Shown here one piece after another: positions 1-64,000 of a stretch of 64,000 bases of DNA (position 1 is its first letter; the number at the start of each line of letters is the position of its first letter). The stretch spans positions 8,528,501 through 8,592,500 of the forward strand of contig CP126192.1 in assembly GCA_030272155.1 (NCBI GenBank), given 5' to 3'. Position numbers and translations under genes: made by a program. Under the pieces are notes generated by a model. The model was not told the origin of the DNA. It did not search any database and saw nothing but the letters and a program-made list of their open reading frames with translations. This stretch comes from Tetradesmus obliquus (lineage: Eukaryota > Chlorophyta > Chlorophyceae > Sphaeropleales > Scenedesmaceae).

Positions 1-974
1 CACTCACAAAAAAGGCCCATCCATCGCTTTTGGTAGCATGCAGACAGGGTGCCAACGTGCGGAGCAATGAGCCTCAGGAAGTTCACTGGCACCACTGAGG
101 ACAGCAAAAGCAACACCTGCTGATCAATGAATCCGACTAGGACAGCCAAAAAAATACGTGAGAGGACTAAGTGCTGAGCCACTGTCTGTTTAAAGCTTCA
201 GCGTGCCTTGCAGGAGCTCCTATCTGGCAGTCACACCGCGCAGTAATCATCACCACGCTCAGCATGGTGATGATCACCCTTCCACTTTACTTTGTGCCCG
301 GACTATCTCTGTCACAAGCGCTCGATCGAGTCACCAGCTTAAGAAAATGCGCTGTTAATGCAATTGATGCAGCACAGGAAGCAGTAACCAGCACCTCAGC
401 CACTGCTTCCTGGTGACGCCAGCACCCAGCCTGGTTGCAACTGCAGCCCACCTGCTGCTAGCACCTTAGCGGCCAATCGCTGCAGGTTGGTAAAAATTTT
501 CACAACAATATCTTATGTTCAATGTTTGGGCGGGGGCATTAATTATCTCGGCTTCAGTGACCAGGTTTGCTATGGGGTAATGACAGTGCCCAACACTAGG
601 CCCAACACATCCCCCACCTCCTGCAATGTCATTCGTTACGCCTGAAGGTCATGCTAGCGCAGGATGCAATCCTGCACGATTTTAAACAGCACGACCCTCT
701 GAGTGCAGTGGGACAGTCGTCTCCCAAGTCCAGCTGCTCTGCTGAAATGCTAGAGCGTGGAACTTCTGGAATTGCTGTTTGATGCTGAAGGGTGGAGCTG
801 GGCATGCAGACACAGGTACAGCCGAGCAAAGCCAAACACACAACAAAACTCCTTTCCGCCAAGCTCGCGATCGGCACAGCTTTAACCATGATCATAAATA
901 GAAGAGAATATGTTGATGGTACTTGGCAGTAACTTACCTTCGGCCTTTCCAGGCATGGCGACAAGCAGCAGCGC
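1..974. other. Upstream region of the kinase gene
   Basis: No gene can be supported here. Short open frames on both strands have no recognisable domain. The stretch next to the kinase ATG (975) presumably holds its 5' UTR and promoter, but no TATA box or other clear element stands out. A further upstream non-coding exon of the kinase is possible, because a pyrimidine-rich tract ending in CAG lies at about 944-952. Confidence 0.5.
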
Positions 975-3900
975 ATGAAGTATGCCCACCCTGCCCCGTA
1001 TGCAGGTTACGGGAGGGCATCGTTTGAGCAGGAGCGTATCTGCGATGTAAACTCCAGCCAAAACTCGCCTTCAGCCAACCCCAGGCATGCCTCACTGCTG
1101 CAGCGGGAACAGTCTCCTTGGCGTGTGAGGTCTCCCAGGTAAGCCAACAGGCTCTAAGAGGGTTAATTGAAGTGCGGAGCTGCAGCTGACTGTGGCCTCT
1201 GACTCTGCTTCGGCACTGCTGCTCCTTTGCAGGGCCACTGAGGTGCGCCATGCTGCACTGGTTGATCTGGCAGGAGGGGGCTCTCCAGTCAAGGTGCGCA
1301 GAAGAGCAGCAGCAACAGAGCTGGGGAGCACCCACTGATGAGAATAAGCAGTCAGGCTGGCGCCATTGCAACCACAACAGCAGCTGAGCACCTTGTGTAG
1401 TATGCTTGCTGCAGACGCACGCTCGTCACTGCATCATGTGCAGCGCGCAGCTGCAATCACTACAAAGCGTCAACTCCACAGCACAACATCCTGAAATGCC
1501 TGGACTTTTGCCCTGTTGTTTCCCCTGTCTTCCACTGATGTGCACGTGCAGCTCAAAGCACAGTCCCTGAGCAGCAGTGGCAGCACCAGCGCTCGCGGCT
1601 GCAGCTCTCCTGCAAGGTGGCGCCAGGCCCCTGCAGGCGCGCTGAGCCCCATCCCCATCCTGCAAGGCAGCAGCTCGGTAGCATCCTCGCCTACACCTCC
1701 ACCCCGGCACCTCAGCAGCAGCAGAGATGGCAGCAGCGCAAACGGCAGCAGCCGGCTTGCAGGAGACGAGGCAGGTGCAGATGTGCTACAGGTGCACCAG
1801 GCGACGCTGCACCACCATCCCAGCAGCAGCAGTAGCAGCCAGCACACAGGCAATGGCTCCACTGTCTCTGCACTGATGCAGCAGCTAAACGCGCACAGGG
1901 CAAGCACTGCCGGCGGCAGCAGCAGCGGCGCGAGTGGGCTAGCGATGCAGCTGGGTGTGCGGGATGCAGCAGCCGTGGAGTCGCCTGGCAGGCCGCGCCG
2001 CACTACCTCAGCTCCTGGCTCTCAGCTGCACACGTATGCACTGCAGCATGCAACCCTGCAGCAGCAGCAGCAGCAGCAACAGCAGCAGGCTGGTGCAGGT
2101 GCCGGCGACAACAGCCCGCGCCCGCACCAGTACAGCAGCTTGGGAGCGCGGCTGGCCAACAACCCCAGCTATCAGAACTTGCCGCTAGATGTGGCCTCCC
2201 TAGATGGCCATACACAGTCGTGTGACACGCCTGATTCGAATTGCTCGGCACACTCGACGGTGAGTAATGTGTGTGTAGCCTGCCCTTCCTGCAGCTGCAA
2301 TGGAGCACTGCTGTCGATACCCAGCTGTGTGCGCCAGCTCAAAGTTGCTGTGGCAGTGGGCAGCTGACACTGACACTGCAGCACAGCGAGCTTAGGAGTG
2401 CCGTCAAGTGCAATGGTGGGCAGTCGGTCCCATGCCAGCGCTGTGCCTGCAATTCCCCGTTCAGAGTCGAGCCCATGTGGCATGCTGCCACCTATGCAAT
2501 ATGCATTTGCGCTCAACTCCTGCTGCTGCTGCTGCTGCTGCGTGTACAGGGCTCTGTCATGCTGGAGTCCCCGCACCAGCCAGCCACCACGCGCTTCAAG
2601 CCGCGCCCGCCAGGCAGCAGCAGCGGCAGCGCCAGCAGCGCGCCGCACAGCTCCACGCCCGCCATCGCAGCCGCAGGCAGCAGCGGCAGCGTTACAAGCA
2701 TAGCAAGCGTCGCCAGCGCCGGCGGTGCATCAGGCGCAGCAAGCAGCTTGCAGCCGCACCCGCCGCCGCCGCAGAGCGTGCGCAAAGCCAGCAAGCCGTT
2801 ATCTGCCGGGGCCGTGGCGTCGTTGCCGGAGGTCGGCAGCCCTCACGTGTCTGGCCCGCTGCATTCAATGGGCAGCTTCACAGCAGGGCCTGAGCGCTGC
2901 AGCGACTCGCCTGTGCCTGGCAGCAGCACAGGCGCAGGCGGCAGCAGCGACCAGGGCGGCAGCGGCGTGGTGCCGTTCCGGCGCAGCAACTACCGCTTAA
3001 GTCTGGCAGCAGCGGACTTGCCTGGCAGCAGCGGCAACAAGCCTGTGCCATTATTTTCACCAGCGTTCAGGCACAGCCTGATGGGCCTCAGCAGTGCAGG
3101 CACTGAGCTCGGCAGCAACCCTAACAGTCCTGGAGGCATTGCGCGCACGCCCAGCAGCGGCGGCGGCTGCTTCCTCAGCAGCTGCAGCATGAGCAGGCAG
3201 GACAGTGGCGGGCTTGGGGACCTGCTGAACTGTACAGGCGGCAGCGCATCGCCGTACGGCAGCACTGGCAGCGGCAGCCATGCGGCGGGCGCTGCTGCGA
3301 TCATCGGCGACGCATTCAGCAGCGGCAGCAACAGCAATGGCGTTGCGCAGGTGATGTATGGCAATGGCAGCGGCGGGCCGATGCATGCGCGCTCGTCGAG
3401 CGGGACGCTGGCTGCTGCGTCGCCGCTGGGCAACAGCAGCAGCGCAGGCATAAACCCTGCCAGCGGCAGCGCTGGCGTAATCAGCATGACCGGCAGCAGC
3501 TTGATGGCAACAGCAGCAGGCAGCTCTATGAGCTCTGTGGGAAGCTTTGGCAGCATGGGCCCTCCTCCTCCTCAGCCACCCCAGCAGCAGCAGCAGCAGC
3601 AGTCTGGCCTGCAGATCACCGGCAGCGGCGGCAGCAGCAGCGGCCCGTACAGCCGCCCCAGCAGCGGCAGCAAGGGCTGCAAGACGGTGTGCCTGCTGGT
3701 GGACGCTGTGCGCAGCAAGGATGATAGCCAGCTGCAGGCAAACCTGGCATACTGCACGGGCGGCCTGCATGGCCTAAATGATCTGCACCCCGTCACAGAT
3801 AAGACGCCGCTGCATGAGGCAGTGAGCCTGGGCTATGTCAGCATGGTGCGCATGCTGCTGGCGGCTGGCAGCGATCCAAACTTAGGCCCTGAGAAACAGG

Positions 3901-4675
3901 GAGGGCCGCTGCTGCAGGTGCGCAGGGGGGTGTAGCGCGCGCTGCTGTGCTGCAGCAGTGGTTGGGCTGACGGGTATGCTGTGCAGCCAGCTTGCATGCA
4001 ATCGCGCCATGCTCTTGCATAAGCCTGCTGCACACTCTGCACAGAATGCTCACTGCTTTCTGCTGCTGGTGCTACTGCTGTTGTCGTGCAAATGAATGTC
4101 TGTGACATGTGCTGCTGCTGCTGCTGCTCTGCTCTTCAGGCTGCCGGCGTGGGTGCCAGCGAGATCGTGCAGCTGCTGCTGGGCGCCGGCGCGCGCGTGG
4201 ACGCAACTGATGCGCAGGGCCGCACCGCGCTGCACCATGCGTGCGGGGGCGGGCATGTGGAGGTGGCGCGGCTGCTGATCAGCAGAGGGGCAGCCCTTAC
4301 GGCGCGCACACTTGACGGCGAGACGCCACTGGTGCGTTTGCTGTTGTCTTGCATTGCTGGCACAATTATGTTGTTGGCTGTCCGCAGTGCTAGCGGAGAA
4401 GACGAGCTCGGTGTTGTTTGATGCGGTCACGACATCAGCCTTTGTGTTGTTCTGTTGTGATGTGACGGTGGCACCTGGCAAACACCTAGCAAGCACCTGG
4501 CCAGCTGCATATCCCTGATGCCTGACGTGTGCCTCATGCTGGCTGCATTCCCTGTTCCTACAGGACCTGGCAAGGCCAGCGGTGCAGCTAGCACTGTGCT
4601 GCGGGCCGGACGAGCGCTCGCCCACAGCAGCACAGGCAGAGGCAGCACGCAGCAGCCAGCTTGCAAGCACAGCAC

Positions 4676-4706
<31 letters not shown>

Positions 4707-7700
4707 AGGCTCCGCGCACGCAGCAGCAGCAGCAGCAGCGGCGTCAGTCGTGACGCCAGATGGCAGCAGCGCTGGCGCAACACCAGCAGCACCAGGCAGC
4801 GCAGGACAAGGCCAGGGTTTGTTACGCAGCAGCAGCGGCAACGGCGCCGCCACCACGCCGGCAGTCACGCCGGCTGGCGGCTCCGGCAGCATGATGCTAG
4901 GCGGTATGTTCATGCGCCGCAACAGCAGCAGCGGCGGTGGCCACAGCAGCGGCGGCGGCAACAGCAGCGGCGGGCTGCTGTCCCTGGTCAGCAACGCGGC
5001 AGCAGCAGCAGCAACGACAGCACCTAATACTGCAGTCAGCAGTCCCAGTGGGCAGCAGGCAGCAGGCAGCTCTGGCATGCTGCCCAGTCCCTTGCTGAGC
5101 AACATAAATAACAATAGCAGCGGCGGCCACGGCACGCCGCCGATCAGCCCGAGCAGCTTAGCCGATGCGGTGGGCCCCACTGGCATGCGGCGACCCAGCC
5201 CGCCGGTGTCTGCTAGTGGTTTGGGCAGTGCTGTGAGTGGCGGCAGCAGCGCAGGCAGCCGCTGGGGCAGCAGGGTTGCATCTGCCCTCAGCTCCGAGAC
5301 AGGTGAGCTGCGCAAGCTTGAAATATACTCATGTATAAATTTCGATTGAAATGGTGTTGAAATATGGTGGGCGCAGAGGACAATGCACAACTTATAGTTG
5401 GTTGCGGCAGCTGCTGCGCCGGCGCTCGTGCAATGCTGCCCTGCCGCCTGCTCGCCTGTCGAGCGTGTAGCTGATCTGTGTGCGCTGCTGAAACCCATGC
5501 AGGCGAGCACGCCTCGGATCACTGCCAGAGGAGCGGGCCCCCACACCGCCGGTGCTGCAACTGCCATGCTTTAGGCTTTACATCTGTGCGCTGCTGAAAC
5601 CCATGCAGGCGAGCACGCGTCCTCTGCCCCGCTGGATCAACTGCCAGAGGAGCGCGCACCCACACCACCGGTCCTGCACCTGCCTGTGCAGCGCTTCCGT
5701 GGCACGCCCAGCGGCAATCTAAACCGCAAGCAGCGTGTTGTGCGCAGCAGCGGCGCTGCGGCAGCGGCGGCCGCGGCGGCAGCAGCAGCCTGCAGCAGCG
5801 GCAGCAGCGGTGGCAAGGGGCAGTTGATCAGCGAGGACATTCAGCGCAGCCCTGCAGAGGATGACCAGGCAGTCACGCCTGCAGGAAGCAGCACTGCTGC
5901 TGCTGCTGCAGCAGATGACGCAGCACGGCTGGCAGCAGCAGCAGCAGGCAGGGGCCTGCAAGGCCTGAGCTTGAGGGACCTAGGGTCACCTGCACGCAGC
6001 GGCGCAGCAGCAGCAGCAGCAGCGGCAGCAGGTGAGAGCGGCAGCGGCAGCGCGGCCGGCACGCCGAGTGCTGTCAGCGCGCTGATTCATGCCAGCAGCA
6101 GCTCAGGCTTTGGCAGCTTTGTGGGTGGCAGCAGCAGCAGTAGCAATGCTGCTGCTGCTGGTGGTGGTGGTGGCGGTGCCAATGGTGACCTGAGCAGGCT
6201 CAGTGCACCGCCAGCACTGCCCAGCAGCTACAGCAGCAACAGCAGCAGCAAGGTTGGCTACGACACTGCCTCGCCACGTGCAGCTCTGTTCAGAGCTAGT
6301 ATGGGGAGTAATAATGGCAGCAGCGGCGGCGCTGCACAGCAGCAGCAACAGCAGCAGCCGTCGCCGCGGCTTGCGCAGCAGGCGCACACGCCGACGCAGC
6401 AGCAGAAGCAGCAGCCGCAGGTGACGTTTAAGTTTGGGGTGGACTCTCCAGCGGATGCACGGCAAGCAGCACAGGCGACAGCAGCAGCTGCAGCAGCAGC
6501 AGTAGCAGCACGGCATCAGCATGCCGGCAGTGCGGGCGATAGTAACTCATTTGCATCATTCAGGCTGCGCTTAGCTGACAGTATCCCTAGGCAGCTGCCC
6601 GCGGCGATGCAGCAGCAGCAGCAGGTAGCGCAATCAGGCACGCCAACAGGCCAGCAGCAGCACTGGCAGCAGCAGCAGCACTGGCAGCAGCACCAGCCGA
6701 ATGACACCCGTGTTGCACCGCTGCTGCAAGGGCAGAGCCCTCCCCCCACACCAGAGGGTGCTACTGCCGCTCCTTCCAGGCTGTTTGACGGCCAGCAGCA
6801 GCAGCTCACGTCACCAACGCCGCCGCAGCAACAGCAGCTGTCAGAGCAGCAGGACGCCCAGCAGCAGCAGCAGCAGCCGCAAGGCAGGGACCGCAGCAGC
6901 AGCCTCAGCGGCAGCATACCGCAGCTGCTGCCTTCAGCGCAGCCGGACATCCGCAGCAGCAGCGAGGGCATTGGGCCGATTGCTGCGCGCATGTTTGGGC
7001 AGAGCATGGACCTGCAGATGGGTGACATGGAGTGGACCTGTGGCCGGCTGCTGGGTGAGGGGCAACAGCAGCAGCAGTGTATGTCAAGTGCTTTGTGTGT
7101 GTCATTGTGTGTTGACTTTGGCCTGCTTTTGTGTGTTTTGAATGATGAGATCAGCTCAGGCGCGTGAATGGTGCTCTGTGCGGTGCGCATGGTGGCAGTC
7201 TGCCAGCTGCAAGCTTCGGTGCAGCTGTGGTCACCTGATTGCTGTGAACTGACCGTGCGCTGCGTCTGCTACTGCTGCGTCAGGCGAGGGCGCGTACGGC
7301 AAGGTGTTTGAGGGCCTCAACAAGCGCACCGGGGAGCTGATGGCAGTCAAGGCGCTGACGCTGCTGGGGCGGCCCGACAGCGAGGCAGTGCGCAACCAGC
7401 TGCAGGAGCTCACACAGGTGCGGGCGCGGCGACAGTCGAAGTTGCAGTGTATGCATGCTGCTGCAAAGCATATGCCAGTGATTTCCTGTTGTTCTGATGC
7501 ATGAGTGGCAACGCTGAAGAATATGTGACATGTGTGTGTGCACGTGTGGCCTAGCTTGCAAGGCCCCATGCGCGCTTCATGCCAACTGCATGTAGACCTA
7601 TGGCCCATCTCACGCTAGGCTCTCATCGTCTGCCCTGCACCCCTGGCCTATCCCATCAAACACAGGAGCTGCGCTCAAGAACTGCAAACGCTGCGCTGCT

Positions 7701-10128
7701 TTGCACAGCTCCACATGAACTCCTCTGAATCTCACATGTGTGCCTCCTTTACACTTCTGCCTCTCACGTTCGCCACAGCCTTTACATCCACAGGAGCTGC
7801 ACATGTACAAGCAGCTGAAACACGCGCACATCTCGCTCACATCCCATGCATTTGCCGTGGCCTTCCATGCCGCCCCGCAGGAGCTGCACATGTACAAGCA
7901 GCTGAAGCACGCGCACATCGTGGGCTACATCGACGCGCGCTTCGACACCTCCACCAACACGCTGTACATATTCCTGGAGAACGTGCCCGGCGGCAGCATC
8001 GCGTCCATGCTGCAGCGCTTCGGGGGGCCTTTCCCGGAGAACGTGGCGCGCAACTACACGCGGCAGCTGCTGCTGGGGCTGGAGTACCTGCACAGCCAGC
8101 TGTGAGTCAAGGACATATGGGCAGCCGATCGGCCTGCTGCATTAGATGGAACCTCCACTTCACGAGTACCGTACATGAATTGCTGCATGCTGTACTGTGG
8201 CTCCGTGCTGCATCTCCCTCTGCGATTAGCTCTACTAGTGATTCATTCCATCTAAGATCGTGGCAGGACCCACATGTACGTATCCTCTCTCGCTAGTACA
8301 GTATCTGACACGCTGCTTGCTGCGGCTTTTCCCCTCTGCTGCAGCATCGTGCACCGCGACGTGAAGGGCGGCAACGCGCTGCTCACCACCAGCGGCATCG
8401 TGAAGCTGGCTGACTTTGGCGCAAGCAAGATCCACAAGGCCGGCGACGGCGGCAGCAGCAGCAGCGGCAGCGCCGAGGGCGGCGACGCGTGCCGCTCCGT
8501 GCTGGCGCAGAGCCTGCGCGGCAGCGCGTGCTGGATGGCGCCCGAGGTCGTGCGCGGGCAGGGCTACGGTGAGCTCATTTGATCAAGATTGTCGTATTCT
8601 CGATTAAATATATGCTTCATGGTTTGTGCAGCGCCTGCAGGATGGCTTTCGAGGTCGTGCCCGGGCAGTGCTACCGTGAGTGTGTGTGCCGCTGCTTGAA
8701 TGCAGCATGCGTGACAGAGAGCAGTCCTGCTGTTGACAGAGAGAGTTTGCATGTATGCGTTCGAGCAAAGCCCAGCCGAAGCTGTGTGGTGCGCACACAT
8801 TGGTGTGGGTGGCCCTGCCGTTGTGCGCGGGCAGGGCTGCAGTGCGCAAGGACATCATATCCTTGATTATGCTGCGCTGCAGAAGTAACAGTTACTTTTG
8901 TTACATTGGTAGACGACTCGCAGCTGGTTCAAACCAGCAAAGAAAACAGAAGGCCTCAGGCCACAACAAGACAGGGAAACACCATAAATGGTGAATTAAT
9001 GTCTGTTGGTGTGGTGCCGCAGGCCGTAAGGCGGACATCTGGTCGCTGGGCTGCACCGTGCTGGAGATGCTCAGGCCTGCCAGCATCCGACTCATCACAT
9101 GCTGCCATCAAGCTTCTTTGTGTGTGCCTCATTCTTAGCCGCAGGCTGCAAGGCGGACATCTGGTCACTGGGCTGCACCGTGCTAGAGATGCTCCATGCT
9201 GCTCCATACCTCACCCCACATACGCATGACTGACACCTGCATGCTGCGGATTCGCTTCTGTGTGTGCTGCCGCAGGCCGCAAGGCGGACATCTGGTCGCT
9301 GGGCTGCACGGTGTTGGAGATGCTCAGCGGCAAGCACCCCTGGCCCGACATCGACAACCAGTTTGCGGTCATGCTGGCCATCCACAACGCCACGCAGGGC
9401 CCGCCGCGGCCGCCGGGGCTGTCGCCACTGGCCAACGACTTCCTGGACCACTGTTTCAGGGTGAGCTGCATATACATGAACTTTCCAGTAAATTCTGTCA
9501 TGAGGCAACGCAGCTGACATGCCCGCCTTATATGCATGAGTGGCTGGGTTTGCAAGCAATGCTGCTGCCATGCCAGCTGGGGCTGTCGCCGCTGGCCAAT
9601 GACTTCCTAAACCACTGCTTCAGGGTGAGCGCGCTGCACATGTGTTTTGTTTTGTTTCGAATTGGAAATGATTCCAGAAGGCTGTTGATGCTGCCATGCC
9701 CGCTTGGACTGTCGCCGCTGGCCAATGACTTCCTGGACCACTGCTTCAGGGTGAGTACACATACTTGAGTTTGCAATTGCTTTGGTTTGCATGCGATGCC
9801 GCTATCATGCCTTTGCTGTCGCCGCTGGCCAATGTTTTCTTGGACTACTGCTTCAGGGTGAGCGGGCTGTCCCATGCATTATGGGTTCAGGTACCTGCAA
9901 CAGTGCGCCGTGCTGCTGTTTTCTTTGTCAAGCTGTACGGGCGCGGTCACTGCTGCAGGACGGCCGGCTGTGCATGCGAGCATGTGCATTTGTTTGCGGA
10001 ACAGGCGCGTGGTGCTGCCATGCCTGGCACCGCTGCCTCTGCTTGTCAGCGGAATTCCGCCATACAGCTGTCTGGCTTCGCCGTTGTTGTTAGTGAGCCG
10101 GCTGTGTCCCGTTAATATACCTTCTTTG

Positions 10129-10166
<38 letters not shown>

Positions 10167-10279
10167 AGATGAACCCCAACGACCGCAGCTCTGCGGAGCA
10201 GCTGCTGACGCATGCCTGGGTGGCGGGCCAGGGCAGCAACCCCACACGCACGCGCGCCTCGCTCAGCCAGGAAGTGTGA
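975..10279 (+). CDS. Ankyrin-repeat MAPKKK-like Ser/Thr kinase, 12 exons
   Basis: Predicted cytosolic protein kinase of the MEKK/STE11 type, about 1850 aa. Exons: 975-1138, 1233-1293, 1552-2259, 2550-3917, 4140-4331, 4564-5302, 5609-7054, 7284-7417, 7881-8101, 8345-8568, 9276-9460, 10169-10279; all phases agree. Residues 1-680 and 850-1550 are Ser/Gln/Ala/Gly-rich low complexity. Three to four ankyrin repeats lie at about 690-840 ([36 protein letters not shown]). The kinase domain, about 1552-1833, has the P-loop GEGAYG, the lysine of [15 protein letters not shown], the ADFGAS activation start, CWMAPEVV, and [20 protein letters not shown] plus WMAPEV fits MAPKKKs, which phosphorylate MAPKKs. 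The ATG at 975 follows an in-frame stop at 930. Introns around the kinase exons carry partial exon copies. The substrate is unknown. The kinase call is firm; the 5' exons are less certain. Confidence 0.85.
7794..7832 (+). repeat. Intronic partial copy of kinase exon 9 start
   Basis: After a CAG acceptor (7791-7793) the sequence repeats the first ~39 bases of the true exon at 7881, encoding [13 protein letters not shown], and then diverges. It is out of the spliced model, because using it would duplicate a kinase segment. Confidence 0.8.
8632..8690 (+). repeat. Intronic partial copy of kinase exon 10 end
   Basis: This stretch resembles the exon end at 8528-8568 plus its GTGAG donor. It encodes [11 protein letters not shown] in place of [12 protein letters not shown] third, weaker fragment lies near 8820-8845. 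Confidence 0.7.
9023..9194 (+). repeat. Two intronic copies of kinase exon 11 start
   Basis: Copies at 9023-9072 and 9145-9194 each follow a CAG acceptor and encode [15 protein letters not shown], matching the true exon start at 9276. The spacing is about 120 and 131 bases. Both diverge right after the shared ~50 bases. Confidence 0.85.
9580..9862 (+). repeat. Three intronic copies of kinase exon 11 end with donor
   Basis: Copies at about 9580-9630, 9703-9755 and 9817-9862 repeat the true exon end (9418-9466). They encode variants of [14 protein letters not shown], each followed by a GGTGAG donor. Substitutions differ between copies, so they are not sequencing duplicates. Confidence 0.85.
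10132..10168 (+). repeat. (CTG)n tract forming a splice acceptor
   Basis: About eleven CTG units end in CTGCAG directly before the last kinase exon. The tract takes the place of the polypyrimidine tract. Confidence 0.85.
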
Positions 10280-10315
10280 GCAGCAGCTGCAGCGGCGGCT
10301 GCAGCAGCAGCACCT

Positions 10316-13300
10316 GCAAGCTCCAGCAGGCTCTGCAGTCTGGCACAGTTGCCACGAGGACACCACGTGCATGTGGCAGAGCTCGTGTGCGTGCCAGCTG
10401 CCCGGTTGGTTGGCTGCGTGCTGCCAGCAGCGTTGCTTGCTGCTCCTGTGGCTGGCTTTGGTGGGTGCCAGCTGTTCTGGAGGCGCAGGCTGCAAGCTTA
10501 CGCGACGCCAGCATGCACTGCAGCCTGGCACAGTTGAGCTGTGGCTGACCTCGCCAGAGCTTCTCAGCCTTGCAGATAAGCTGCTCCCTTTGCTGGGGGT
10601 GTGCTGCTCGGAGCGCTGGTTGCTGCTCGTGTGGCTGGCGTTGTGATGTGCCAGCTGTTCTGGAGGCACTTGCTGTCGAGCTGCAACCGCTGTGCTGGCC
10701 AGCTGCAACACTTCTGTGCTGAGTTGCTGGTATGTTCGTTGCTGGCAACACTTTATTTGCCGCTGCCGGCTGCACACCACTGATCATGCGGCTCTGTCGT
10801 TTATTTCACAGCACTGACTGCACCGCAACCATCACTGTTGCCGTACTGTGGCATGGCGTGCACACGCTTGTGGCCGAGGGTATTGCTGGCTGTTGCCTGC
10901 TCATGCGCGTCTCTGTGTGCGTGTTGTGCGCATCCGTGTGTGTGTGCAGGCACGCCTGTTTCCTGCCAGCCGACTGACAGGCACCCTTTGCACTTCAGGA
11001 GGGAGAGTAGGGTTGTTGCAGTTGTAGCTTGGGCGAGGCTTTGATTATGTACAGGCTGCGGGTTAGGCGGTGGAAGCACCCCTGGGCTGCTGTTTAGTGC
11101 AGTGTGTGTGTAGGTGCATGGCATGTAGAGTTAGCAGCATCACGCCAGCACAGGCGTTGCTTGTTCTGTTGTGTTCAGTGTCAGGCTGGCACGCCTGTCT
11201 ATTGTCTAGTGGTACATAGCTTGTAGTTAGGGGCGGGTGTAGGTAGAAGGGGTGGGGAGGAGGGTGTATGCAACTTTGAGCAATGCATGGGTCATCTTTG
11301 CTGCGATACATATTGGGACGCACTGTAAAGACCTGGGTGCCGTGCCACTGTCCTTGGCTGCTTGTGGCCCGTCTGTCTGCCGACTGTATCAGCTGTTGCA
11401 TTTGTGCTGGGGGCTGCTCAAGGCACGTGTGCTGATGGCCGCACGTGTGGTGTGCACCAGCACAGTGCTTTGCTGCAGGATAGCTGCTGCAGCAAGCTGC
11501 ACATTGTGCGGATGATGCTGGTGCTAGCAACTCCAGTTACCTGTATAAGTCGTAGCACCGCTTCTGTCATTGATGCCACCAGCAGCGAATGCACTGGTAA
11601 AACGCTTGCTGTGTGAACTGCTGACCTGCTCTGGCTTCTATGTTCGGCTGCTGTGCTGAGCGCATCAGTGCTGCTGCTATAGGCCCTGGTTTGCCCTTCA
11701 CTATCTGACGCAAGCAATTTGTATAGAAGCAATCTGCGCATGGTGAACGCAAGAATTCACATGCGGTGCACCTGGCTTCAACAAGCAGGGCTGCATTGAT
11801 TGTAGGTGATGCTCCTAGTGCGCTCAGTGCTACGCAGCACACATGCTTTTATTGACTGCGGGTGGCTGATCCCGAGGTGTGCATTTGTGGCCAACTCTGT
11901 GGCGTTAGCGAATGCACTTAGGGACGTGCGCTGCAGTTGATGTATTGCGACCCATAACGCCTTGGGGTTGCGGGGTGGCGCCGGCAGCGTTGGCCGTGCA
12001 TACGTAACCCACACTGCTCGCAACACCTTGTACTACGTAGTACGTATACAAGCCAGCTGTGCCAGAGGGGCTGCTGCTAGGATTGCATGGCAAGGACAGA
12101 TATGACGGCACTGTGAGGCGTCATGTGGTTTATGAGGCTGTTGACGCGTGGTGCTTGCAGCAGCCTGCTTCGTATATTTGCAACCTGGATTTGCTGTGGC
12201 GTGGAGCTGGTGACTCATAGCAGCTGGCTTCACGAGCGCGATGGCCAGAGCACAGCACGCGCGGGTATAGCCATGCTGTTGACGGGCCAGCAGTGTTGGC
12301 GCTGGTTGCTGTCTTTTCCGTTGTTGAGGGTGCGGCTTCCCTCTGCATATCTCATTACTACCCATTAATTGTACCTGCCGCGTGATCCTGTTGATGCTTG
12401 TGTCTTCCGCGCGTGATCTCCCCCTCGCATAAGGCTTGCCCAGTCGGCACTTGGATGTTGATATGCAGGCGCGTGTTGCAGTTGGAGAAAGTTTCCAATG
12501 CTGTGCCTGCAGGGCTTGCCACCTTCGTGATGATGCACACGGTTGTGTGGCTCAGCCGCATGCTGCCTCTGATTACTTTCATTTGACCGGTGTGCCGCAC
12601 GTATTCGCAAGTTGTATCACACTCCTGCTAGTTAACCTGACAATCTGGTCATGGCATGCTATGGCCTAAACATCTCGCTTGCGGCTGCTGTGCGCCAGCA
12701 ATGGCCTGAACGTGCTTACGGGACGAAAGCTGGCCATGGCAGTGGGGTGTAGATGGCTTTACAAATTCGCATGTAGGAGTGAAGCTTACAAGCACGGGCC
12801 TGTACGCATCTGTGGGGCTGTTGTATGCATGACTGAGCTGTCATGACAACGTTTTGTAACACATAACAAGTCAACCTGACACTTGACGTGTGAGTACACA
12901 TGAGTCTGCGCATGGGTTAGAACTGCGTGTTAGGTTATCTGTTATGCACCGTGCACGCTTACGCAAATCAGCAGTTGCTGTTCGTCCTGCCGCGCCTGCG
13001 CCCAACACAACAGCTGCTTTGTGAAGAGTGCCTCCTCTGCACAGCTGTTCTGGTGTGCCAGCAAGCATGGCAGAGGCAGAGGACGCTGTGCAGCTGTTCT
13101 CTCGCAAGTCATCAGGGAAAAGGAAGAAGTCCCAGCAGGCGAACGGGGCTGCAGACGAGTCTGCACCCAAGAGGCAGCAGCAGGAGGCTGGGGCAGCAGC
13201 AGCACTGCCGGAGCGGGCGCAGGGCGAGGCCAGCACTAGTGAAAGCACAGCAGCTAGCTTCAAGGAACTAGGCGTATCAGGCTGGCTTTGTAGCGTTGTG

Positions 13301-13906
13301 CAGAGCCTCGGTATCCGTAGGCCTACGCAAGTGCAGGCGGGCTGCATCCCAGCCATTCTTGCCGGCAAAGACGTTATAGGCACAGCGCAGACCGGCAGCG
13401 GCAAGACAGCAGCGTTCGCTCTGCCGATACTTCAGCACCTGGCGAAAGACCCGTACGGCATCTTCGCTCTCGTGCTGACTCCTACCAGGTTGGTGCTGCT
13501 GTCAGGGAGGAAGAACGGGCAGCAGCGGGTCTTCCTTGTCATGCAGCTGCTCATAGGCACCCTTGATGCTTTAGTATGCGTTTTGAATTCCTTGCATGCC
13601 AGCTGGGAGTGCTGCTCCGCCATGCTTGCCAGGTCTGCTGTCAGCCAGCCCAGCCTGGCACTGGCAGTGTCAGTGTGAGTGCTGCTGCTGCTAGTGCTGC
13701 TGCTGCTATTGCTGCATGACAAGGCACAACCATTGCCTAGACCTGCTGGCAGCATGTTGAATTTTCAGTTCATGTGGTAACTCGCTTGTCTGCATGCACT
13801 GTCAACTTGTGGTCCCTTTGTCATGTGTTGCAGGGAGCTGGCGATGCAGCTTGCTGACCAGTTCAGGGCGTTTGGTGCTGGCATGAGCCTAAAGGTGTGA
13901 GCTGCA
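10316..13906. repeat. Tandem duplication copy 1 (3.59 kb)
   Basis: First copy of a direct repeat with period 3592. It starts 37 bases after the kinase stop and runs through intergenic DNA, the helicase 5' region, helicase exons 1-2 and the first bases of intron 2. All internal open frames recur with identical translations in the second copy, and I saw no difference between the copies. Apart from the helicase part, 10316-13066 holds no gene I can support. Confidence 0.95.
13067..13894 (+). pseudogene. Truncated 5' copy of the DEAD-box helicase gene
   Basis: Exons 13067-13488 and 13834-13894 are identical to exons 1 and 2 of the complete helicase gene downstream (16659-17080, 17426-17486). They encode the N-terminus, the Q motif, motif I (AQTGSGKT) and motif Ia (PTRELAMQ). 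The copy then runs straight into the second repeat unit, so helicase motifs Ib to VI are missing. It is still preceded by a full copy of the presumed promoter region. It may be transcribed, or read through into the second copy by skipping. It is either a very recent tandem duplication or an assembly artefact. Confidence 0.85.
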
Positions 13907-13907
13907 A

Positions 13908-16900
13908 GCAAGCTCCAGCAGGCTCTGCAGTCTGGCACAGTTGCCACGAGGACACCACGTGCATGTGGCAGAGCTCGTGTGCGTGCCAGCTGCCCGGTTG
14001 GTTGGCTGCGTGCTGCCAGCAGCGTTGCTTGCTGCTCCTGTGGCTGGCTTTGGTGGGTGCCAGCTGTTCTGGAGGCGCAGGCTGCAAGCTTACGCGACGC
14101 CAGCATGCACTGCAGCCTGGCACAGTTGAGCTGTGGCTGACCTCGCCAGAGCTTCTCAGCCTTGCAGATAAGCTGCTCCCTTTGCTGGGGGTGTGCTGCT
14201 CGGAGCGCTGGTTGCTGCTCGTGTGGCTGGCGTTGTGATGTGCCAGCTGTTCTGGAGGCACTTGCTGTCGAGCTGCAACCGCTGTGCTGGCCAGCTGCAA
14301 CACTTCTGTGCTGAGTTGCTGGTATGTTCGTTGCTGGCAACACTTTATTTGCCGCTGCCGGCTGCACACCACTGATCATGCGGCTCTGTCGTTTATTTCA
14401 CAGCACTGACTGCACCGCAACCATCACTGTTGCCGTACTGTGGCATGGCGTGCACACGCTTGTGGCCGAGGGTATTGCTGGCTGTTGCCTGCTCATGCGC
14501 GTCTCTGTGTGCGTGTTGTGCGCATCCGTGTGTGTGTGCAGGCACGCCTGTTTCCTGCCAGCCGACTGACAGGCACCCTTTGCACTTCAGGAGGGAGAGT
14601 AGGGTTGTTGCAGTTGTAGCTTGGGCGAGGCTTTGATTATGTACAGGCTGCGGGTTAGGCGGTGGAAGCACCCCTGGGCTGCTGTTTAGTGCAGTGTGTG
14701 TGTAGGTGCATGGCATGTAGAGTTAGCAGCATCACGCCAGCACAGGCGTTGCTTGTTCTGTTGTGTTCAGTGTCAGGCTGGCACGCCTGTCTATTGTCTA
14801 GTGGTACATAGCTTGTAGTTAGGGGCGGGTGTAGGTAGAAGGGGTGGGGAGGAGGGTGTATGCAACTTTGAGCAATGCATGGGTCATCTTTGCTGCGATA
14901 CATATTGGGACGCACTGTAAAGACCTGGGTGCCGTGCCACTGTCCTTGGCTGCTTGTGGCCCGTCTGTCTGCCGACTGTATCAGCTGTTGCATTTGTGCT
15001 GGGGGCTGCTCAAGGCACGTGTGCTGATGGCCGCACGTGTGGTGTGCACCAGCACAGTGCTTTGCTGCAGGATAGCTGCTGCAGCAAGCTGCACATTGTG
15101 CGGATGATGCTGGTGCTAGCAACTCCAGTTACCTGTATAAGTCGTAGCACCGCTTCTGTCATTGATGCCACCAGCAGCGAATGCACTGGTAAAACGCTTG
15201 CTGTGTGAACTGCTGACCTGCTCTGGCTTCTATGTTCGGCTGCTGTGCTGAGCGCATCAGTGCTGCTGCTATAGGCCCTGGTTTGCCCTTCACTATCTGA
15301 CGCAAGCAATTTGTATAGAAGCAATCTGCGCATGGTGAACGCAAGAATTCACATGCGGTGCACCTGGCTTCAACAAGCAGGGCTGCATTGATTGTAGGTG
15401 ATGCTCCTAGTGCGCTCAGTGCTACGCAGCACACATGCTTTTATTGACTGCGGGTGGCTGATCCCGAGGTGTGCATTTGTGGCCAACTCTGTGGCGTTAG
15501 CGAATGCACTTAGGGACGTGCGCTGCAGTTGATGTATTGCGACCCATAACGCCTTGGGGTTGCGGGGTGGCGCCGGCAGCGTTGGCCGTGCATACGTAAC
15601 CCACACTGCTCGCAACACCTTGTACTACGTAGTACGTATACAAGCCAGCTGTGCCAGAGGGGCTGCTGCTAGGATTGCATGGCAAGGACAGATATGACGG
15701 CACTGTGAGGCGTCATGTGGTTTATGAGGCTGTTGACGCGTGGTGCTTGCAGCAGCCTGCTTCGTATATTTGCAACCTGGATTTGCTGTGGCGTGGAGCT
15801 GGTGACTCATAGCAGCTGGCTTCACGAGCGCGATGGCCAGAGCACAGCACGCGCGGGTATAGCCATGCTGTTGACGGGCCAGCAGTGTTGGCGCTGGTTG
15901 CTGTCTTTTCCGTTGTTGAGGGTGCGGCTTCCCTCTGCATATCTCATTACTACCCATTAATTGTACCTGCCGCGTGATCCTGTTGATGCTTGTGTCTTCC
16001 GCGCGTGATCTCCCCCTCGCATAAGGCTTGCCCAGTCGGCACTTGGATGTTGATATGCAGGCGCGTGTTGCAGTTGGAGAAAGTTTCCAATGCTGTGCCT
16101 GCAGGGCTTGCCACCTTCGTGATGATGCACACGGTTGTGTGGCTCAGCCGCATGCTGCCTCTGATTACTTTCATTTGACCGGTGTGCCGCACGTATTCGC
16201 AAGTTGTATCACACTCCTGCTAGTTAACCTGACAATCTGGTCATGGCATGCTATGGCCTAAACATCTCGCTTGCGGCTGCTGTGCGCCAGCAATGGCCTG
16301 AACGTGCTTACGGGACGAAAGCTGGCCATGGCAGTGGGGTGTAGATGGCTTTACAAATTCGCATGTAGGAGTGAAGCTTACAAGCACGGGCCTGTACGCA
16401 TCTGTGGGGCTGTTGTATGCATGACTGAGCTGTCATGACAACGTTTTGTAACACATAACAAGTCAACCTGACACTTGACGTGTGAGTACACATGAGTCTG
16501 CGCATGGGTTAGAACTGCGTGTTAGGTTATCTGTTATGCACCGTGCACGCTTACGCAAATCAGCAGTTGCTGTTCGTCCTGCCGCGCCTGCGCCCAACAC
16601 AACAGCTGCTTTGTGAAGAGTGCCTCCTCTGCACAGCTGTTCTGGTGTGCCAGCAAGCATGGCAGAGGCAGAGGACGCTGTGCAGCTGTTCTCTCGCAAG
16701 TCATCAGGGAAAAGGAAGAAGTCCCAGCAGGCGAACGGGGCTGCAGACGAGTCTGCACCCAAGAGGCAGCAGCAGGAGGCTGGGGCAGCAGCAGCACTGC
16801 CGGAGCGGGCGCAGGGCGAGGCCAGCACTAGTGAAAGCACAGCAGCTAGCTTCAAGGAACTAGGCGTATCAGGCTGGCTTTGTAGCGTTGTGCAGAGCCT

Positions 16901-17498
16901 CGGTATCCGTAGGCCTACGCAAGTGCAGGCGGGCTGCATCCCAGCCATTCTTGCCGGCAAAGACGTTATAGGCACAGCGCAGACCGGCAGCGGCAAGACA
17001 GCAGCGTTCGCTCTGCCGATACTTCAGCACCTGGCGAAAGACCCGTACGGCATCTTCGCTCTCGTGCTGACTCCTACCAGGTTGGTGCTGCTGTCAGGGA
17101 GGAAGAACGGGCAGCAGCGGGTCTTCCTTGTCATGCAGCTGCTCATAGGCACCCTTGATGCTTTAGTATGCGTTTTGAATTCCTTGCATGCCAGCTGGGA
17201 GTGCTGCTCCGCCATGCTTGCCAGGTCTGCTGTCAGCCAGCCCAGCCTGGCACTGGCAGTGTCAGTGTGAGTGCTGCTGCTGCTAGTGCTGCTGCTGCTA
17301 TTGCTGCATGACAAGGCACAACCATTGCCTAGACCTGCTGGCAGCATGTTGAATTTTCAGTTCATGTGGTAACTCGCTTGTCTGCATGCACTGTCAACTT
17401 GTGGTCCCTTTGTCATGTGTTGCAGGGAGCTGGCGATGCAGCTTGCTGACCAGTTCAGGGCGTTTGGTGCTGGCATGAGCCTAAAGGTGTGAGCTGCA
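13908..17498. repeat. Tandem duplication copy 2 (3.59 kb)
   Basis: Second copy of the 3592-period direct repeat. It contains the 5' end of the complete helicase gene. The left and right breakpoints of the unit share the short word CTGCA. A few extra bases (AGCA) lie at the internal junction near 13903-13910, which fits microhomology-mediated joining. Confidence 0.95.
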
Positions 17499-18874
17499 GC
17501 TGCCTGCCTGCCTAATTGCAACCAACACAGGCTGCTGCTGTCAGCAGCGTTCAGCAGCAGCAGCAGCAGCAGCAGCAGTTGATCAGTGCCACAGTCACAG
17601 CAGTATGGTGGCTGTGCAGCATGCGCCGCTGCCTCATACAACATCCACTGACAGCGTCAACAGCAGCTGGCATCAGCACACTCCAGCCGTGCACACCTCA
17701 TGCTGCACTGCACAGCAACTGGGCTGTTGCTCGGGCTTTGTGCTCAAGTATAGCATCACCACACATTGCTGCGCATCTCATAATTGATATGTTTCATTGA
17801 ATCCCACAGGATGCCGTGATCATTGGTGGCGTGGAGCAGCAGCAGCAGGCGCAGGCGCTGGCACGGCGGCCACACGTGGTGGTGGCCACGCCCGGGCGGC
17901 TGGCAGCGCTGGTGCAGTCTGACAGCTCACTGGGAGCAGGTGAGCCCAGCAGGCAGGGTGCTGCAGTAGTGCTGGTTGACAGCAGTGCAAATCTGATAGA
18001 GAGGGAAGCAGCATGGCAGCAGCGCCATGCGGCGCAGTTCTGTGCAGTAGCAGTGATGTCTGATAGCAGTGCACGCCTGGGCGGCTGGCGGCACTGGTGC
18101 AGTCAGACAGCTCACTAGGGGCAGGTGAGTGCAGGCAGTGGGTTGCGGGAAGAGGAAAAGCAGATCGACAGCAGTGTTGTACGATGGCATTGCAGATTGG
18201 CAGCAGCGTTGCAAGAAGAGGCAGGCTCCTGCAGGCGCATCGTGCCAGTGCGCAAGCACACAGAGTGGTACTTGCCGAGCGGCAGCCGCAGACATGGCAG
18301 CATGCACGCTGCGCCCCTGCACCCACACGCTGCTGAGTAAATGGGAGCTGATGAGCCCAGCAGGCGTTGCCCTGGCTGCAGCAGTGCTGCTTTTACAGCT
18401 GCGCCGTGTAGTAGCATTGCTGGCAGTGCAGAGCGCTGCAGCAGTGCTGCTAGAGACATGGCAGCTTGGCAGCAGCATTGCATGGCCGCAGTGCTGTAAA
18501 GGGAGAGTTTTCATTTCAAAACATGGAAGCAGGGAGAAAGGCCATCAAACGGCGCTGCCAATACACAGCACCGCAGTCTATCAGCAGTGCTGTGAATTAG
18601 CAGCGCTGTATGATAGCATTTTGAGCACTAGCAGCAGCTTTGCCAGAAGAGGCAGGCGGCTGTTCCTCAGTGAAGCAGCTGCAGGCGCAGCCGCAGCCCT
18701 GCTGCTACTGGGCAAGCTAATAGAGTGATGTTGCAACACCAGCAGTTGAGGCAGCGTGCACACTGCGCTGCTGCACCCACACAGCTGCTGCAGCTGCTGC
18801 TGCAGCAACCGTCTGCCGCCGAACGAACTAATGTCTAACAGCCATTGTGCCTCTGTCGCCGTCGCCGTTGCCGC

Positions 18875-18907
<33 letters not shown>

Positions 18908-19149
18908 AGGCTTTTCCCGAGTGGCCTACCTGGTCATGGATGAGGCGGATTGCCTGCTGGACCCTTCTTTTGAGCAGACCTGCGCGTGCTGCTGCCGCTG
19001 CTGCTGCTGCAGGAACCGCCTGCCCCGTAGCACTGTCGTTCTACAGTAATGTGTGCCGCTGCTGCTGCTGCAGGATTCAGCCGTGTGGCCTACCTGGTTA
19101 TGGATGAGGCCGACCGCCTGCTGGACCCCTCCTTTCTCTCGCTCATGCG

Positions 19150-19183
<34 letters not shown>

Positions 19184-22100
19184 GCTGCCGCTGCAGGTTT
19201 CAGCCGGGTGGCATACCTAGTGATGGACGAGGCGGATCGCCTGCTGGACCCCTCCTTTGAGGCCGACCTGCGCGTGCTGCTGCCGCTGCTGCCTGAGCCC
19301 AGCCGCCGGCAGAGCCTGCTGTTCAGCGCGACACTGACTCCTAGTCTGGTCAAGCTGCAGGCGGCCAGCTTGGCTGATGCTCACGTGTTCCAGGTGGGTG
19401 GCGGCGTGTTGGAGCACAGTCTTTGGCAGTTGTTTGGGGCTTGGGGAAAGGGGTGACGTTTCAGCCTGGCTTCAAAGGATGCCGATTCAAGCCTTGACAG
19501 GCCAGACTGGTGGCTATGTGTGGTTGACATTGAGGGCAGAGTACAAAGGAGGTTTCGGCCGCCGGCAGAGCCTGCTGTTCAGTGCCACACTGACGCCCAG
19601 CCTGGTCAAGCTGCAGGCGGCCAGCCTGGCTGATGCACATGTGTTCCAGGTGGGCTGATATTGCAGTGCACGATCTTTGCATGGCAGGTGCAGCGCTGGC
19701 ACAGAGAAACAGCATTCTGGCATCTTCATTTATTCCTCGCAGCCGGCCCTTGCTGACGCATGCACGTGCTGCTGCTGCTGCTGCTGCTGCTGCCGCGCAG
19801 GCGTACGAAGGCTTGCGAACAGCTGACCGCCTGGATGAGCAGTACGTGTTCATCCCACAGAAGGTCAAGGACGTGTACCTGCACCACCTGCTGCTGCACA
19901 GCCTGGCCTCACTGCAGCAGCAGCAGCAGCAGCCGGGAGCACCAGCAGCAGCAGCAGCAGCAGCAGATGCGGAGGCCGCGGGCTTCAAGCGAGTGCGCAG
20001 CGCCATCATTTTTGTGTCCACCTGCAAGGGCTGCCACATGCTGAGCCTGCTGCTGCGGGAGCTGGGGCTGCCCGCTGCTGCACTGCATTCAGGTGAGCAG
20101 CGGCGGATGCTTTTCTGCTGGATTATTAGTTGTCAGTTTCATCACATGTGTGTGGGGCCTGGTTCTGTGTGGCTGTGCTGGTGCGGTGTATCTATTGCCA
20201 GTGGCGGGGCCCCGCTGAAATACGACTTGAAGCAAGTGGGCTGCTTAGCGGCGCCCCAAGCAAGCTCTAGCTGCCACATGCTGAGCCTGCTGCTGCGGGA
20301 GCTGGGGCTGCCTGCTGCTGCGCTGCATTTGGGTGAGCAGCGGCGGATGCTTGCTTGTTGGGTGGATAGGTTGTTGTCTGCATGTGTGTGGGATGGTTCT
20401 GTCTGGCTGCGTTGGTGCGGTGTATCTATTGACATTGGCGGGGCCCCGCTAAGGGGGGTGACATACGACTTGAGTCAAGTGGGCTGCTCAGTGGCGCCAT
20501 AAGCAAGCTCTAGCTGCCACATGCTGAGCCTGCTGCTGCGGGAGCTGGGGCTGCCCGCTGCTGCGCTGCATTCAGGTGAGCAGCTTTGCTTTGAACACCA
20601 ACTTGAATGTATATGAGCACTAGCATGATGTTGGCTGTGTGTGGCAGGGCCAGGTGGGACATGCTGGCACTGGTGCAGCAAATCCGGGGGAGTTGCCCCT
20701 GCGGGAGCTGGGGCTGCCTGCTGTTGCGCTACATTCAAGTGAGCAGCTGTGTTTTGAAGGGACGAATATATACAAGTAGTGCATGATGTTGGCTGTGTGT
20801 GGCAGGGTGAAGTGGTTGATGCTGGCATGGTTGCAGCAGTCCCTGGGGAGCTGCCTGCGGGAGCTGGGGCTGCCCGCTGCTGCGCTGCATTCAGGTGAGC
20901 AGCTGACAGATAGTTTCATGCTGTGTTGCTGTTGGCGATGTGTGGCAGGGCGGGGTGGGTGACGGGGTGGGGCAGGCAGGGCACTGGTACAGCATTCCCC
21001 TCAAGCATGCCTGCCTCGCATTTCACCGCAACATGGTTTCCTCCGCATGCAGGTCTCAAAAAAGCGGCTCGCTGCGCTGGGCAGCTTCAAGAGCGAGCAC
21101 ATCTGCTCTTGTGCATGCTGCCTCACGGCGTGCCAAAATGCGTGCTGTTGCGCCAGCAGTCAAGTCTCAGAAGCAGCGGCTCGCTGCGCTGGGCAGCTTC
21201 AAGAGCGAGCACGGCTGCTGTCCTTGCATGCCGGCGCTGCCTTGCATCTGGCTGCAGCTTTTGTTACCTCGCGCAGGCAAGGCTGTGGAGCAGCGACTGA
21301 GCAGGCCGGCCAGCCTTTGGTAATGGACGCATGCCCGATTGATCAAGCCGTCCACCATCCAATCACACGGTTGCAATGCGTTGTATTGTCCTGTGCGCAG
21401 GCAAATCTCAGGTTGTATTGTCCTGTGCGCAGGCAAATCTCAGGTTGTATTGTCCTGTGCGCAGGCAAATCTCAGGTTGTATTGTCCTGTGCGCAGGCAA
21501 ATCTCAGGTTGTATTGTCCTGTGCGCAGGCAAATCTCAGAAGCAGCGGCTGGCTGCGCTGGGCAGCTTCAAGAGCGAGCATGTGCCACTGCTGCTGGCCA
21601 CTGACGTGGTGGCAAGGGGGCTGGACATCCCTAGCGTGGACCTGGTGGTGAACTATGACCTGCCGCTGCTGGCAGCGGACTACGTACACAGGTGTAGTGC
21701 TCTTGCTTTGTCATGTTGTTCGTTGTATGTAGCTCGCTGTTTGCATCCCCAGCGTGGACTTTGTTGTCAATGACCTGCCCCTGGTGGCAGCGGACTACGT
21801 GCATAGGTAACTTTTCTATGCAAGCAGGGGGTGTGCTATCCCTTTTTAAAGAGAAAGTTACGTGTGGAGTTTTGTGTTTCCTGTGTCTAGCTCAAACCTG
21901 TGTTTGGTGGTCAACTATGAGCAAGGGGGCTGGACATTCCCAGCATGGACTTGGTTGTCAGTTTTGACCTGCCGCTGCTGGCAGCGGACTACGTGCACAG
22001 GTGAGCGTTGCTTGCTTTGGCTGCAGAGTTCATCGGAGTGCGGGCCTGATGTTGCATGCATGCTGGCTTTCACGTCGCTGCTGTCAGCTGTGCTAGCTGA

Positions 22101-22585
22101 TACAGCCCTGCGTGCACACGCTGCTGCTGCTGCTGCGTGCTGCAGGGTGGGCCGTACCGCGCGCGCTGGCCGTGCCGGCTGGGCCGTGTCCATCAGCAGT
22201 CAGTATGTGCTGTTAGCTGCCACACACACCGACCTGCTACTGCTGCTGCTGCTGCTGCTGCTGCAGGGTGGGTCGTACTGCGCGTGCTGGCCGTGCCGGC
22301 TGGGCGGTGTCCTTCATCACACAATACGATGTGGAGCTGGTGTCTGCAATTGAAGGGCACATAGGCCACAAGCTAGGCGAGCTAGAAATGGATGAGGCAG
22401 CTGTACTGAAGGGCATTACAAGGGTTTACAAGGCCAAGAAAGCAGCAGCACTGGCAGCAATGAATGAGGAAGATAAGCAGGCAGTGGGCATGGGTAGGAG
22501 TGCAGGCAGCAGCAGGCACAAGCGCAGCAACGGTGCTGGTGGAGGCGGCGGGAAGCAGAGGGAAGCTGGCAGCAGCAAGGAGTGA
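16659..22585 (+). CDS. DEAD-box ATP-dependent RNA helicase, DDX49/Dbp8 type, 7 exons
   Basis: Predicted nucleolar RNA helicase of 527 aa, resembling DDX49/Dbp8 (RH36 in plants), which acts in 18S rRNA processing. Exons: 16659-17080, 17426-17486, 17810-17939, 19197-19393, 19801-20092, 21529-21691, 22267-22585; phases agree throughout. Motifs in order: Q motif ([16 protein letters not shown]), I AQTGSGKT, Ia PTRELAMQ, Ib [62 protein letters not shown]. The C-terminal tail is Lys/Arg/Gly-rich. The ATG at 16659 follows an in-frame stop near 16617. A Gln/Ala insertion sits before motif IV. Almost every intron from intron 3 on contains repeated partial exon edges. The subfamily call rests on the C-terminal pattern [13 protein letters not shown] and overall size. 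Family certain, DDX49 assignment probable. Confidence 0.92.
18070..18126 (+). repeat. Intronic copy of helicase exon 3 end
   Basis: Repeats 17890-17945: [10 protein letters not shown] followed by a GGTGAG donor, with substitutions. It lies about 180 bases downstream of the original, in the same orientation. Confidence 0.8.
18870..19140 (+). repeat. Two extra copies of helicase exon 4 start (DEAD motif)
   Basis: Two decoy copies, starting about 18910 and 19072, lie upstream of the true exon (19197). Each follows a CTG-rich tract ending in CAG and encodes [11 protein letters not shown] with Cys or Arg next, then LLDPSF. They differ from each other and from the real exon. Including either would duplicate motif II. 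Confidence 0.85.
19149..19196 (+). repeat. (CTG)n tract at helicase exon 4 acceptor
   Basis: About fourteen CTG/CCG units run into the CAG acceptor used by the exon that encodes the DEAD motif. Similar tracts precede the decoy copies and the exons at 19801 and 22267. Confidence 0.85.
19560..19658 (+). repeat. Intronic copy of helicase exon 4 end
   Basis: A ~95-base near-copy of 19303-19398. It encodes [19 protein letters not shown] and continues to the exon end and a GTGGG donor. This is one of the longest partial exon copies in the window. Confidence 0.85.
20271..20900 (+). repeat. Four intronic copies of helicase exon 5 end
   Basis: Copies of the true exon end (20031-20098) begin near 20271, 20514, 20695 and 20850. 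Each encodes all or part of [20 protein letters not shown], followed by a GTGAG donor. The first two are full-length copies spaced about 242 bases apart; the later two are shorter and more diverged. Confidence 0.85.
21050..21215 (+). repeat. Two intronic copies of helicase exon 6 start
   Basis: Segments at about 21050-21100 and 21163-21212 encode [12 protein letters not shown] with a preceding AG. They match the true exon start at 21529 but lack motif V. Confidence 0.8.
21380..21539 (+). repeat. Five tandem 32-bp units, each a splice acceptor
   Basis: A head-to-tail array with units starting at 21380, 21412, 21444, 21476 and 21508. Each unit reads through TTGTATTGTCCTGTGCGCAG into GCAAATCTCAG, that is, the last 20 intron bases plus the first 11 exon bases of helicase exon 6. 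Only the last unit continues into the full exon. Confidence 0.95.
21740..22010 (+). repeat. Two intronic copies of helicase exon 6 end
   Basis: Copies near 21747-21810 and 21920-22005 encode diverged versions of the exon end (ending AADYVHR), each followed by a GGT donor-like site. Confidence 0.8.
22139..22205 (+). repeat. Intronic copy of helicase exon 7 start (motif VI)
   Basis: After a CTG tract and CAG, the sequence encodes [15 protein letters not shown] and then diverges. The true exon starts at 22267 with the same residues and a second CTG tract. Confidence 0.85.
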
Positions 22586-22676
22586 GGCTCTACTTGTGTA
22601 TGAGAATAGCATCTCATCAGCGCAATTTTCTATACGCCTGTTATTGGCTGGGGTCGTCCTTTTGCTGGGTGGTGTC

Positions 22677-22681
22677 TGTAA
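22677..22681 (+). terminator. TGTAA poly(A) signal of the helicase gene
   Basis: TGTAA, the usual polyadenylation signal of chlorophycean algae, lies 92 bases after the helicase stop codon. No equally clear signal was found close behind the kinase, PQQ or SLX1 stops. Confidence 0.6.
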
Positions 22682-22957
22682 TGCATCCTGACTGCCTGTC
22701 GTCTCGCCTATTGGCAGCTGCCTATGAACTGTATGTGGCTGTGTGCGCATGCAGTGTGCGTGGGTGGGGCAGCGTTCCTGCACCAGATGCGTTGGGCCAG
22801 TGCTTAGGGGCAAGGCCCTTGTCACACACATTGCAAGGCGCATATTCCTTTGGCATGCCCTGCAACACGGTTACAACATCGCTAGGCATCCTCTTCTCCT
22901 GGTGGCGGCCTTGCATTGCACTTTGCATATGTCTTTGCTTGACACCAACGTAACAAG

Positions 22958-22965
22958 CATTCTTA
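22958..22965. repeat. Left 8-bp target-site duplication
   Basis: CATTCTTA, repeated exactly at 26262-26269 on the other side of the transposon. Confidence 0.75.
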
Positions 22966-23426
22966 GGGCCCGTTTCTTTGGCCGTGAACACATGACCGTG
23001 ACCGTGTTGTGTCACTCCGTTAACGGCGTGATGGGCATGACGGGGTTTCTGAGCACCGTGTCTCGTGACCGTCATGCCCGGTGACCCAGCTGGGTGTGTC
23101 TGCAGACACGAAGTACACGAAAGTTGATGGACCCAAGGGGTTCATCAACTTCGTGACGATACCCTGTTCTTTTTATTTTCGCTCAAATGCTTTATAATGT
23201 AGTTAGGAACACTTTCCAGTAGGTAACGACGCCGATTAAGCGCTGCCCATGAACTTTCACCCGAGTCAACAACACTTGCCTTACTAGTTTTGGCCCCTGG
23301 CGGCCTCGCAATACACGCATTTCAACCAAGCGATTACATATAGAGCGCATCGAGCAAGCCGAGGAGCCAGAGTTCAGGATTCCGTTCACTGGGTTCCCCA
23401 TCACGGGCTTGTCCACGGTCTATCAC

Positions 23427-23590
23427 TATGGTCACCGAGATGTCCAGCTGCATGTCCAGGCATGTCCAGTTGCATGGTGTGCAACTGGACATGCCATGTG
23501 GCATGTCCAGTGTGAGACTGGACATGGCCATGTCCAGCATGCTGCTGGACATCGAGTAGGTGACTGGACACGATACTGGACACGGCAATT
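23427..23590. repeat. Left subterminal TGTCCAG array
   Basis: About ten TGTCCAG/CTGGACA words in both orientations, some forming palindromes. The outer part (from CTATGGTCACCGAGATGTCC) is the inverted copy of 26119-26162 at the other end. Clustered subterminal motifs are typical transposase-binding regions. Confidence 0.75.
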
Positions 23591-26030
23591 GGACTTGCAT
23601 AAACTGCCTATTACCGTTATAACAAACGTATTTGATGCAGTAAACAAGTGTTCGCGGCAGGACAGCAATGTCGAGGTGCTTGGGTTGGCGCCCTCGACCC
23701 CCTGGTGCCAAGTCACTGCAGCTGCAACTGCCAAGTGGGCAAGTGACCCATGGGCTGTAACACAATCAGCATGTAGCTGCTGCAATACAAACAGAATCTG
23801 GCAGCTGCTGCAATCACAACAACATCAACAGCACGCAGCTGCTGCTTGACAGCAAAGGCACCCAGCTGCTGCAAGTACAACATAAGCAGTGAGGACACCA
23901 CGCGGAACAGCTGCCAAGAACTGCATTGTCAAGATTGCGTCTCTACCACTTGTACAGATGATGCCTATGCCAACTGCATTCACTGTGCATCCTGTTGCAG
24001 GCAGCGCCAGCACAGCAATGCACCAGCTGCCACTACCGCTGCATGCCACCATCTGCCAACGAAAACATACAAGTTCCAGCAGCTGCTGATCGCGCACTGG
24101 TGTCTGCGTAGCCGGCATCAACTGCGAGTTGGCAGGCTGCCACTGCCTGCATTGATCACAAGTGTAGCGGTTGTTTCAAAGAACACCCCTGCAGCAGTGC
24201 AGCAGAAACAGAGCAGCTGCACTCACATTTGCATGCTGCAGCGTAGGATGTGGCACTTGTTGAGGTTGGCGTTATCTCAATCAAGGTCTGGGCCAACCGG
24301 CGTTTGCGCGTTGATTGGCGCCCGCCACGCACCACTACATGCAACACTACAGAGCAGCAGCATCTGCGCCAACATAATCGCTGCCACTGAATCGCACATA
24401 TGAGGCAGACTGCTTGCAATGCCACACCGCTCAAGCTCACCAGGAAGTGCATCAGCCATGCCACGCTGCCGGAAAGTCGGCCCCTGTGTCTCTATAGGGA
24501 AGGTCTGCGCACCAACAGAGGTGTCATGTCAACATATCACAATGGTGGTCTCCAAGCAGGCTGTCTGCTGCTGCATTAGATACAGTGGCGCCATGCTGAC
24601 TGCAATCAAGTAGGACCCATGCACGCAGGAAGTAAAAGCTGGATGGGTGGCGCGCACACCACATGGAGGGCATTGCGAGCAAGTATGGTGTGTGTGAAGT
24701 GCGTCGCAAGCACGTTCCACATTATGCAACTGCTGGCCTGCTGGGCATGCTGTCTGCTGCGTGCGTATGTTCATGCACGCGTTGCCAAGAATAATCACGA
24801 CAAGCCCTGCAGCAAGCGGCATGCTCTTGATTGGGGAGAGCTGTCACTTCACAGCAGCAGCAGCAGCAGTAGCAGCAGCTGTAACCTGCTACCTGTTAGG
24901 TTCTAACGTTTTTCGTTATTCTGACCTACCTGTGATGCTGGGAGACGGGCAGCTGACAGGAGCCTGCACACAGCAGCAGCAGCAGCAGCAACGCAGGTGA
25001 CACACAACTGCACCTGTGGACAACCTGCATGCACCCAGCCTCTACAGCTGACATAGCACGGCTGATGCTGCTGCACTGCTGCAACTGATCTTGATCTGGT
25101 AATGGTGTGATCATTCCTGCGACAGTACTGCTGCACTGCTGCAACTGTAGCTGCTGCTGCTGCTGCTGCTGTGAGCTGGGCGCCCTAGCAGCTGCAGGGC
25201 TGGGTGCTGTCGTTTCAGCCGCTGCTGATCTGGGTAAGAGTCGCTCACCATGTCATCAAAGTATCAAGATAAGCAGTAGCAGCTCCATGCGCTTTCTACA
25301 GCCTTGAAATCCTGCATTATCAACCTTGCAGCTGCATAGTGCTTCAAGGACTGCTGCTGCTCAATGAGCAGGCGTCTGCAGCCTCACAAACGCCCAATAA
25401 CCGCATTGATCTGTTGTCATTCATTACGCTTTCAGCGATGGTCTCTGCCAGTGGACACGAGCTTGCAGTCTGTTTCAGCCCCGTGCACCATATGCAACGC
25501 AGCAGCAGTGCGCGACACAGGTGCGATCGCTGTAATGCTTCAGCAGTAATCATATTGATCATCGTTTGCAGCTGTTTGCTTACCAGTAGACGAACAGTTC
25601 ACGAGCGTATGCCAACTGACCATTTTGTATTTTAACAAGTGACACACCTTGCAGCAGCGCGCAATGGGGCTATACGGGCCATTAAACTTACTGTAATAGA
25701 ACTAAACGATGTGTTTGGAAAGGCTGCTGCTTCGGCAGCGTGGGAAAGTCGTGCAATGCTGTAGTGACATGCTGATCTTCGCCTTGAGGCGCTGTCGTGT
25801 CATAAGACACCATAAATGCTGCTTTATATGATGATTATTTGCACTATCGCACGCTTTGGCGTGAATTTTAAGCCGGTGTTGACGTGATATCGACAAACCC
25901 TACAGCAAGCCCATGGGCTGGCCAGCTGACGTGCTGGCTGTTCAGCGACACAGTATAAGCGGCATACATGCAACAACACCTACTTGCGGCGTTTTAGCCG
26001 GGTATCGTGCCGTACAACGCATCAGCAGCA

Positions 26031-26162
26031 GCACATGTCCAGTTGCAGGCAGACTGCCAGTCCAGTGGACCTGCAACTGGACATGCAAACCCACCAACTG
26101 GACACGATTTGGTGCCACTGGACATGCCTGGACATGCAGCTGGACATCTCGGTGACCATAGT
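26031..26162. repeat. Right subterminal TGTCCAG array
   Basis: About six TGTCCAG/CTGGACA words. The outer ~45 bases mirror the left array in inverted orientation. Confidence 0.75.
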
Positions 26163-26261
26163 GTATGGAAATGCCCATGACGTGACTGTGGGTCCAAACC
26201 GTTGACGGTCCGAAAGCGTGTGTAAAAGACACGGTCACGGCGTGTTCCAGAGAAACAGGCC

Positions 26262-26269
26262 CATTCTTA
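26262..26269. repeat. Right 8-bp target-site duplication
   Basis: CATTCTTA, identical to 22958-22965. Confidence 0.75.
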
Positions 26270-26430
26270 TGCTTACACCCTTATGATAAGTGCTTGCACC
26301 GGTTTGCACAGTTGCCAGCTGCAGCCAGCTGGCGTCCAGCACTGCTTATGATCATGTGCTGATCGGCAAGCAGCAATCCACTGTTTACCAAGTTGTCAGC
26401 ATCAACACAGCAGCAACCGGTTACTCACGG

Positions 26431-26439
26431 CATATATTA
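26431..26439. repeat. LINE target-site duplication, 3' side
   Basis: CATATATTA, repeated exactly at 36941-36949. It abuts the terminal heptamer repeat of the LINE. Confidence 0.85.
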
Positions 26440-26461
26440 GTTGAAAGTTGAAAGTTGAAAG
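26440..26461 (-). repeat. LINE 3'-terminal heptamer repeat
   Basis: On the plus strand GTTGAAA is repeated three times. It marks the 3' end of the element, next to the target duplication, and stands where other LINEs have poly(A). Confidence 0.8.
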
Positions 26462-29400
26462 AGTCTACGCCCTCTTTGCAGGGAGCGGAATTAACGGAGG
26501 GCAAAGGACAGGGCCTTAACACCGTGTAACAGTGTCACGGGACTCCCGCCCTTCCCCTACGACAAGCTCTGCCATCAGCAATCCATCTAAAACCATATGA
26601 CTTCCTCCTTAAAAAAGCTGCGAGTTCTCTGGGTCTTCAGAGCAGCAGGCGTCGCCACTGCCCCCTGCTGTGCTGTCGTGGTTCCAGCACGCTCCTCTCG
26701 CTGCTTCCGCTAAACACAAGATCAAATGATACCAAATGACCACAATGTAGAGCCGTCCCAACAATGAGGCCATGCTAGCAGGCATCAACCCATCACCGCT
26801 GCTGCTGCTGCTGCCCACCACATCCAGCACCCCTGCCACCCCTTTCCCCAAAGTCCCCCCAGCCCCAGCCATATGCATTGGAGGTAACTATCCTCCCTTC
26901 TTTTTCTTACGTTTTTTGCGCTTGAAGTTGGGTAGTCTGGGCCCTTGCCTCTTCTGGCCGTTCTTAGCTGCATTGCTGCTGCTGCTGCCGCTGCCGCTGT
27001 TTCGCTGTGTTACACAGGTGGCGCCTGCTGCTTGGCTTTGTTGGCGCCATTGCTTGCCCAGACGAGTGCCCATCTTGATGCGTCTGTATCTTATCACATT
27101 AGTGAGTGATCGAATGGCTTGGAGATGCAGGTTGCACAGGAGTGTGTCCAGGGCTGGGGACGTGACGCCCAGTGTTTCCTTCAAAAGCTTTTTGGCGCTG
27201 GTGTACACTGTACCAGCGACTCCCAGGGGGATAACCACCAGTTGTATTTCAGTGTCGCTCGTAGAGCTGTACTTCCTTATTGCTTGCAGTAGACTGTGGT
27301 GCTGCTCCCTGGCATGCATCACTTGGTCTTGCGGCTGCGTGTCCCTGCAGTACTTGACCTCCACTAATGTATAGCTGTGCTTGATGCTCGTGTCCTTGCT
27401 GTTGCGATATAGCACCATGTCTGGTTTGTGTGCTTTGACTAGTGCCTCTTTTTCTTCCGCAGGCATGCTCGGCGGCAATATCCTTGCTGGCAGGAACTGG
27501 GTCATTGTCTGCAGTCCATCAGCTTTCTGTGCAGCCTTGCTTACGTCCATGGCCACAACTTGTGCACCATTGTCACCGGTGAGTATGGCTTTTGCTATGA
27601 GCAGCACCGCTTCATTATGGCGCTTGGTGACCGCCATGGACAGGTCAGGGCAGCCGCTCACTGAGTGCATTGTGCCATCTGGCTGGCCGCACAGCACACA
27701 TTTGTCTGATGTAGCTTTTCCGTACCACCAGGCTCGTTTCTGTGAAGAAAAAGTGCCGGTTCGCACTTTCAGTGCGTTCACCAGCTCGCGATATGTAACT
27801 GCAGTGGATGTGAGGAAGGCATGGCTTACTTTTTCTGTATCACGTGCCGTTTCCTGTGCTGCAGAGAAGCAGATGGCGTTGGTGTTGGAGCCGCCAAACC
27901 TGTGGCACTTATGGGCCATGGTGTGGAGCGAGGCAACGTCATGCACTGGCTGTGGCGGTGTGGGTACCTCCTTTCCTGGCTCCTGCGTTTCTGGGCGGTG
28001 TGGCCACGCCATGTTCGGCCTACTGTTGCTGGGTGTGGATATCACCGCATCTGCCTTTCGCGTCCCTTTTGCGACACTTGTGGCAATCTCATCAGCGTGC
28101 TCATTGCCTGGAATGCCTATGTGGGACTTCACTTTGTAGAGGTGAATAGGCCGACCTCCTGCAGCTATGGAGCTTACTATCTGCTGTAGCAGCGCTGCGT
28201 GTCTGTGAAAGCCAAGGCAGATGTCTTGTGGTCTTGTCACCATTCTATGGATCTGATATATAACTGCAAGGCTGTCGGTGGCAATGTGCCTGCATCGCAT
28301 GGTGATTGCTTTGTAAGCAGCCGCCAGCTCTGCACGGTTTATTGTGTCGTCGTATGGGTAGGCTTCGTCGCTGGGCAGGCATGCCACCTCGCGTTCTCCT
28401 GTTGTGGTGCCTGGCCGCGGCGCTGGTATGTAGACTGCAGCACCTATTCGAGGTACTGTTCGTCCTTGTGCGTTTATGGTTGCTTTTGCCCCTTCCGCCG
28501 GTGCTGCTGATGGCATCATGTTTGGCGGTTGTTCTTCTGGTGTGGCTGCGCATGTCTTCTTACTGTTGTTGCTCAGGAAGCTGCCATCTGTGTAGGCCAG
28601 CTGCCTCCAGTTGTACCTCAACGGGATCGGTGCTGTTGCACATGTGTCTGGGAGACAGCCAGGGTTGTTCGCGCCATGGCTGCTTTGCGAGCTGCTGTCG
28701 GCTGGCAGCTTTCGTATTTTGGCGGCTGCGCGTGCTCGTTGTTGTGTAGCGCTTGTATTGGAGTTATCCAATAGCTGCTCGGCACGACGGTGCCACTGCC
28801 GCATGAGTGTAGGTGTTGCTCGAGCATGAGCTGGTTCATCCAGCGCCTGGTTTAGGGCGGCCGTCATTTCATGCGCAAACAGCTCACGCACCTCGCTTGA
28901 TCTTTGTGTCGAGAACTGGTCAAAGCCTGCTTCATTGCCTATTTCCACCACCAGCATGTCACACGCAGGCTTGTATGTGCTGCTTGTATTGAGCATGTAC
29001 GTTGGCGGGGCTTCAAGCCTGAATTTGGCTGCTGGGATCCGCACCAGGGGCCTGCAGTATGCAGTGTTGGCCCTGAGCAGCTTCAGATACCCTGGGTTGC
29101 GCGCCTCGGTGGAGGCGGGGATGATGAGCAGCGTCAGTGTTGGCAGGGGTGCAGCCTTTGCACTTTCTATGGCATGTCGCACAACTGTGTGTACTGCTGC
29201 CGGTGCAGTGTCTGGCACAGCTATGGAGCTGCCTGTCCATCTGCTCTGGGTGCTGTCTCCGTTGGACGCAAAAAGTTTATCTGTGCTAAATGGGCTGTAG
29301 TAAGCTTGTGTTGATGCGTGGAAGTTCAGCGGGCTGCTGCATCTTTCTGAGGCAGCAAGTATCGTGCGTCTCAGGACGTCAAACACTGCGCTGGGCGTTG

Positions 29401-32400
29401 CCCACTCGCCTTTGGTGCTAATGCTGCCAGTAGTGTTTGACTGGCAGAGGGCTCCATCTTTGTAGCGTGTTAGCAGCTGGTATACGTCAGCAGCAAACGA
29501 TCCAGCCGACATGCTGGTGTGGGCTGCCTCATCTGCGGCTTGAGATTGCATGTACGCGGCGTACAGGAGCTTCAGTCGGTGAACTGGCATGGTGAAGGGT
29601 GTTGTACCGTCTGGCTTGTTGATGCATGCCACCTCATGCACATGGTCTTTGCCGCCATGCCTTGACTCTACTGGTCGTACCGTGATCTGGTACGCACTTG
29701 TGGCATATGTGTCGGTCTGTGGGTTGATTGGTGTCGGGTGTATGTGCAACAGTTTGCGTATGTCTTGCCCTTGCGTAATGTCGTATCGGCGCTGCTCTTG
29801 GACGGCGTGCAAGTATGTGCCTTGCTGCTCTAAGTTGGTCAAGTTCAGGCCCGCGTACTTGTCATTGTCACTGGGACGTGGCCTTTTGGCCGGTGGCGCT
29901 GCTTGGTTGGCCACTAGTTGTGACAGCTTCAGCACATGTTGGTGGTACTTGTCTGGTTGATCAGAAAATACGCCTTGCAGTGTGTCAAGGGGCTCTGGGC
30001 TGGGCTGCCATTCTACTCTGTGCCAGCGCAGCTCCTCAGGAAGTGCTTGTTGCATTTCTGCTGTGGTGGGGTTGTGGTCGGCGGTGATTGCCGTGCCTCG
30101 TTGCAGCTGCCGACAGTAGTCGCAATACCATGCGGCTTCCTCATCAGGCAATGCGGCGTCCCAGCCTGCTTGTTCTGTAGGTGTCATGCATGCCGTGTGA
30201 TAGCTCCTAAGGCAGCAGCTGCATGTGGGCAGGTCTGCTTCTGACTGGTGCTGTTCTGAGAGAAGGCATCTCTCACATCCAGTGTCAACTCCTTCTGTCA
30301 TTATCTCTTCGGCAGTGGCTTGCCGTTGAGCAGATGGGTGGTAACCCAGCTGCTGCGCCAGCTGCACAGTCCAGCCTGGCAGGATTGAGTGCTTCCACTG
30401 CACCAGCACCTGAGGTTGCGTGCCTGTTTGTGTGTCGGTAGCTTGTTGCAGGGCAATTACATCAGATATCGTGTCTCCATTGAAGGATGCATACACATTG
30501 AACAGTGTCCATCGTTCGTTTGTGTGGTTGTCGTGGCAACCGTATTTCGCTTGTCGGGTCGGGGCAGGAATGTTTTTGCACAGGTCCCAGCCTGTTGCGC
30601 GGGCAGTGTACCGGCGCTTTTTGCCCGCAAGCTGTTGGCACGTCTGCACTGTAGCCTCCACACTTGGTGCTGTTCTTATTTGGGCGCAGGTTAGGGATGG
30701 GTCACACAGCCTGCGGGGCTGTCTGTGTACCAAGTTGACTTGTAGCGTTGACTGCGGCGGCGGTGCAGTGCGCTGCAGGGCAGCATGGATGGGCAGGTAG
30801 CCTGGCTTGGCAAGCAGGATGTGGCTTTTTGTGTATGCACTAACTTGACGCTGTGCAGGCATCAGATCACTGTGGGTGACTGTGGCGACGGCCGAGTAGT
30901 ATTCGCCGCTGCTGAGTGTGCTTGGGCTTAGCATGTGCAGGAAAATAGTGAGCCTGTTTAGGGCCTTTTTGTGTTTGCAGCCCACTGTCTTGGTCTTGCA
31001 TACCGTGCGCAGCCGGCTGGCTGGCATGCAGAGGCCGGTGTGTACGTCTACAATGTGGCTCAGTGTGCTTATGCCAAGCTCCGCCAGGGCGCGTACTGCT
31101 GTCATCAGACTAGGATGTTCAGTGGCAATATCCAGTGCTAGCTCTTCATTGAGCAGCGTCGTCAGGAATGACCTTGTGGCTGTGTCAACGTCATCCAGCT
31201 GCAAGGTGGTGCCGTTGTGTATGAGTATGAGTCCATCGCTGGTGTTCAGGCCCTGCAGTGCTTGTAGCTGCCGCAGGCGCATGGCTTTCTGTATTGTCTG
31301 GCTCTTGGTGACTGGGTTGCAGTCATTATTTGCTGTGGCAAGTTGGCGCTTCAGCAATGCCCTGGCAAGGTGGCCGGTGGTTGTGTGATCATTCACTGCG
31401 ATGATCAAACGTTCAGCTAGCACCGCATGATACTCTGCCTGCAGTGAGGGGCATCCAAGGCCGCCGTCTGTCAGGTCATTGTGTGCGAAGGCTGTTGAGG
31501 CACAGGTCGGCAGGCCATACGCGCTTTTGGCGGCGCTGGTTAAGAGGGAGTCTAGTTTTTGCAGCTGCGGTGCTGTATATGGCGCCACAGGGAATGTGTA
31601 GCGTATCATTGGACGTATGGACGTGTTCAGCACCCGCATCTTCTGCCTGGGTGACAGCCAGGATTGTTTCAGATGGTGTAGCTTGTTTTTGACCAGCTGC
31701 AGGATGTGCTGGAATTGTGCAGCCCAGTTCAGGCTCATCGTGATGTAGACACCCAGGTATCTGAATGCTTGCTGTGGGGGGTGCACTTGAACTTGAGCTC
31801 CCTGAATTGTGACTCTGGCTGTGAGGCGCTTTGCTATGGTTGCTTGGTCATATGGCTTTACAGGGTTGCTGCAGTGCAGTGCAGCTGTGGCCGAGCTTTT
31901 GTCCATGTTTACAGTGAGGCGCGCCCACTTGGAGTACGCAGTTAGCTTGTCCGCTTGTATGGCTAGGTCGCTGATGGATGTGGTGAGAATGTTCACGTCG
32001 TCTGCATATGTGCAGTCCGCCATCTGGTGTTGTATTTGTTCCTGCTTGTTGTTTAGTGCTTTGAATTCGTACCCCCTGCCTCCTACTTTCAGCCATCTAA
32101 GTAGTGGCTCCAAGTACAGTATGAACAGGTATGGTGACAAACTGTCCCCTTGAATTGTGCCGCGCAGGATCGGGATCGGGTCAGTGCAGCCGTATGGGGT
32201 GCGCACTACAGTTGACGCGTCCGTGTACAAGTTTTTCACCACTCTTACTGCATCGTCTGGGAAACCCAGGGCTGCTAGGACCTGAGTGATCTTGGTATGA
32301 GCTACCGTATCAAATGCTTCTGAGAAATCCACCTGTAGCAGATGTATGTCTTGTTTTGTCAGCATGGCGTCCTCTAGTGCCATCACCAAGTTTTCAACCT

Positions 32401-35400
32401 GTTCATGTGTTGATCGCTTGCTTCTGAAGCCTGCTTGGCTGTGGCTGTGTACTGCATTGCGTTCTCCATAGTCTGTCATGGCTAGTGTCACCATGCGCGT
32501 CCACAGCTTGTATATGGTGTTCTCCAGCCCTATACGCCTATAGTACTTGAGATTGGTGATGCGTCCTTTGTTTTTGTACAGCAGGATGGTAGTGCTGCGT
32601 TTCCAGGCGTTGGGTGTGACACCTGTCGCCCACATGATTTGGAACAACAGGTGGATTGCTTGTTTGCATTCGTCTGGCAGTGCTTTTAGAATTTCATTGG
32701 CTATGCCGTCTGGGCCAGGGCACTTATTGTTGGCCAGGGTGTTCAGGCACTGCCTGAATGTGCACTCATCCTGTATAATATGGTGCAGGCTGCGGGTCGT
32801 GGGTTGTGGGTGTTCTAGTGTGAAGCGGTCAGTTGCTGCTGGCAACACGAATGGGAATGGCTCACTTGCAGCCGTGCCGGTGCACCGGCTTGGCGCCTGG
32901 CAAGCTGGGTCGTGTACAGTGGCTCTTGCAGTAATGTATGACTGCACCACCTCTTTGCATCTAGGCCCTGTCACCACGGTGTTGTTGTTTCTTTCGTCCT
33001 CAAGCACGCGGAGTGCTTGGCTTACAGGCTTGACATATGTGCCAGTGGCTCGTTTGTTTGCCAACTTCTGGTGTGTGTCCGCAAATGTCTGTTGCCTGTG
33101 TCTTTCCAACTGTGCTGCATGTGTCATATGTTCGCGATTAATCTGTTGAATCTGCTTCTGCAGCGCTTTCCTGACGGCTGCTGCTGTTGTCTCCCTTGTT
33201 GCTTCGGGGTGGTCTTCTTGATGTTCAGCAATCATCGTGCGTGCTGGTGCTGCTTTGTCTGAGGCCAGCACTTCGGCGGCTGCCTCGTCGTCTACAGCAG
33301 CGGCCCATTGGGCTATTGTCTTGCGTGTTTGTTTAGCTATTTTGTACTTTTTGCTGTCTGTGCGGGTTCGGTTGTGGAGGCGGCCCTTGCTGTTGGCGAG
33401 CACAGTAGGGCAGTGTTGCAGTGCCAGGACATTTGCTTCAACAACCATTGCGGTGACTTGGTCTGATACGTCAGTGAGCACGTCTTCAGCGCTGCTGCCG
33501 CAGCTGAACGCAGTGATTGTTGGCGGCGCAGTGGCAGTGTCGGTTGGCTGCTGTGCGGCAACTTCAGCCTGCAGTGTTGTGAGGCGCTGCAGCAAATGTG
33601 ACCATTTAGGTGGCAATTTTTCTTGCAGGATGTTTTTATACCTTTTGTAGGCTTCAGCAGGGATAGGCCTTTGCAGCTTGCGCATGCCATCCTCAGTGTG
33701 TGCTGGCACGTCCAGCGGTGGTGCGTTCATGTGCAGCATTTTGTACGAGCAGGTCCATCGGAGGCCGTCATGGTCCGTGTCCCAGTCGCTGGTGTCTATG
33801 ATGCTGGTGGTGTGGGATCCTTGGGGCGGTGATGTCGTAAGGATGTCGTCAATCCTGCTGGTGGGGTCTCTGCCTCCTGCTGCTGTGATTTTATGGTATG
33901 TCAGCGGCCTAGCTTCTGGCTGCAGTTGTGTTGGGTGGAGCCCAAGTGCGCTGGCGGCTGTCAGGAAGGCGTGGTGCATGCAATCTGGGTTCCTGCAGCA
34001 TTTCCCCTCTTTGTGCTTGCCTGTGCATCTGGGTGGCCTGTTGGGTCTGTCCGATGGGTGTGCCGCGGCGTTGAAGTCGCCTGCTGCTACGACATGGTAT
34101 TGTCGTTCACTCCTGCCGGCGCTGGTGGCCTGTGTAGAGCCTTGCAGCACCGCGAGGATGTGGTTGTAGATGCCGGTGCGGTATATGTGCGCCGCAGGCG
34201 TGCGGTCTGTGTATTTGTCTTCTGGGACGTTGGTGGGGCAGTACACACCGATGATATGTAGCGGCTTAGATGCTGGCAGCTGCAGCTCAATGTGCTGGAG
34301 GTAGCCCTGCAGATCTGTTGGTGTGAGATCTGACACAGTCAAACATGCCTCAGTTATGTCAGTCGGGACCGCTATCGTGACTCCAGCTTGTGGTGATCTG
34401 ATTGCAGGATGGGTTGAGTGAAATTTCCTGTATCCTGGCGCCATTGCACGAATGATTTGCTTGCGAGTGCTGCACTTTGTCAGCTTGGTTTCGGTCATGA
34501 CGATAATTGGTGCTTCGTCTTCGCTGTTAGCAATGTGTGCATCTACGTCCCTCCAGCTGCCTGCTTGCAGGCCGCGGCTCTGCAGCACGTCGAACACTAG
34601 GTCTGGTGCGGGCTGCGTGTTGGCTGTTGTGTTAGCTTGTTTGTCAGCGTATCTGGGTTCTTTGGCTGTGCCTGTGACTGTTTGGATCGGGGCTGCGGGT
34701 GCTGGTTCCGCAGCTTGCTGTTGTGGGCCTGCCTTGGGGTGAGCTGGTGGTGCTGTATGCTCACTTTGCATAGGTCGTGTGCTCGCATGTGGTGGGCGGG
34801 GCATGCGTGAGACTGGCGGCGCAGGGGTAGCTGCCGCTGGTTGTTTGTTGCTCGTGAAGAAGTCAGTTATGTTTCTTTGTGCACCCTGTGCAGGTGTTGC
34901 ACGCTTGCTGTGTTTGCGGGTGGGCCTCTTGTTGGGCGGTTTTTGTGTTGCTGCGGGACGTGGGTGCGCCTTGGCCGCCGTGACAGCACGCGCAGGCACT
35001 GTGGCGTCTGCCAGCCCAGTGCGTGTGCGCTTGGCAGCAGGGTGGTCAGCTGGCTGCGGTGTTTCCTTGGTTTGTGCTGTCGTTGCTGCCGTGGCCACGG
35101 CTGCCGTGTCCTTTTCTTGTGGCAGTGGCGCGGCACGCTTTCCTGCTTTTGCTGCTCGTTGCGTTGCGTCTGCTGCTCTTTGTGCCGCCTCTGCCGCACG
35201 CAGCGCAGCAGGGTCCACTGCGTCGGGGTCTAAGCCTTGCGCCCTTGCTATCAGCAGAGCAGTGCGCGCTTGCTCCACCTGTTCTGCCTCTGCAGTGTCT
35301 GTGTATGCAGCATGAGTTGGCAGGGGTACGGGTGGTATGGTCGGGACATCTGCCAGGTTGCGTATGAAGGGGTTGTTAGTTTCATACATGTGCTGCGCGC

Positions 35401-36940
35401 TGCGCACTTGTTGAGTGTATACTGTGACTTCCCTGCCATCCGCCGTCGGCAGCTCCCAGAGTGGTGGTTCGCCAGTTGCGCGCTGGCTGCGGCGAGCAAG
35501 GCGTATGGTGCAATTGTTACTGTATGCGTCTCGGCGCACAAGGCACACCAGTGAGACTCCTTGTTTGCCGCGTATTCTCGTCCAGTCTTCGTGTGTAAGC
35601 AGCGGGTTGTAGCCCTCTCCTTGAATGTGCAGCACACTGTCCAGGTTACACCATTCTCCAGTGACGGGGCTTTTGCCAATGGTGTACCAGTGGCCCCCGT
35701 ACATTTCAGGGTCCAACACTGTGAATAGGTTGCACCCTTTAGGCAGCCGAGCAAGGATATCAATCTTGTTGTATTCTGTGGTAGCTGGGACAGGCAGGGG
35801 CCCGGCCAGCATCACGTCCTCAGCTGTATACTCATACTTGAAGTGTCCTAGGCTTGCTAGTTGGTAGTTGCCGCTGTCATCGAAGTAAGGGATGTCTGAC
35901 TCTTGACCCCATCCACGGGGTGGTACATGGGTGGCGCGGAGATGGGCTGTAATAAAGAGAGGGCCCCTCACAGCCTGCCTATGCAGGGCTGAGTTCAGTG
36001 CCGAGGCACCGCATTGTCTCGATATTTGTGGTTCTGCATACAATCCTATTGTTGCTGGTTTGACCCATTCTCGCCAGCACCTGTGTGTTTCGTCGTATTT
36101 CCACTTGCGGTCCCCTATGGCGTTGGGGTTGTCAGCAGGTTTTGGGGGGCGTGGGATGTAGTGTCTGGGGCCACCTCCTATGAGGGGCTTGGATGTTATA
36201 ACCGCCTGCTCCTCAGCAGACGTTTCTGTGCCATTGCGGCCCACACCCTGTGGCCTTGCTAGTAGTGTCTCACATGGTGCGGTGGCTGTGCTGGTGTTGT
36301 CAAGTGCAGCAGTATCACAGCTGTTGTTGGCATCTTTGGTTTGGTTGTATTCTGCTGGGATGGTTTTCTCAGCTGCATCGCATGAGCTGACATCGCAGGG
36401 TGGCTTTGCGGCACACGGACTGTCGGGTGAATGGCTGGCATCGCTGCTGCTGCTGGCAGCAGTTTGACTGGCTTCTGCAGCGCTCTGTACGTGAGGTTTT
36501 GAATGGTGTAAGCCTTGCCCCGCTACGTGGCATGAGCTGGCATTGCAGGGGATGGTATGTTGTGTTGGGATTGAATGTGCTGTTGCTGTGTTGCTGGGTG
36601 CTCGCTCCACGTGAACTCGGTCGGAGTTCCCCGCGGTGCTGGTGCTGAGTGGGGCTCGAGTGTGCTTTAGGTAAGGCGATTCAAAAGTCCGAACCGCTAT
36701 TACATTGCTTGCTTTTATCCTGTACCTGTGCGTGCGCAGAAATCGGACATACATGCTGTAGTGCTTGCTTCTCTTCGCTGCTGCTGCTTTCATCGAAAAG
36801 GCGTGGTGGCTGCGAGCCATGTTGATTGCATTGTTCAACATAATCTGTGCTCTTTCAAGCGTGGTCTGCTGAGTGGGTGCCTGTGCTTTTGTCTGGGTTC
36901 TACAATCGCTGTGCTGTTGTGCTGGTGTGCCTGGCTGCGC
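26440..36940 (-). mobile_element. Dualen/RandI-like LINE retrotransposon, 10.5 kb
   Basis: A minus-strand non-LTR element bounded by perfect 9-bp direct repeats (CATATATTA). Its 3' end is not poly(A) but about three copies of a heptamer, CTTTCAA on the sense strand (26440-26461). A 3' UTR of about 450 bases separates this from the stop at 26888. One uninterrupted 10-kb reading frame fills the rest, and the lack of decay suggests recent insertion. There is no 5' UTR: the frame starts at the very edge of the element and its ATG lies in the duplicated target. Two endonuclease types (APE-like before the reverse transcriptase, REL-like at the C-terminus) identify the Dualen/RandI group described from Chlamydomonas. 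Confidence 0.9.
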
Positions 36941-36943
36941 CAT
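26888..36943 (-). CDS. LINE polyprotein: protease-like, APE, RT, PHD, methyltransferase-like, RNase H, REL
   Basis: A 3351-codon frame. Domains in order: cysteine-protease-like fold (Cys311 in RQCGASAL, His418 in GGHWYTI, Asn433 in CNLDS); PIP box QRNITDFF at 689-696; APE endonuclease about 790-1062 (TETKL with Glu818; DTDHDG with His1058); reverse transcriptase about 1400-1720 (VDFSEAFD, QGDSLSPYLF, YADD at 1646-1649); PHD finger about 2220-2278 (CERC, CSCC, HTAC, WYCDYC); PCIF1-like segment about 2530-2665 (CSSPLNFHAST, AYYSPF); RNase H about 2781-2960 (YTDGS, NRAELAA, ATDSLAV, GNEHADE); C-terminal REL endonuclease about 3080-3200 (CVLCGQPDGTMH, KRHNE, KPDMVLY, VEVKY). All RT, RNase H and REL key residues seem present. 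The end is Lys/Arg-rich. It acts in target-primed reverse transcription. Protease and PCIF1 assignments are from motif recall only. Confidence 0.9.
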   Translation of the reverse strand: MAQPGTPAQQHSDCRTQTKAQAPTQQTTLERAQIMLNNAINMARSHHAFSMKAAAAKRSKHYSMYVRFLRTHRYRIKASNVIAVRTFESPYLKHTRAPLSTSTAGNSDRVHVERAPSNTATAHSIPTQHTIPCNASSCHVAGQGLHHSKPHVQSAAEASQTAASSSSDASHSPDSPCAAKPPCDVSSCDAAEKTIPAEYNQTKDANNSCDTAALDNTSTATAPCETLLARPQGVGRNGTETSAEEQAVITSKPLIGGGPRHYIPRPPKPADNPNAIGDRKWKYDETHRCWREWVKPATIGLYAEPQISRQCGASALNSALHRQAVRGPLFITAHLRATHVPPRGWGQESDIPYFDDSGNYQLASLGHFKYEYTAEDVMLAGPLPVPATTEYNKIDILARLPKGCNLFTVLDPEMYGGHWYTIGKSPVTGEWCNLDSVLHIQGEGYNPLLTHEDWTRIRGKQGVSLVCLVRRDAYSNNCTIRLARRSQRATGEPPLWELPTADGREVTVYTQQVRSAQHMYETNNPFIRNLADVPTIPPVPLPTHAAYTDTAEAEQVEQARTALLIARAQGLDPDAVDPAALRAAEAAQRAADATQRAAKAGKRAAPLPQEKDTAAVATAATTAQTKETPQPADHPAAKRTRTGLADATVPARAVTAAKAHPRPAATQKPPNKRPTRKHSKRATPAQGAQRNITDFFTSNKQPAAATPAPPVSRMPRPPHASTRPMQSEHTAPPAHPKAGPQQQAAEPAPAAPIQTVTGTAKEPRYADKQANTTANTQPAPDLVFDVLQSRGLQAGSWRDVDAHIANSEDEAPIIVMTETKLTKCSTRKQIIRAMAPGYRKFHSTHPAIRSPQAGVTIAVPTDITEACLTVSDLTPTDLQGYLQHIELQLPASKPLHIIGVYCPTNVPEDKYTDRTPAAHIYRTGIYNHILAVLQGSTQATSAGRSERQYHVVAAGDFNAAAHPSDRPNRPPRCTGKHKEGKCCRNPDCMHHAFLTAASALGLHPTQLQPEARPLTYHKITAAGGRDPTSRIDDILTTSPPQGSHTTSIIDTSDWDTDHDGLRWTCSYKMLHMNAPPLDVPAHTEDGMRKLQRPIPAEAYKRYKNILQEKLPPKWSHLLQRLTTLQAEVAAQQPTDTATAPPTITAFSCGSSAEDVLTDVSDQVTAMVVEANVLALQHCPTVLANSKGRLHNRTRTDSKKYKIAKQTRKTIAQWAAAVDDEAAAEVLASDKAAPARTMIAEHQEDHPEATRETTAAAVRKALQKQIQQINREHMTHAAQLERHRQQTFADTHQKLANKRATGTYVKPVSQALRVLEDERNNNTVVTGPRCKEVVQSYITARATVHDPACQAPSRCTGTAASEPFPFVLPAATDRFTLEHPQPTTRSLHHIIQDECTFRQCLNTLANNKCPGPDGIANEILKALPDECKQAIHLLFQIMWATGVTPNAWKRSTTILLYKNKGRITNLKYYRRIGLENTIYKLWTRMVTLAMTDYGERNAVHSHSQAGFRSKRSTHEQVENLVMALEDAMLTKQDIHLLQVDFSEAFDTVAHTKITQVLAALGFPDDAVRVVKNLYTDASTVVRTPYGCTDPIPILRGTIQGDSLSPYLFILYLEPLLRWLKVGGRGYEFKALNNKQEQIQHQMADCTYADDVNILTTSISDLAIQADKLTAYSKWARLTVNMDKSSATAALHCSNPVKPYDQATIAKRLTARVTIQGAQVQVHPPQQAFRYLGVYITMSLNWAAQFQHILQLVKNKLHHLKQSWLSPRQKMRVLNTSIRPMIRYTFPVAPYTAPQLQKLDSLLTSAAKSAYGLPTCASTAFAHNDLTDGGLGCPSLQAEYHAVLAERLIIAVNDHTTTGHLARALLKRQLATANNDCNPVTKSQTIQKAMRLRQLQALQGLNTSDGLILIHNGTTLQLDDVDTATRSFLTTLLNEELALDIATEHPSLMTAVRALAELGISTLSHIVDVHTGLCMPASRLRTVCKTKTVGCKHKKALNRLTIFLHMLSPSTLSSGEYYSAVATVTHSDLMPAQRQVSAYTKSHILLAKPGYLPIHAALQRTAPPPQSTLQVNLVHRQPRRLCDPSLTCAQIRTAPSVEATVQTCQQLAGKKRRYTARATGWDLCKNIPAPTRQAKYGCHDNHTNERWTLFNVYASFNGDTISDVIALQQATDTQTGTQPQVLVQWKHSILPGWTVQLAQQLGYHPSAQRQATAEEIMTEGVDTGCERCLLSEQHQSEADLPTCSCCLRSYHTACMTPTEQAGWDAALPDEEAAWYCDYCRQLQRGTAITADHNPTTAEMQQALPEELRWHRVEWQPSPEPLDTLQGVFSDQPDKYHQHVLKLSQLVANQAAPPAKRPRPSDNDKYAGLNLTNLEQQGTYLHAVQEQRRYDITQGQDIRKLLHIHPTPINPQTDTYATSAYQITVRPVESRHGGKDHVHEVACINKPDGTTPFTMPVHRLKLLYAAYMQSQAADEAAHTSMSAGSFAADVYQLLTRYKDGALCQSNTTGSISTKGEWATPSAVFDVLRRTILAASERCSSPLNFHASTQAYYSPFSTDKLFASNGDSTQSRWTGSSIAVPDTAPAAVHTVVRHAIESAKAAPLPTLTLLIIPASTEARNPGYLKLLRANTAYCRPLVRIPAAKFRLEAPPTYMLNTSSTYKPACDMLVVEIGNEAGFDQFSTQRSSEVRELFAHEMTAALNQALDEPAHARATPTLMRQWHRRAEQLLDNSNTSATQQRARAAAKIRKLPADSSSQSSHGANNPGCLPDTCATAPIPLRYNWRQLAYTDGSFLSNNSKKTCAATPEEQPPNMMPSAAPAEGAKATINAQGRTVPRIGAAVYIPAPRPGTTTGEREVACLPSDEAYPYDDTINRAELAAAYKAITMRCRHIATDSLAVIYQIHRMVTRPQDICLGFHRHAALLQQIVSSIAAGGRPIHLYKVKSHIGIPGNEHADEIATSVAKGTRKADAVISTPSNSRPNMAWPHRPETQEPGKEVPTPPQPVHDVASLHTMAHKCHRFGGSNTNAICFSAAQETARDTEKVSHAFLTSTAVTYRELVNALKVRTGTFSSQKRAWWYGKATSDKCVLCGQPDGTMHSVSGCPDLSMAVTKRHNEAVLLIAKAILTGDNGAQVVAMDVSKAAQKADGLQTMTQFLPARILPPSMPAEEKEALVKAHKPDMVLYRNSKDTSIKHSYTLVEVKYCRDTQPQDQVMHAREQHHSLLQAIRKYSSTSDTEIQLVVIPLGVAGTVYTSAKKLLKETLGVTSPALDTLLCNLHLQAIRSLTNVIRYRRIKMGTRLGKQWRQQSQAAGATCVTQRNSGSGSSSSNAAKNGQKRQGPRLPNFKRKKRKKKKGG

Positions 36944-36949
36944 ATATTA
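36941..36949. repeat. LINE target-site duplication, 5' side
   Basis: CATATATTA, identical to 26431-26439. The minus-strand ATG of the LINE frame (36941-36943) lies within it. Confidence 0.85.
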
Positions 36950-39740
36950 TGTTCTGTCTGCCTGCGCAAACGATGTGTGCAATGTAGCCTTAACATGAAA
37001 GCCACGTCATCGCCCCCGTCTGTGCCTGCAAGGCATCGTCAGCCGTGAAGCGGGTTATCACTCACAACAAGCTGATGCCGGTAAAGCAGCGTCACCAACA
37101 GCCAAAGTCTGCTTATTTTGTTATTTATCCCTCTGGTTTATCGCGCATCAGAAGCTGCTCACTGACCTTCAACCCACCTGTCGGCAAGCGTCATATGTAC
37201 TATGGTTGATGTACACGGCCAGAAAGGCTGCTTGGAGTTTTGTTTGCGCAGATCAAACAACTATGTATGCTTATCTCTGCTCTCGCGCGTGTTCAAGTAG
37301 TTCACACTGACATTCCGTCTGCAGCTGAGTATAATGGACTTTATACTGCCGATGACGCTATTGGTGGTGGTAGAGTATGTTCGATTCGCCCAACGTATAT
37401 AAGCTTGCAGCACATCCTGCGTGTGTGCAATCACTGCGTAGCCTTAGCCTATGCCTTTATTACTTATTACTTCAACAGTAGCAGGCATTCCTGTTCAAGC
37501 AGCATCACTGGGCATCCCTTTACCTATGACTGTAAGGTGGGAAACGCCTTGTTGTACTACGATTGCACTGACATGTTTTGTTACCGCTGCAGCAGAGCAC
37601 TCCGGCATTATGTGACAGCAGCACGCTTGTACAGCTCGCCACACAGACTACCAGGCATTGCGAAACGCTATAGCATATTCTTATCAACACATTCGTGTAA
37701 CAATCTTGTGTGCAGGAGTCCAGCTTCCCGTTGGGTGGATCTCTGACACCGGTGATTCATGCTTGCCAGTGCAGCATGACCCCGCCCCGCCAACATTACA
37801 TTCTGTTGCCAAACTCGGCAGTGCCCGCGCAAGCCCGACCAAGGTAGGTTGTGCTGAGACGCATCGCTACATCTAGCAGTAGCTGGAGGTATAAAATCTG
37901 CAGCAGTACAGCACTGCTGGGGGGTGGCAAGCAGTGCTGGCAGCAACAGCATGCCTTGGCCAGCATCACCCTCCAAGCACTCATGCACTGCTGCTGTCAC
38001 AAAATCATATAGCTACGATACTTCAACGCCTAATATTTGTGCTGCAAGCAACTGACATCCTGCTGCTGCACGCCTGCTCGCCCACTCCCTGCTGTGCACA
38101 GGCACAGCGCCTTACTGCTGCCCAGGCAGCAGCCACATGGCCAAGCCCCCTCTGCAGCAGCAGCAACCACCAGGCAACCCCCCACTACAAGCCCCACCAC
38201 CACCCTCCTGATTGGCTGAGGCTGCACCAATCCCGCTGAACCATCAACCGCTGCCAGCCATGCTACCTTCACTCTGCCAGCATACCCCACGGTGCTGCTG
38301 CTGCTGCTGTACCAGCAGCGGCGCATCCACCGCCACTGCTACCACAGCACCGCAGTAATGCCAGCTGTGCCGCACAACCCCGGCAAGGTCGAGTCTGCAC
38401 TACGCCACCCAGCCAGTGCAGGTTCAACAGACCAGCCTACTCCCAAGCTTCCCTCAACCCCTACCTGGAGACCATGCACCACCACCGCCACCACTGGGCA
38501 GTCTGGTTGCTGCTTGGTGCATGGTTTGCGCTGCCTAGCAGGCCAGCTGACCTGTTGCTGACCTATTCAACAGCAAGTTGCTGGCCTGCTTTTTGGCGAA
38601 TCATTGTGGGTGCTGCCAGGCAGTGCATCTGGCAGCAATCTGGCACAGCTGTGCAGGCTGGGACAAGGTCCCGTGCCTGCATATGTTACGGCCATGGACC
38701 TTGCTCCCTGGCACACCACACTGCCATCAGGATCATGGCAAGCCAGGCTGCAGCAGCACTGTGCATGCGTGTGTGCATGCTGGTATGCCAGCAGCGTGTG
38801 GATGTGCGCGATGGGCACTCGCGCATGGCAAGAGGAGATGGGAATTGCTCGGGAAGCCTTATTGAGCCAGTGGCAGCTGTGCCTGCTGTACACAACACAG
38901 GCGTGTTGCTCCGGATGATGTTTTGTGTTAGGGCAGATACACTCAATGTCATTTCATTCCTAGTTCATGCTGCCTGCTGTTTAGTCTGGGTGCATGACAG
39001 CAGCACAGGGGTGCAGCCTCTGCAGGTGTGCACATCCCTCCTGGCAGTGCATCTAGCTGCTGCTGTTCATGTGAGACTGGCAAGGCAAGCATAGCAAGCT
39101 GTGTTACAAGCATGTTGGTGGGTGTCGGACAGCCCAAAGCACTGTGTCCATGCCCAAGCATCGAGGTGTGATCAGATGTGTGAGTCAGCTTGAGGTGCAG
39201 CTGCTGCTTCCTTTGCATTTTGTTCCCTCTAGGTTCATGTCAGCCTGCTGCATCCTGACAGTTTGGCTGGTGCTCCTTGCCGTGTGTTGTAATGCTGGCA
39301 GGTGTTCGCAGGCTGTTTTCAGCATGTCATTGGGTTGAGCATGCGCATGCCTGCAGCCTCGTTGTCTTGGCTGCCGCTGCATTGCTGCCCGCTACCCTAG
39401 CTGTTAGCGCAGCAAACTACGCATGGATTTTGTGTGGACGCTAGGGTGCTGCTGTGCACTGTGCAGTGTGCTGCAACAACCCCCAGCTCATACACCTGCA
39501 AGATCATTTGCTTTTGCGTTCGTGCATTTTGTCAGATCGAGATGTCTATCACAAGCTGGCACATTCCTTGCATGGTTCATACAAGGCATTCGTTGATTGG
39601 CGTGCTATGGCCAAGCTGTGATTCGGGCCAAGGCAGTTGTGGTTTCATGCATCCATATGGCATAGTATGTCTCAGAGCTCCACAGGTTTCTATTTGTACA
39701 AGCTGTGCTAGTCCGTTGGACTGCCGGTTAGCTTTGCAAT
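36950..39740. other. Gene-poor stretch, nothing firmly recognised
   Basis: No supported gene. The most coding-like part is 38240-38640. It reads LPAYPTVLLLLLYQQRR and then, in another frame, NPYLETMHHHRHHWAVW and WLLLGAWFALP, which suggests decayed or unassembled exons of a membrane protein. I could not connect these into a model or name a family. The remainder has only short low-complexity frames. Confidence 0.4.
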
Positions 39741-39757
39741 GCATGTGCTGCCGCTGC

Positions 39758-40010
39758 GTGCAAGTCTGCAAGACTCCACAGTGGCTGGCATTGCAACCCT
39801 GCCTCAGTACTTTGGTCAAGCTCAAGCATTCTCAAGTGCAGGACCTGGGCGGCCGCCCGCCCGCGGTGTAACTGCACAGCAGCCTAGTGAGCTGCTGTAC
39901 AGTCACAGTTCGATGGAGAGAGGATTGTGTCGTTTGGGTGCTGCTGCCGCTGCTGCTGTTGTTGCTGCTGTGCACGCCAGTGTTGTGTGTAAGTCCATGG
40001 GACTCCACAG
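39758..40010. repeat. Hairpin repeat relatives (outlying copies)
   Basis: Two diverged hairpins, GTGCAAGTCTGCAAGACTCC (39758-39777) and TGTAAGTCCATGGGACTCCA (about 39988-40007), share the AGTCY/RGACT stem of the main array. Their outer stem is TGTG/CACA instead of GTTGCA/TGCAAC. A third of this subclass lies at 41656-41682. Confidence 0.6.
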
Positions 40011-40517
40011 CATGTGCCCGCTGCTTCCAGCGGTAGCAGTGGTTGCACAAGTGCTGGTACGCTGGGTTGTTGGAATCAGTGGCGTTTTACAACTCCCTGG
40101 CAGCGGCCACATATTTAAAATTGTGGTTTTGGGGTCCAGGAAACCAGCATGACGTGCAACTCTCTGGGAGTGTGTGGTGCATGCAGGTGTACCATTTCGC
40201 CCCTCCACCCCTCACCTTCTAGTTTGGCATGGGGACTATATTGTGGATGCCTCATACACATGGCGGAGGTATAGGGGCAGCATCCCATCACTCACTCACT
40301 GCATCATCGGCAAAATTGCCATAGAAGGCTATTGCCTATTAGCAACATCGCTTCCATCATCACTCAACACCTTTTGCAGTTTGCTGCTAGCTAAGGGCTC
40401 TAGGAAATGGCGCGCGTTGCTTTGGTGTCTGTACATGCATGGATATCACTGTTGACAACTACCATGTATGCTACCACCACACCTGCTGGATGACGCTATA
40501 CACACACAGCTGTCATT
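40011..40517. other. Unannotated stretch before the hairpin array
   Basis: No gene, RNA or mobile element recognised. Only short open frames are present. Confidence 0.5.
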
Positions 40518-40964
40518 GTTGCATGCAAGTCCGCCGGACTCTGCAACATGCAGGTGTTGTGTGTGTGACTGGCCTGCTGCTAGTTTGCGCAAAGGCAGCA
40601 GCTTCGTTTGTGTCAGGCGCAGGGCTGTTGCGCAGGTGTTGCATGCAAGTCCACTGGACTCTGCAACATGTAGATGTACAATGTTTGACTGGTCTGCTGC
40701 CAGATTCCGTGTCAGAGCAGCAGCAGCAGCAGCCAGTCGACCCAAGTGCAGTGCTGCTGTGCGTGTGTTGCATGCAAGTCCGTTGGACTATGCAACGTGC
40801 AGCAGTAGGATGTGACTGGTGTGCTGCTGGGTAGAGCAGCAGCAGCAGGAGCAGCCGCCGGTTGGCCCTAGTGTGGCGTTGCTGTGCAGGTGTTGCATGT
40901 AAGTCCGCCGGACTCTGCAACATGCGCAAGTTAGATTGGAATGTCCTGCTGCTAGATAGCGCAT

Positions 40965-40995
<31 letters not shown>

Positions 40996-41575
40996 GAGTC
41001 GATCCTAGTGCAGCGTTGCTGTGCGCGTGTTCCGTGCAAGTCTGCTGTACTCTGCAACATGCGCATGTTGGATTTGACTGGTTGCTGCTGGGTTGCGCAG
41101 CAGCAGCAGCAGCAGCAGCCAGTTGATCCTAGTGCATCGCTGCTGTGCGTGTATTGCATGTAAGTCCGCCGGACTCTGCAACATGCACATGTTGGATTTG
41201 AATGGCCTGCTGCTGGGTGGCGCGTCAGCAACAGCTGGTTGGCCCTAGTGTGGCATTACTGTGCGTGTGTTGCTTGTAAGTCCGCCGGACTCTGCAACAT
41301 GCAGAAGTAGGATGTGTCTGTTTTGCTGCTGGGTAGCGCATCAGCAGCAGCAGCCAGTCGACCCTAGCGCAGTGCTGCTGTGCGTGTGTTGCATGTAAGT
41401 CCGCTGGACTCTGCAACATGCGCATGTTGGATTTGAATGGCCTGCTGCTGGGTGGCGCGTCAGAATCAGCTGTCTGCTGAGTCAAGCGCTAGGCGCAGGC
41501 GCTGCAAAGTGCAGTCTGTGTGTGTGATGTGTGCTGCTGCGCTGGCGTTGCATGCAAGTCCGCTGGAATCTGCAA
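40518..41575. repeat. Array of nine ~125-bp units, each with a conserved hairpin
   Basis: Units begin near 40518, 40638, 40767, 40892, 41029, 41152, 41269, 41388 and 41547, a spacing of 117-137 bases except for the last (159). Each unit holds an inverted repeat with outer arms GTTGCA/TGCAAC and inner arms AGTCCG/CGGACT around a tiny loop. The units are separated by CAG-rich and TTGGATTTGACTGG-like sequence. The loop-closing position varies but mostly stays paired (G-C, A-T or G-T), while the arms are the best conserved part. Confidence 0.85.
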
Positions 41576-41682
41576 CCAGCCAGCCTGCAATTGCTGCCTG
41601 TGTGCTGTTGCTGCGCGCAGCGCCGTCTGCGTGCTGTGCCTGTGTGCAGCACTACTGTGTGCAAGTCCGTGGGACTCCACAG

Positions 41683-44600
41683 TTCGTGCTTGCTGCAGGC
41701 GCTGAGTGGTTGAAAGTGCTGTTGCATGCACAGCCAATGCAGCTTGCTTGGCTGATGCATGACAGGTTTGTCGCTCCATAGCAGCAGTACTGCTGCAGAG
41801 TTCAGCGTCTGTGTTGGATGTATCCGCATGACTGATGGTCTGCATGATGCTGCATGGTGAGGCATGCATGGTGTCACCACCCGCCGCTGTAACCCCATGC
41901 TCCAGGCAAATTGTCATTCTAGGGAGACAGCGACATGCACAGATAGTATCCGGTATTTGCATTGCGTGATCATTCAGGTTGCTTGCATGCCATCCTGACG
42001 TTCATAGCCCGCAGTACTGCCCATGTCATGTGTTTGGTTGCAGTTGCAGCAGAGCAGACGCAACCAGCGGATGAACCATGTTTTCACGTGGTAACATGTC
42101 ACGGCATTCTTGCACATTGTCCACATTGTACAATGCAACAGCACAACAACAGCACGTGTGCTGTTGCGCGCCGTGCAGTCATCAGTTGTACAGTGCACGG
42201 TGCGTTGCATGAGCAGTGCCACTGCTGCATGTCCATGTCTCAGTGTTGTAATGCAATGTATGCACGACTCATGCAGGACCCCTCCGGGGGCATGTGTATA
42301 TAGCATTACCACACACACACCATAGGCTGCTGCGCCACATTGCGGTGCGTTTGCTTCACCATTTAAGGTTCATGGTGTGTGCAAGCATTGTACTGTTTTG
42401 TGTCAAAGCAGCCTGCTGTCTTGAGTCAGGGCCTGCATTTGTTTCTGAGCGGCTGGTCAGTGCTGCTGCCTGCCCCGCTCAAGTGTTGATTGATTACTTT
42501 CCCTTACACACGGGTACACCGTTGACGCAGAGATTCTTGGCAGCATGTGCATGTGTTTTTTGCAGCTGTTGCACCTCCAGGTGTGGCTTGACGGCAGAGA
42601 TGTGGCATGCTGCACCTACGGTTGGTATTGCTTGTGTCCTATTGGCCTTTCATTGCTTTGTGTCGCAGCAAAAGCGGCTGTACGTGCTGTGTGGGGCTGT
42701 CGTTGCTTATGCTGTGTTAAACTTTTTCTGTGCTGAAATACAGCACTGCAGGTGAAGCTGATGTTGTGGGCTTTGCTTTATGATAGAGCTGTGTCCACTT
42801 TGACATGTAGTGCTGCCATTGTCTCTTGGAATGGGAGACCTGTGCACACCTTGCCCATCTGTTGTGCAGGCATGGAGTACGATGTGCGACATGAATTCTG
42901 TCAGGCTTGACTGCCTCTTTTGGCTTGAAGTGCATGGAGCCAGTGGCACTGTAACCAAGCTCGAGACATGGGGTGACCAAGAAGGCCCAGAATGAAGATT
43001 CGCATCGCACACCTGAACACTGTTCAGTGCAGCTCAGGCTTTGTTTAGTTGCCATGTGTGCAGTACACTTTTGGTGGCAGCAGCTGTGCTGAGCGGCTCA
43101 GTAGACCACCAGCAGCACAAATTATGCTGTGGATCAAGGGGGGGGGGAGGCACTAAAGAAATTCCAGGACATCATCACAAGAAACCCAAACGGGGTTCCC
43201 CCCCTGCACTCACCTCAAAAACTTGCGCCTGCAGGGCCCTGACTTACTGATACGTTTATTGGGAGTAGCAATAATGTATCTAGATTACTGCAGCTGTGTT
43301 CACGTGTGGATGCAGCAACCTGTGCGTCAGTTTGCCCGACCAAAAAAATTGCTGCTGCTGCGATTTGACATGCGCCACACCAGTGGTCCGTCGATTGTAA
43401 GCTGCTCCACATGTAAGTCAGTGTTCACTAGCCTTGAGAATGTGTGCAATGGTTATGTTATGATCCAATCTTTCAACTAAGCTTATGTGTGTCTCAATCA
43501 GGCACCTGGCAAAAAAGTTGAGAAATCCAAGACAAACAGTTGACCAGGCCCCTCCACCCCCCCCCTCCCAAAAAGCACGCCGGACGGCCTAGAAAACTTT
43601 GCAGCAGGTATTTGTTATGTTATATAACATATTCTAACGTTTTCAGGCGGAAAGGAATGATGATGCTGTCAGTGGATGGAGTGCCCCCCCCCCTTGTGTG
43701 GATGGTACCGACTGCAAGCGCCTGCACACCTTTATGTTACAATTATGGCTTTCAAAATGGCTCAACAGGCACGACCCCTGCAGGCAAAGCAGAGTCTCAG
43801 GCTGCTGGTGCGACCCCAGTCATCGCCACGCACAAGAAAGAAGCCACACACAAAAGTTCATCCCAAAGTTTGCAGGCTGTCGCTGCAGTTCACGCTGTGA
43901 AGTCTGCTCTGTACCAGCGCTGCGTGCCGTTCACCTGCAGCCTCTCACAGCCGAGGCTTGAGCAGCTGTCCAGAAACCGACATCATCACTGATCAGAAAA
44001 CATTCAAATGTGTGCAAAGCACATGGAACTCAGCATCAGCACCAACGTGGCAGAAGGCATTGCAGTATCTGTGATCCACAGCATTGGCAGACTGTGCTGC
44101 AGCTCATGCTGGTTAAGGTTATGCAATGCTGATTGCAACCATGCAGAGTGTGCAAGTGCCGCAAACATGTTGTGCCAAGTGTGCCTGCCTTCGATCAATG
44201 CATATGTGCCAAGTCCCTGTATCAAGCAAAGTGTTCAATGATGTGGTAGCCTGTCCAATTCTGACCTCCAAAATCCGCAGCTGCGTCCCATAGCGTCTGC
44301 ATACACACACGTGTGTACGCACATGCACACCAGCACTGATTGCGCATCACACTAGCAAGTGTGCAAAGCTCCCTCCATCGAGAGTATGCACACCAAACAA
44401 CAACAATATCTAGACACCGCGTGCACAGCACAAAAGTGATGTGAACAAGCAGGCATGCGGTCTAGACAGAGAACTTCAAATGTCAACTAGGTCTAGACAT
44501 AGCACTTCAAATGTGGACAAGCTTAGGCAGAGGTTGGGAGCACAGCCCTGCCCAACCCCTGTATCAAAGAAGCCATTGCAAATCTCGCCCTGCTGGTCAG

Positions 44601-45290
44601 ACCATGGGAATCTGGTCAGACACAGGGCTATGAATCCAGAGTGTCACGATTCAAACCAGTCAAATCAAAGCAGTCTCAAGGTAAGCTCAGTGCAGCAATG
44701 TGTGTGCTGCCACAACCACAAGCATCACATGCAGCTTGCATTCTCAGATGCTCTGCGCAGCAGCAGCCAATGTCAGGCTGTTGCTCTTTTGTCATCAACG
44801 CAATCACATGCATCAAGGGACTGTAGAAAGTACAGTGTGCCTAGATAAGCAGCGGCAGTATCAAAACAAAACTGCAGAAACGCAGCTCATCAGTAGTGAA
44901 CTATTTCAAAGAACGGGCGCGCATGTCCATACAGACATGTGCATGCAAGATATGCCCAATTCAGTGTGTGTGATGAGCCCTCTGATCTAGAAGAGTGAAA
45001 AACAAGCTGACCACGCCAGCGAGTGTTGAGCACTGGGTGCCGTGCAAATCGGCATGTTACTATGATATGATCTTTCTCAAGCTGACATTGTGCAAAGGAT
45101 GTGTCAATCGCCAGGCGTGCATCTGAATGCATTTGAAACAGACTCTCTACTGAGTGGTAGTGAAACTGTGGTACGCCTAGTCGCCAGCTTGCAAAGCATC
45201 ATGACATGCAAGGAAGCAAGTGGCAAAGTATCAGCGCAGGTTTGGTCTGCTGATAATGAAGCAAGAAAAAAGTAGCTCTAACATATTCAT
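41683..45290. other. Gene-poor stretch between hairpin array and PQQ gene
   Basis: No gene, RNA or transposon could be supported. There are homopolymer runs (G9-10 near 43139; C9-10 near 43558 and 43685) and only short open frames without recognisable motifs. 45291-45650, next to the PQQ stop codon, is probably the 3' UTR of that gene, but no TGTAA signal is evident there. Confidence 0.5.
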
Positions 45291-45650
45291 GCATGCCCCT
45301 GGCATCATCGTCCCATCCAAAACCCATTCCTGCAAGCCTGATTCACTGCATCAGCTGTAGTGATGCAGAGCATCTGGCTGCACATGCCGTGCAGCCTCTC
45401 ACCCCACGCACTGCATGCGCTGTCGCCTGCGCAGCAGAATGTGCCCCGCACAGCAACACACACAAACACAAACACCACGCGCATTGCCACCAATTCCGCG
45501 ATTACGTTGCATGCACTCCCTGCGCTCGGTGTGCCTCTTCATGACTCCTTCGCATATTAATATATAAGCCCTTGTGCTGGTCTGCCTCTGACACAACCGC
45601 CCCAGCCACTATCCCAGCCACTGGCCTTCAGATCAGCCGACGGCTGCCGC

Positions 45651-45811
45651 TCACAGCGGCGGGTCGCGCCTGCTGCGGCGCTTGCGCACCACCTTGGCTG
45701 CGGGTGCGGGTGGCACGTCTGCTGCCGTGGACAGCATGTGCAGCTGGTTGCCGTTGAGGCCCAGCCCAAAGTTGGCGTAGCCACTGCCGATGTACACCCT
45801 GCGAGTGAGGC

Positions 45812-45864
<53 letters not shown>

Positions 45865-45972
45865 GCAGCAGCGGGCAGTTGATGTGTTAGGCTTATGCTG
45901 CAGGCTGGTTGCCGTTGAGGCCCAGCCCAAAGTTGGCGTAGCCACTGCCGATGTACACCCTGCGAGTGAGGC

Positions 45973-46025
<53 letters not shown>

Positions 46026-46127
46026 GGCAGTTGATGTGTTAGGCATATGCTGCAGGCTGGTTGCCTTTTGAAGCCTAGCCCAAAGTTGGCATAGCCGCTG
46101 CCGATGTACACCCTGCGAGTTGACACG

Positions 46128-46173
<46 letters not shown>

Positions 46174-47301
46174 GTAAGGGTTGCTCATGTGCATGATGCA
46201 GCACCTGTGGGCTTGAGCCTGAATGTCATAGCATGTTGCTGGCAGCGGCACAGTCATAGGTTGCTGTCAAGATGCTTGTTATTAGATGCTTGCGGTGCTG
46301 CCGCTTGCTCTGGCGCAAATATCAGAACACGCGTATGGTCACAATGCTACACGTGCAGATTTGTTGTGCACCGTTAGTACACCTGCACGCTGCGCTGCTG
46401 CTGCTGCAGCAGCTGCTGCTGCTATTGCTGCTGCTGCTGCTGCTGCTGCTGCTGTGCCTCACCTGCCATCAACCACCGCAGGTCCACATCCGGTGGTCAT
46501 GCCAGTCGCAAACACATTCAGCAGCTTGCCGGTTGCCGCATTCAGCGTGAACAGCGTGCCCTGCAGATCCATGCTTGCATAAAACACCACGCCATTCGCC
46601 ACAGTCATCGGCGCCTGACTTCTCGCCTCCTTTGGTGGATTCACACCAGCCTGCACATCTCCCCAGTGCGGTGTAGGGTTCGCAAACGTCCATACAATGG
46701 TGCCATCGTACGCATCAACAGCAGCAGCGATGCCACCTTGTGTTGTAGCTGGGATGGCGTTCGAGCCGAGCTTGTTGGGTACTGCCTTCATGCTGGACAG
46801 GTTGATGGGTACTGAGAGGTAGTTGTTGTTTGCCACGTAGATCCGTGAGGTGTCGGCAGCACTGCCCCACTGCAGGCCGCCTACGGTGCCGCCTGGGCCA
46901 ACTGGAAGGGACCAGTGCACCGCACCCTGCAAGTAAGAAACGATGAGGGGTATTGCAGCGGAAAGCACACTCAGGATAGCAGAGGTAAGCCATGCCATGT
47001 GCCACCAGGGCCCACCGGCAGTGACCAGTGCACGGCACCCTACAGGAGGAGGTATTGCAGTGGCGAGTTTTGACAGCAGCAGGCAGCATGTGCAGTGGGG
47101 TAAATCACGTGATTCGCCGCACTGCACATGCTGCCTGCTGCTGGCAAAAGCCGCCACTGCAACACCGCCTCCTGTGCACACCTCCTCCTGTGCACAGTGG
47201 ATCCTGAGCAAGGCCGTCACCACTGTCATTGAATTCGGGCAGGCAAGCAAAGGAGCAGGAATCAGGCAAGCCAGCCACTGACCAGCCAGCACGCAGAGTC
47301 T

Positions 47302-47370
<69 letters not shown>

Positions 47371-48021
47371 TTAATGGAATAGGCATGGTACTCGCCGTGT
47401 CTGGCACCAGCACCCACAGTCAGCCAGCCAGCCAGCCAGCCAGCAGTGAAGCCAGCTGTTCAATAAACAAGCCAGTTAGTGAGCCTACAAGTCAGCAACC
47501 AGCCAGGCAACTCACCGTGTCGGGTGCCAGCACCCACAGCCAGCCAGACGTCTGCCCCGCCACAGCCAAACAGCCACCAACCAATCAACCAACCAACCAA
47601 CCAACCAACCAACCAACCAACCAACCAACCAACCAACCAACCAACCAACCGGACAGCACGCCGCGCACCGTGTCTGGGGCCAGCGCCCACAGCCAGCTAG
47701 CAAGCAGTGAAGCAAAGCTAGCAAGCAAACGATTTACTCAGCCAACCAGTCAGCTAGCCGGCACGCCATGCCGCTCACCGTGTCCGGCGCCAGCGCCCAC
47801 AGCCATCCCGACTTCTGCCCCGCCACCACCAGCTGCTTGCAGCGGCAGCCCTTGCAGGCCGTCACCAGCATAGGGGCCTGCGCAAAGTCGTAGTCGGGGC
47901 TGTTGATGTCGGGGCAGCTCTGCAGCAGCAGCAGCAGCAGCAGCGGCAGCACACAAGTGCAGTCAGCATTGGAGCTTGAGCAAATTCATAGTGAGGGCTG
48001 TTGATGTCAGGGCAGCTCTGC

Positions 48022-48053
<32 letters not shown>

Positions 48054-48371
48054 TCATATGAACAGGGAGTGTCAGTGTGCTGGTGGTGATGTTCATCCGG
48101 CTGTGTTTTGTGACACCCGCGTTTAGCTAATTGTTCAGTGCTGTGTCAGCCAGCTGGAGCAGTCATGGCTGGAGCCGTATTTTTGTCGGCTCCACAGCAA
48201 AACAATGTTGCATGCCAAGTTATGTGGTTGGTTTAGGAACGCATGAAGCCGTGAATGTGCGCAGCCCATCACTTATTGCCCTTGTCAGCTCACCGCTGCG
48301 TTGCCGCCATACATGCAGGCCGCATTCCAGGCGTCAGGGCCGCCCAGCTGCTTCACCCATCTGCAAAACAC

Positions 48372-48414
<43 letters not shown>

Positions 48415-49454
48415 CAGGCGGGATGATGGAGAGCCAAAGAGGGGTGTGCCAGTGACACGTGCGGCTGCATGGTACAGTAGATGATGCAAGGTGCAGGCGC
48501 CTCCGCAGCAACCGCCCAAGGTGCTGCGTTGGTAGTGAGCCCTTTCAATGCATGTGTACATCTCTTGCTCACCTGACTTTGCCGCTGTCCAGGTCCAGGG
48601 CCAGCATGGAGTTGTGGTACTTGACACCGCGGCATTGGAAGATGAGCCAGAAATGTACAACATTCAAATAAGAACATGCTATAACATAATGACAAAGTAA
48701 CCGTTGCCCACCTGACTTTGCTGCTTTCCAGGTCCAGGGCCAGCATGGAGTTGTGGCAATCTGAGATGCGCCAGGGACGCATCCACTCTCAACATAACAA
48801 CAAACTATCTGCGGCTCAAACAAACCAGCTGCACCCCACCTGACTTTGCCGCTGTCCAGGTCCAGGGCCAGCATGGAGTTGTGGTACTTTCCATGCTGTG
48901 ACGAGTACAACGAACAAGGCATCGACATGCAACATCAACTGTGTAAATAGTCGGCTGTGCCGCACCTGACTCTGCCGCTGTCCAGGTGCAGCGCCAGTAT
49001 GGATTTGTAACAGTTGACACCGTGGCATTGAGAGATGAGCCAGCAATGTATAACACTGTGATAACGTAACATAACATAACATAACATCAACATAGCCGCT
49101 GCCTACCTGACTTTGCCGCTGTCCAGGTCCAGGGCCAGCATTGAGTTGTGGTAGTTGGTGGGGTACTTGGACTCGCAGGCCACCTGGGCCGGGATGTTGT
49201 CCTGGTGGAGGGGGCCGATGGCCTTGATGCAGTCGGCCAGGTCATCGGGAATCTCTGAAGCAGCAGCAGCAGCAGCGGTCAGCGGAAGTTGTCCTGGGTG
49301 AGAAGCCGATGGCTTTGATGCAGTCGGCCAGGTCATCAGGGATCTCTGTATCATTTTCAGCAGCAGCAGCAGCAGCAGCAGCAGTCAGCGGAAGTTGTCC
49401 TGCGTGAGGGTGCCGATGGCCTTGATGCAGTCGGCCAGGTCGTCGGGGATTTCT

Positions 49455-49519
<65 letters not shown>

Positions 49520-50039
49520 CAGCAAGAGGGTAGTTGTCACAGCATCAGCAATCAATATGGCAGCCGCACAATGACTGCATGCAGCTATCTACCCAGCAGC
49601 TGCTGGTTGGCAGCTGCAAGCACAGCCTGTTTACATTACATTACATTACATTACATGCTCCACTCAACGAGGAGTGGGAACCCCAGTCAGGAGCCAACGA
49701 GAGGCTCATAGGGGGAGGAAACATCGAAGAACAACTCATCATCATCCAAACCGTCAGAAGAAATCGCAGAAAAAAACTCATCAGCATCATCATGTTTAAT
49801 CAGAGGGAAACAGCTACAATGCGCAATGCATCTGTGCTATCTCAACCCTGCTCACCGTAGTTGTTGCCTGTCGCGATGTACACCTGGTTCCGCGCCACAT
49901 CCACAGCAGGCGAGGAGCCCCACACACTGTTGCCTGAGAAGGCGCCTGTCTGCCCGTTGTTGTCTGGCGCCATGAGGGTGCGCCACAGGATGTTGCCGGC
50001 CAGGTCCACCTTGAGCATGCTGCCGATGAAGGTGCAGCT

Positions 50040-50081
<42 letters not shown>

Positions 50082-51739
50082 TACAGCACAGCAGCGAGTC
50101 AGCGCTGGTTGCGAAGGATGCACAGAGCAACTGTGCGTAGCTGGAAGTTGTACAGGCAGCGCAAGACAGGACAGCGCACCAGCTACACGACAGCGCAAAA
50201 CACGCAACGCACCAGCTGCACGACAGCGCAAAACACGACAACGCACCAGCTGCACGACAGCGCGAAACACGACAACGAACCAGCTGCACGACAGCGCCAA
50301 ACACGACAACGAACCAGCTGCACGACAGCGCAAAACACGACAACGCACCAGCTGCACGACAGCGCAAAACACGACAACGCACCAGCTGCACGACAGCGCA
50401 AGCACCACCTCAACTCTTGAGGGGTAGGTAGCGCTGTTTGCCCGCAGCTCTTCCCGGCTGCTCACACCCACAAACACAGCTTAAGACTAGCACCAAGGTC
50501 ATGCACTCCAACAAAACCAACAACAACGTGTGTTTGTGTGCGGCCACTCACCAGGGATATGTTGCGCTGTTGGCCCACAACTCCTCAAGGCTGCTCCACC
50601 AACTAGCCCGCCTGACAACATATACATCCATTCAACAAAGCCCTTACATGTACAACCAGTCAAAACAGCCCTCAACTCACCAAGGATATGTTGCGCTGTT
50701 AGCGCACAGTTCCTCAAGGCTGCTCACACCCACATACACAGCGGCAGGCTAGCCCAAACGTCATGCAGCCCAACATAACCAGTAACTTGCGTATGTGTGC
50801 GGCGCCTCACCAAGGATATGTTGCGCTGTTTGCCCATAGCTCCTCCAAGCTGCTCACGCCCACATACACAGCGCCATTATACACAGTAGGACTCTGCGTG
50901 AGCATCGCAGCCGGGTGAGGGTCCACGCGCTTGCACCAAGCCAAGCTGCCATCAGCCGCATTCACTGCCAGCAGGTATGGGAAGCCGCCGCCTTTCTTCA
51001 TGACACCCAAAATGAGCTTGCCGTCTGCCCATGCCGGGCTAGTGCGGGAAATGATGTTGCTTGAGGTGTAGCCGGAGGGGTAGGGGTTCGGGTCCACTGC
51101 CAGCACGTAGTCGAGGATCTTCTTGGTCCAGATGACGGCACTGGTCGAGGCGTTGAGGCACCACAGGTTGCCTGTGAATGAGAATGAGAAGGTGTGAGTG
51201 AGTGCAGCGCAGGGGTTAGGCAACAGAGCAGCAGCACAAAAAAGGTTGCCTGCATGTAAAGGGTAGAAGAGTAGGCGCATGGAAGGGTAGATGTGAAGTG
51301 TACCCTGAGGGTTAGGGATTACGGTCCACTGCCAGCACGTAGTCAAGCATTTTTTTGACCAGATGACAGCACTGGTTGACGCGTTGAGGCACCACAGGTT
51401 GCCTGCGAGTACATGTTAGATGCGTGTAGGTGAGCATGGGTGAGTTGCACGACAGGCTGCAGGACGACAGGCTGCAGGGCGACAGTTGGCATAACTCAAC
51501 GTAACACCAGTCACCAGTCAGCAGCAGCAGCAGCAGCGCTACGCACCGTTCCAGTCAGGCACGTAGAGGCGCCCAGCCACCACGGTGGGTGTGGCCGACA
51601 GGTCCCCTCCCGCAGAGAAGCTCCAGCGCTTGACCAGGCCTGGCGCTGTGCTTGTGTTGAGCTTTGTCTCGCTGTATGCGAAGCGCCTGTTGGTCAGGTC
51701 GTAGCCCCAGTGCTCCCAGGAGCTGGGCACTGCAGAAAG

Positions 51740-51786
<47 letters not shown>

Positions 51787-52914
51787 GTTTATCCAGACAG
51801 CGCCTGTTGGTCAGGTCATAGCCCCAGTGAACGTAGGAGCAGGCACAGCAGCAGAAGCAAGGTTGGATTTTGAGTGGCTTACAACAGGGAGTGCCAGAGG
51901 ATATGTGTTGTTACAAGTGCACTCGTTACCTTGCAGCTTACAAGTGAAGCCTGCAGCTGCAAGTCAGGCACACTCGGCTGAAAGCAAGAGCACGCCCCGC
52001 CAGCCCCTTGCATGCACCACACACTCACCAACACACTCGCTTGCAGCAGGGTTGGCCACACGGCCAGCCAGCAAAGACCATCTGCTGCTGCTCAAGCTTC
52101 GATGCAATAGCACGGCACGCTGCGGCATGTTATCCCAAGTACTGGATGCTGCTCCTGCCTTTCACCACTTTGGCAGGACCTGCTATCCCACCTGCTAAAC
52201 AGACCTTGCGGAGCGAGGGGCCCTGGCTGCTCACAGCGCACTCACCAACACACTCGCTTGCGGCAGGGTTGGCCACCCGGCCAGCCGGGCAGGCCTTGCA
52301 TGCAGCAGTAGGCAGCTTGCCGCCCGCACTCACGCTGCCCGCGGGGCACTTGGCGCAGCTGCTGCTGCCTGCATATCCGTGCATGCACTCGCACTTGAGG
52401 CTTGCAACATTTAGGGAGTATCCAGTGCCGGCGTTGCAGGCGAGGCAGACGTCTGGGTTGCTGGCTGAGCACTGGCTGCAGCCTGGCACGTTGCAGGCGG
52501 GTGGTTTGAGGCACTTGGTGTTGCCCAGGTCTTCACATTGCACCTGACACTGGCTGCGCAGAGTGGAAATTTTGACGCACACCAGGAAGCAAGGAAAGAA
52601 CCAGCAAAGTGGCAGAAGCAGCTTCATCAGCAGCAATTTGGCGCTGAGCCATGTGCATAGCGCAGCAAACCAAGCAGATGGTCTGCATGCATGCGGCATG
52701 TGCCTTAAGGTTATGCTAGGGCAGTATCAGGGCTGTCAAAATGCAATGCGTCATCGCCCGCGTGCAAGCAAGTGGTTTGGTGCAGCTGCTGCTGTGTCAG
52801 CGTCACTCACGAGTCATAGAAGCAGCACTTGCCCTTTGGTGGCGGGCAGGGCAGCGGCGCGGCTGTTGCACAGTTGGGGTTCCTGGTGTCCTCACACTGC
52901 ACCTTGCACTCTGC

Positions 52915-52948
<34 letters not shown>

Positions 52949-53448
52949 ACCGGCAATCGGAGTGATTTCAGCAACTGACCGAAAGAGCTGCACACATAGC
53001 GCATGCATGACACAAAGCACCTTGCATTCTGCGATGGCAGCCCAGCAGTTGCGTCAGTGACACTGACAGCTGCACACAATTACCTCACGCATGGTTGCAA
53101 TGTGGACTCGGCCACATCACAATGGCACAAACAGTATTCAGAGTGGCATGACTCCACCTACCTTTGTCATAGAAGCAAGCCTTGCCGAGGGGCGCAGGGT
53201 CAGGCAGCGGTGTGGCGCCAATGCAGCTGGGGTACACCGGCCTCTGTGTGGGTGGCGGGGAGCCAGTCGGGGGCTGAGGGGATGGTGGTGGCGGGGTGGG
53301 GGAGGGAGGGGTAGGGGAGGGCTGGTTGGCGCAGGCGTTTGCGGTGCATGCTTGGTCGACTGGCATGGTGATGCTGTTGGTCTGGAAGGTGGCTTGCACG
53401 CCTGTGGCGTATGTGACTTGGATCAGCACGCTGGCCTGTCCTGTCACT

Positions 53449-53491
<43 letters not shown>

Positions 53492-53804
53492 TGCAGCAGA
53501 GGCGCAGGCAGGGTCAGTGCATGCCAGAGAATGGCGCGTCTTCAGAAGGCGGGTTGCTGTGTGGCTGCCGGGCTTATGCGCCGCAGGGCAAGCGGCCGCA
53601 AGCTGCACGCCAGGGACAACTACTGCACGAACCAGCTGCACAAGCTGCATTGCTGTGCAGCTGTGCAGCTGCGCAGTGCTGCGCAGTGTGCACAAATGCT
53701 GCTGCTCCCCTGCGCTGTCCAGGGCATACACGCAGCCTATCCAGATTATCATGCATGCTTGTCACACTGTTCCTTGAGAGGCAGCACCTCACAGCACTTC
53801 ACAG

Positions 53805-53852
<48 letters not shown>

Positions 53853-54699
53853 ACTTACGCTGCGCGCAGGTGAAGCTGAGGCTGTTGCTCCAGGAGGCTT
53901 GCGCGCCAGCCGAGGCGTAGCGGGTGCCGCTACCCGCCTCGGCAGCTGGGCAGGGGTCGCCGGGGGACAGCAGGCCTGCGGTTGCCGTGAGGAAGATGTG
54001 GCCGGCCTGGGGCAGGGCGGTCTGCGGTTGATCGTGGTTTGGGGTGTGGGCAGGACAGAAAGCAACAGGTTTGTACAACAGACGGAGGAGTTGGCGGCAG
54101 CATGGTGAGCAGCAGTTGATTGCATTGTACTATTGTACCAAACGGCGAATATAGCATCAGAAGCATTGCAGCATCCACAGCGCCTTACATTTTCATGTAT
54201 GGGTAGGCAATCAGCTGCTGCTGCTGCATGCTTACGCAGGTGACTCAGGTGACACAGGTGACGACACCGCGGGCTGCATGAATTTGCCGCAGCCTGCTCA
54301 CCGTGAGCTGATAGTTGCCGGGGCAGACGCTTGAGACCACGCCAGCGATGTTGGACAGCGCGAATGTGATGCCCTGCGAGAGGTTACGAGATGCAGGGCG
54401 CACGGAACCGTCATTGGGCAGAAGTGCAAGGCTGACATGAGCGGTTGACGCAATGAAATGTTTGTGCTGTAAGCTAGTATAGTGATCTGCCAGGGCCTGC
54501 TCACCTGGTTAGTAATCGGGGCAGGGTGGGAGAAAGCAGCAGCAGGATGGCTGGTGCACTGCATGCCGGCAGGCACCGTTGGCCGGAGCTGCAGATGGTT
54601 CCCGACCCAAAGCGATGGCGTGGCTGAGCACGATTGAGGCGACGCCAGCAGCAGAAGCAGGCACGCAGCTGCCAACCCTGCCGAATTCCAGCGATCCAT
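45651..54699 (-). CDS. Secreted PQQ-type beta-propeller protein with Hyp-rich linker, 14 exons
   Basis: Predicted 938-aa secreted protein. Exons (high to low): 54505-54699, 54302-54373, 53859-54021, 53162-53446, 52811-52910, 52246-52553, 51547-51729, 50811-51171, 49856-50037, 49107-49254, 48294-48360, 47779-47919, 46463-46926, 45651-45798; phases agree. Residues 1-25 are a signal peptide ([16 protein letters not shown]). Residues 26-185 form an unassigned extracellular domain, followed by a Pro/Ser linker at about 186-216 typical of algal cell-wall proteins. A Cys-rich EGF/furin-like part follows, about 225-375. From about 376 on, propeller blades resemble quinoprotein alcohol or polyvinyl-alcohol dehydrogenases: [72 protein letters not shown]. 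No haem CXXCH motif was seen. Likely a cell-wall or periplasmic oxidoreductase; substrate and cofactor use are not shown. The basic C-terminus (RKRRSRR) is odd for a secreted protein. Confidence 0.85.
45903..46115 (-). repeat. Two intronic copies of PQQ exon 14 start
   Basis: Copies at about 45903-45966 and 46058-46113 encode [13 protein letters not shown] plus the acceptor. They match the true exon start (below 45798). Each is preceded, in sense, by a long CTG tract. Confidence 0.85.
46996..47045 (-). repeat. Intronic copy of PQQ exon 13 start
   Basis: Resembles 46876-46930 ([13 protein letters not shown]) with several changes and keeps the acceptor. Confidence 0.7.
47302..47370. repeat. 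(AGCC)n microsatellite
   Basis: About seventeen tetranucleotide units in PQQ intron 12. Confidence 0.95.
47394..47695 (-). repeat. Three intronic copies of PQQ exon 12 end
   Basis: Copies near 47394-47425, 47514-47546 and 47663-47696 resemble the true exon end and donor at 47774-47811. They encode variants of WALAPDT before a GTGAG-like donor, spaced about 115-150 bases. Confidence 0.8.
47577..47650. repeat. (CCAA)n microsatellite
   Basis: About eighteen tetranucleotide units between two of the partial exon copies. Confidence 0.95.
47960..48018 (-). repeat. Intronic copy of PQQ exon 12 start
   Basis: Encodes [18 protein letters not shown], a near copy of the true exon start ([18 protein letters not shown]), preceded by its own sense CTG tract. 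Confidence 0.85.
48570..49015 (-). repeat. Four intronic copies of PQQ exon 10 end
   Basis: Copies near 48570-48620, 48706-48756, 48837-48888 and 48965-49012 repeat the true exon end (49104-49152). They encode [14 protein letters not shown] or close variants, each followed by a GT donor. Spacing is about 127-140 bases. The ATAACA-rich filler between them also recurs. Confidence 0.9.
49300..49455 (-). repeat. Two intronic copies of PQQ exon 10 start
   Basis: Copies at about 49296-49350 and 49400-49455 encode [14 protein letters not shown]. They match the true exon start (49200-49254). Each acceptor is followed upstream by a CAG (sense CTG) tract. Confidence 0.85.
50175..50408. repeat. 34-bp minisatellite, seven copies
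   Basis: Units start at 50175, 50208, 50242, 50276, 50310, 50344 and 50378. The core is CGCACCAGCTGCACGACAGC followed by an ACACGAC-rich part. The array lies in PQQ intron 8, next to a partial exon copy. Confidence 0.9.
50425..50745 (-). repeat. Three intronic copies of PQQ exon 8 end
   Basis: Copies near 50428-50475, 50552-50600 and 50683-50735 resemble the true exon end (50806-50875), which encodes [17 protein letters not shown]. One copy still reads [17 protein letters not shown]; the other two contain frame changes. Confidence 0.8.
51340..51405 (-). repeat. Intronic copy of PQQ exon 8 start
   Basis: Repeats the start of the true exon (NLWCLNAS, below 51171) with its CAG acceptor, and includes part of the VLAVD segment. 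It lies about 230 bases upstream in sense. Confidence 0.75.
51790..51838 (-). repeat. Intronic copy of PQQ exon 7 start
   Basis: Resembles 51685-51730 ([10 protein letters not shown]) and lies directly beyond the CAG tract of the true acceptor. Confidence 0.7.
52020..52065 (-). repeat. Intronic copy of PQQ exon 6 end
   Basis: A near copy of 52241-52285 ([12 protein letters not shown] plus GTGAG donor), 220 bases further along the intron. Confidence 0.8.
53808..53852 (+). repeat. CTG tract (CAG in sense) after a PQQ donor
   Basis: About fifteen units right behind the donor of PQQ exon 3. This tract is CAG in the mRNA sense, unlike the acceptor-side tracts, which are CTG in sense. Confidence 0.85.
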
Positions 54700-55709
54700 G
54701 TTTGTCGAGATCTTGGTATCGAAACACGTACAGCGAGTGTAAGATTAGGTGTTACTCACCCACGCTGATCGCACGCCACGCCCAACAACTACGTAACCCG
54801 ACCTGCTGCTGCCGGGCAATTACAGCTATAAGGTGTAGCCTCTACCTGTGGAGAGACCTGCTATGCAATGTATAAGACCTGTAAGATTTGCCGCCACTAC
54901 ATGCTTCATATATAAAGCAATGCTCAGTGACAGTTAAGTGGAAGTTCATCCGTACTTTCGCAACAACACAAGAACTCGGTTGCCAGGAACGTACGGCAGC
55001 TGCATACACAACGTTTGCGAGTTGAAAGATATTGTATCGATTTTGACACTCTTCCGAATGCATGAGCAGCTGCCTGGCGTCTGATGCTGCACCGTCATCA
55101 CCCCTGTGCACGCATACTATTGGCCCAACGGGGGCCAGGCAAGCAGTGCAACAACGTCAAAGACCATGTAGATTTGAAGGGTGCGCTTCGAAAGCGATTA
55201 TGTACTGTCTCTGCATTGCAATGACGAGCCTGTCATAGGCTCCAACAACCTCACCACATGTATAAGAAGAACACTGTATATGTATAAGAACGAATACATG
55301 ATGTGGTGAGTGTACACTCAACACGTACAGTTGTCAAAACCATGGTGAATACGTGGCTGCGCATTGCAAGCAAAGCTGGGGCTGAAGACTTCTTGCGCTA
55401 ATTCTCCAGACCCTCCGCGTAGGCGGTGTGTAGGTAAAGATAAATATCTGCAGGAGTACCCAGGGGTGCAGGAGTACAGTGGATGTTGCAATTCAAAGTG
55501 CTCAGCCATAGCCAACCTCCGGAGGATCCTGGAGCCCAACAACGGCTTGTTCTGCACACCAACACAATACTGTATACAGTACATCTCAAGACTGAAACCT
55601 GCCTCAAGCACTAGCCCAGCGAGCCGCTTCTCCGCTCAAGAGGGGCTCAGTGGCAGTACACCTCAATGCCAGCGCAACAGCAGGCAACACCAGCACACGT
55701 GTGCACCTG
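54700..55709. other. Intergenic region upstream of the PQQ gene
   Basis: Lies between the PQQ start and the SLX1 stop; both genes are on the minus strand. It should hold the PQQ promoter and the SLX1 3' UTR. AT-richer sequence with TATA-like words (54909-54915, 55256-55280) is present. A plus-strand open frame at 55364-55804 overlaps the SLX1 end and has no recognisable domain. Confidence 0.5.
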
Positions 55710-55997
55710 TCAGCTGCTGTCGTCATCCAATATACATATCACCTCCTGCCGCTCCTCGCCAGCCTGCTCTGCTGCTGTTAGCCGTGCCTGCTGCCGTGCC
55801 ATAGCAGCAGGTGTGGTGCCATTTAGCCGCAGCCGCCTGGCAGCAGGCCGCCTGCTGCTGCCACCTGCGCCGCCGTCACTGGCGCTGCCCCTGCTGCTGC
55901 TGCTGCTGCTGCCGTTTCTGGTGTGCATGCTGCTGCCGCCCTCTCCAGGGCTACATAGGTCGTGGCAGCAGCCACTTGCAGCACCTGCGCTTGGTGC

Positions 55998-56030
<33 letters not shown>

Positions 56031-56632
56031 CAGTGGTTCACCAGGTATACTGCTGACAAGACCGGCCGCAGCAGCTGCAGCATCAGCAGCCCTGCTGCCT
56101 CTCCTGTTGCGCTTGAGTGGGCTCTTCTGCAGAAGCATGACACACCAGCAGGAACACGCATCTCAACAGCTGCATTCAGGAAATTGGCGCCATGTGCATG
56201 GTTTGCTGTTGAATACCAAGCAGCTGCTGCTGCCAAGCATCACGCAATTTAGGGAGCGCTGGCAGTTTGAATGAAGAGGGCCCAGCGACTGCAGCAGCAG
56301 CTGGCACCCCAAGCAGCACAGGCAGACTGCTGAGGAAAGCTGCCGCATCGAGTCAGGACACACGCACCAGCTGCAGCCGCTTCAGCAGAGGCACCGGCGA
56401 GTCATCATCTGCCTGGCACAGGTCCAGCACTTCAGCTGCTGGCGATGCTGCTGCTGCTGCTGGCAATGCTGCTGCTGCTGCTGCTGCTGCTGGTGGTGGG
56501 GTGTGTGCTGCAGGTGTGCCTAATGATGTCAGTGCAGCTGCAGCAGGGCTGCCAGCGTACAGCAGGCCCTGCTGGTGGCCTTGCTGCTGCCAGTCTTGCT
56601 CCAGCAGCTCTGCGAATGAGGGCACTGCCTGC

Positions 56633-56665
<33 letters not shown>

Positions 56666-57049
56666 AGGTGTTGAGCTTGATCACCCTGCTGCCGGTCCTG
56701 CTGCACAGCTGCTGCCACAAGCTGCTCTGCTGGCTGCTGCTGCTGCTGCTGCTGCTGCTGTCCTTGCTGCTGCAGCAGCAGCTGCTGTAGCTGCAGCAGG
56801 TCAGTTGGCAGGGCCAGGTGAGGGTATGCTGCTGCCAAGTGCCCTGCTAGCTGAGACAGGGCAGGCAGAGCGGCTCCAGGCAGTTCGGAAGCTGCTGCAG
56901 GCTCAACTGCAGCAGCAGCGACAACCCTGCCAGACCTGCTGCTGCTGCTACCAGCCTTGGTTGGCTGCTGCCGCCGCCGGCCGGGAGGTGCTGCTGCAGC
57001 TGCTGCTGCACTGCCTTGAGATAGGTCCGTTGCAGCTTGCGCAGCGTCA

Positions 57050-57088
<39 letters not shown>

Positions 57089-60000
57089 GGCTGACGCTTG
57101 CTTGATTTGCTTGCTTTCTGGCCTGCTCCTGCTGCAGCTGCAGCAGCAGCAGCAGCAGCGTCCTTGCTAGCCTTGCTGCTCTTGGGCTTCTTCTGCCTGC
57201 ACATACAGCAGAACACGCACAGCAGCAGCCACCACATCTACACTACAGCCTCAGCTTGCACACCCTCGCCTGTGCAGCATCCTGCAGCATCAGGCAGCAC
57301 CAGGACAGCCAAGCAGGGCACACAGCATGGCACTCTCTCTTACGCATCCTATCACAGCAGCACACAGCGCCATCGGCAGATAGTGACACACTTGTAACAA
57401 AGCCGGCCGCGTACCTGCTGCGGCTGCCGCCCTTGGCTCTTGCCTTGGCCTCAGCAGTACCTGCCCCAAAAGGCTGCATGGCCTGCAGCAGCTCTAGCCA
57501 GCTCAGCTGCTGCCCACAACACACGCAGCGCCCACCCACAGGCATGCTGCTGCTGCTGCTGCTGCTGCTGCCATAGGCCACACCCTGCTGCTGCTGCTGC
57601 TGCTGCTGGTCCAGCAGTGCTGCTGCAAGGCAGTCGATGTGGAAGGAGGCAGAGCAGCTGCTGCAGCTGAGCACGAAGCGCTCGATGGCGCGGCTGCAGC
57701 AGCCGCAGCGGCTGCCTGGCGCCCTGGCCGCCTGCAGCACAACATGCACAATAAATCTTTCTTGTAACCACTAGGCAAACATGCGCAGGCGCAGCATGCA
57801 CAGCACTTTGTTTGAACGACCAGCAGAGGGGCCAAGGTGGCAGCTGCAGCGGCTGCCTGGCGGCCTGCAGCACCACCAGGCACAAATGCACAGGCGCAGC
57901 ATGCACAGACACAAAATTTGAGATGACCGGAGAGGCACCAAGGTGGCCGCCGCAGCGGCTGCCTGGCGCCCTGGCGGCCTCCAGTAAGGCAGCACAACAG
58001 CACGGCAAGCAGAGTAGAACCTGTGAAATCAAATGAGTCCGCAACGCTGCGCACGCACACCGAGGATGCGCGGGGTCAGCTGCCCAGCTAGTTGGTGCAA
58101 CTGTAACAAACAGCAAGCTACCTGAACAGCAGAAGTGCAAGCAGCGCGACAAGCACATCAGCTGCTGGCAGCACGTCAGTGCGAGCGCAGCAGGTAGGCA
58201 TGCAGGCATCCACAGCCAACTGTGAAACACCATACACTAACCCTGCACCCGGCTTACCTTGGGCGCCGCTGCATCAGCTGCCAACAGGCTTGCTGCCTGC
58301 CTGCTGCTGCGCGATTTGCCACGTGCAGCCGCTTTGCTCTCATCACTGCTGCTGCTGCTGCTGCCGGATGAGAGGACCTGCACGCCGCTGCCGCTGTTGC
58401 TGCTGCCTCGCTGCTGCTGCTGCTGCTGCAAGCGCTGTAGCCTTTGCCACAGCGCCTCATCCTCTTCTTCTTCTCCACTGCTGTCACCTTCTTCAAGCTG
58501 CTGCTGCTGCTGCTGCTCCTCATCCTGCTGCTGCTCGTCATCGTCTTCATCTGCTGTGTCAGCTGCTGTGTCCTCATCTGTGTCCCCTTGTTCCTCATTG
58601 TCATTGTCATTGTCATTTATGCTGGCTGGCAACGCCTCCATGGGTGCCACCAGTACAGGCATGTGCGGAGGAGGGGCAGGCGCACCTGCAGCAGCAGCAG
58701 CAGCAGCAGCAGCATCAGCAGCCGGGCAGGCGACTGACGACTGCGCGTAGCAGGCTGGCGCATAAAGTATATCCAGCCCGCTGCCACAAACACAGAAACC
58801 GCATCAGACACATGCTGCTGCTGCCGCTGCTGCTGCCGCTGGTGCTACTGCTGCTGCTGCCCACCCTTGGGCACCACGCTGTGCTGCTGCCACATGAGCG
58901 GCATTACTGCTGCTGCTACGTCAGCGGCATTGCTGCCCCTGCTGCTGCTGCCGCTGCTGCCGCTCACCCTTTGGCAGCGTGCTGTGCTGCTGCGCCAGGA
59001 ACTGCAGTGTGAGCGGGTAGTAGCGCCAGGGGGAGGCGCACAGCAGGCCCAGCAGCAGCCGGATCTGCGAGGGAATGTAGGGGTCAGGCAGTTGCAGCAG
59101 GCAGTTGCAGCAGGCGGTTCAGCAAGCATCATTCAAGAGGCAGCTGGTGGTGCACAGCAGGCCCAGCAGCAGCCGGATCTGCAGCAGCAGCAGCAGCAGT
59201 AGCAGGGGCCAGAAGCAGGCAGCTGCGGCAGCCGGCTGGTGGTGTTGCGAATCGGCAGGGCACAGCCACAGCAGCGCAAGCCAGCTGTGTGTGTGTTGAG
59301 GACAACCAGCATGCACGGCGTGGCTGCTACAATGGGTGGACCCTCATCACGTGCATGTCAGCTGAAGTGGCAATGGCACGCCATGCTACGGCAGCAGCAG
59401 CAGCGGTGCCCACCTTGCCAGCCACGCCTGTGCGCTGGTGTGCCTTCAGCTGCCCGTACACCAGCCGCGCCACCTTGGACTTGGTGGGGTGCTGCCACGC
59501 CCACTCAAACTGCAGCGCCTGCACCTGCAGCAGGACGAAGGGGCAGAACACTTGAGCTGTAATAGCACAAGCTGCTGCTGCTGGTGGGGTGCTGCCACGC
59601 CAACTCAAACTGCAGCGCTTGCACCTGCAGCAGGACGAAGGGGCAGAACACTTGAGCTGTGATAGCACAAGCTGCTGCTGCTGGTGGGGTGCTGCCACGC
59701 CCACTCAAACTGCAGCGCCTGCACCTGCATGCGGCAACACACGATGGCAGCAGTGCTCAGCAGTAGCCACATAAGCTGCTGGTGCTGCTGCTGCTGGTGG
59801 GGTGCTGCCACGCCCACTCAAACTGCAGTGCCTGCACCTGCAGCACACAGAACATCACAGCGGCATTGATAAGCTGTAACGCCATGCTGCCACACCACTC
59901 AAACTGCAGCGCCTGCACCTGCACGGAGTACCAGCACATGTGTGCGGGACATATAAGCTGTAATAGCACAAGCTGCTGCTGCTGCTTGAATTGTTCTGCA

Positions 60001-60523
60001 CCGACAGAGCTGCACCAGGCTCTGTGCGGGCGGCGGTGTTGCCGTGTGCCCTAGGTGATGCCTGCTCCTTGCAAGCCAGCCCAGCATCCCTGTGCCGCAA
60101 AGCCTTTGGGTTGAGCTTGCTAGGTTCAGATACTCCTTGCATGTGCTGCATCAGCGTGTCAAACCTGCTGCTGCTGCTGCTGCTGCTGTGTACCTGTGTG
60201 GGGAAGCCATACACCACCAGCACCATCTCCCAGGGCCGGCCCCTGCAGACACCAGCAGCAGCAGCAGCAACCACAGGAGCATGGTTTAAAGATACACAAC
60301 CGTAACAGCTGCTGCAATGTACATGACAACACCGGGCAACAACCTGTGTAACATGACTTCCGTGTGCGCTGGGCACCTCGGCTGCAGCTTCCAGACGCAC
60401 CAGCAGGGGCCACTGCTACCTGCTGCAACACTTTCAGGGAGCACTCTAGCCACGCGGGCTCTATGCACGGCCGCAGCCGCCACAGCTGCAGGACGGCACA
60501 GGCGGCTGTCCCTGCAGCAGCTC

Positions 60524-60567
<44 letters not shown>

Positions 60568-60962
60568 TGCTCACCTCTGGGTGCGCCAGGCGCCATTGAC
60601 CAGCTCGCCGTTGTGCTGCCGCAGCCGGCGCTTGGGGTTGACCGTGAACCTGCGGCAGTGTTTAGGTGTTGTACTGTGGCCTGACATGGGCAAGTTGAGC
60701 ATTTGTTGCAGTGCAGCTTGCGCATGCTGCGCGCTGTGGCACACGGTGTGAGGGCAGCCTGTTCATGTGCATCAACATGCTAAACACATGCGGCAGCCCT
60801 GCTGGAGGGGAAGAGCTTGAAGGCACGATGGAATTTGATGCTGCGTTCCTGCTGGTGCATGCATGGTGTATGCAAGGTGCTGCCTGCCTACCCTATGTAG
60901 GTGCGGATGCGTGCAGAGGGGTCCAAGGAGTGCAGCAGGTAGCAACCATAGAAGTTCCTCAT
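55710..60962 (-). CDS. SLX1: SLX1 structure-specific endonuclease (GIY-YIG), 9 exons
   Basis: Catalytic subunit of the SLX1-SLX4 nuclease, which cleaves branched DNA such as Holliday junctions and flaps in the nucleus. Predicted 797 aa. Exons: 60892-60962, 60575-60649, 60194-60242, 59414-59524, 58968-59064, 58258-58685, 57415-57731, 56368-57196, 55710-56126; phases agree. The GIY-YIG domain (1-100) shows [50 protein letters not shown] and FEWAWQHP with the catalytic Glu72. [16 protein letters not shown] and an acidic stretch follow. A RING/PHD-like zinc finger lies at about 278-383 ([38 protein letters not shown]). The C-terminal third is Ala/Gln low complexity. Possible SUMO-interacting motifs are [11 protein letters not shown] (about 637-650) and [11 protein letters not shown] at the very end. 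If the last intron is retained, the protein stops at 56353 after VRVS. The ATG at 60962 follows an in-frame stop. Confidence 0.88.
57843..57985 (-). repeat. Intronic copies of SLX1 exon 7 start
   Basis: Fragments near 57843-57876 and 57945-57985 repeat the true exon start (57697-57735; ARAPGSRCG). The second keeps RAPGSRCG and the first is shorter. Spacing is about 110-145 bases, and the TTGT-rich filler also recurs. Confidence 0.8.
58858..58890 (-). repeat. Intronic copy of SLX1 exon 5 end
   Basis: Resembles 58962-58995 (QQHSTLPKG plus donor) with a few substitutions. Confidence 0.65.
59145..59185 (-). repeat. Intronic copy of SLX1 exon 5 start
   Basis: Repeats 59035-59068 (IRLLLGLLC plus CAG acceptor), followed in sense orientation upstream by a CTG tract. 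Confidence 0.8.
59575..59930 (-). repeat. Four intronic copies of SLX1 exon 4 start
   Basis: Copies near 59583-59635, 59688-59735, 59805-59845 and 59885-59925 encode [14 protein letters not shown] or shorter variants plus the acceptor. They match the true exon start (59480-59524). Spacing is about 80-120 bases. The copied part includes the catalytic glutamate codon. Confidence 0.88.
60527..60568 (+). repeat. (CAG)n tract after SLX1 exon 2 donor
   Basis: About fourteen CAG units (CTG in sense) lie next to the donor of SLX1 exon 2. Confidence 0.85.
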
Positions 60963-61973
60963 GGGTGCTGGCACCCAACTATATGTTCAATCGGAACATG
61001 ATATGCTTTGAATGGCTTTAAATTCGATCACCAGGCCAACAACGTCGAAAAGGCAATCATGCCAAGGCTTCAACAGCTCAGCTGCTTGGGATGTGAACAG
61101 CCAGTGAACGGCCACAAAGCCATATTCAGAAAGTTGTATATGCGTTTTATGAACTGGCTTTCACCGCGAGGCCTCGCTAAGGCTTCACTAGTGCGACAAC
61201 ATCAGGTTCGCAAGGTCGGTGTTTTGAGCTGCGGGTTTATGCACCACGATCTGTTTGCAGCATGAACACCAGGTCGTGTCAGTGCAAACTGCTGGATTGG
61301 TTTGAGAGTTTTGGGTGGCATGCTAAGCTGGGTGCATCTGGCACGGGCAACATTTTGGCGTACTGTTATCTTGCGGTCTTCTCGCTCAAGTTGGTCTGAA
61401 AAAGTAATTTGATTGAGTGGATTTCTCGCTGTCCGTGTGTTGGCATGGTAGCCAACAGGCTCGGCCGATGAAGTCTGTGTTGCACGCCAGTAGTTCTAGA
61501 CTTGGTCACATGCAGGCGACAATGCATCCTCGCAGCATGAGTTCATCTCACAGGTAGGTGCATGCGCGCAACGAGGCGGTCTTCCCCAATGGCAGCAGCA
61601 GCAGCATGGTCAGCAGCAGCAGCAGCAACCTTGTATTCACCAAATGCTGCATGTTTGACCCCTGCAGGAGCCCTTGCAGCTCATCAGCTGCCGGCGTGGG
61701 TCTCTCAGCCTCCAGCAGATGCCTTCGTCCTGTAAGCAAGGTAAGGCTGGTGTTTCAAATGTCAACGTGGCCTGCATGCACTCCTGTCATGCTATTCCGT
61801 TCGCTCTGAGGTGCAGGTGGTGTGGCGTATATTGTTCTCAGCTCCGATAAGATTGACGTTTGTATGCACTGCATCTGTGGTCCACCCGTCATGTGGCAGC
61901 ATTTGACCAGATGTGGCCGGGCAGCCAAACCCACCTCATGCTATGCATGTGCACACTTGTTGGACTCCTGCAG
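60963..61973. other. Divergent region between SLX1 and the OPR-like gene
   Basis: It should contain both promoters and possibly the 5' exons of the OPR-like gene. One candidate first exon begins with the ATG near 61059 (MPRLQQLSCLGCEQ, later LSPRGLAKASLVRQ), which has a mildly transit-peptide-like composition. Another candidate exon lies at about 61669-61750. Neither could be joined to the downstream exon with confidence. Confidence 0.4.
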
Positions 61974-62963
61974 GTAGCGGGACGCTTGGCTGTAATGCGG
62001 CTTGACGCTCCAACCAGCAGCAGCAGCAGCAGCAGCAGCCACGAGCCCCAGTCAGGGCAGCCAGCTCTGCTGCTGCAGCCTGAGCACCACAGCAACGGCA
62101 GCCAGGCCCTGCATTCTGCTGCTGTCAGCAGTGCCAGCAACGGCAACCATGCGACCTCCCCATCACAGCAGCAGCAGCAACAAGAGTATGATGATTTGCT
62201 AGACCTTCATCTGCAGCAGCACCAGCAGCGGCAGCCGCAGCGGCAGCAGCAGCGCAGGCAGTTCGACGACTGCGTGTCGCCGCAGCTGTGCAAGCAGTGC
62301 AGCTCCTTGGTGCAGCAGGGCCTGTGCCAGCAGGCTGACTCATGGCTGTGGAATGCCATAATGGGCAGCCGCACCGTACAGTCGCTGCAGGCTGCAGCAG
62401 ATGTTCTGACAGAAGCCAATATGATGCGGCCTGCTGCAGTGGCTGCGCTGCTGGTGCAGCTGGGTATGATTGTGTCGCGCCAGCAGCACCAGCAGCAGCA
62501 GGCGCAGCTGCAGGTCACGCGGCAGCAGCAGGAGGCACAGGCGGTCGAGGCGAACCGGCAGCGGCAGCTGCGGAAGAAGCAGCACCAGCAGGAGAGCATG
62601 CAGCGGGAGGCGGCTGCCCAGGAGCATGCACAGGCAGCAGCAGCTCAGCAGGCACGCCATGCGCTGATTGATCGGCTGCAGCAGCAGCCTGAGTCTGAGC
62701 GGCAGCAGCGGCTGCTGCAGCGGGTGCTCGAGCAGGAGCATCAGGAGCAGCAGCGTATGGCACAGCAGCAGTGGCAGCAGCAGCTGGGTCAGCAGCAGCA
62801 GCAGCAGCAGCAGGCTGCTGCTGGTGCTGAGGTGCAGCAGCAGATGAGCAGCCTGAGCCAGCAGGTGCATGAGGCCATGCAGCTTGACCAGCCAGCAGCT
62901 GCTGCTGCAGCACCAGCTGCTGCTCCTGCTTCTGCTGCAACTGTATCTCCAGCAGTAGCACAA

Positions 62964-62997
<34 letters not shown>

Positions 62998-63928
62998 GAC
63001 GGCTGCTGAAGCGGCTGCTGGCGCTGCTCTCAGAGATAGATGTGAGCGAGCTAAGCTCTCAGCAGTTAGGCCTGCTGCCTCATTGGCTAGCAAAGCTGGG
63101 GGTCACCGAGCTGCCGCTGCTGGTTAGGCTGCAGGAGGCTGGCAGCAGCAGCATGGAAGAGCCAGCTAAGCTTGTGCCTATGCTGTGGGGCTTTGCTAAA
63201 AGCCAGCAAGCCGGCGGCAGCAGCAGCAGCAGCAAGCGGGGCGGTAGGGCTGCCACTCCAGGTCAGGCGGGCCGCAGCAGCAGGAGCAGCACTCCGGCTG
63301 CCAGCAGACAATTGCAGCCTGAGTCAGCGGCAGCAGCAGCAGCGGCAGCAGCTGGTGGTGCAGCAGCTGCACAGGCGCCGCTGCAGCACTGCCGCTCCCA
63401 GCAGCAGCTGGTGCGGCCAGCCTTGCCCACAGCTCAGCAGCAGGCGGCAGCAGCAGCAGCAGCAATGCAAAGTCAGGCTGTGCCGGACCCTGCATTTGTC
63501 ACAGCTTGGCTGGATGCCTCAGCTCCAAATCTGGCAGGCTTTAGTGCCAGTGGGCTGGCAACCAGCATCTACAGCCTAGCTCTGCTGGGCCATGCACCAC
63601 CTAAGGCCTGGCAGGATGCTTTCTTTGCTGCGAGTTTGGGGGTGCTAAGGACAGCGAGCGCCCAGGACCTGAGCAACATGCTGTGGGCGATGGGCACACT
63701 GCAGCTGATGCCACCTGGTGCCCCTGCTCCGCCAGCAGCAGCAGCAGTGGATGCAGCAGCAGCAGCAGCAGCAGCAACGGGTGATGGTGTGCAGGCTGCA
63801 GTGCCTGGCGTGTCCAGCAGCAATGCAGCAGTGGATGCAGCAGCTACAGCTGCGACTGCTGCTGCAGCAGCAGGTGCCGACCCGAAAGGCGCCTGGGAGG
63901 CTGCAGAGGGCGCAGCAGGCAGCATTGT

Positions 63929-63972
<44 letters not shown>

Positions 63973-64000
63973 TGGGCGTTGGGGTTGGCAGCTGGTGGGG
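61974..64000 (+). CDS. OPR-like organelle RNA-binding protein, 3' end beyond the window
   Basis: An open frame runs from a CAG acceptor at 61971-61973 to the window end without a stop (about 675 codons). It opens with Ser/Gln-rich sequence, then FDDCVSPQLCKQC and MRPAAVAALLVQLGMIVS, then a Gln/Arg-rich region (about 62480-62850) likely to form a coiled coil or disordered segment. From about 63000, helical repeats appear: LGLLPHWLAKLGV, KLVPMLWGFAKSQ, ATSIYSLALLGHAPP, DLSNMLWAMGTLQLMPP. The LWA...L...PP pattern is that of octotricopeptide (OPR) repeat proteins, which bind and stabilise or help translate chloroplast and mitochondrial RNAs in green algae. A C-terminal RAP domain might follow outside the window. 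The true start is unknown: the first in-frame ATG after the acceptor is at 61995, but upstream exons with a targeting peptide are likely. Confidence 0.65.

Follow-up and report, generated by a model that had tools for sequence, protein, structure and literature searches.

Why do the introns in this stretch of DNA repeat the ends of the exons beside them? The window, a stretch of 64,000 nucleotides of Tetradesmus obliquus, had been described in the initial annotation as holding such copies in four genes (kinase, helicase, PQQ and SLX1), and partial exon copies with a CAG acceptor or a GTGAG-type donor were indeed present in the introns. We refer to them as exon-edge echoes: a few dozen bases from the start or end of an exon, with its splice site, repeated in the adjoining intron. 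The assembly of this green alga comprises 104.7 Mb in 17 contigs, and the window plus 220 kb from elsewhere in the assembly served as a 284-kb sample. The best explanation for the echoes was recurrent tandem duplication of units straddling the junction, to which we would give about an even chance.

The orientation and position of the copies were investigated across the sample. Same-strand local repeat pairs numbered 308 vs 18 inverted pairs in the 284 kb, and one resampled control gave 0 local pairs. In the window alone, there were 85 direct and 5 inverted pairs of at least 45 bits, with 0 in one resampled control. The direct orientation expected of tandem duplication is thus what was observed. 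Copies lay on the same side as the original exon edge in 192 of 199 classified pairs (window, C1 and C11 pooled). A spacing of about 110-240 bases had been proposed, and the fullest 50-bp bin was 100-149 bp (95 of 308 pairs), with 201 of 308 pairs at 100-299 bp. Among predicted exons of at least 150 bp, left edges recurred upstream in 23/128 and right edges recurred downstream in 32/128; about one-fifth of the sampled exon edges in the 284 kb had an intronic echo. Exon centres were repeated in only 1/124 and 3/124 in the same scan, and its reverse-complement control gave 0-1. These results agreed with the claims that exon centres are not repeated and that this is not ordinary tandem exon duplication, since the whole exon with both splice sites was not repeated. 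Within the 284 kb, edges were far commoner than centres, and echoes also occurred outside the four genes, on several chromosomes; on the other contigs, the Pfam exon matches were nested and mostly upstream-left.

Direct-repeat clusters including spacers covered 46,901 of 284,000 bp. Roughly 20 junctions and over 35 copies had been counted initially in the four genes; the automatic list held 31 junction entries in the window, where one array can yield several entries, and 110-139 in the 284 kb, counts that include arrays more than once. Single pairs at least 90% identical were mostly non-adjacent (gap of 30 bp or less in 1/27). An exact 3592-bp tandem duplication was also present in the window.

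In the case of the kinase (from position 7000 on) and the helicase, exons were set by hand to give one open protein, and an echo was accepted at a local score of at least 44. Kinase and DEAD helicase were clear Pfam matches, and these two names stood. The annotated kinase of the same contig, P0121, agreed with the hand-modelled exons from 7000 on, and the T. obliquus helicase P0001 had 527 aa, the same length as the hand model. Echoes were found at 11 of the 22 junctions, 20 in total, and at a depth of 40-110 bp inside the exon their match scores had fallen to background. The real exons (hand models) and the echoes were as follows.

7794-7832, plus strand: acceptor-side echo of kinase exon 7881-8101, N 0, S 1
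7881-8101, plus strand: real kinase exon, third of the partial hand list, used by P0121
8345-8568, plus strand: real kinase exon
8628-8674, plus strand: donor-side echo of kinase exon 8345-8568, N 5, S 2
9023-9088, plus strand: acceptor-side echo A of kinase exon 9276-9460
9145-9194, plus strand: acceptor-side echo B of kinase exon 9276-9460
9276-9460, plus strand: real kinase exon
9576-9857, plus strand: three donor-side echoes of kinase exon 9276-9460 (9576-9624, 9700-9750, 9815-9857)
17810-17939, plus strand: real helicase exon 3
18072-18124, plus strand: donor-side echo of helicase exon 3, N 0, S 6
18917-19170, plus strand: two acceptor-side echoes of helicase exon 4 (18917-19004, 19076-19170)
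19197-19393, plus strand: real helicase exon 4
19558-19649, plus strand: donor-side echo of helicase exon 4, N 0, S 8
19801-20092, plus strand: real helicase exon 5
20270-20894, plus strand: four donor-side echoes of helicase exon 5, partly full tandem units (20270-20329, 20513-20575, 20699-20737, 20850-20894)
21054-21211, plus strand: two acceptor-side echoes of helicase exon 6 (21054-21099, 21161-21211)
21380-21539, plus strand: exact 32-bp x 5 array, unit across the helicase exon 6 acceptor (21 bp of intron end and 11 bp of exon start)
21529-21691, plus strand: real helicase exon 6
21744-22000, plus strand: two donor-side echoes of helicase exon 6 (21744-21806, 21921-22000)
22146-22198, plus strand: acceptor-side echo of helicase exon 7
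22267-22585, plus strand: real helicase exon 7

The names of the other two genes held less well. Two exons of the PQQ gene matched PQQ_2 below cut-off (E 9e-5 and 1.5e-5). In the SLX1 gene, one exon matched PHD above cut-off and SLX1_C weakly (E 9e-4, below cut-off), and another exon was without a Pfam match. Their arrays and echo were as follows.

45739-46172, minus strand: tandem array of about 160 bp x 2.8 in the PQQ-like gene, each unit with CTG tract, acceptor and exon start (by eye)
46886-47044, minus strand: acceptor-side exon edge and its echo in the PQQ-like gene, N 0, S 7, spacing 113
59482-59984, minus strand: array of about 100 bp x 3.5 with acceptor-type pairs in the SLX1/PHD-like gene

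We considered how such copies could arise. Small tandem duplications with a period of about 90-250 bp would arise genome-wide. Those inside an exon would break the protein and would probably be lost. Those straddling a junction would place an extra exon edge and splice site in the intron, which may grow in this way, and they would survive because splicing can ignore an intronic extra edge. The intron part would diverge on both copies, with many indels, and the exon side of one copy would be held by selection. Because the intron part decays while one exon side is constrained, the recognisable remnant would be an exon-edge echo. It had been claimed that the duplication is centred on splice junctions, with replication slippage at CAG/CTG tracts or repair of R-loops as a speculative cause. 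A by-eye count in the two curated genes gave 11 junction families vs 2 purely intronic ones, which exceeds random placement (p 3e-4, with an assumed share of 35%). However, this centring may reflect filtering and not the way duplications arise, since survival and detectability favour junction copies. Echo-bearing introns in the two hand-modelled genes were longer (407-1436 vs 229-345 bp; 7 vs 4 introns, p 0.006).

The intron flanks were compared to follow the fate of the duplicated units. Homology exceeded the 99th percentile of unrelated flanks in 53/195 pairs. By junction, it was present in 34/110 entries above the 99th percentile and in 47/110 above the 95th. Together with the exact 32-bp array, this partly backed the proposal of short tandem duplication over junctions; however, flank homology was absent beside many echoes. 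Pairs with strong flanks (z>10, n=36) had N 0.045, S 0.136 and flank 0.111, roughly what would be expected if the echo decayed neutrally, with S somewhat high. Over 139 junction entries, ungapped identity was 0.83-0.89 for intron bases one to five, 0.47-0.49 for bases six to ten and 0.24-0.42 further into the intron. In this comparison identity was taken over alignments that contained flank, and the top-scoring echo of an array is not always the nearest one. Exon identity did not correlate with flank score (Spearman -0.08), and of the 18 pairs whose exon parts diverged by less than 3%, 11 were without flank homology. Both results are the opposite of what neutral tandem decay alone predicts.

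The exon side of the echoes was compared with the exon itself. Differences were mostly synonymous over the 20 curated echoes (pN/pS 0.13), and the best echo per junction gave 0.10 (11 junctions). Neutral decay would give at least 0.5 (p 2e-11 for the 20 echoes and 1e-8 for the 11, where echoes of one array are not independent). The automatic set gave 0.30, a value that wrong HMM-derived frames may have raised. Neutral tandem decay alone suited the strong-flank pairs roughly but not the remainder, in view of the flank loss and the ratio of 0.13. Gene conversion between exon and echo, which would push the ratio towards 1, was rejected on both the curated and the automatic values. Tandem duplication alone does not explain the flank loss beside near-identical echoes, the intact polypyrimidine tracts and the synonymous excess. 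For these, many echoes could stem from misaligned repair that drew on a diverged allele, or could have been used for some time. It is a tentative possibility that the genes carry second exon ends with predicted working splice signals, diverging like coding sequence, which are still used or else leave in the introns a record of diverged-allele joins at junctions.

The echoes without flanks could also be accounted for by diverged alleles, or by the two genomes of a hybrid, if repair or unequal exchange joined the exon edge and native intron of one allele to those of the other. We regard this as unlikely. The differences between echo and exon resembled those of orthologous genes in core-only acceptor pairs at least 85% identical (S 87/316, N 22/977; cells summed by hand), and the synonymous excess fitted S = s0 + 2N with s0 of 0.08-0.11 in three identity classes. 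Both copies had functional-looking but unrelated acceptor tracts, and the helicase of a second T. obliquus assembly was 98% identical in protein. However, some echoes with almost zero synonymous change were also without flank homology, donor pairs were less one-sided (S 90/497, N 87/1549), and a very large number of joins would be required. In addition, when one echo (19540-19660) was searched as DNA against the 104.7-Mb genome, the only hits were the echo and the exon it belongs to, and no second copy was found.

The splice signals bear on a different reading, in which echoes are working parts, either alternative exon ends or splicing decoys under selection. Pyrimidine content was 0.609 in flank-less echo acceptors, 0.623 in real acceptors and 0.505 at random intronic CAG, which also contradicted core-only insertion at random intron sites. 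Median site scores of echoes and real sites were 5.4 vs 5.9 for donors and 6.4 vs 6.9 for acceptors, a nearness that is partly circular because the matrix was trained on predicted exons that include echoes. By these two measures, the signals of a decoy appear intact. The low pN/pS, the end of homology where the splice consensus ends, and a spacing that was a multiple of three in 59/139 (other remainders 41 and 39; 17/59 open through the gap) also suited working parts. Nevertheless, we consider this quite unlikely. There was no general route to the same protein: a matching donor or acceptor at one offset was found in 30/60 acceptor entries vs 23/60 when roles were swapped, and in 29/79 vs 32/79 donor entries. 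These counts also gave no sign of AGGT-type intron gain, in which splicing at equal offsets restores the mRNA. Frame-breaking indels built up in older echoes, changes private to echoes in arrays were closer to neutral (N 207, S 148), and P0121 omitted all kinase echoes, the in-frame one included. A signal for use of acceptor echoes through mini-exons or shifted introns looked positive vs shifted controls but was nearly gone vs role-swapped controls, and a crude test of it at alignment ends was negative. A modulo-three length test (remainders 0/1/2: acceptors 11/4/1 at the strictest threshold, donors 11/23/11) was set aside, arrays being counted repeatedly. The synonymous gradient along the echo was weak (+0.15 from the interior end, -0.13 from the junction; both bootstrap intervals excluded zero).

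Copying of an exon edge and its splice site through RNA or a splicing intermediate would end the copy at the splice consensus by mechanism, and homology in core-only pairs at least 90% identical did fall to background beyond about +7 and -6. This route is nonetheless very unlikely: copies lay mostly 100-300 bp from their source and nearly always on one side, and echo acceptors stood behind full polypyrimidine tracts, which would be unexpected at a random insertion site. Merging of two haplotypes in the assembly could yield synonymous-only pairs with two native introns, but it is highly improbable, as the contigs seen were 5-11 Mb, the 284 kb held no N, and two haplotypes are insufficient because arrays hold at least three graded copies and a decay series was seen.

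Recurrent tandem duplication across junctions was also compared with known systems. Tandem exon duplication, as with mutually exclusive exons, gives direct local repeats of exon sequence; the echoes share these but differ in that exon centres are not repeated. Gao and Lynch reportedly described internal gene duplication and intron creation, in which segments within a gene, junctions included, are duplicated. The echoes share this trait, but the Tetradesmus copies are edges only and mostly diverged save for the exon edge and splice signals. In a published single case of boundary duplication, the duplication crossed the intron-exon boundary and left a former exon segment and splice signals in an intron, as with echoes. 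It made a new intron once, whereas the echoes recur at 110-139 junction entries in 284 kb with no sign of new introns. Introners (PMC9860276) share a lineage-wide effect on introns but need a repeated inserted family, which was not seen between echo copies in the 284 kb. Gaps between copies matched elsewhere in 18/104 cases, and 32 of the 40 matches listed came from one CAG-rich gap. A literature search of titles and abstract openings, with most subscription journals outside its coverage, returned nothing on exon-edge echoes in Tetradesmus. Duplications crossing junctions are known; here the copies are found at many junctions in one alga, where such duplications are most likely tolerated and accumulating.

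The echoes may be a visible route of intron growth. According to PMC5966456, T. obliquus introns average 462 bp vs 230-302 bp in three Sphaeropleales relatives. The echoes also provide many natural pairs of rival splice sites with similar signals, on which spliceosome choice can be tested. In addition, they will mislead gene finders, as the HMM gene finder showed by labelling 10 of 13 helicase echoes as exon; since this finder calls echoes as exons, its labels were used for screening.

The copies of exon ends and splice sites found inside adjoining introns (echoes) were genuine and widespread in the genome of this alga. We examined 284 kb of the 104.7 Mb genome (17 contigs), comprising the window (contig C2, 8528501-8592500), 200 kb of contig C1 and 20 kb of contig C11. 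In self-comparisons, 85 local pairs within the window were direct and 5 inverted; the corresponding counts were 185 and 10 in C1, and 38 and 3 in C11. One order-2 resampled control for each of these sequences gave no local pairs. The direct orientation claimed in the initial annotation was therefore borne out.

Two genes were modelled by hand, and each gave a single open protein. The kinase is annotated as P0121 (OEZ86_001224, Tetradesmus obliquus annotation), and the modelled helicase was 98% identical to that of a second T. obliquus assembly (OEZ85). Gene models beyond these two were predictions of an HMM that we trained.

Exons of the hand-modelled genes
7000-10279, kinase as modelled; the gene start lies farther upstream
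16659-17080, helicase exon
17426-17486, helicase exon
17810-17939, helicase exon
19197-19393, helicase exon
19801-20092, helicase exon
21529-21691, helicase exon
22267-22585, helicase exon

In these two genes, echoes were present at 11 of 22 junctions (20 echoes in total), and the echo score reached background level by 40-110 bp inside the exon. Edges and centres were compared using 40-bp queries from internal exons that the HMM predicted and that were no shorter than 150 bp, with simple-repeat queries removed. Left exon edges recurred upstream in 23/128 cases and downstream in 2/128; for right edges the figures were 32/128 downstream and 1/128 upstream. Exon centres recurred in only 1/124 and 3/124, which confirmed that exon ends, not centres, are repeated. 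Intron flanks 8-48 bp off the junction recurred on their own side in 7/116 and 8/129, and reverse-complement controls gave 0-1 recurrences. Among 308 pairs, one copy was exon-like in 201, two in 13 and none in 76, and 18 were unclear. The 201 pairs comprised 105 of donor type with the echo downstream, 87 of acceptor type with the echo upstream and 7 on the wrong side, with 2 left out as close to sequence ends. The echo nearly always lay on the same side as the original edge, as had been proposed.

Protein-family searches made without our gene models concurred with this pattern. In this Pfam-type check, smaller hits nested in exon hits were sorted by eye, and partial non-nested overlaps were excluded. 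Seven were nested in the left part of the exon hit, all upstream (two on C16, three on C2, two on C13), and one on C10 was nested in the right part, downstream. Three were ambiguous (one on C10, two on C15), and none of those sorted showed the opposite arrangement. On C2, all three were in a single open frame together with the exon hit, so they may represent repeats in coding sequence.

The echoes behaved like internal tandem duplication combined with relaxed introns. Tandem duplication could be seen directly: there were full-unit arrays, the helicase exon 6 acceptor carried an exact 32-bp array of five units, and the far flank was also homologous in 55 junction pairs. An exact 3592-bp tandem duplication (10316-13906 and 13908-17498, 3591 bases matching) extended from a point past the kinase into intron 2 of the helicase, with helicase exons 1-2 present twice. 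It is either very recent or an assembly duplicate. Intron-flank homology of exon-echo pairs was scored relative to unrelated flanks. It was above their 99th percentile in 53/195 pairs, at 34/110 junction entries, and above the 95th percentile at 47/110, where entries count arrays more than once. Because flank homology was limited to between a third and two fifths of the entries, not every echo need be of this kind. The 36 pairs with strong flank homology (z>10) gave nonsynonymous differences (N) of 0.045, synonymous differences (S) of 0.136 and flank differences of 0.111, in rough agreement with a neutral echo next to a constrained exon. A copy within an exon would alter the protein; a junction-crossing copy need not. 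Selection could thus produce the edge bias without a junction-seeking mechanism. About 31% of randomly placed units in the curated genes were expected to cross a junction. By eye, junction-crossing and purely intronic families there were 11:2, significant against an assumed share of 35%, in a count biased by the slower decay of junction copies.

The mechanism was partly ordinary, with a surplus of kept splice signals and synonymous-biased differences. In 139 junction entries, identity dropped where the splice consensus ends. For pairs without flank homology (core-only) that were at least 90% identical, identity was at background past about +7 or -6. Exon identity did not predict flank homology, which was missing in 11 of the 18 least diverged pairs. 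Pyrimidine content was 0.609 for core-only echo acceptors, 0.623 for real acceptors and 0.505 for random intronic CAG. In curated frames, the 20 echoes gave N 31/821 sites and S 85/304 sites (ratio 0.13), and the best echo per junction gave 14/484 and 48/173 (0.10). The automatic set (94 usable of 139 entries) gave a ratio of 0.30 overall, 0.12 at identities of at least 90% and 0.59 below 80%. Older echoes were not kept as coding sequence, because array-private changes were N 207 and S 148 and frame-breaking indels build up in echoes. By our arithmetic, the divergence fitted a synonymous difference of about 10% at birth and then neutral decay. Such a starting divergence might come from a diverged-allele template, or from a period of echo use.

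In a potato gene, one duplication over an intron-exon boundary created an intron (PMC4974935). Among the open-licence papers listed by our searches, none described such a pattern across a Tetradesmus genome.

CAG/CTG tracts were very frequent in the window, often directly ahead of acceptors, and may be a slippage source for echoes. An unbroken 10,056-bp open frame between genes (26891-36946, minus strand) is probably a mobile element. At 23430-26160, two similar stretches in inverted orientation, one near 23.43 kb and the other near 26.15 kb, were seen by eye and suggested insertion ends. A head-to-tail array of ~120-bp units was located at 40517-41472, and its self-alignments at multiples of the unit spacing were 73-76% identical.
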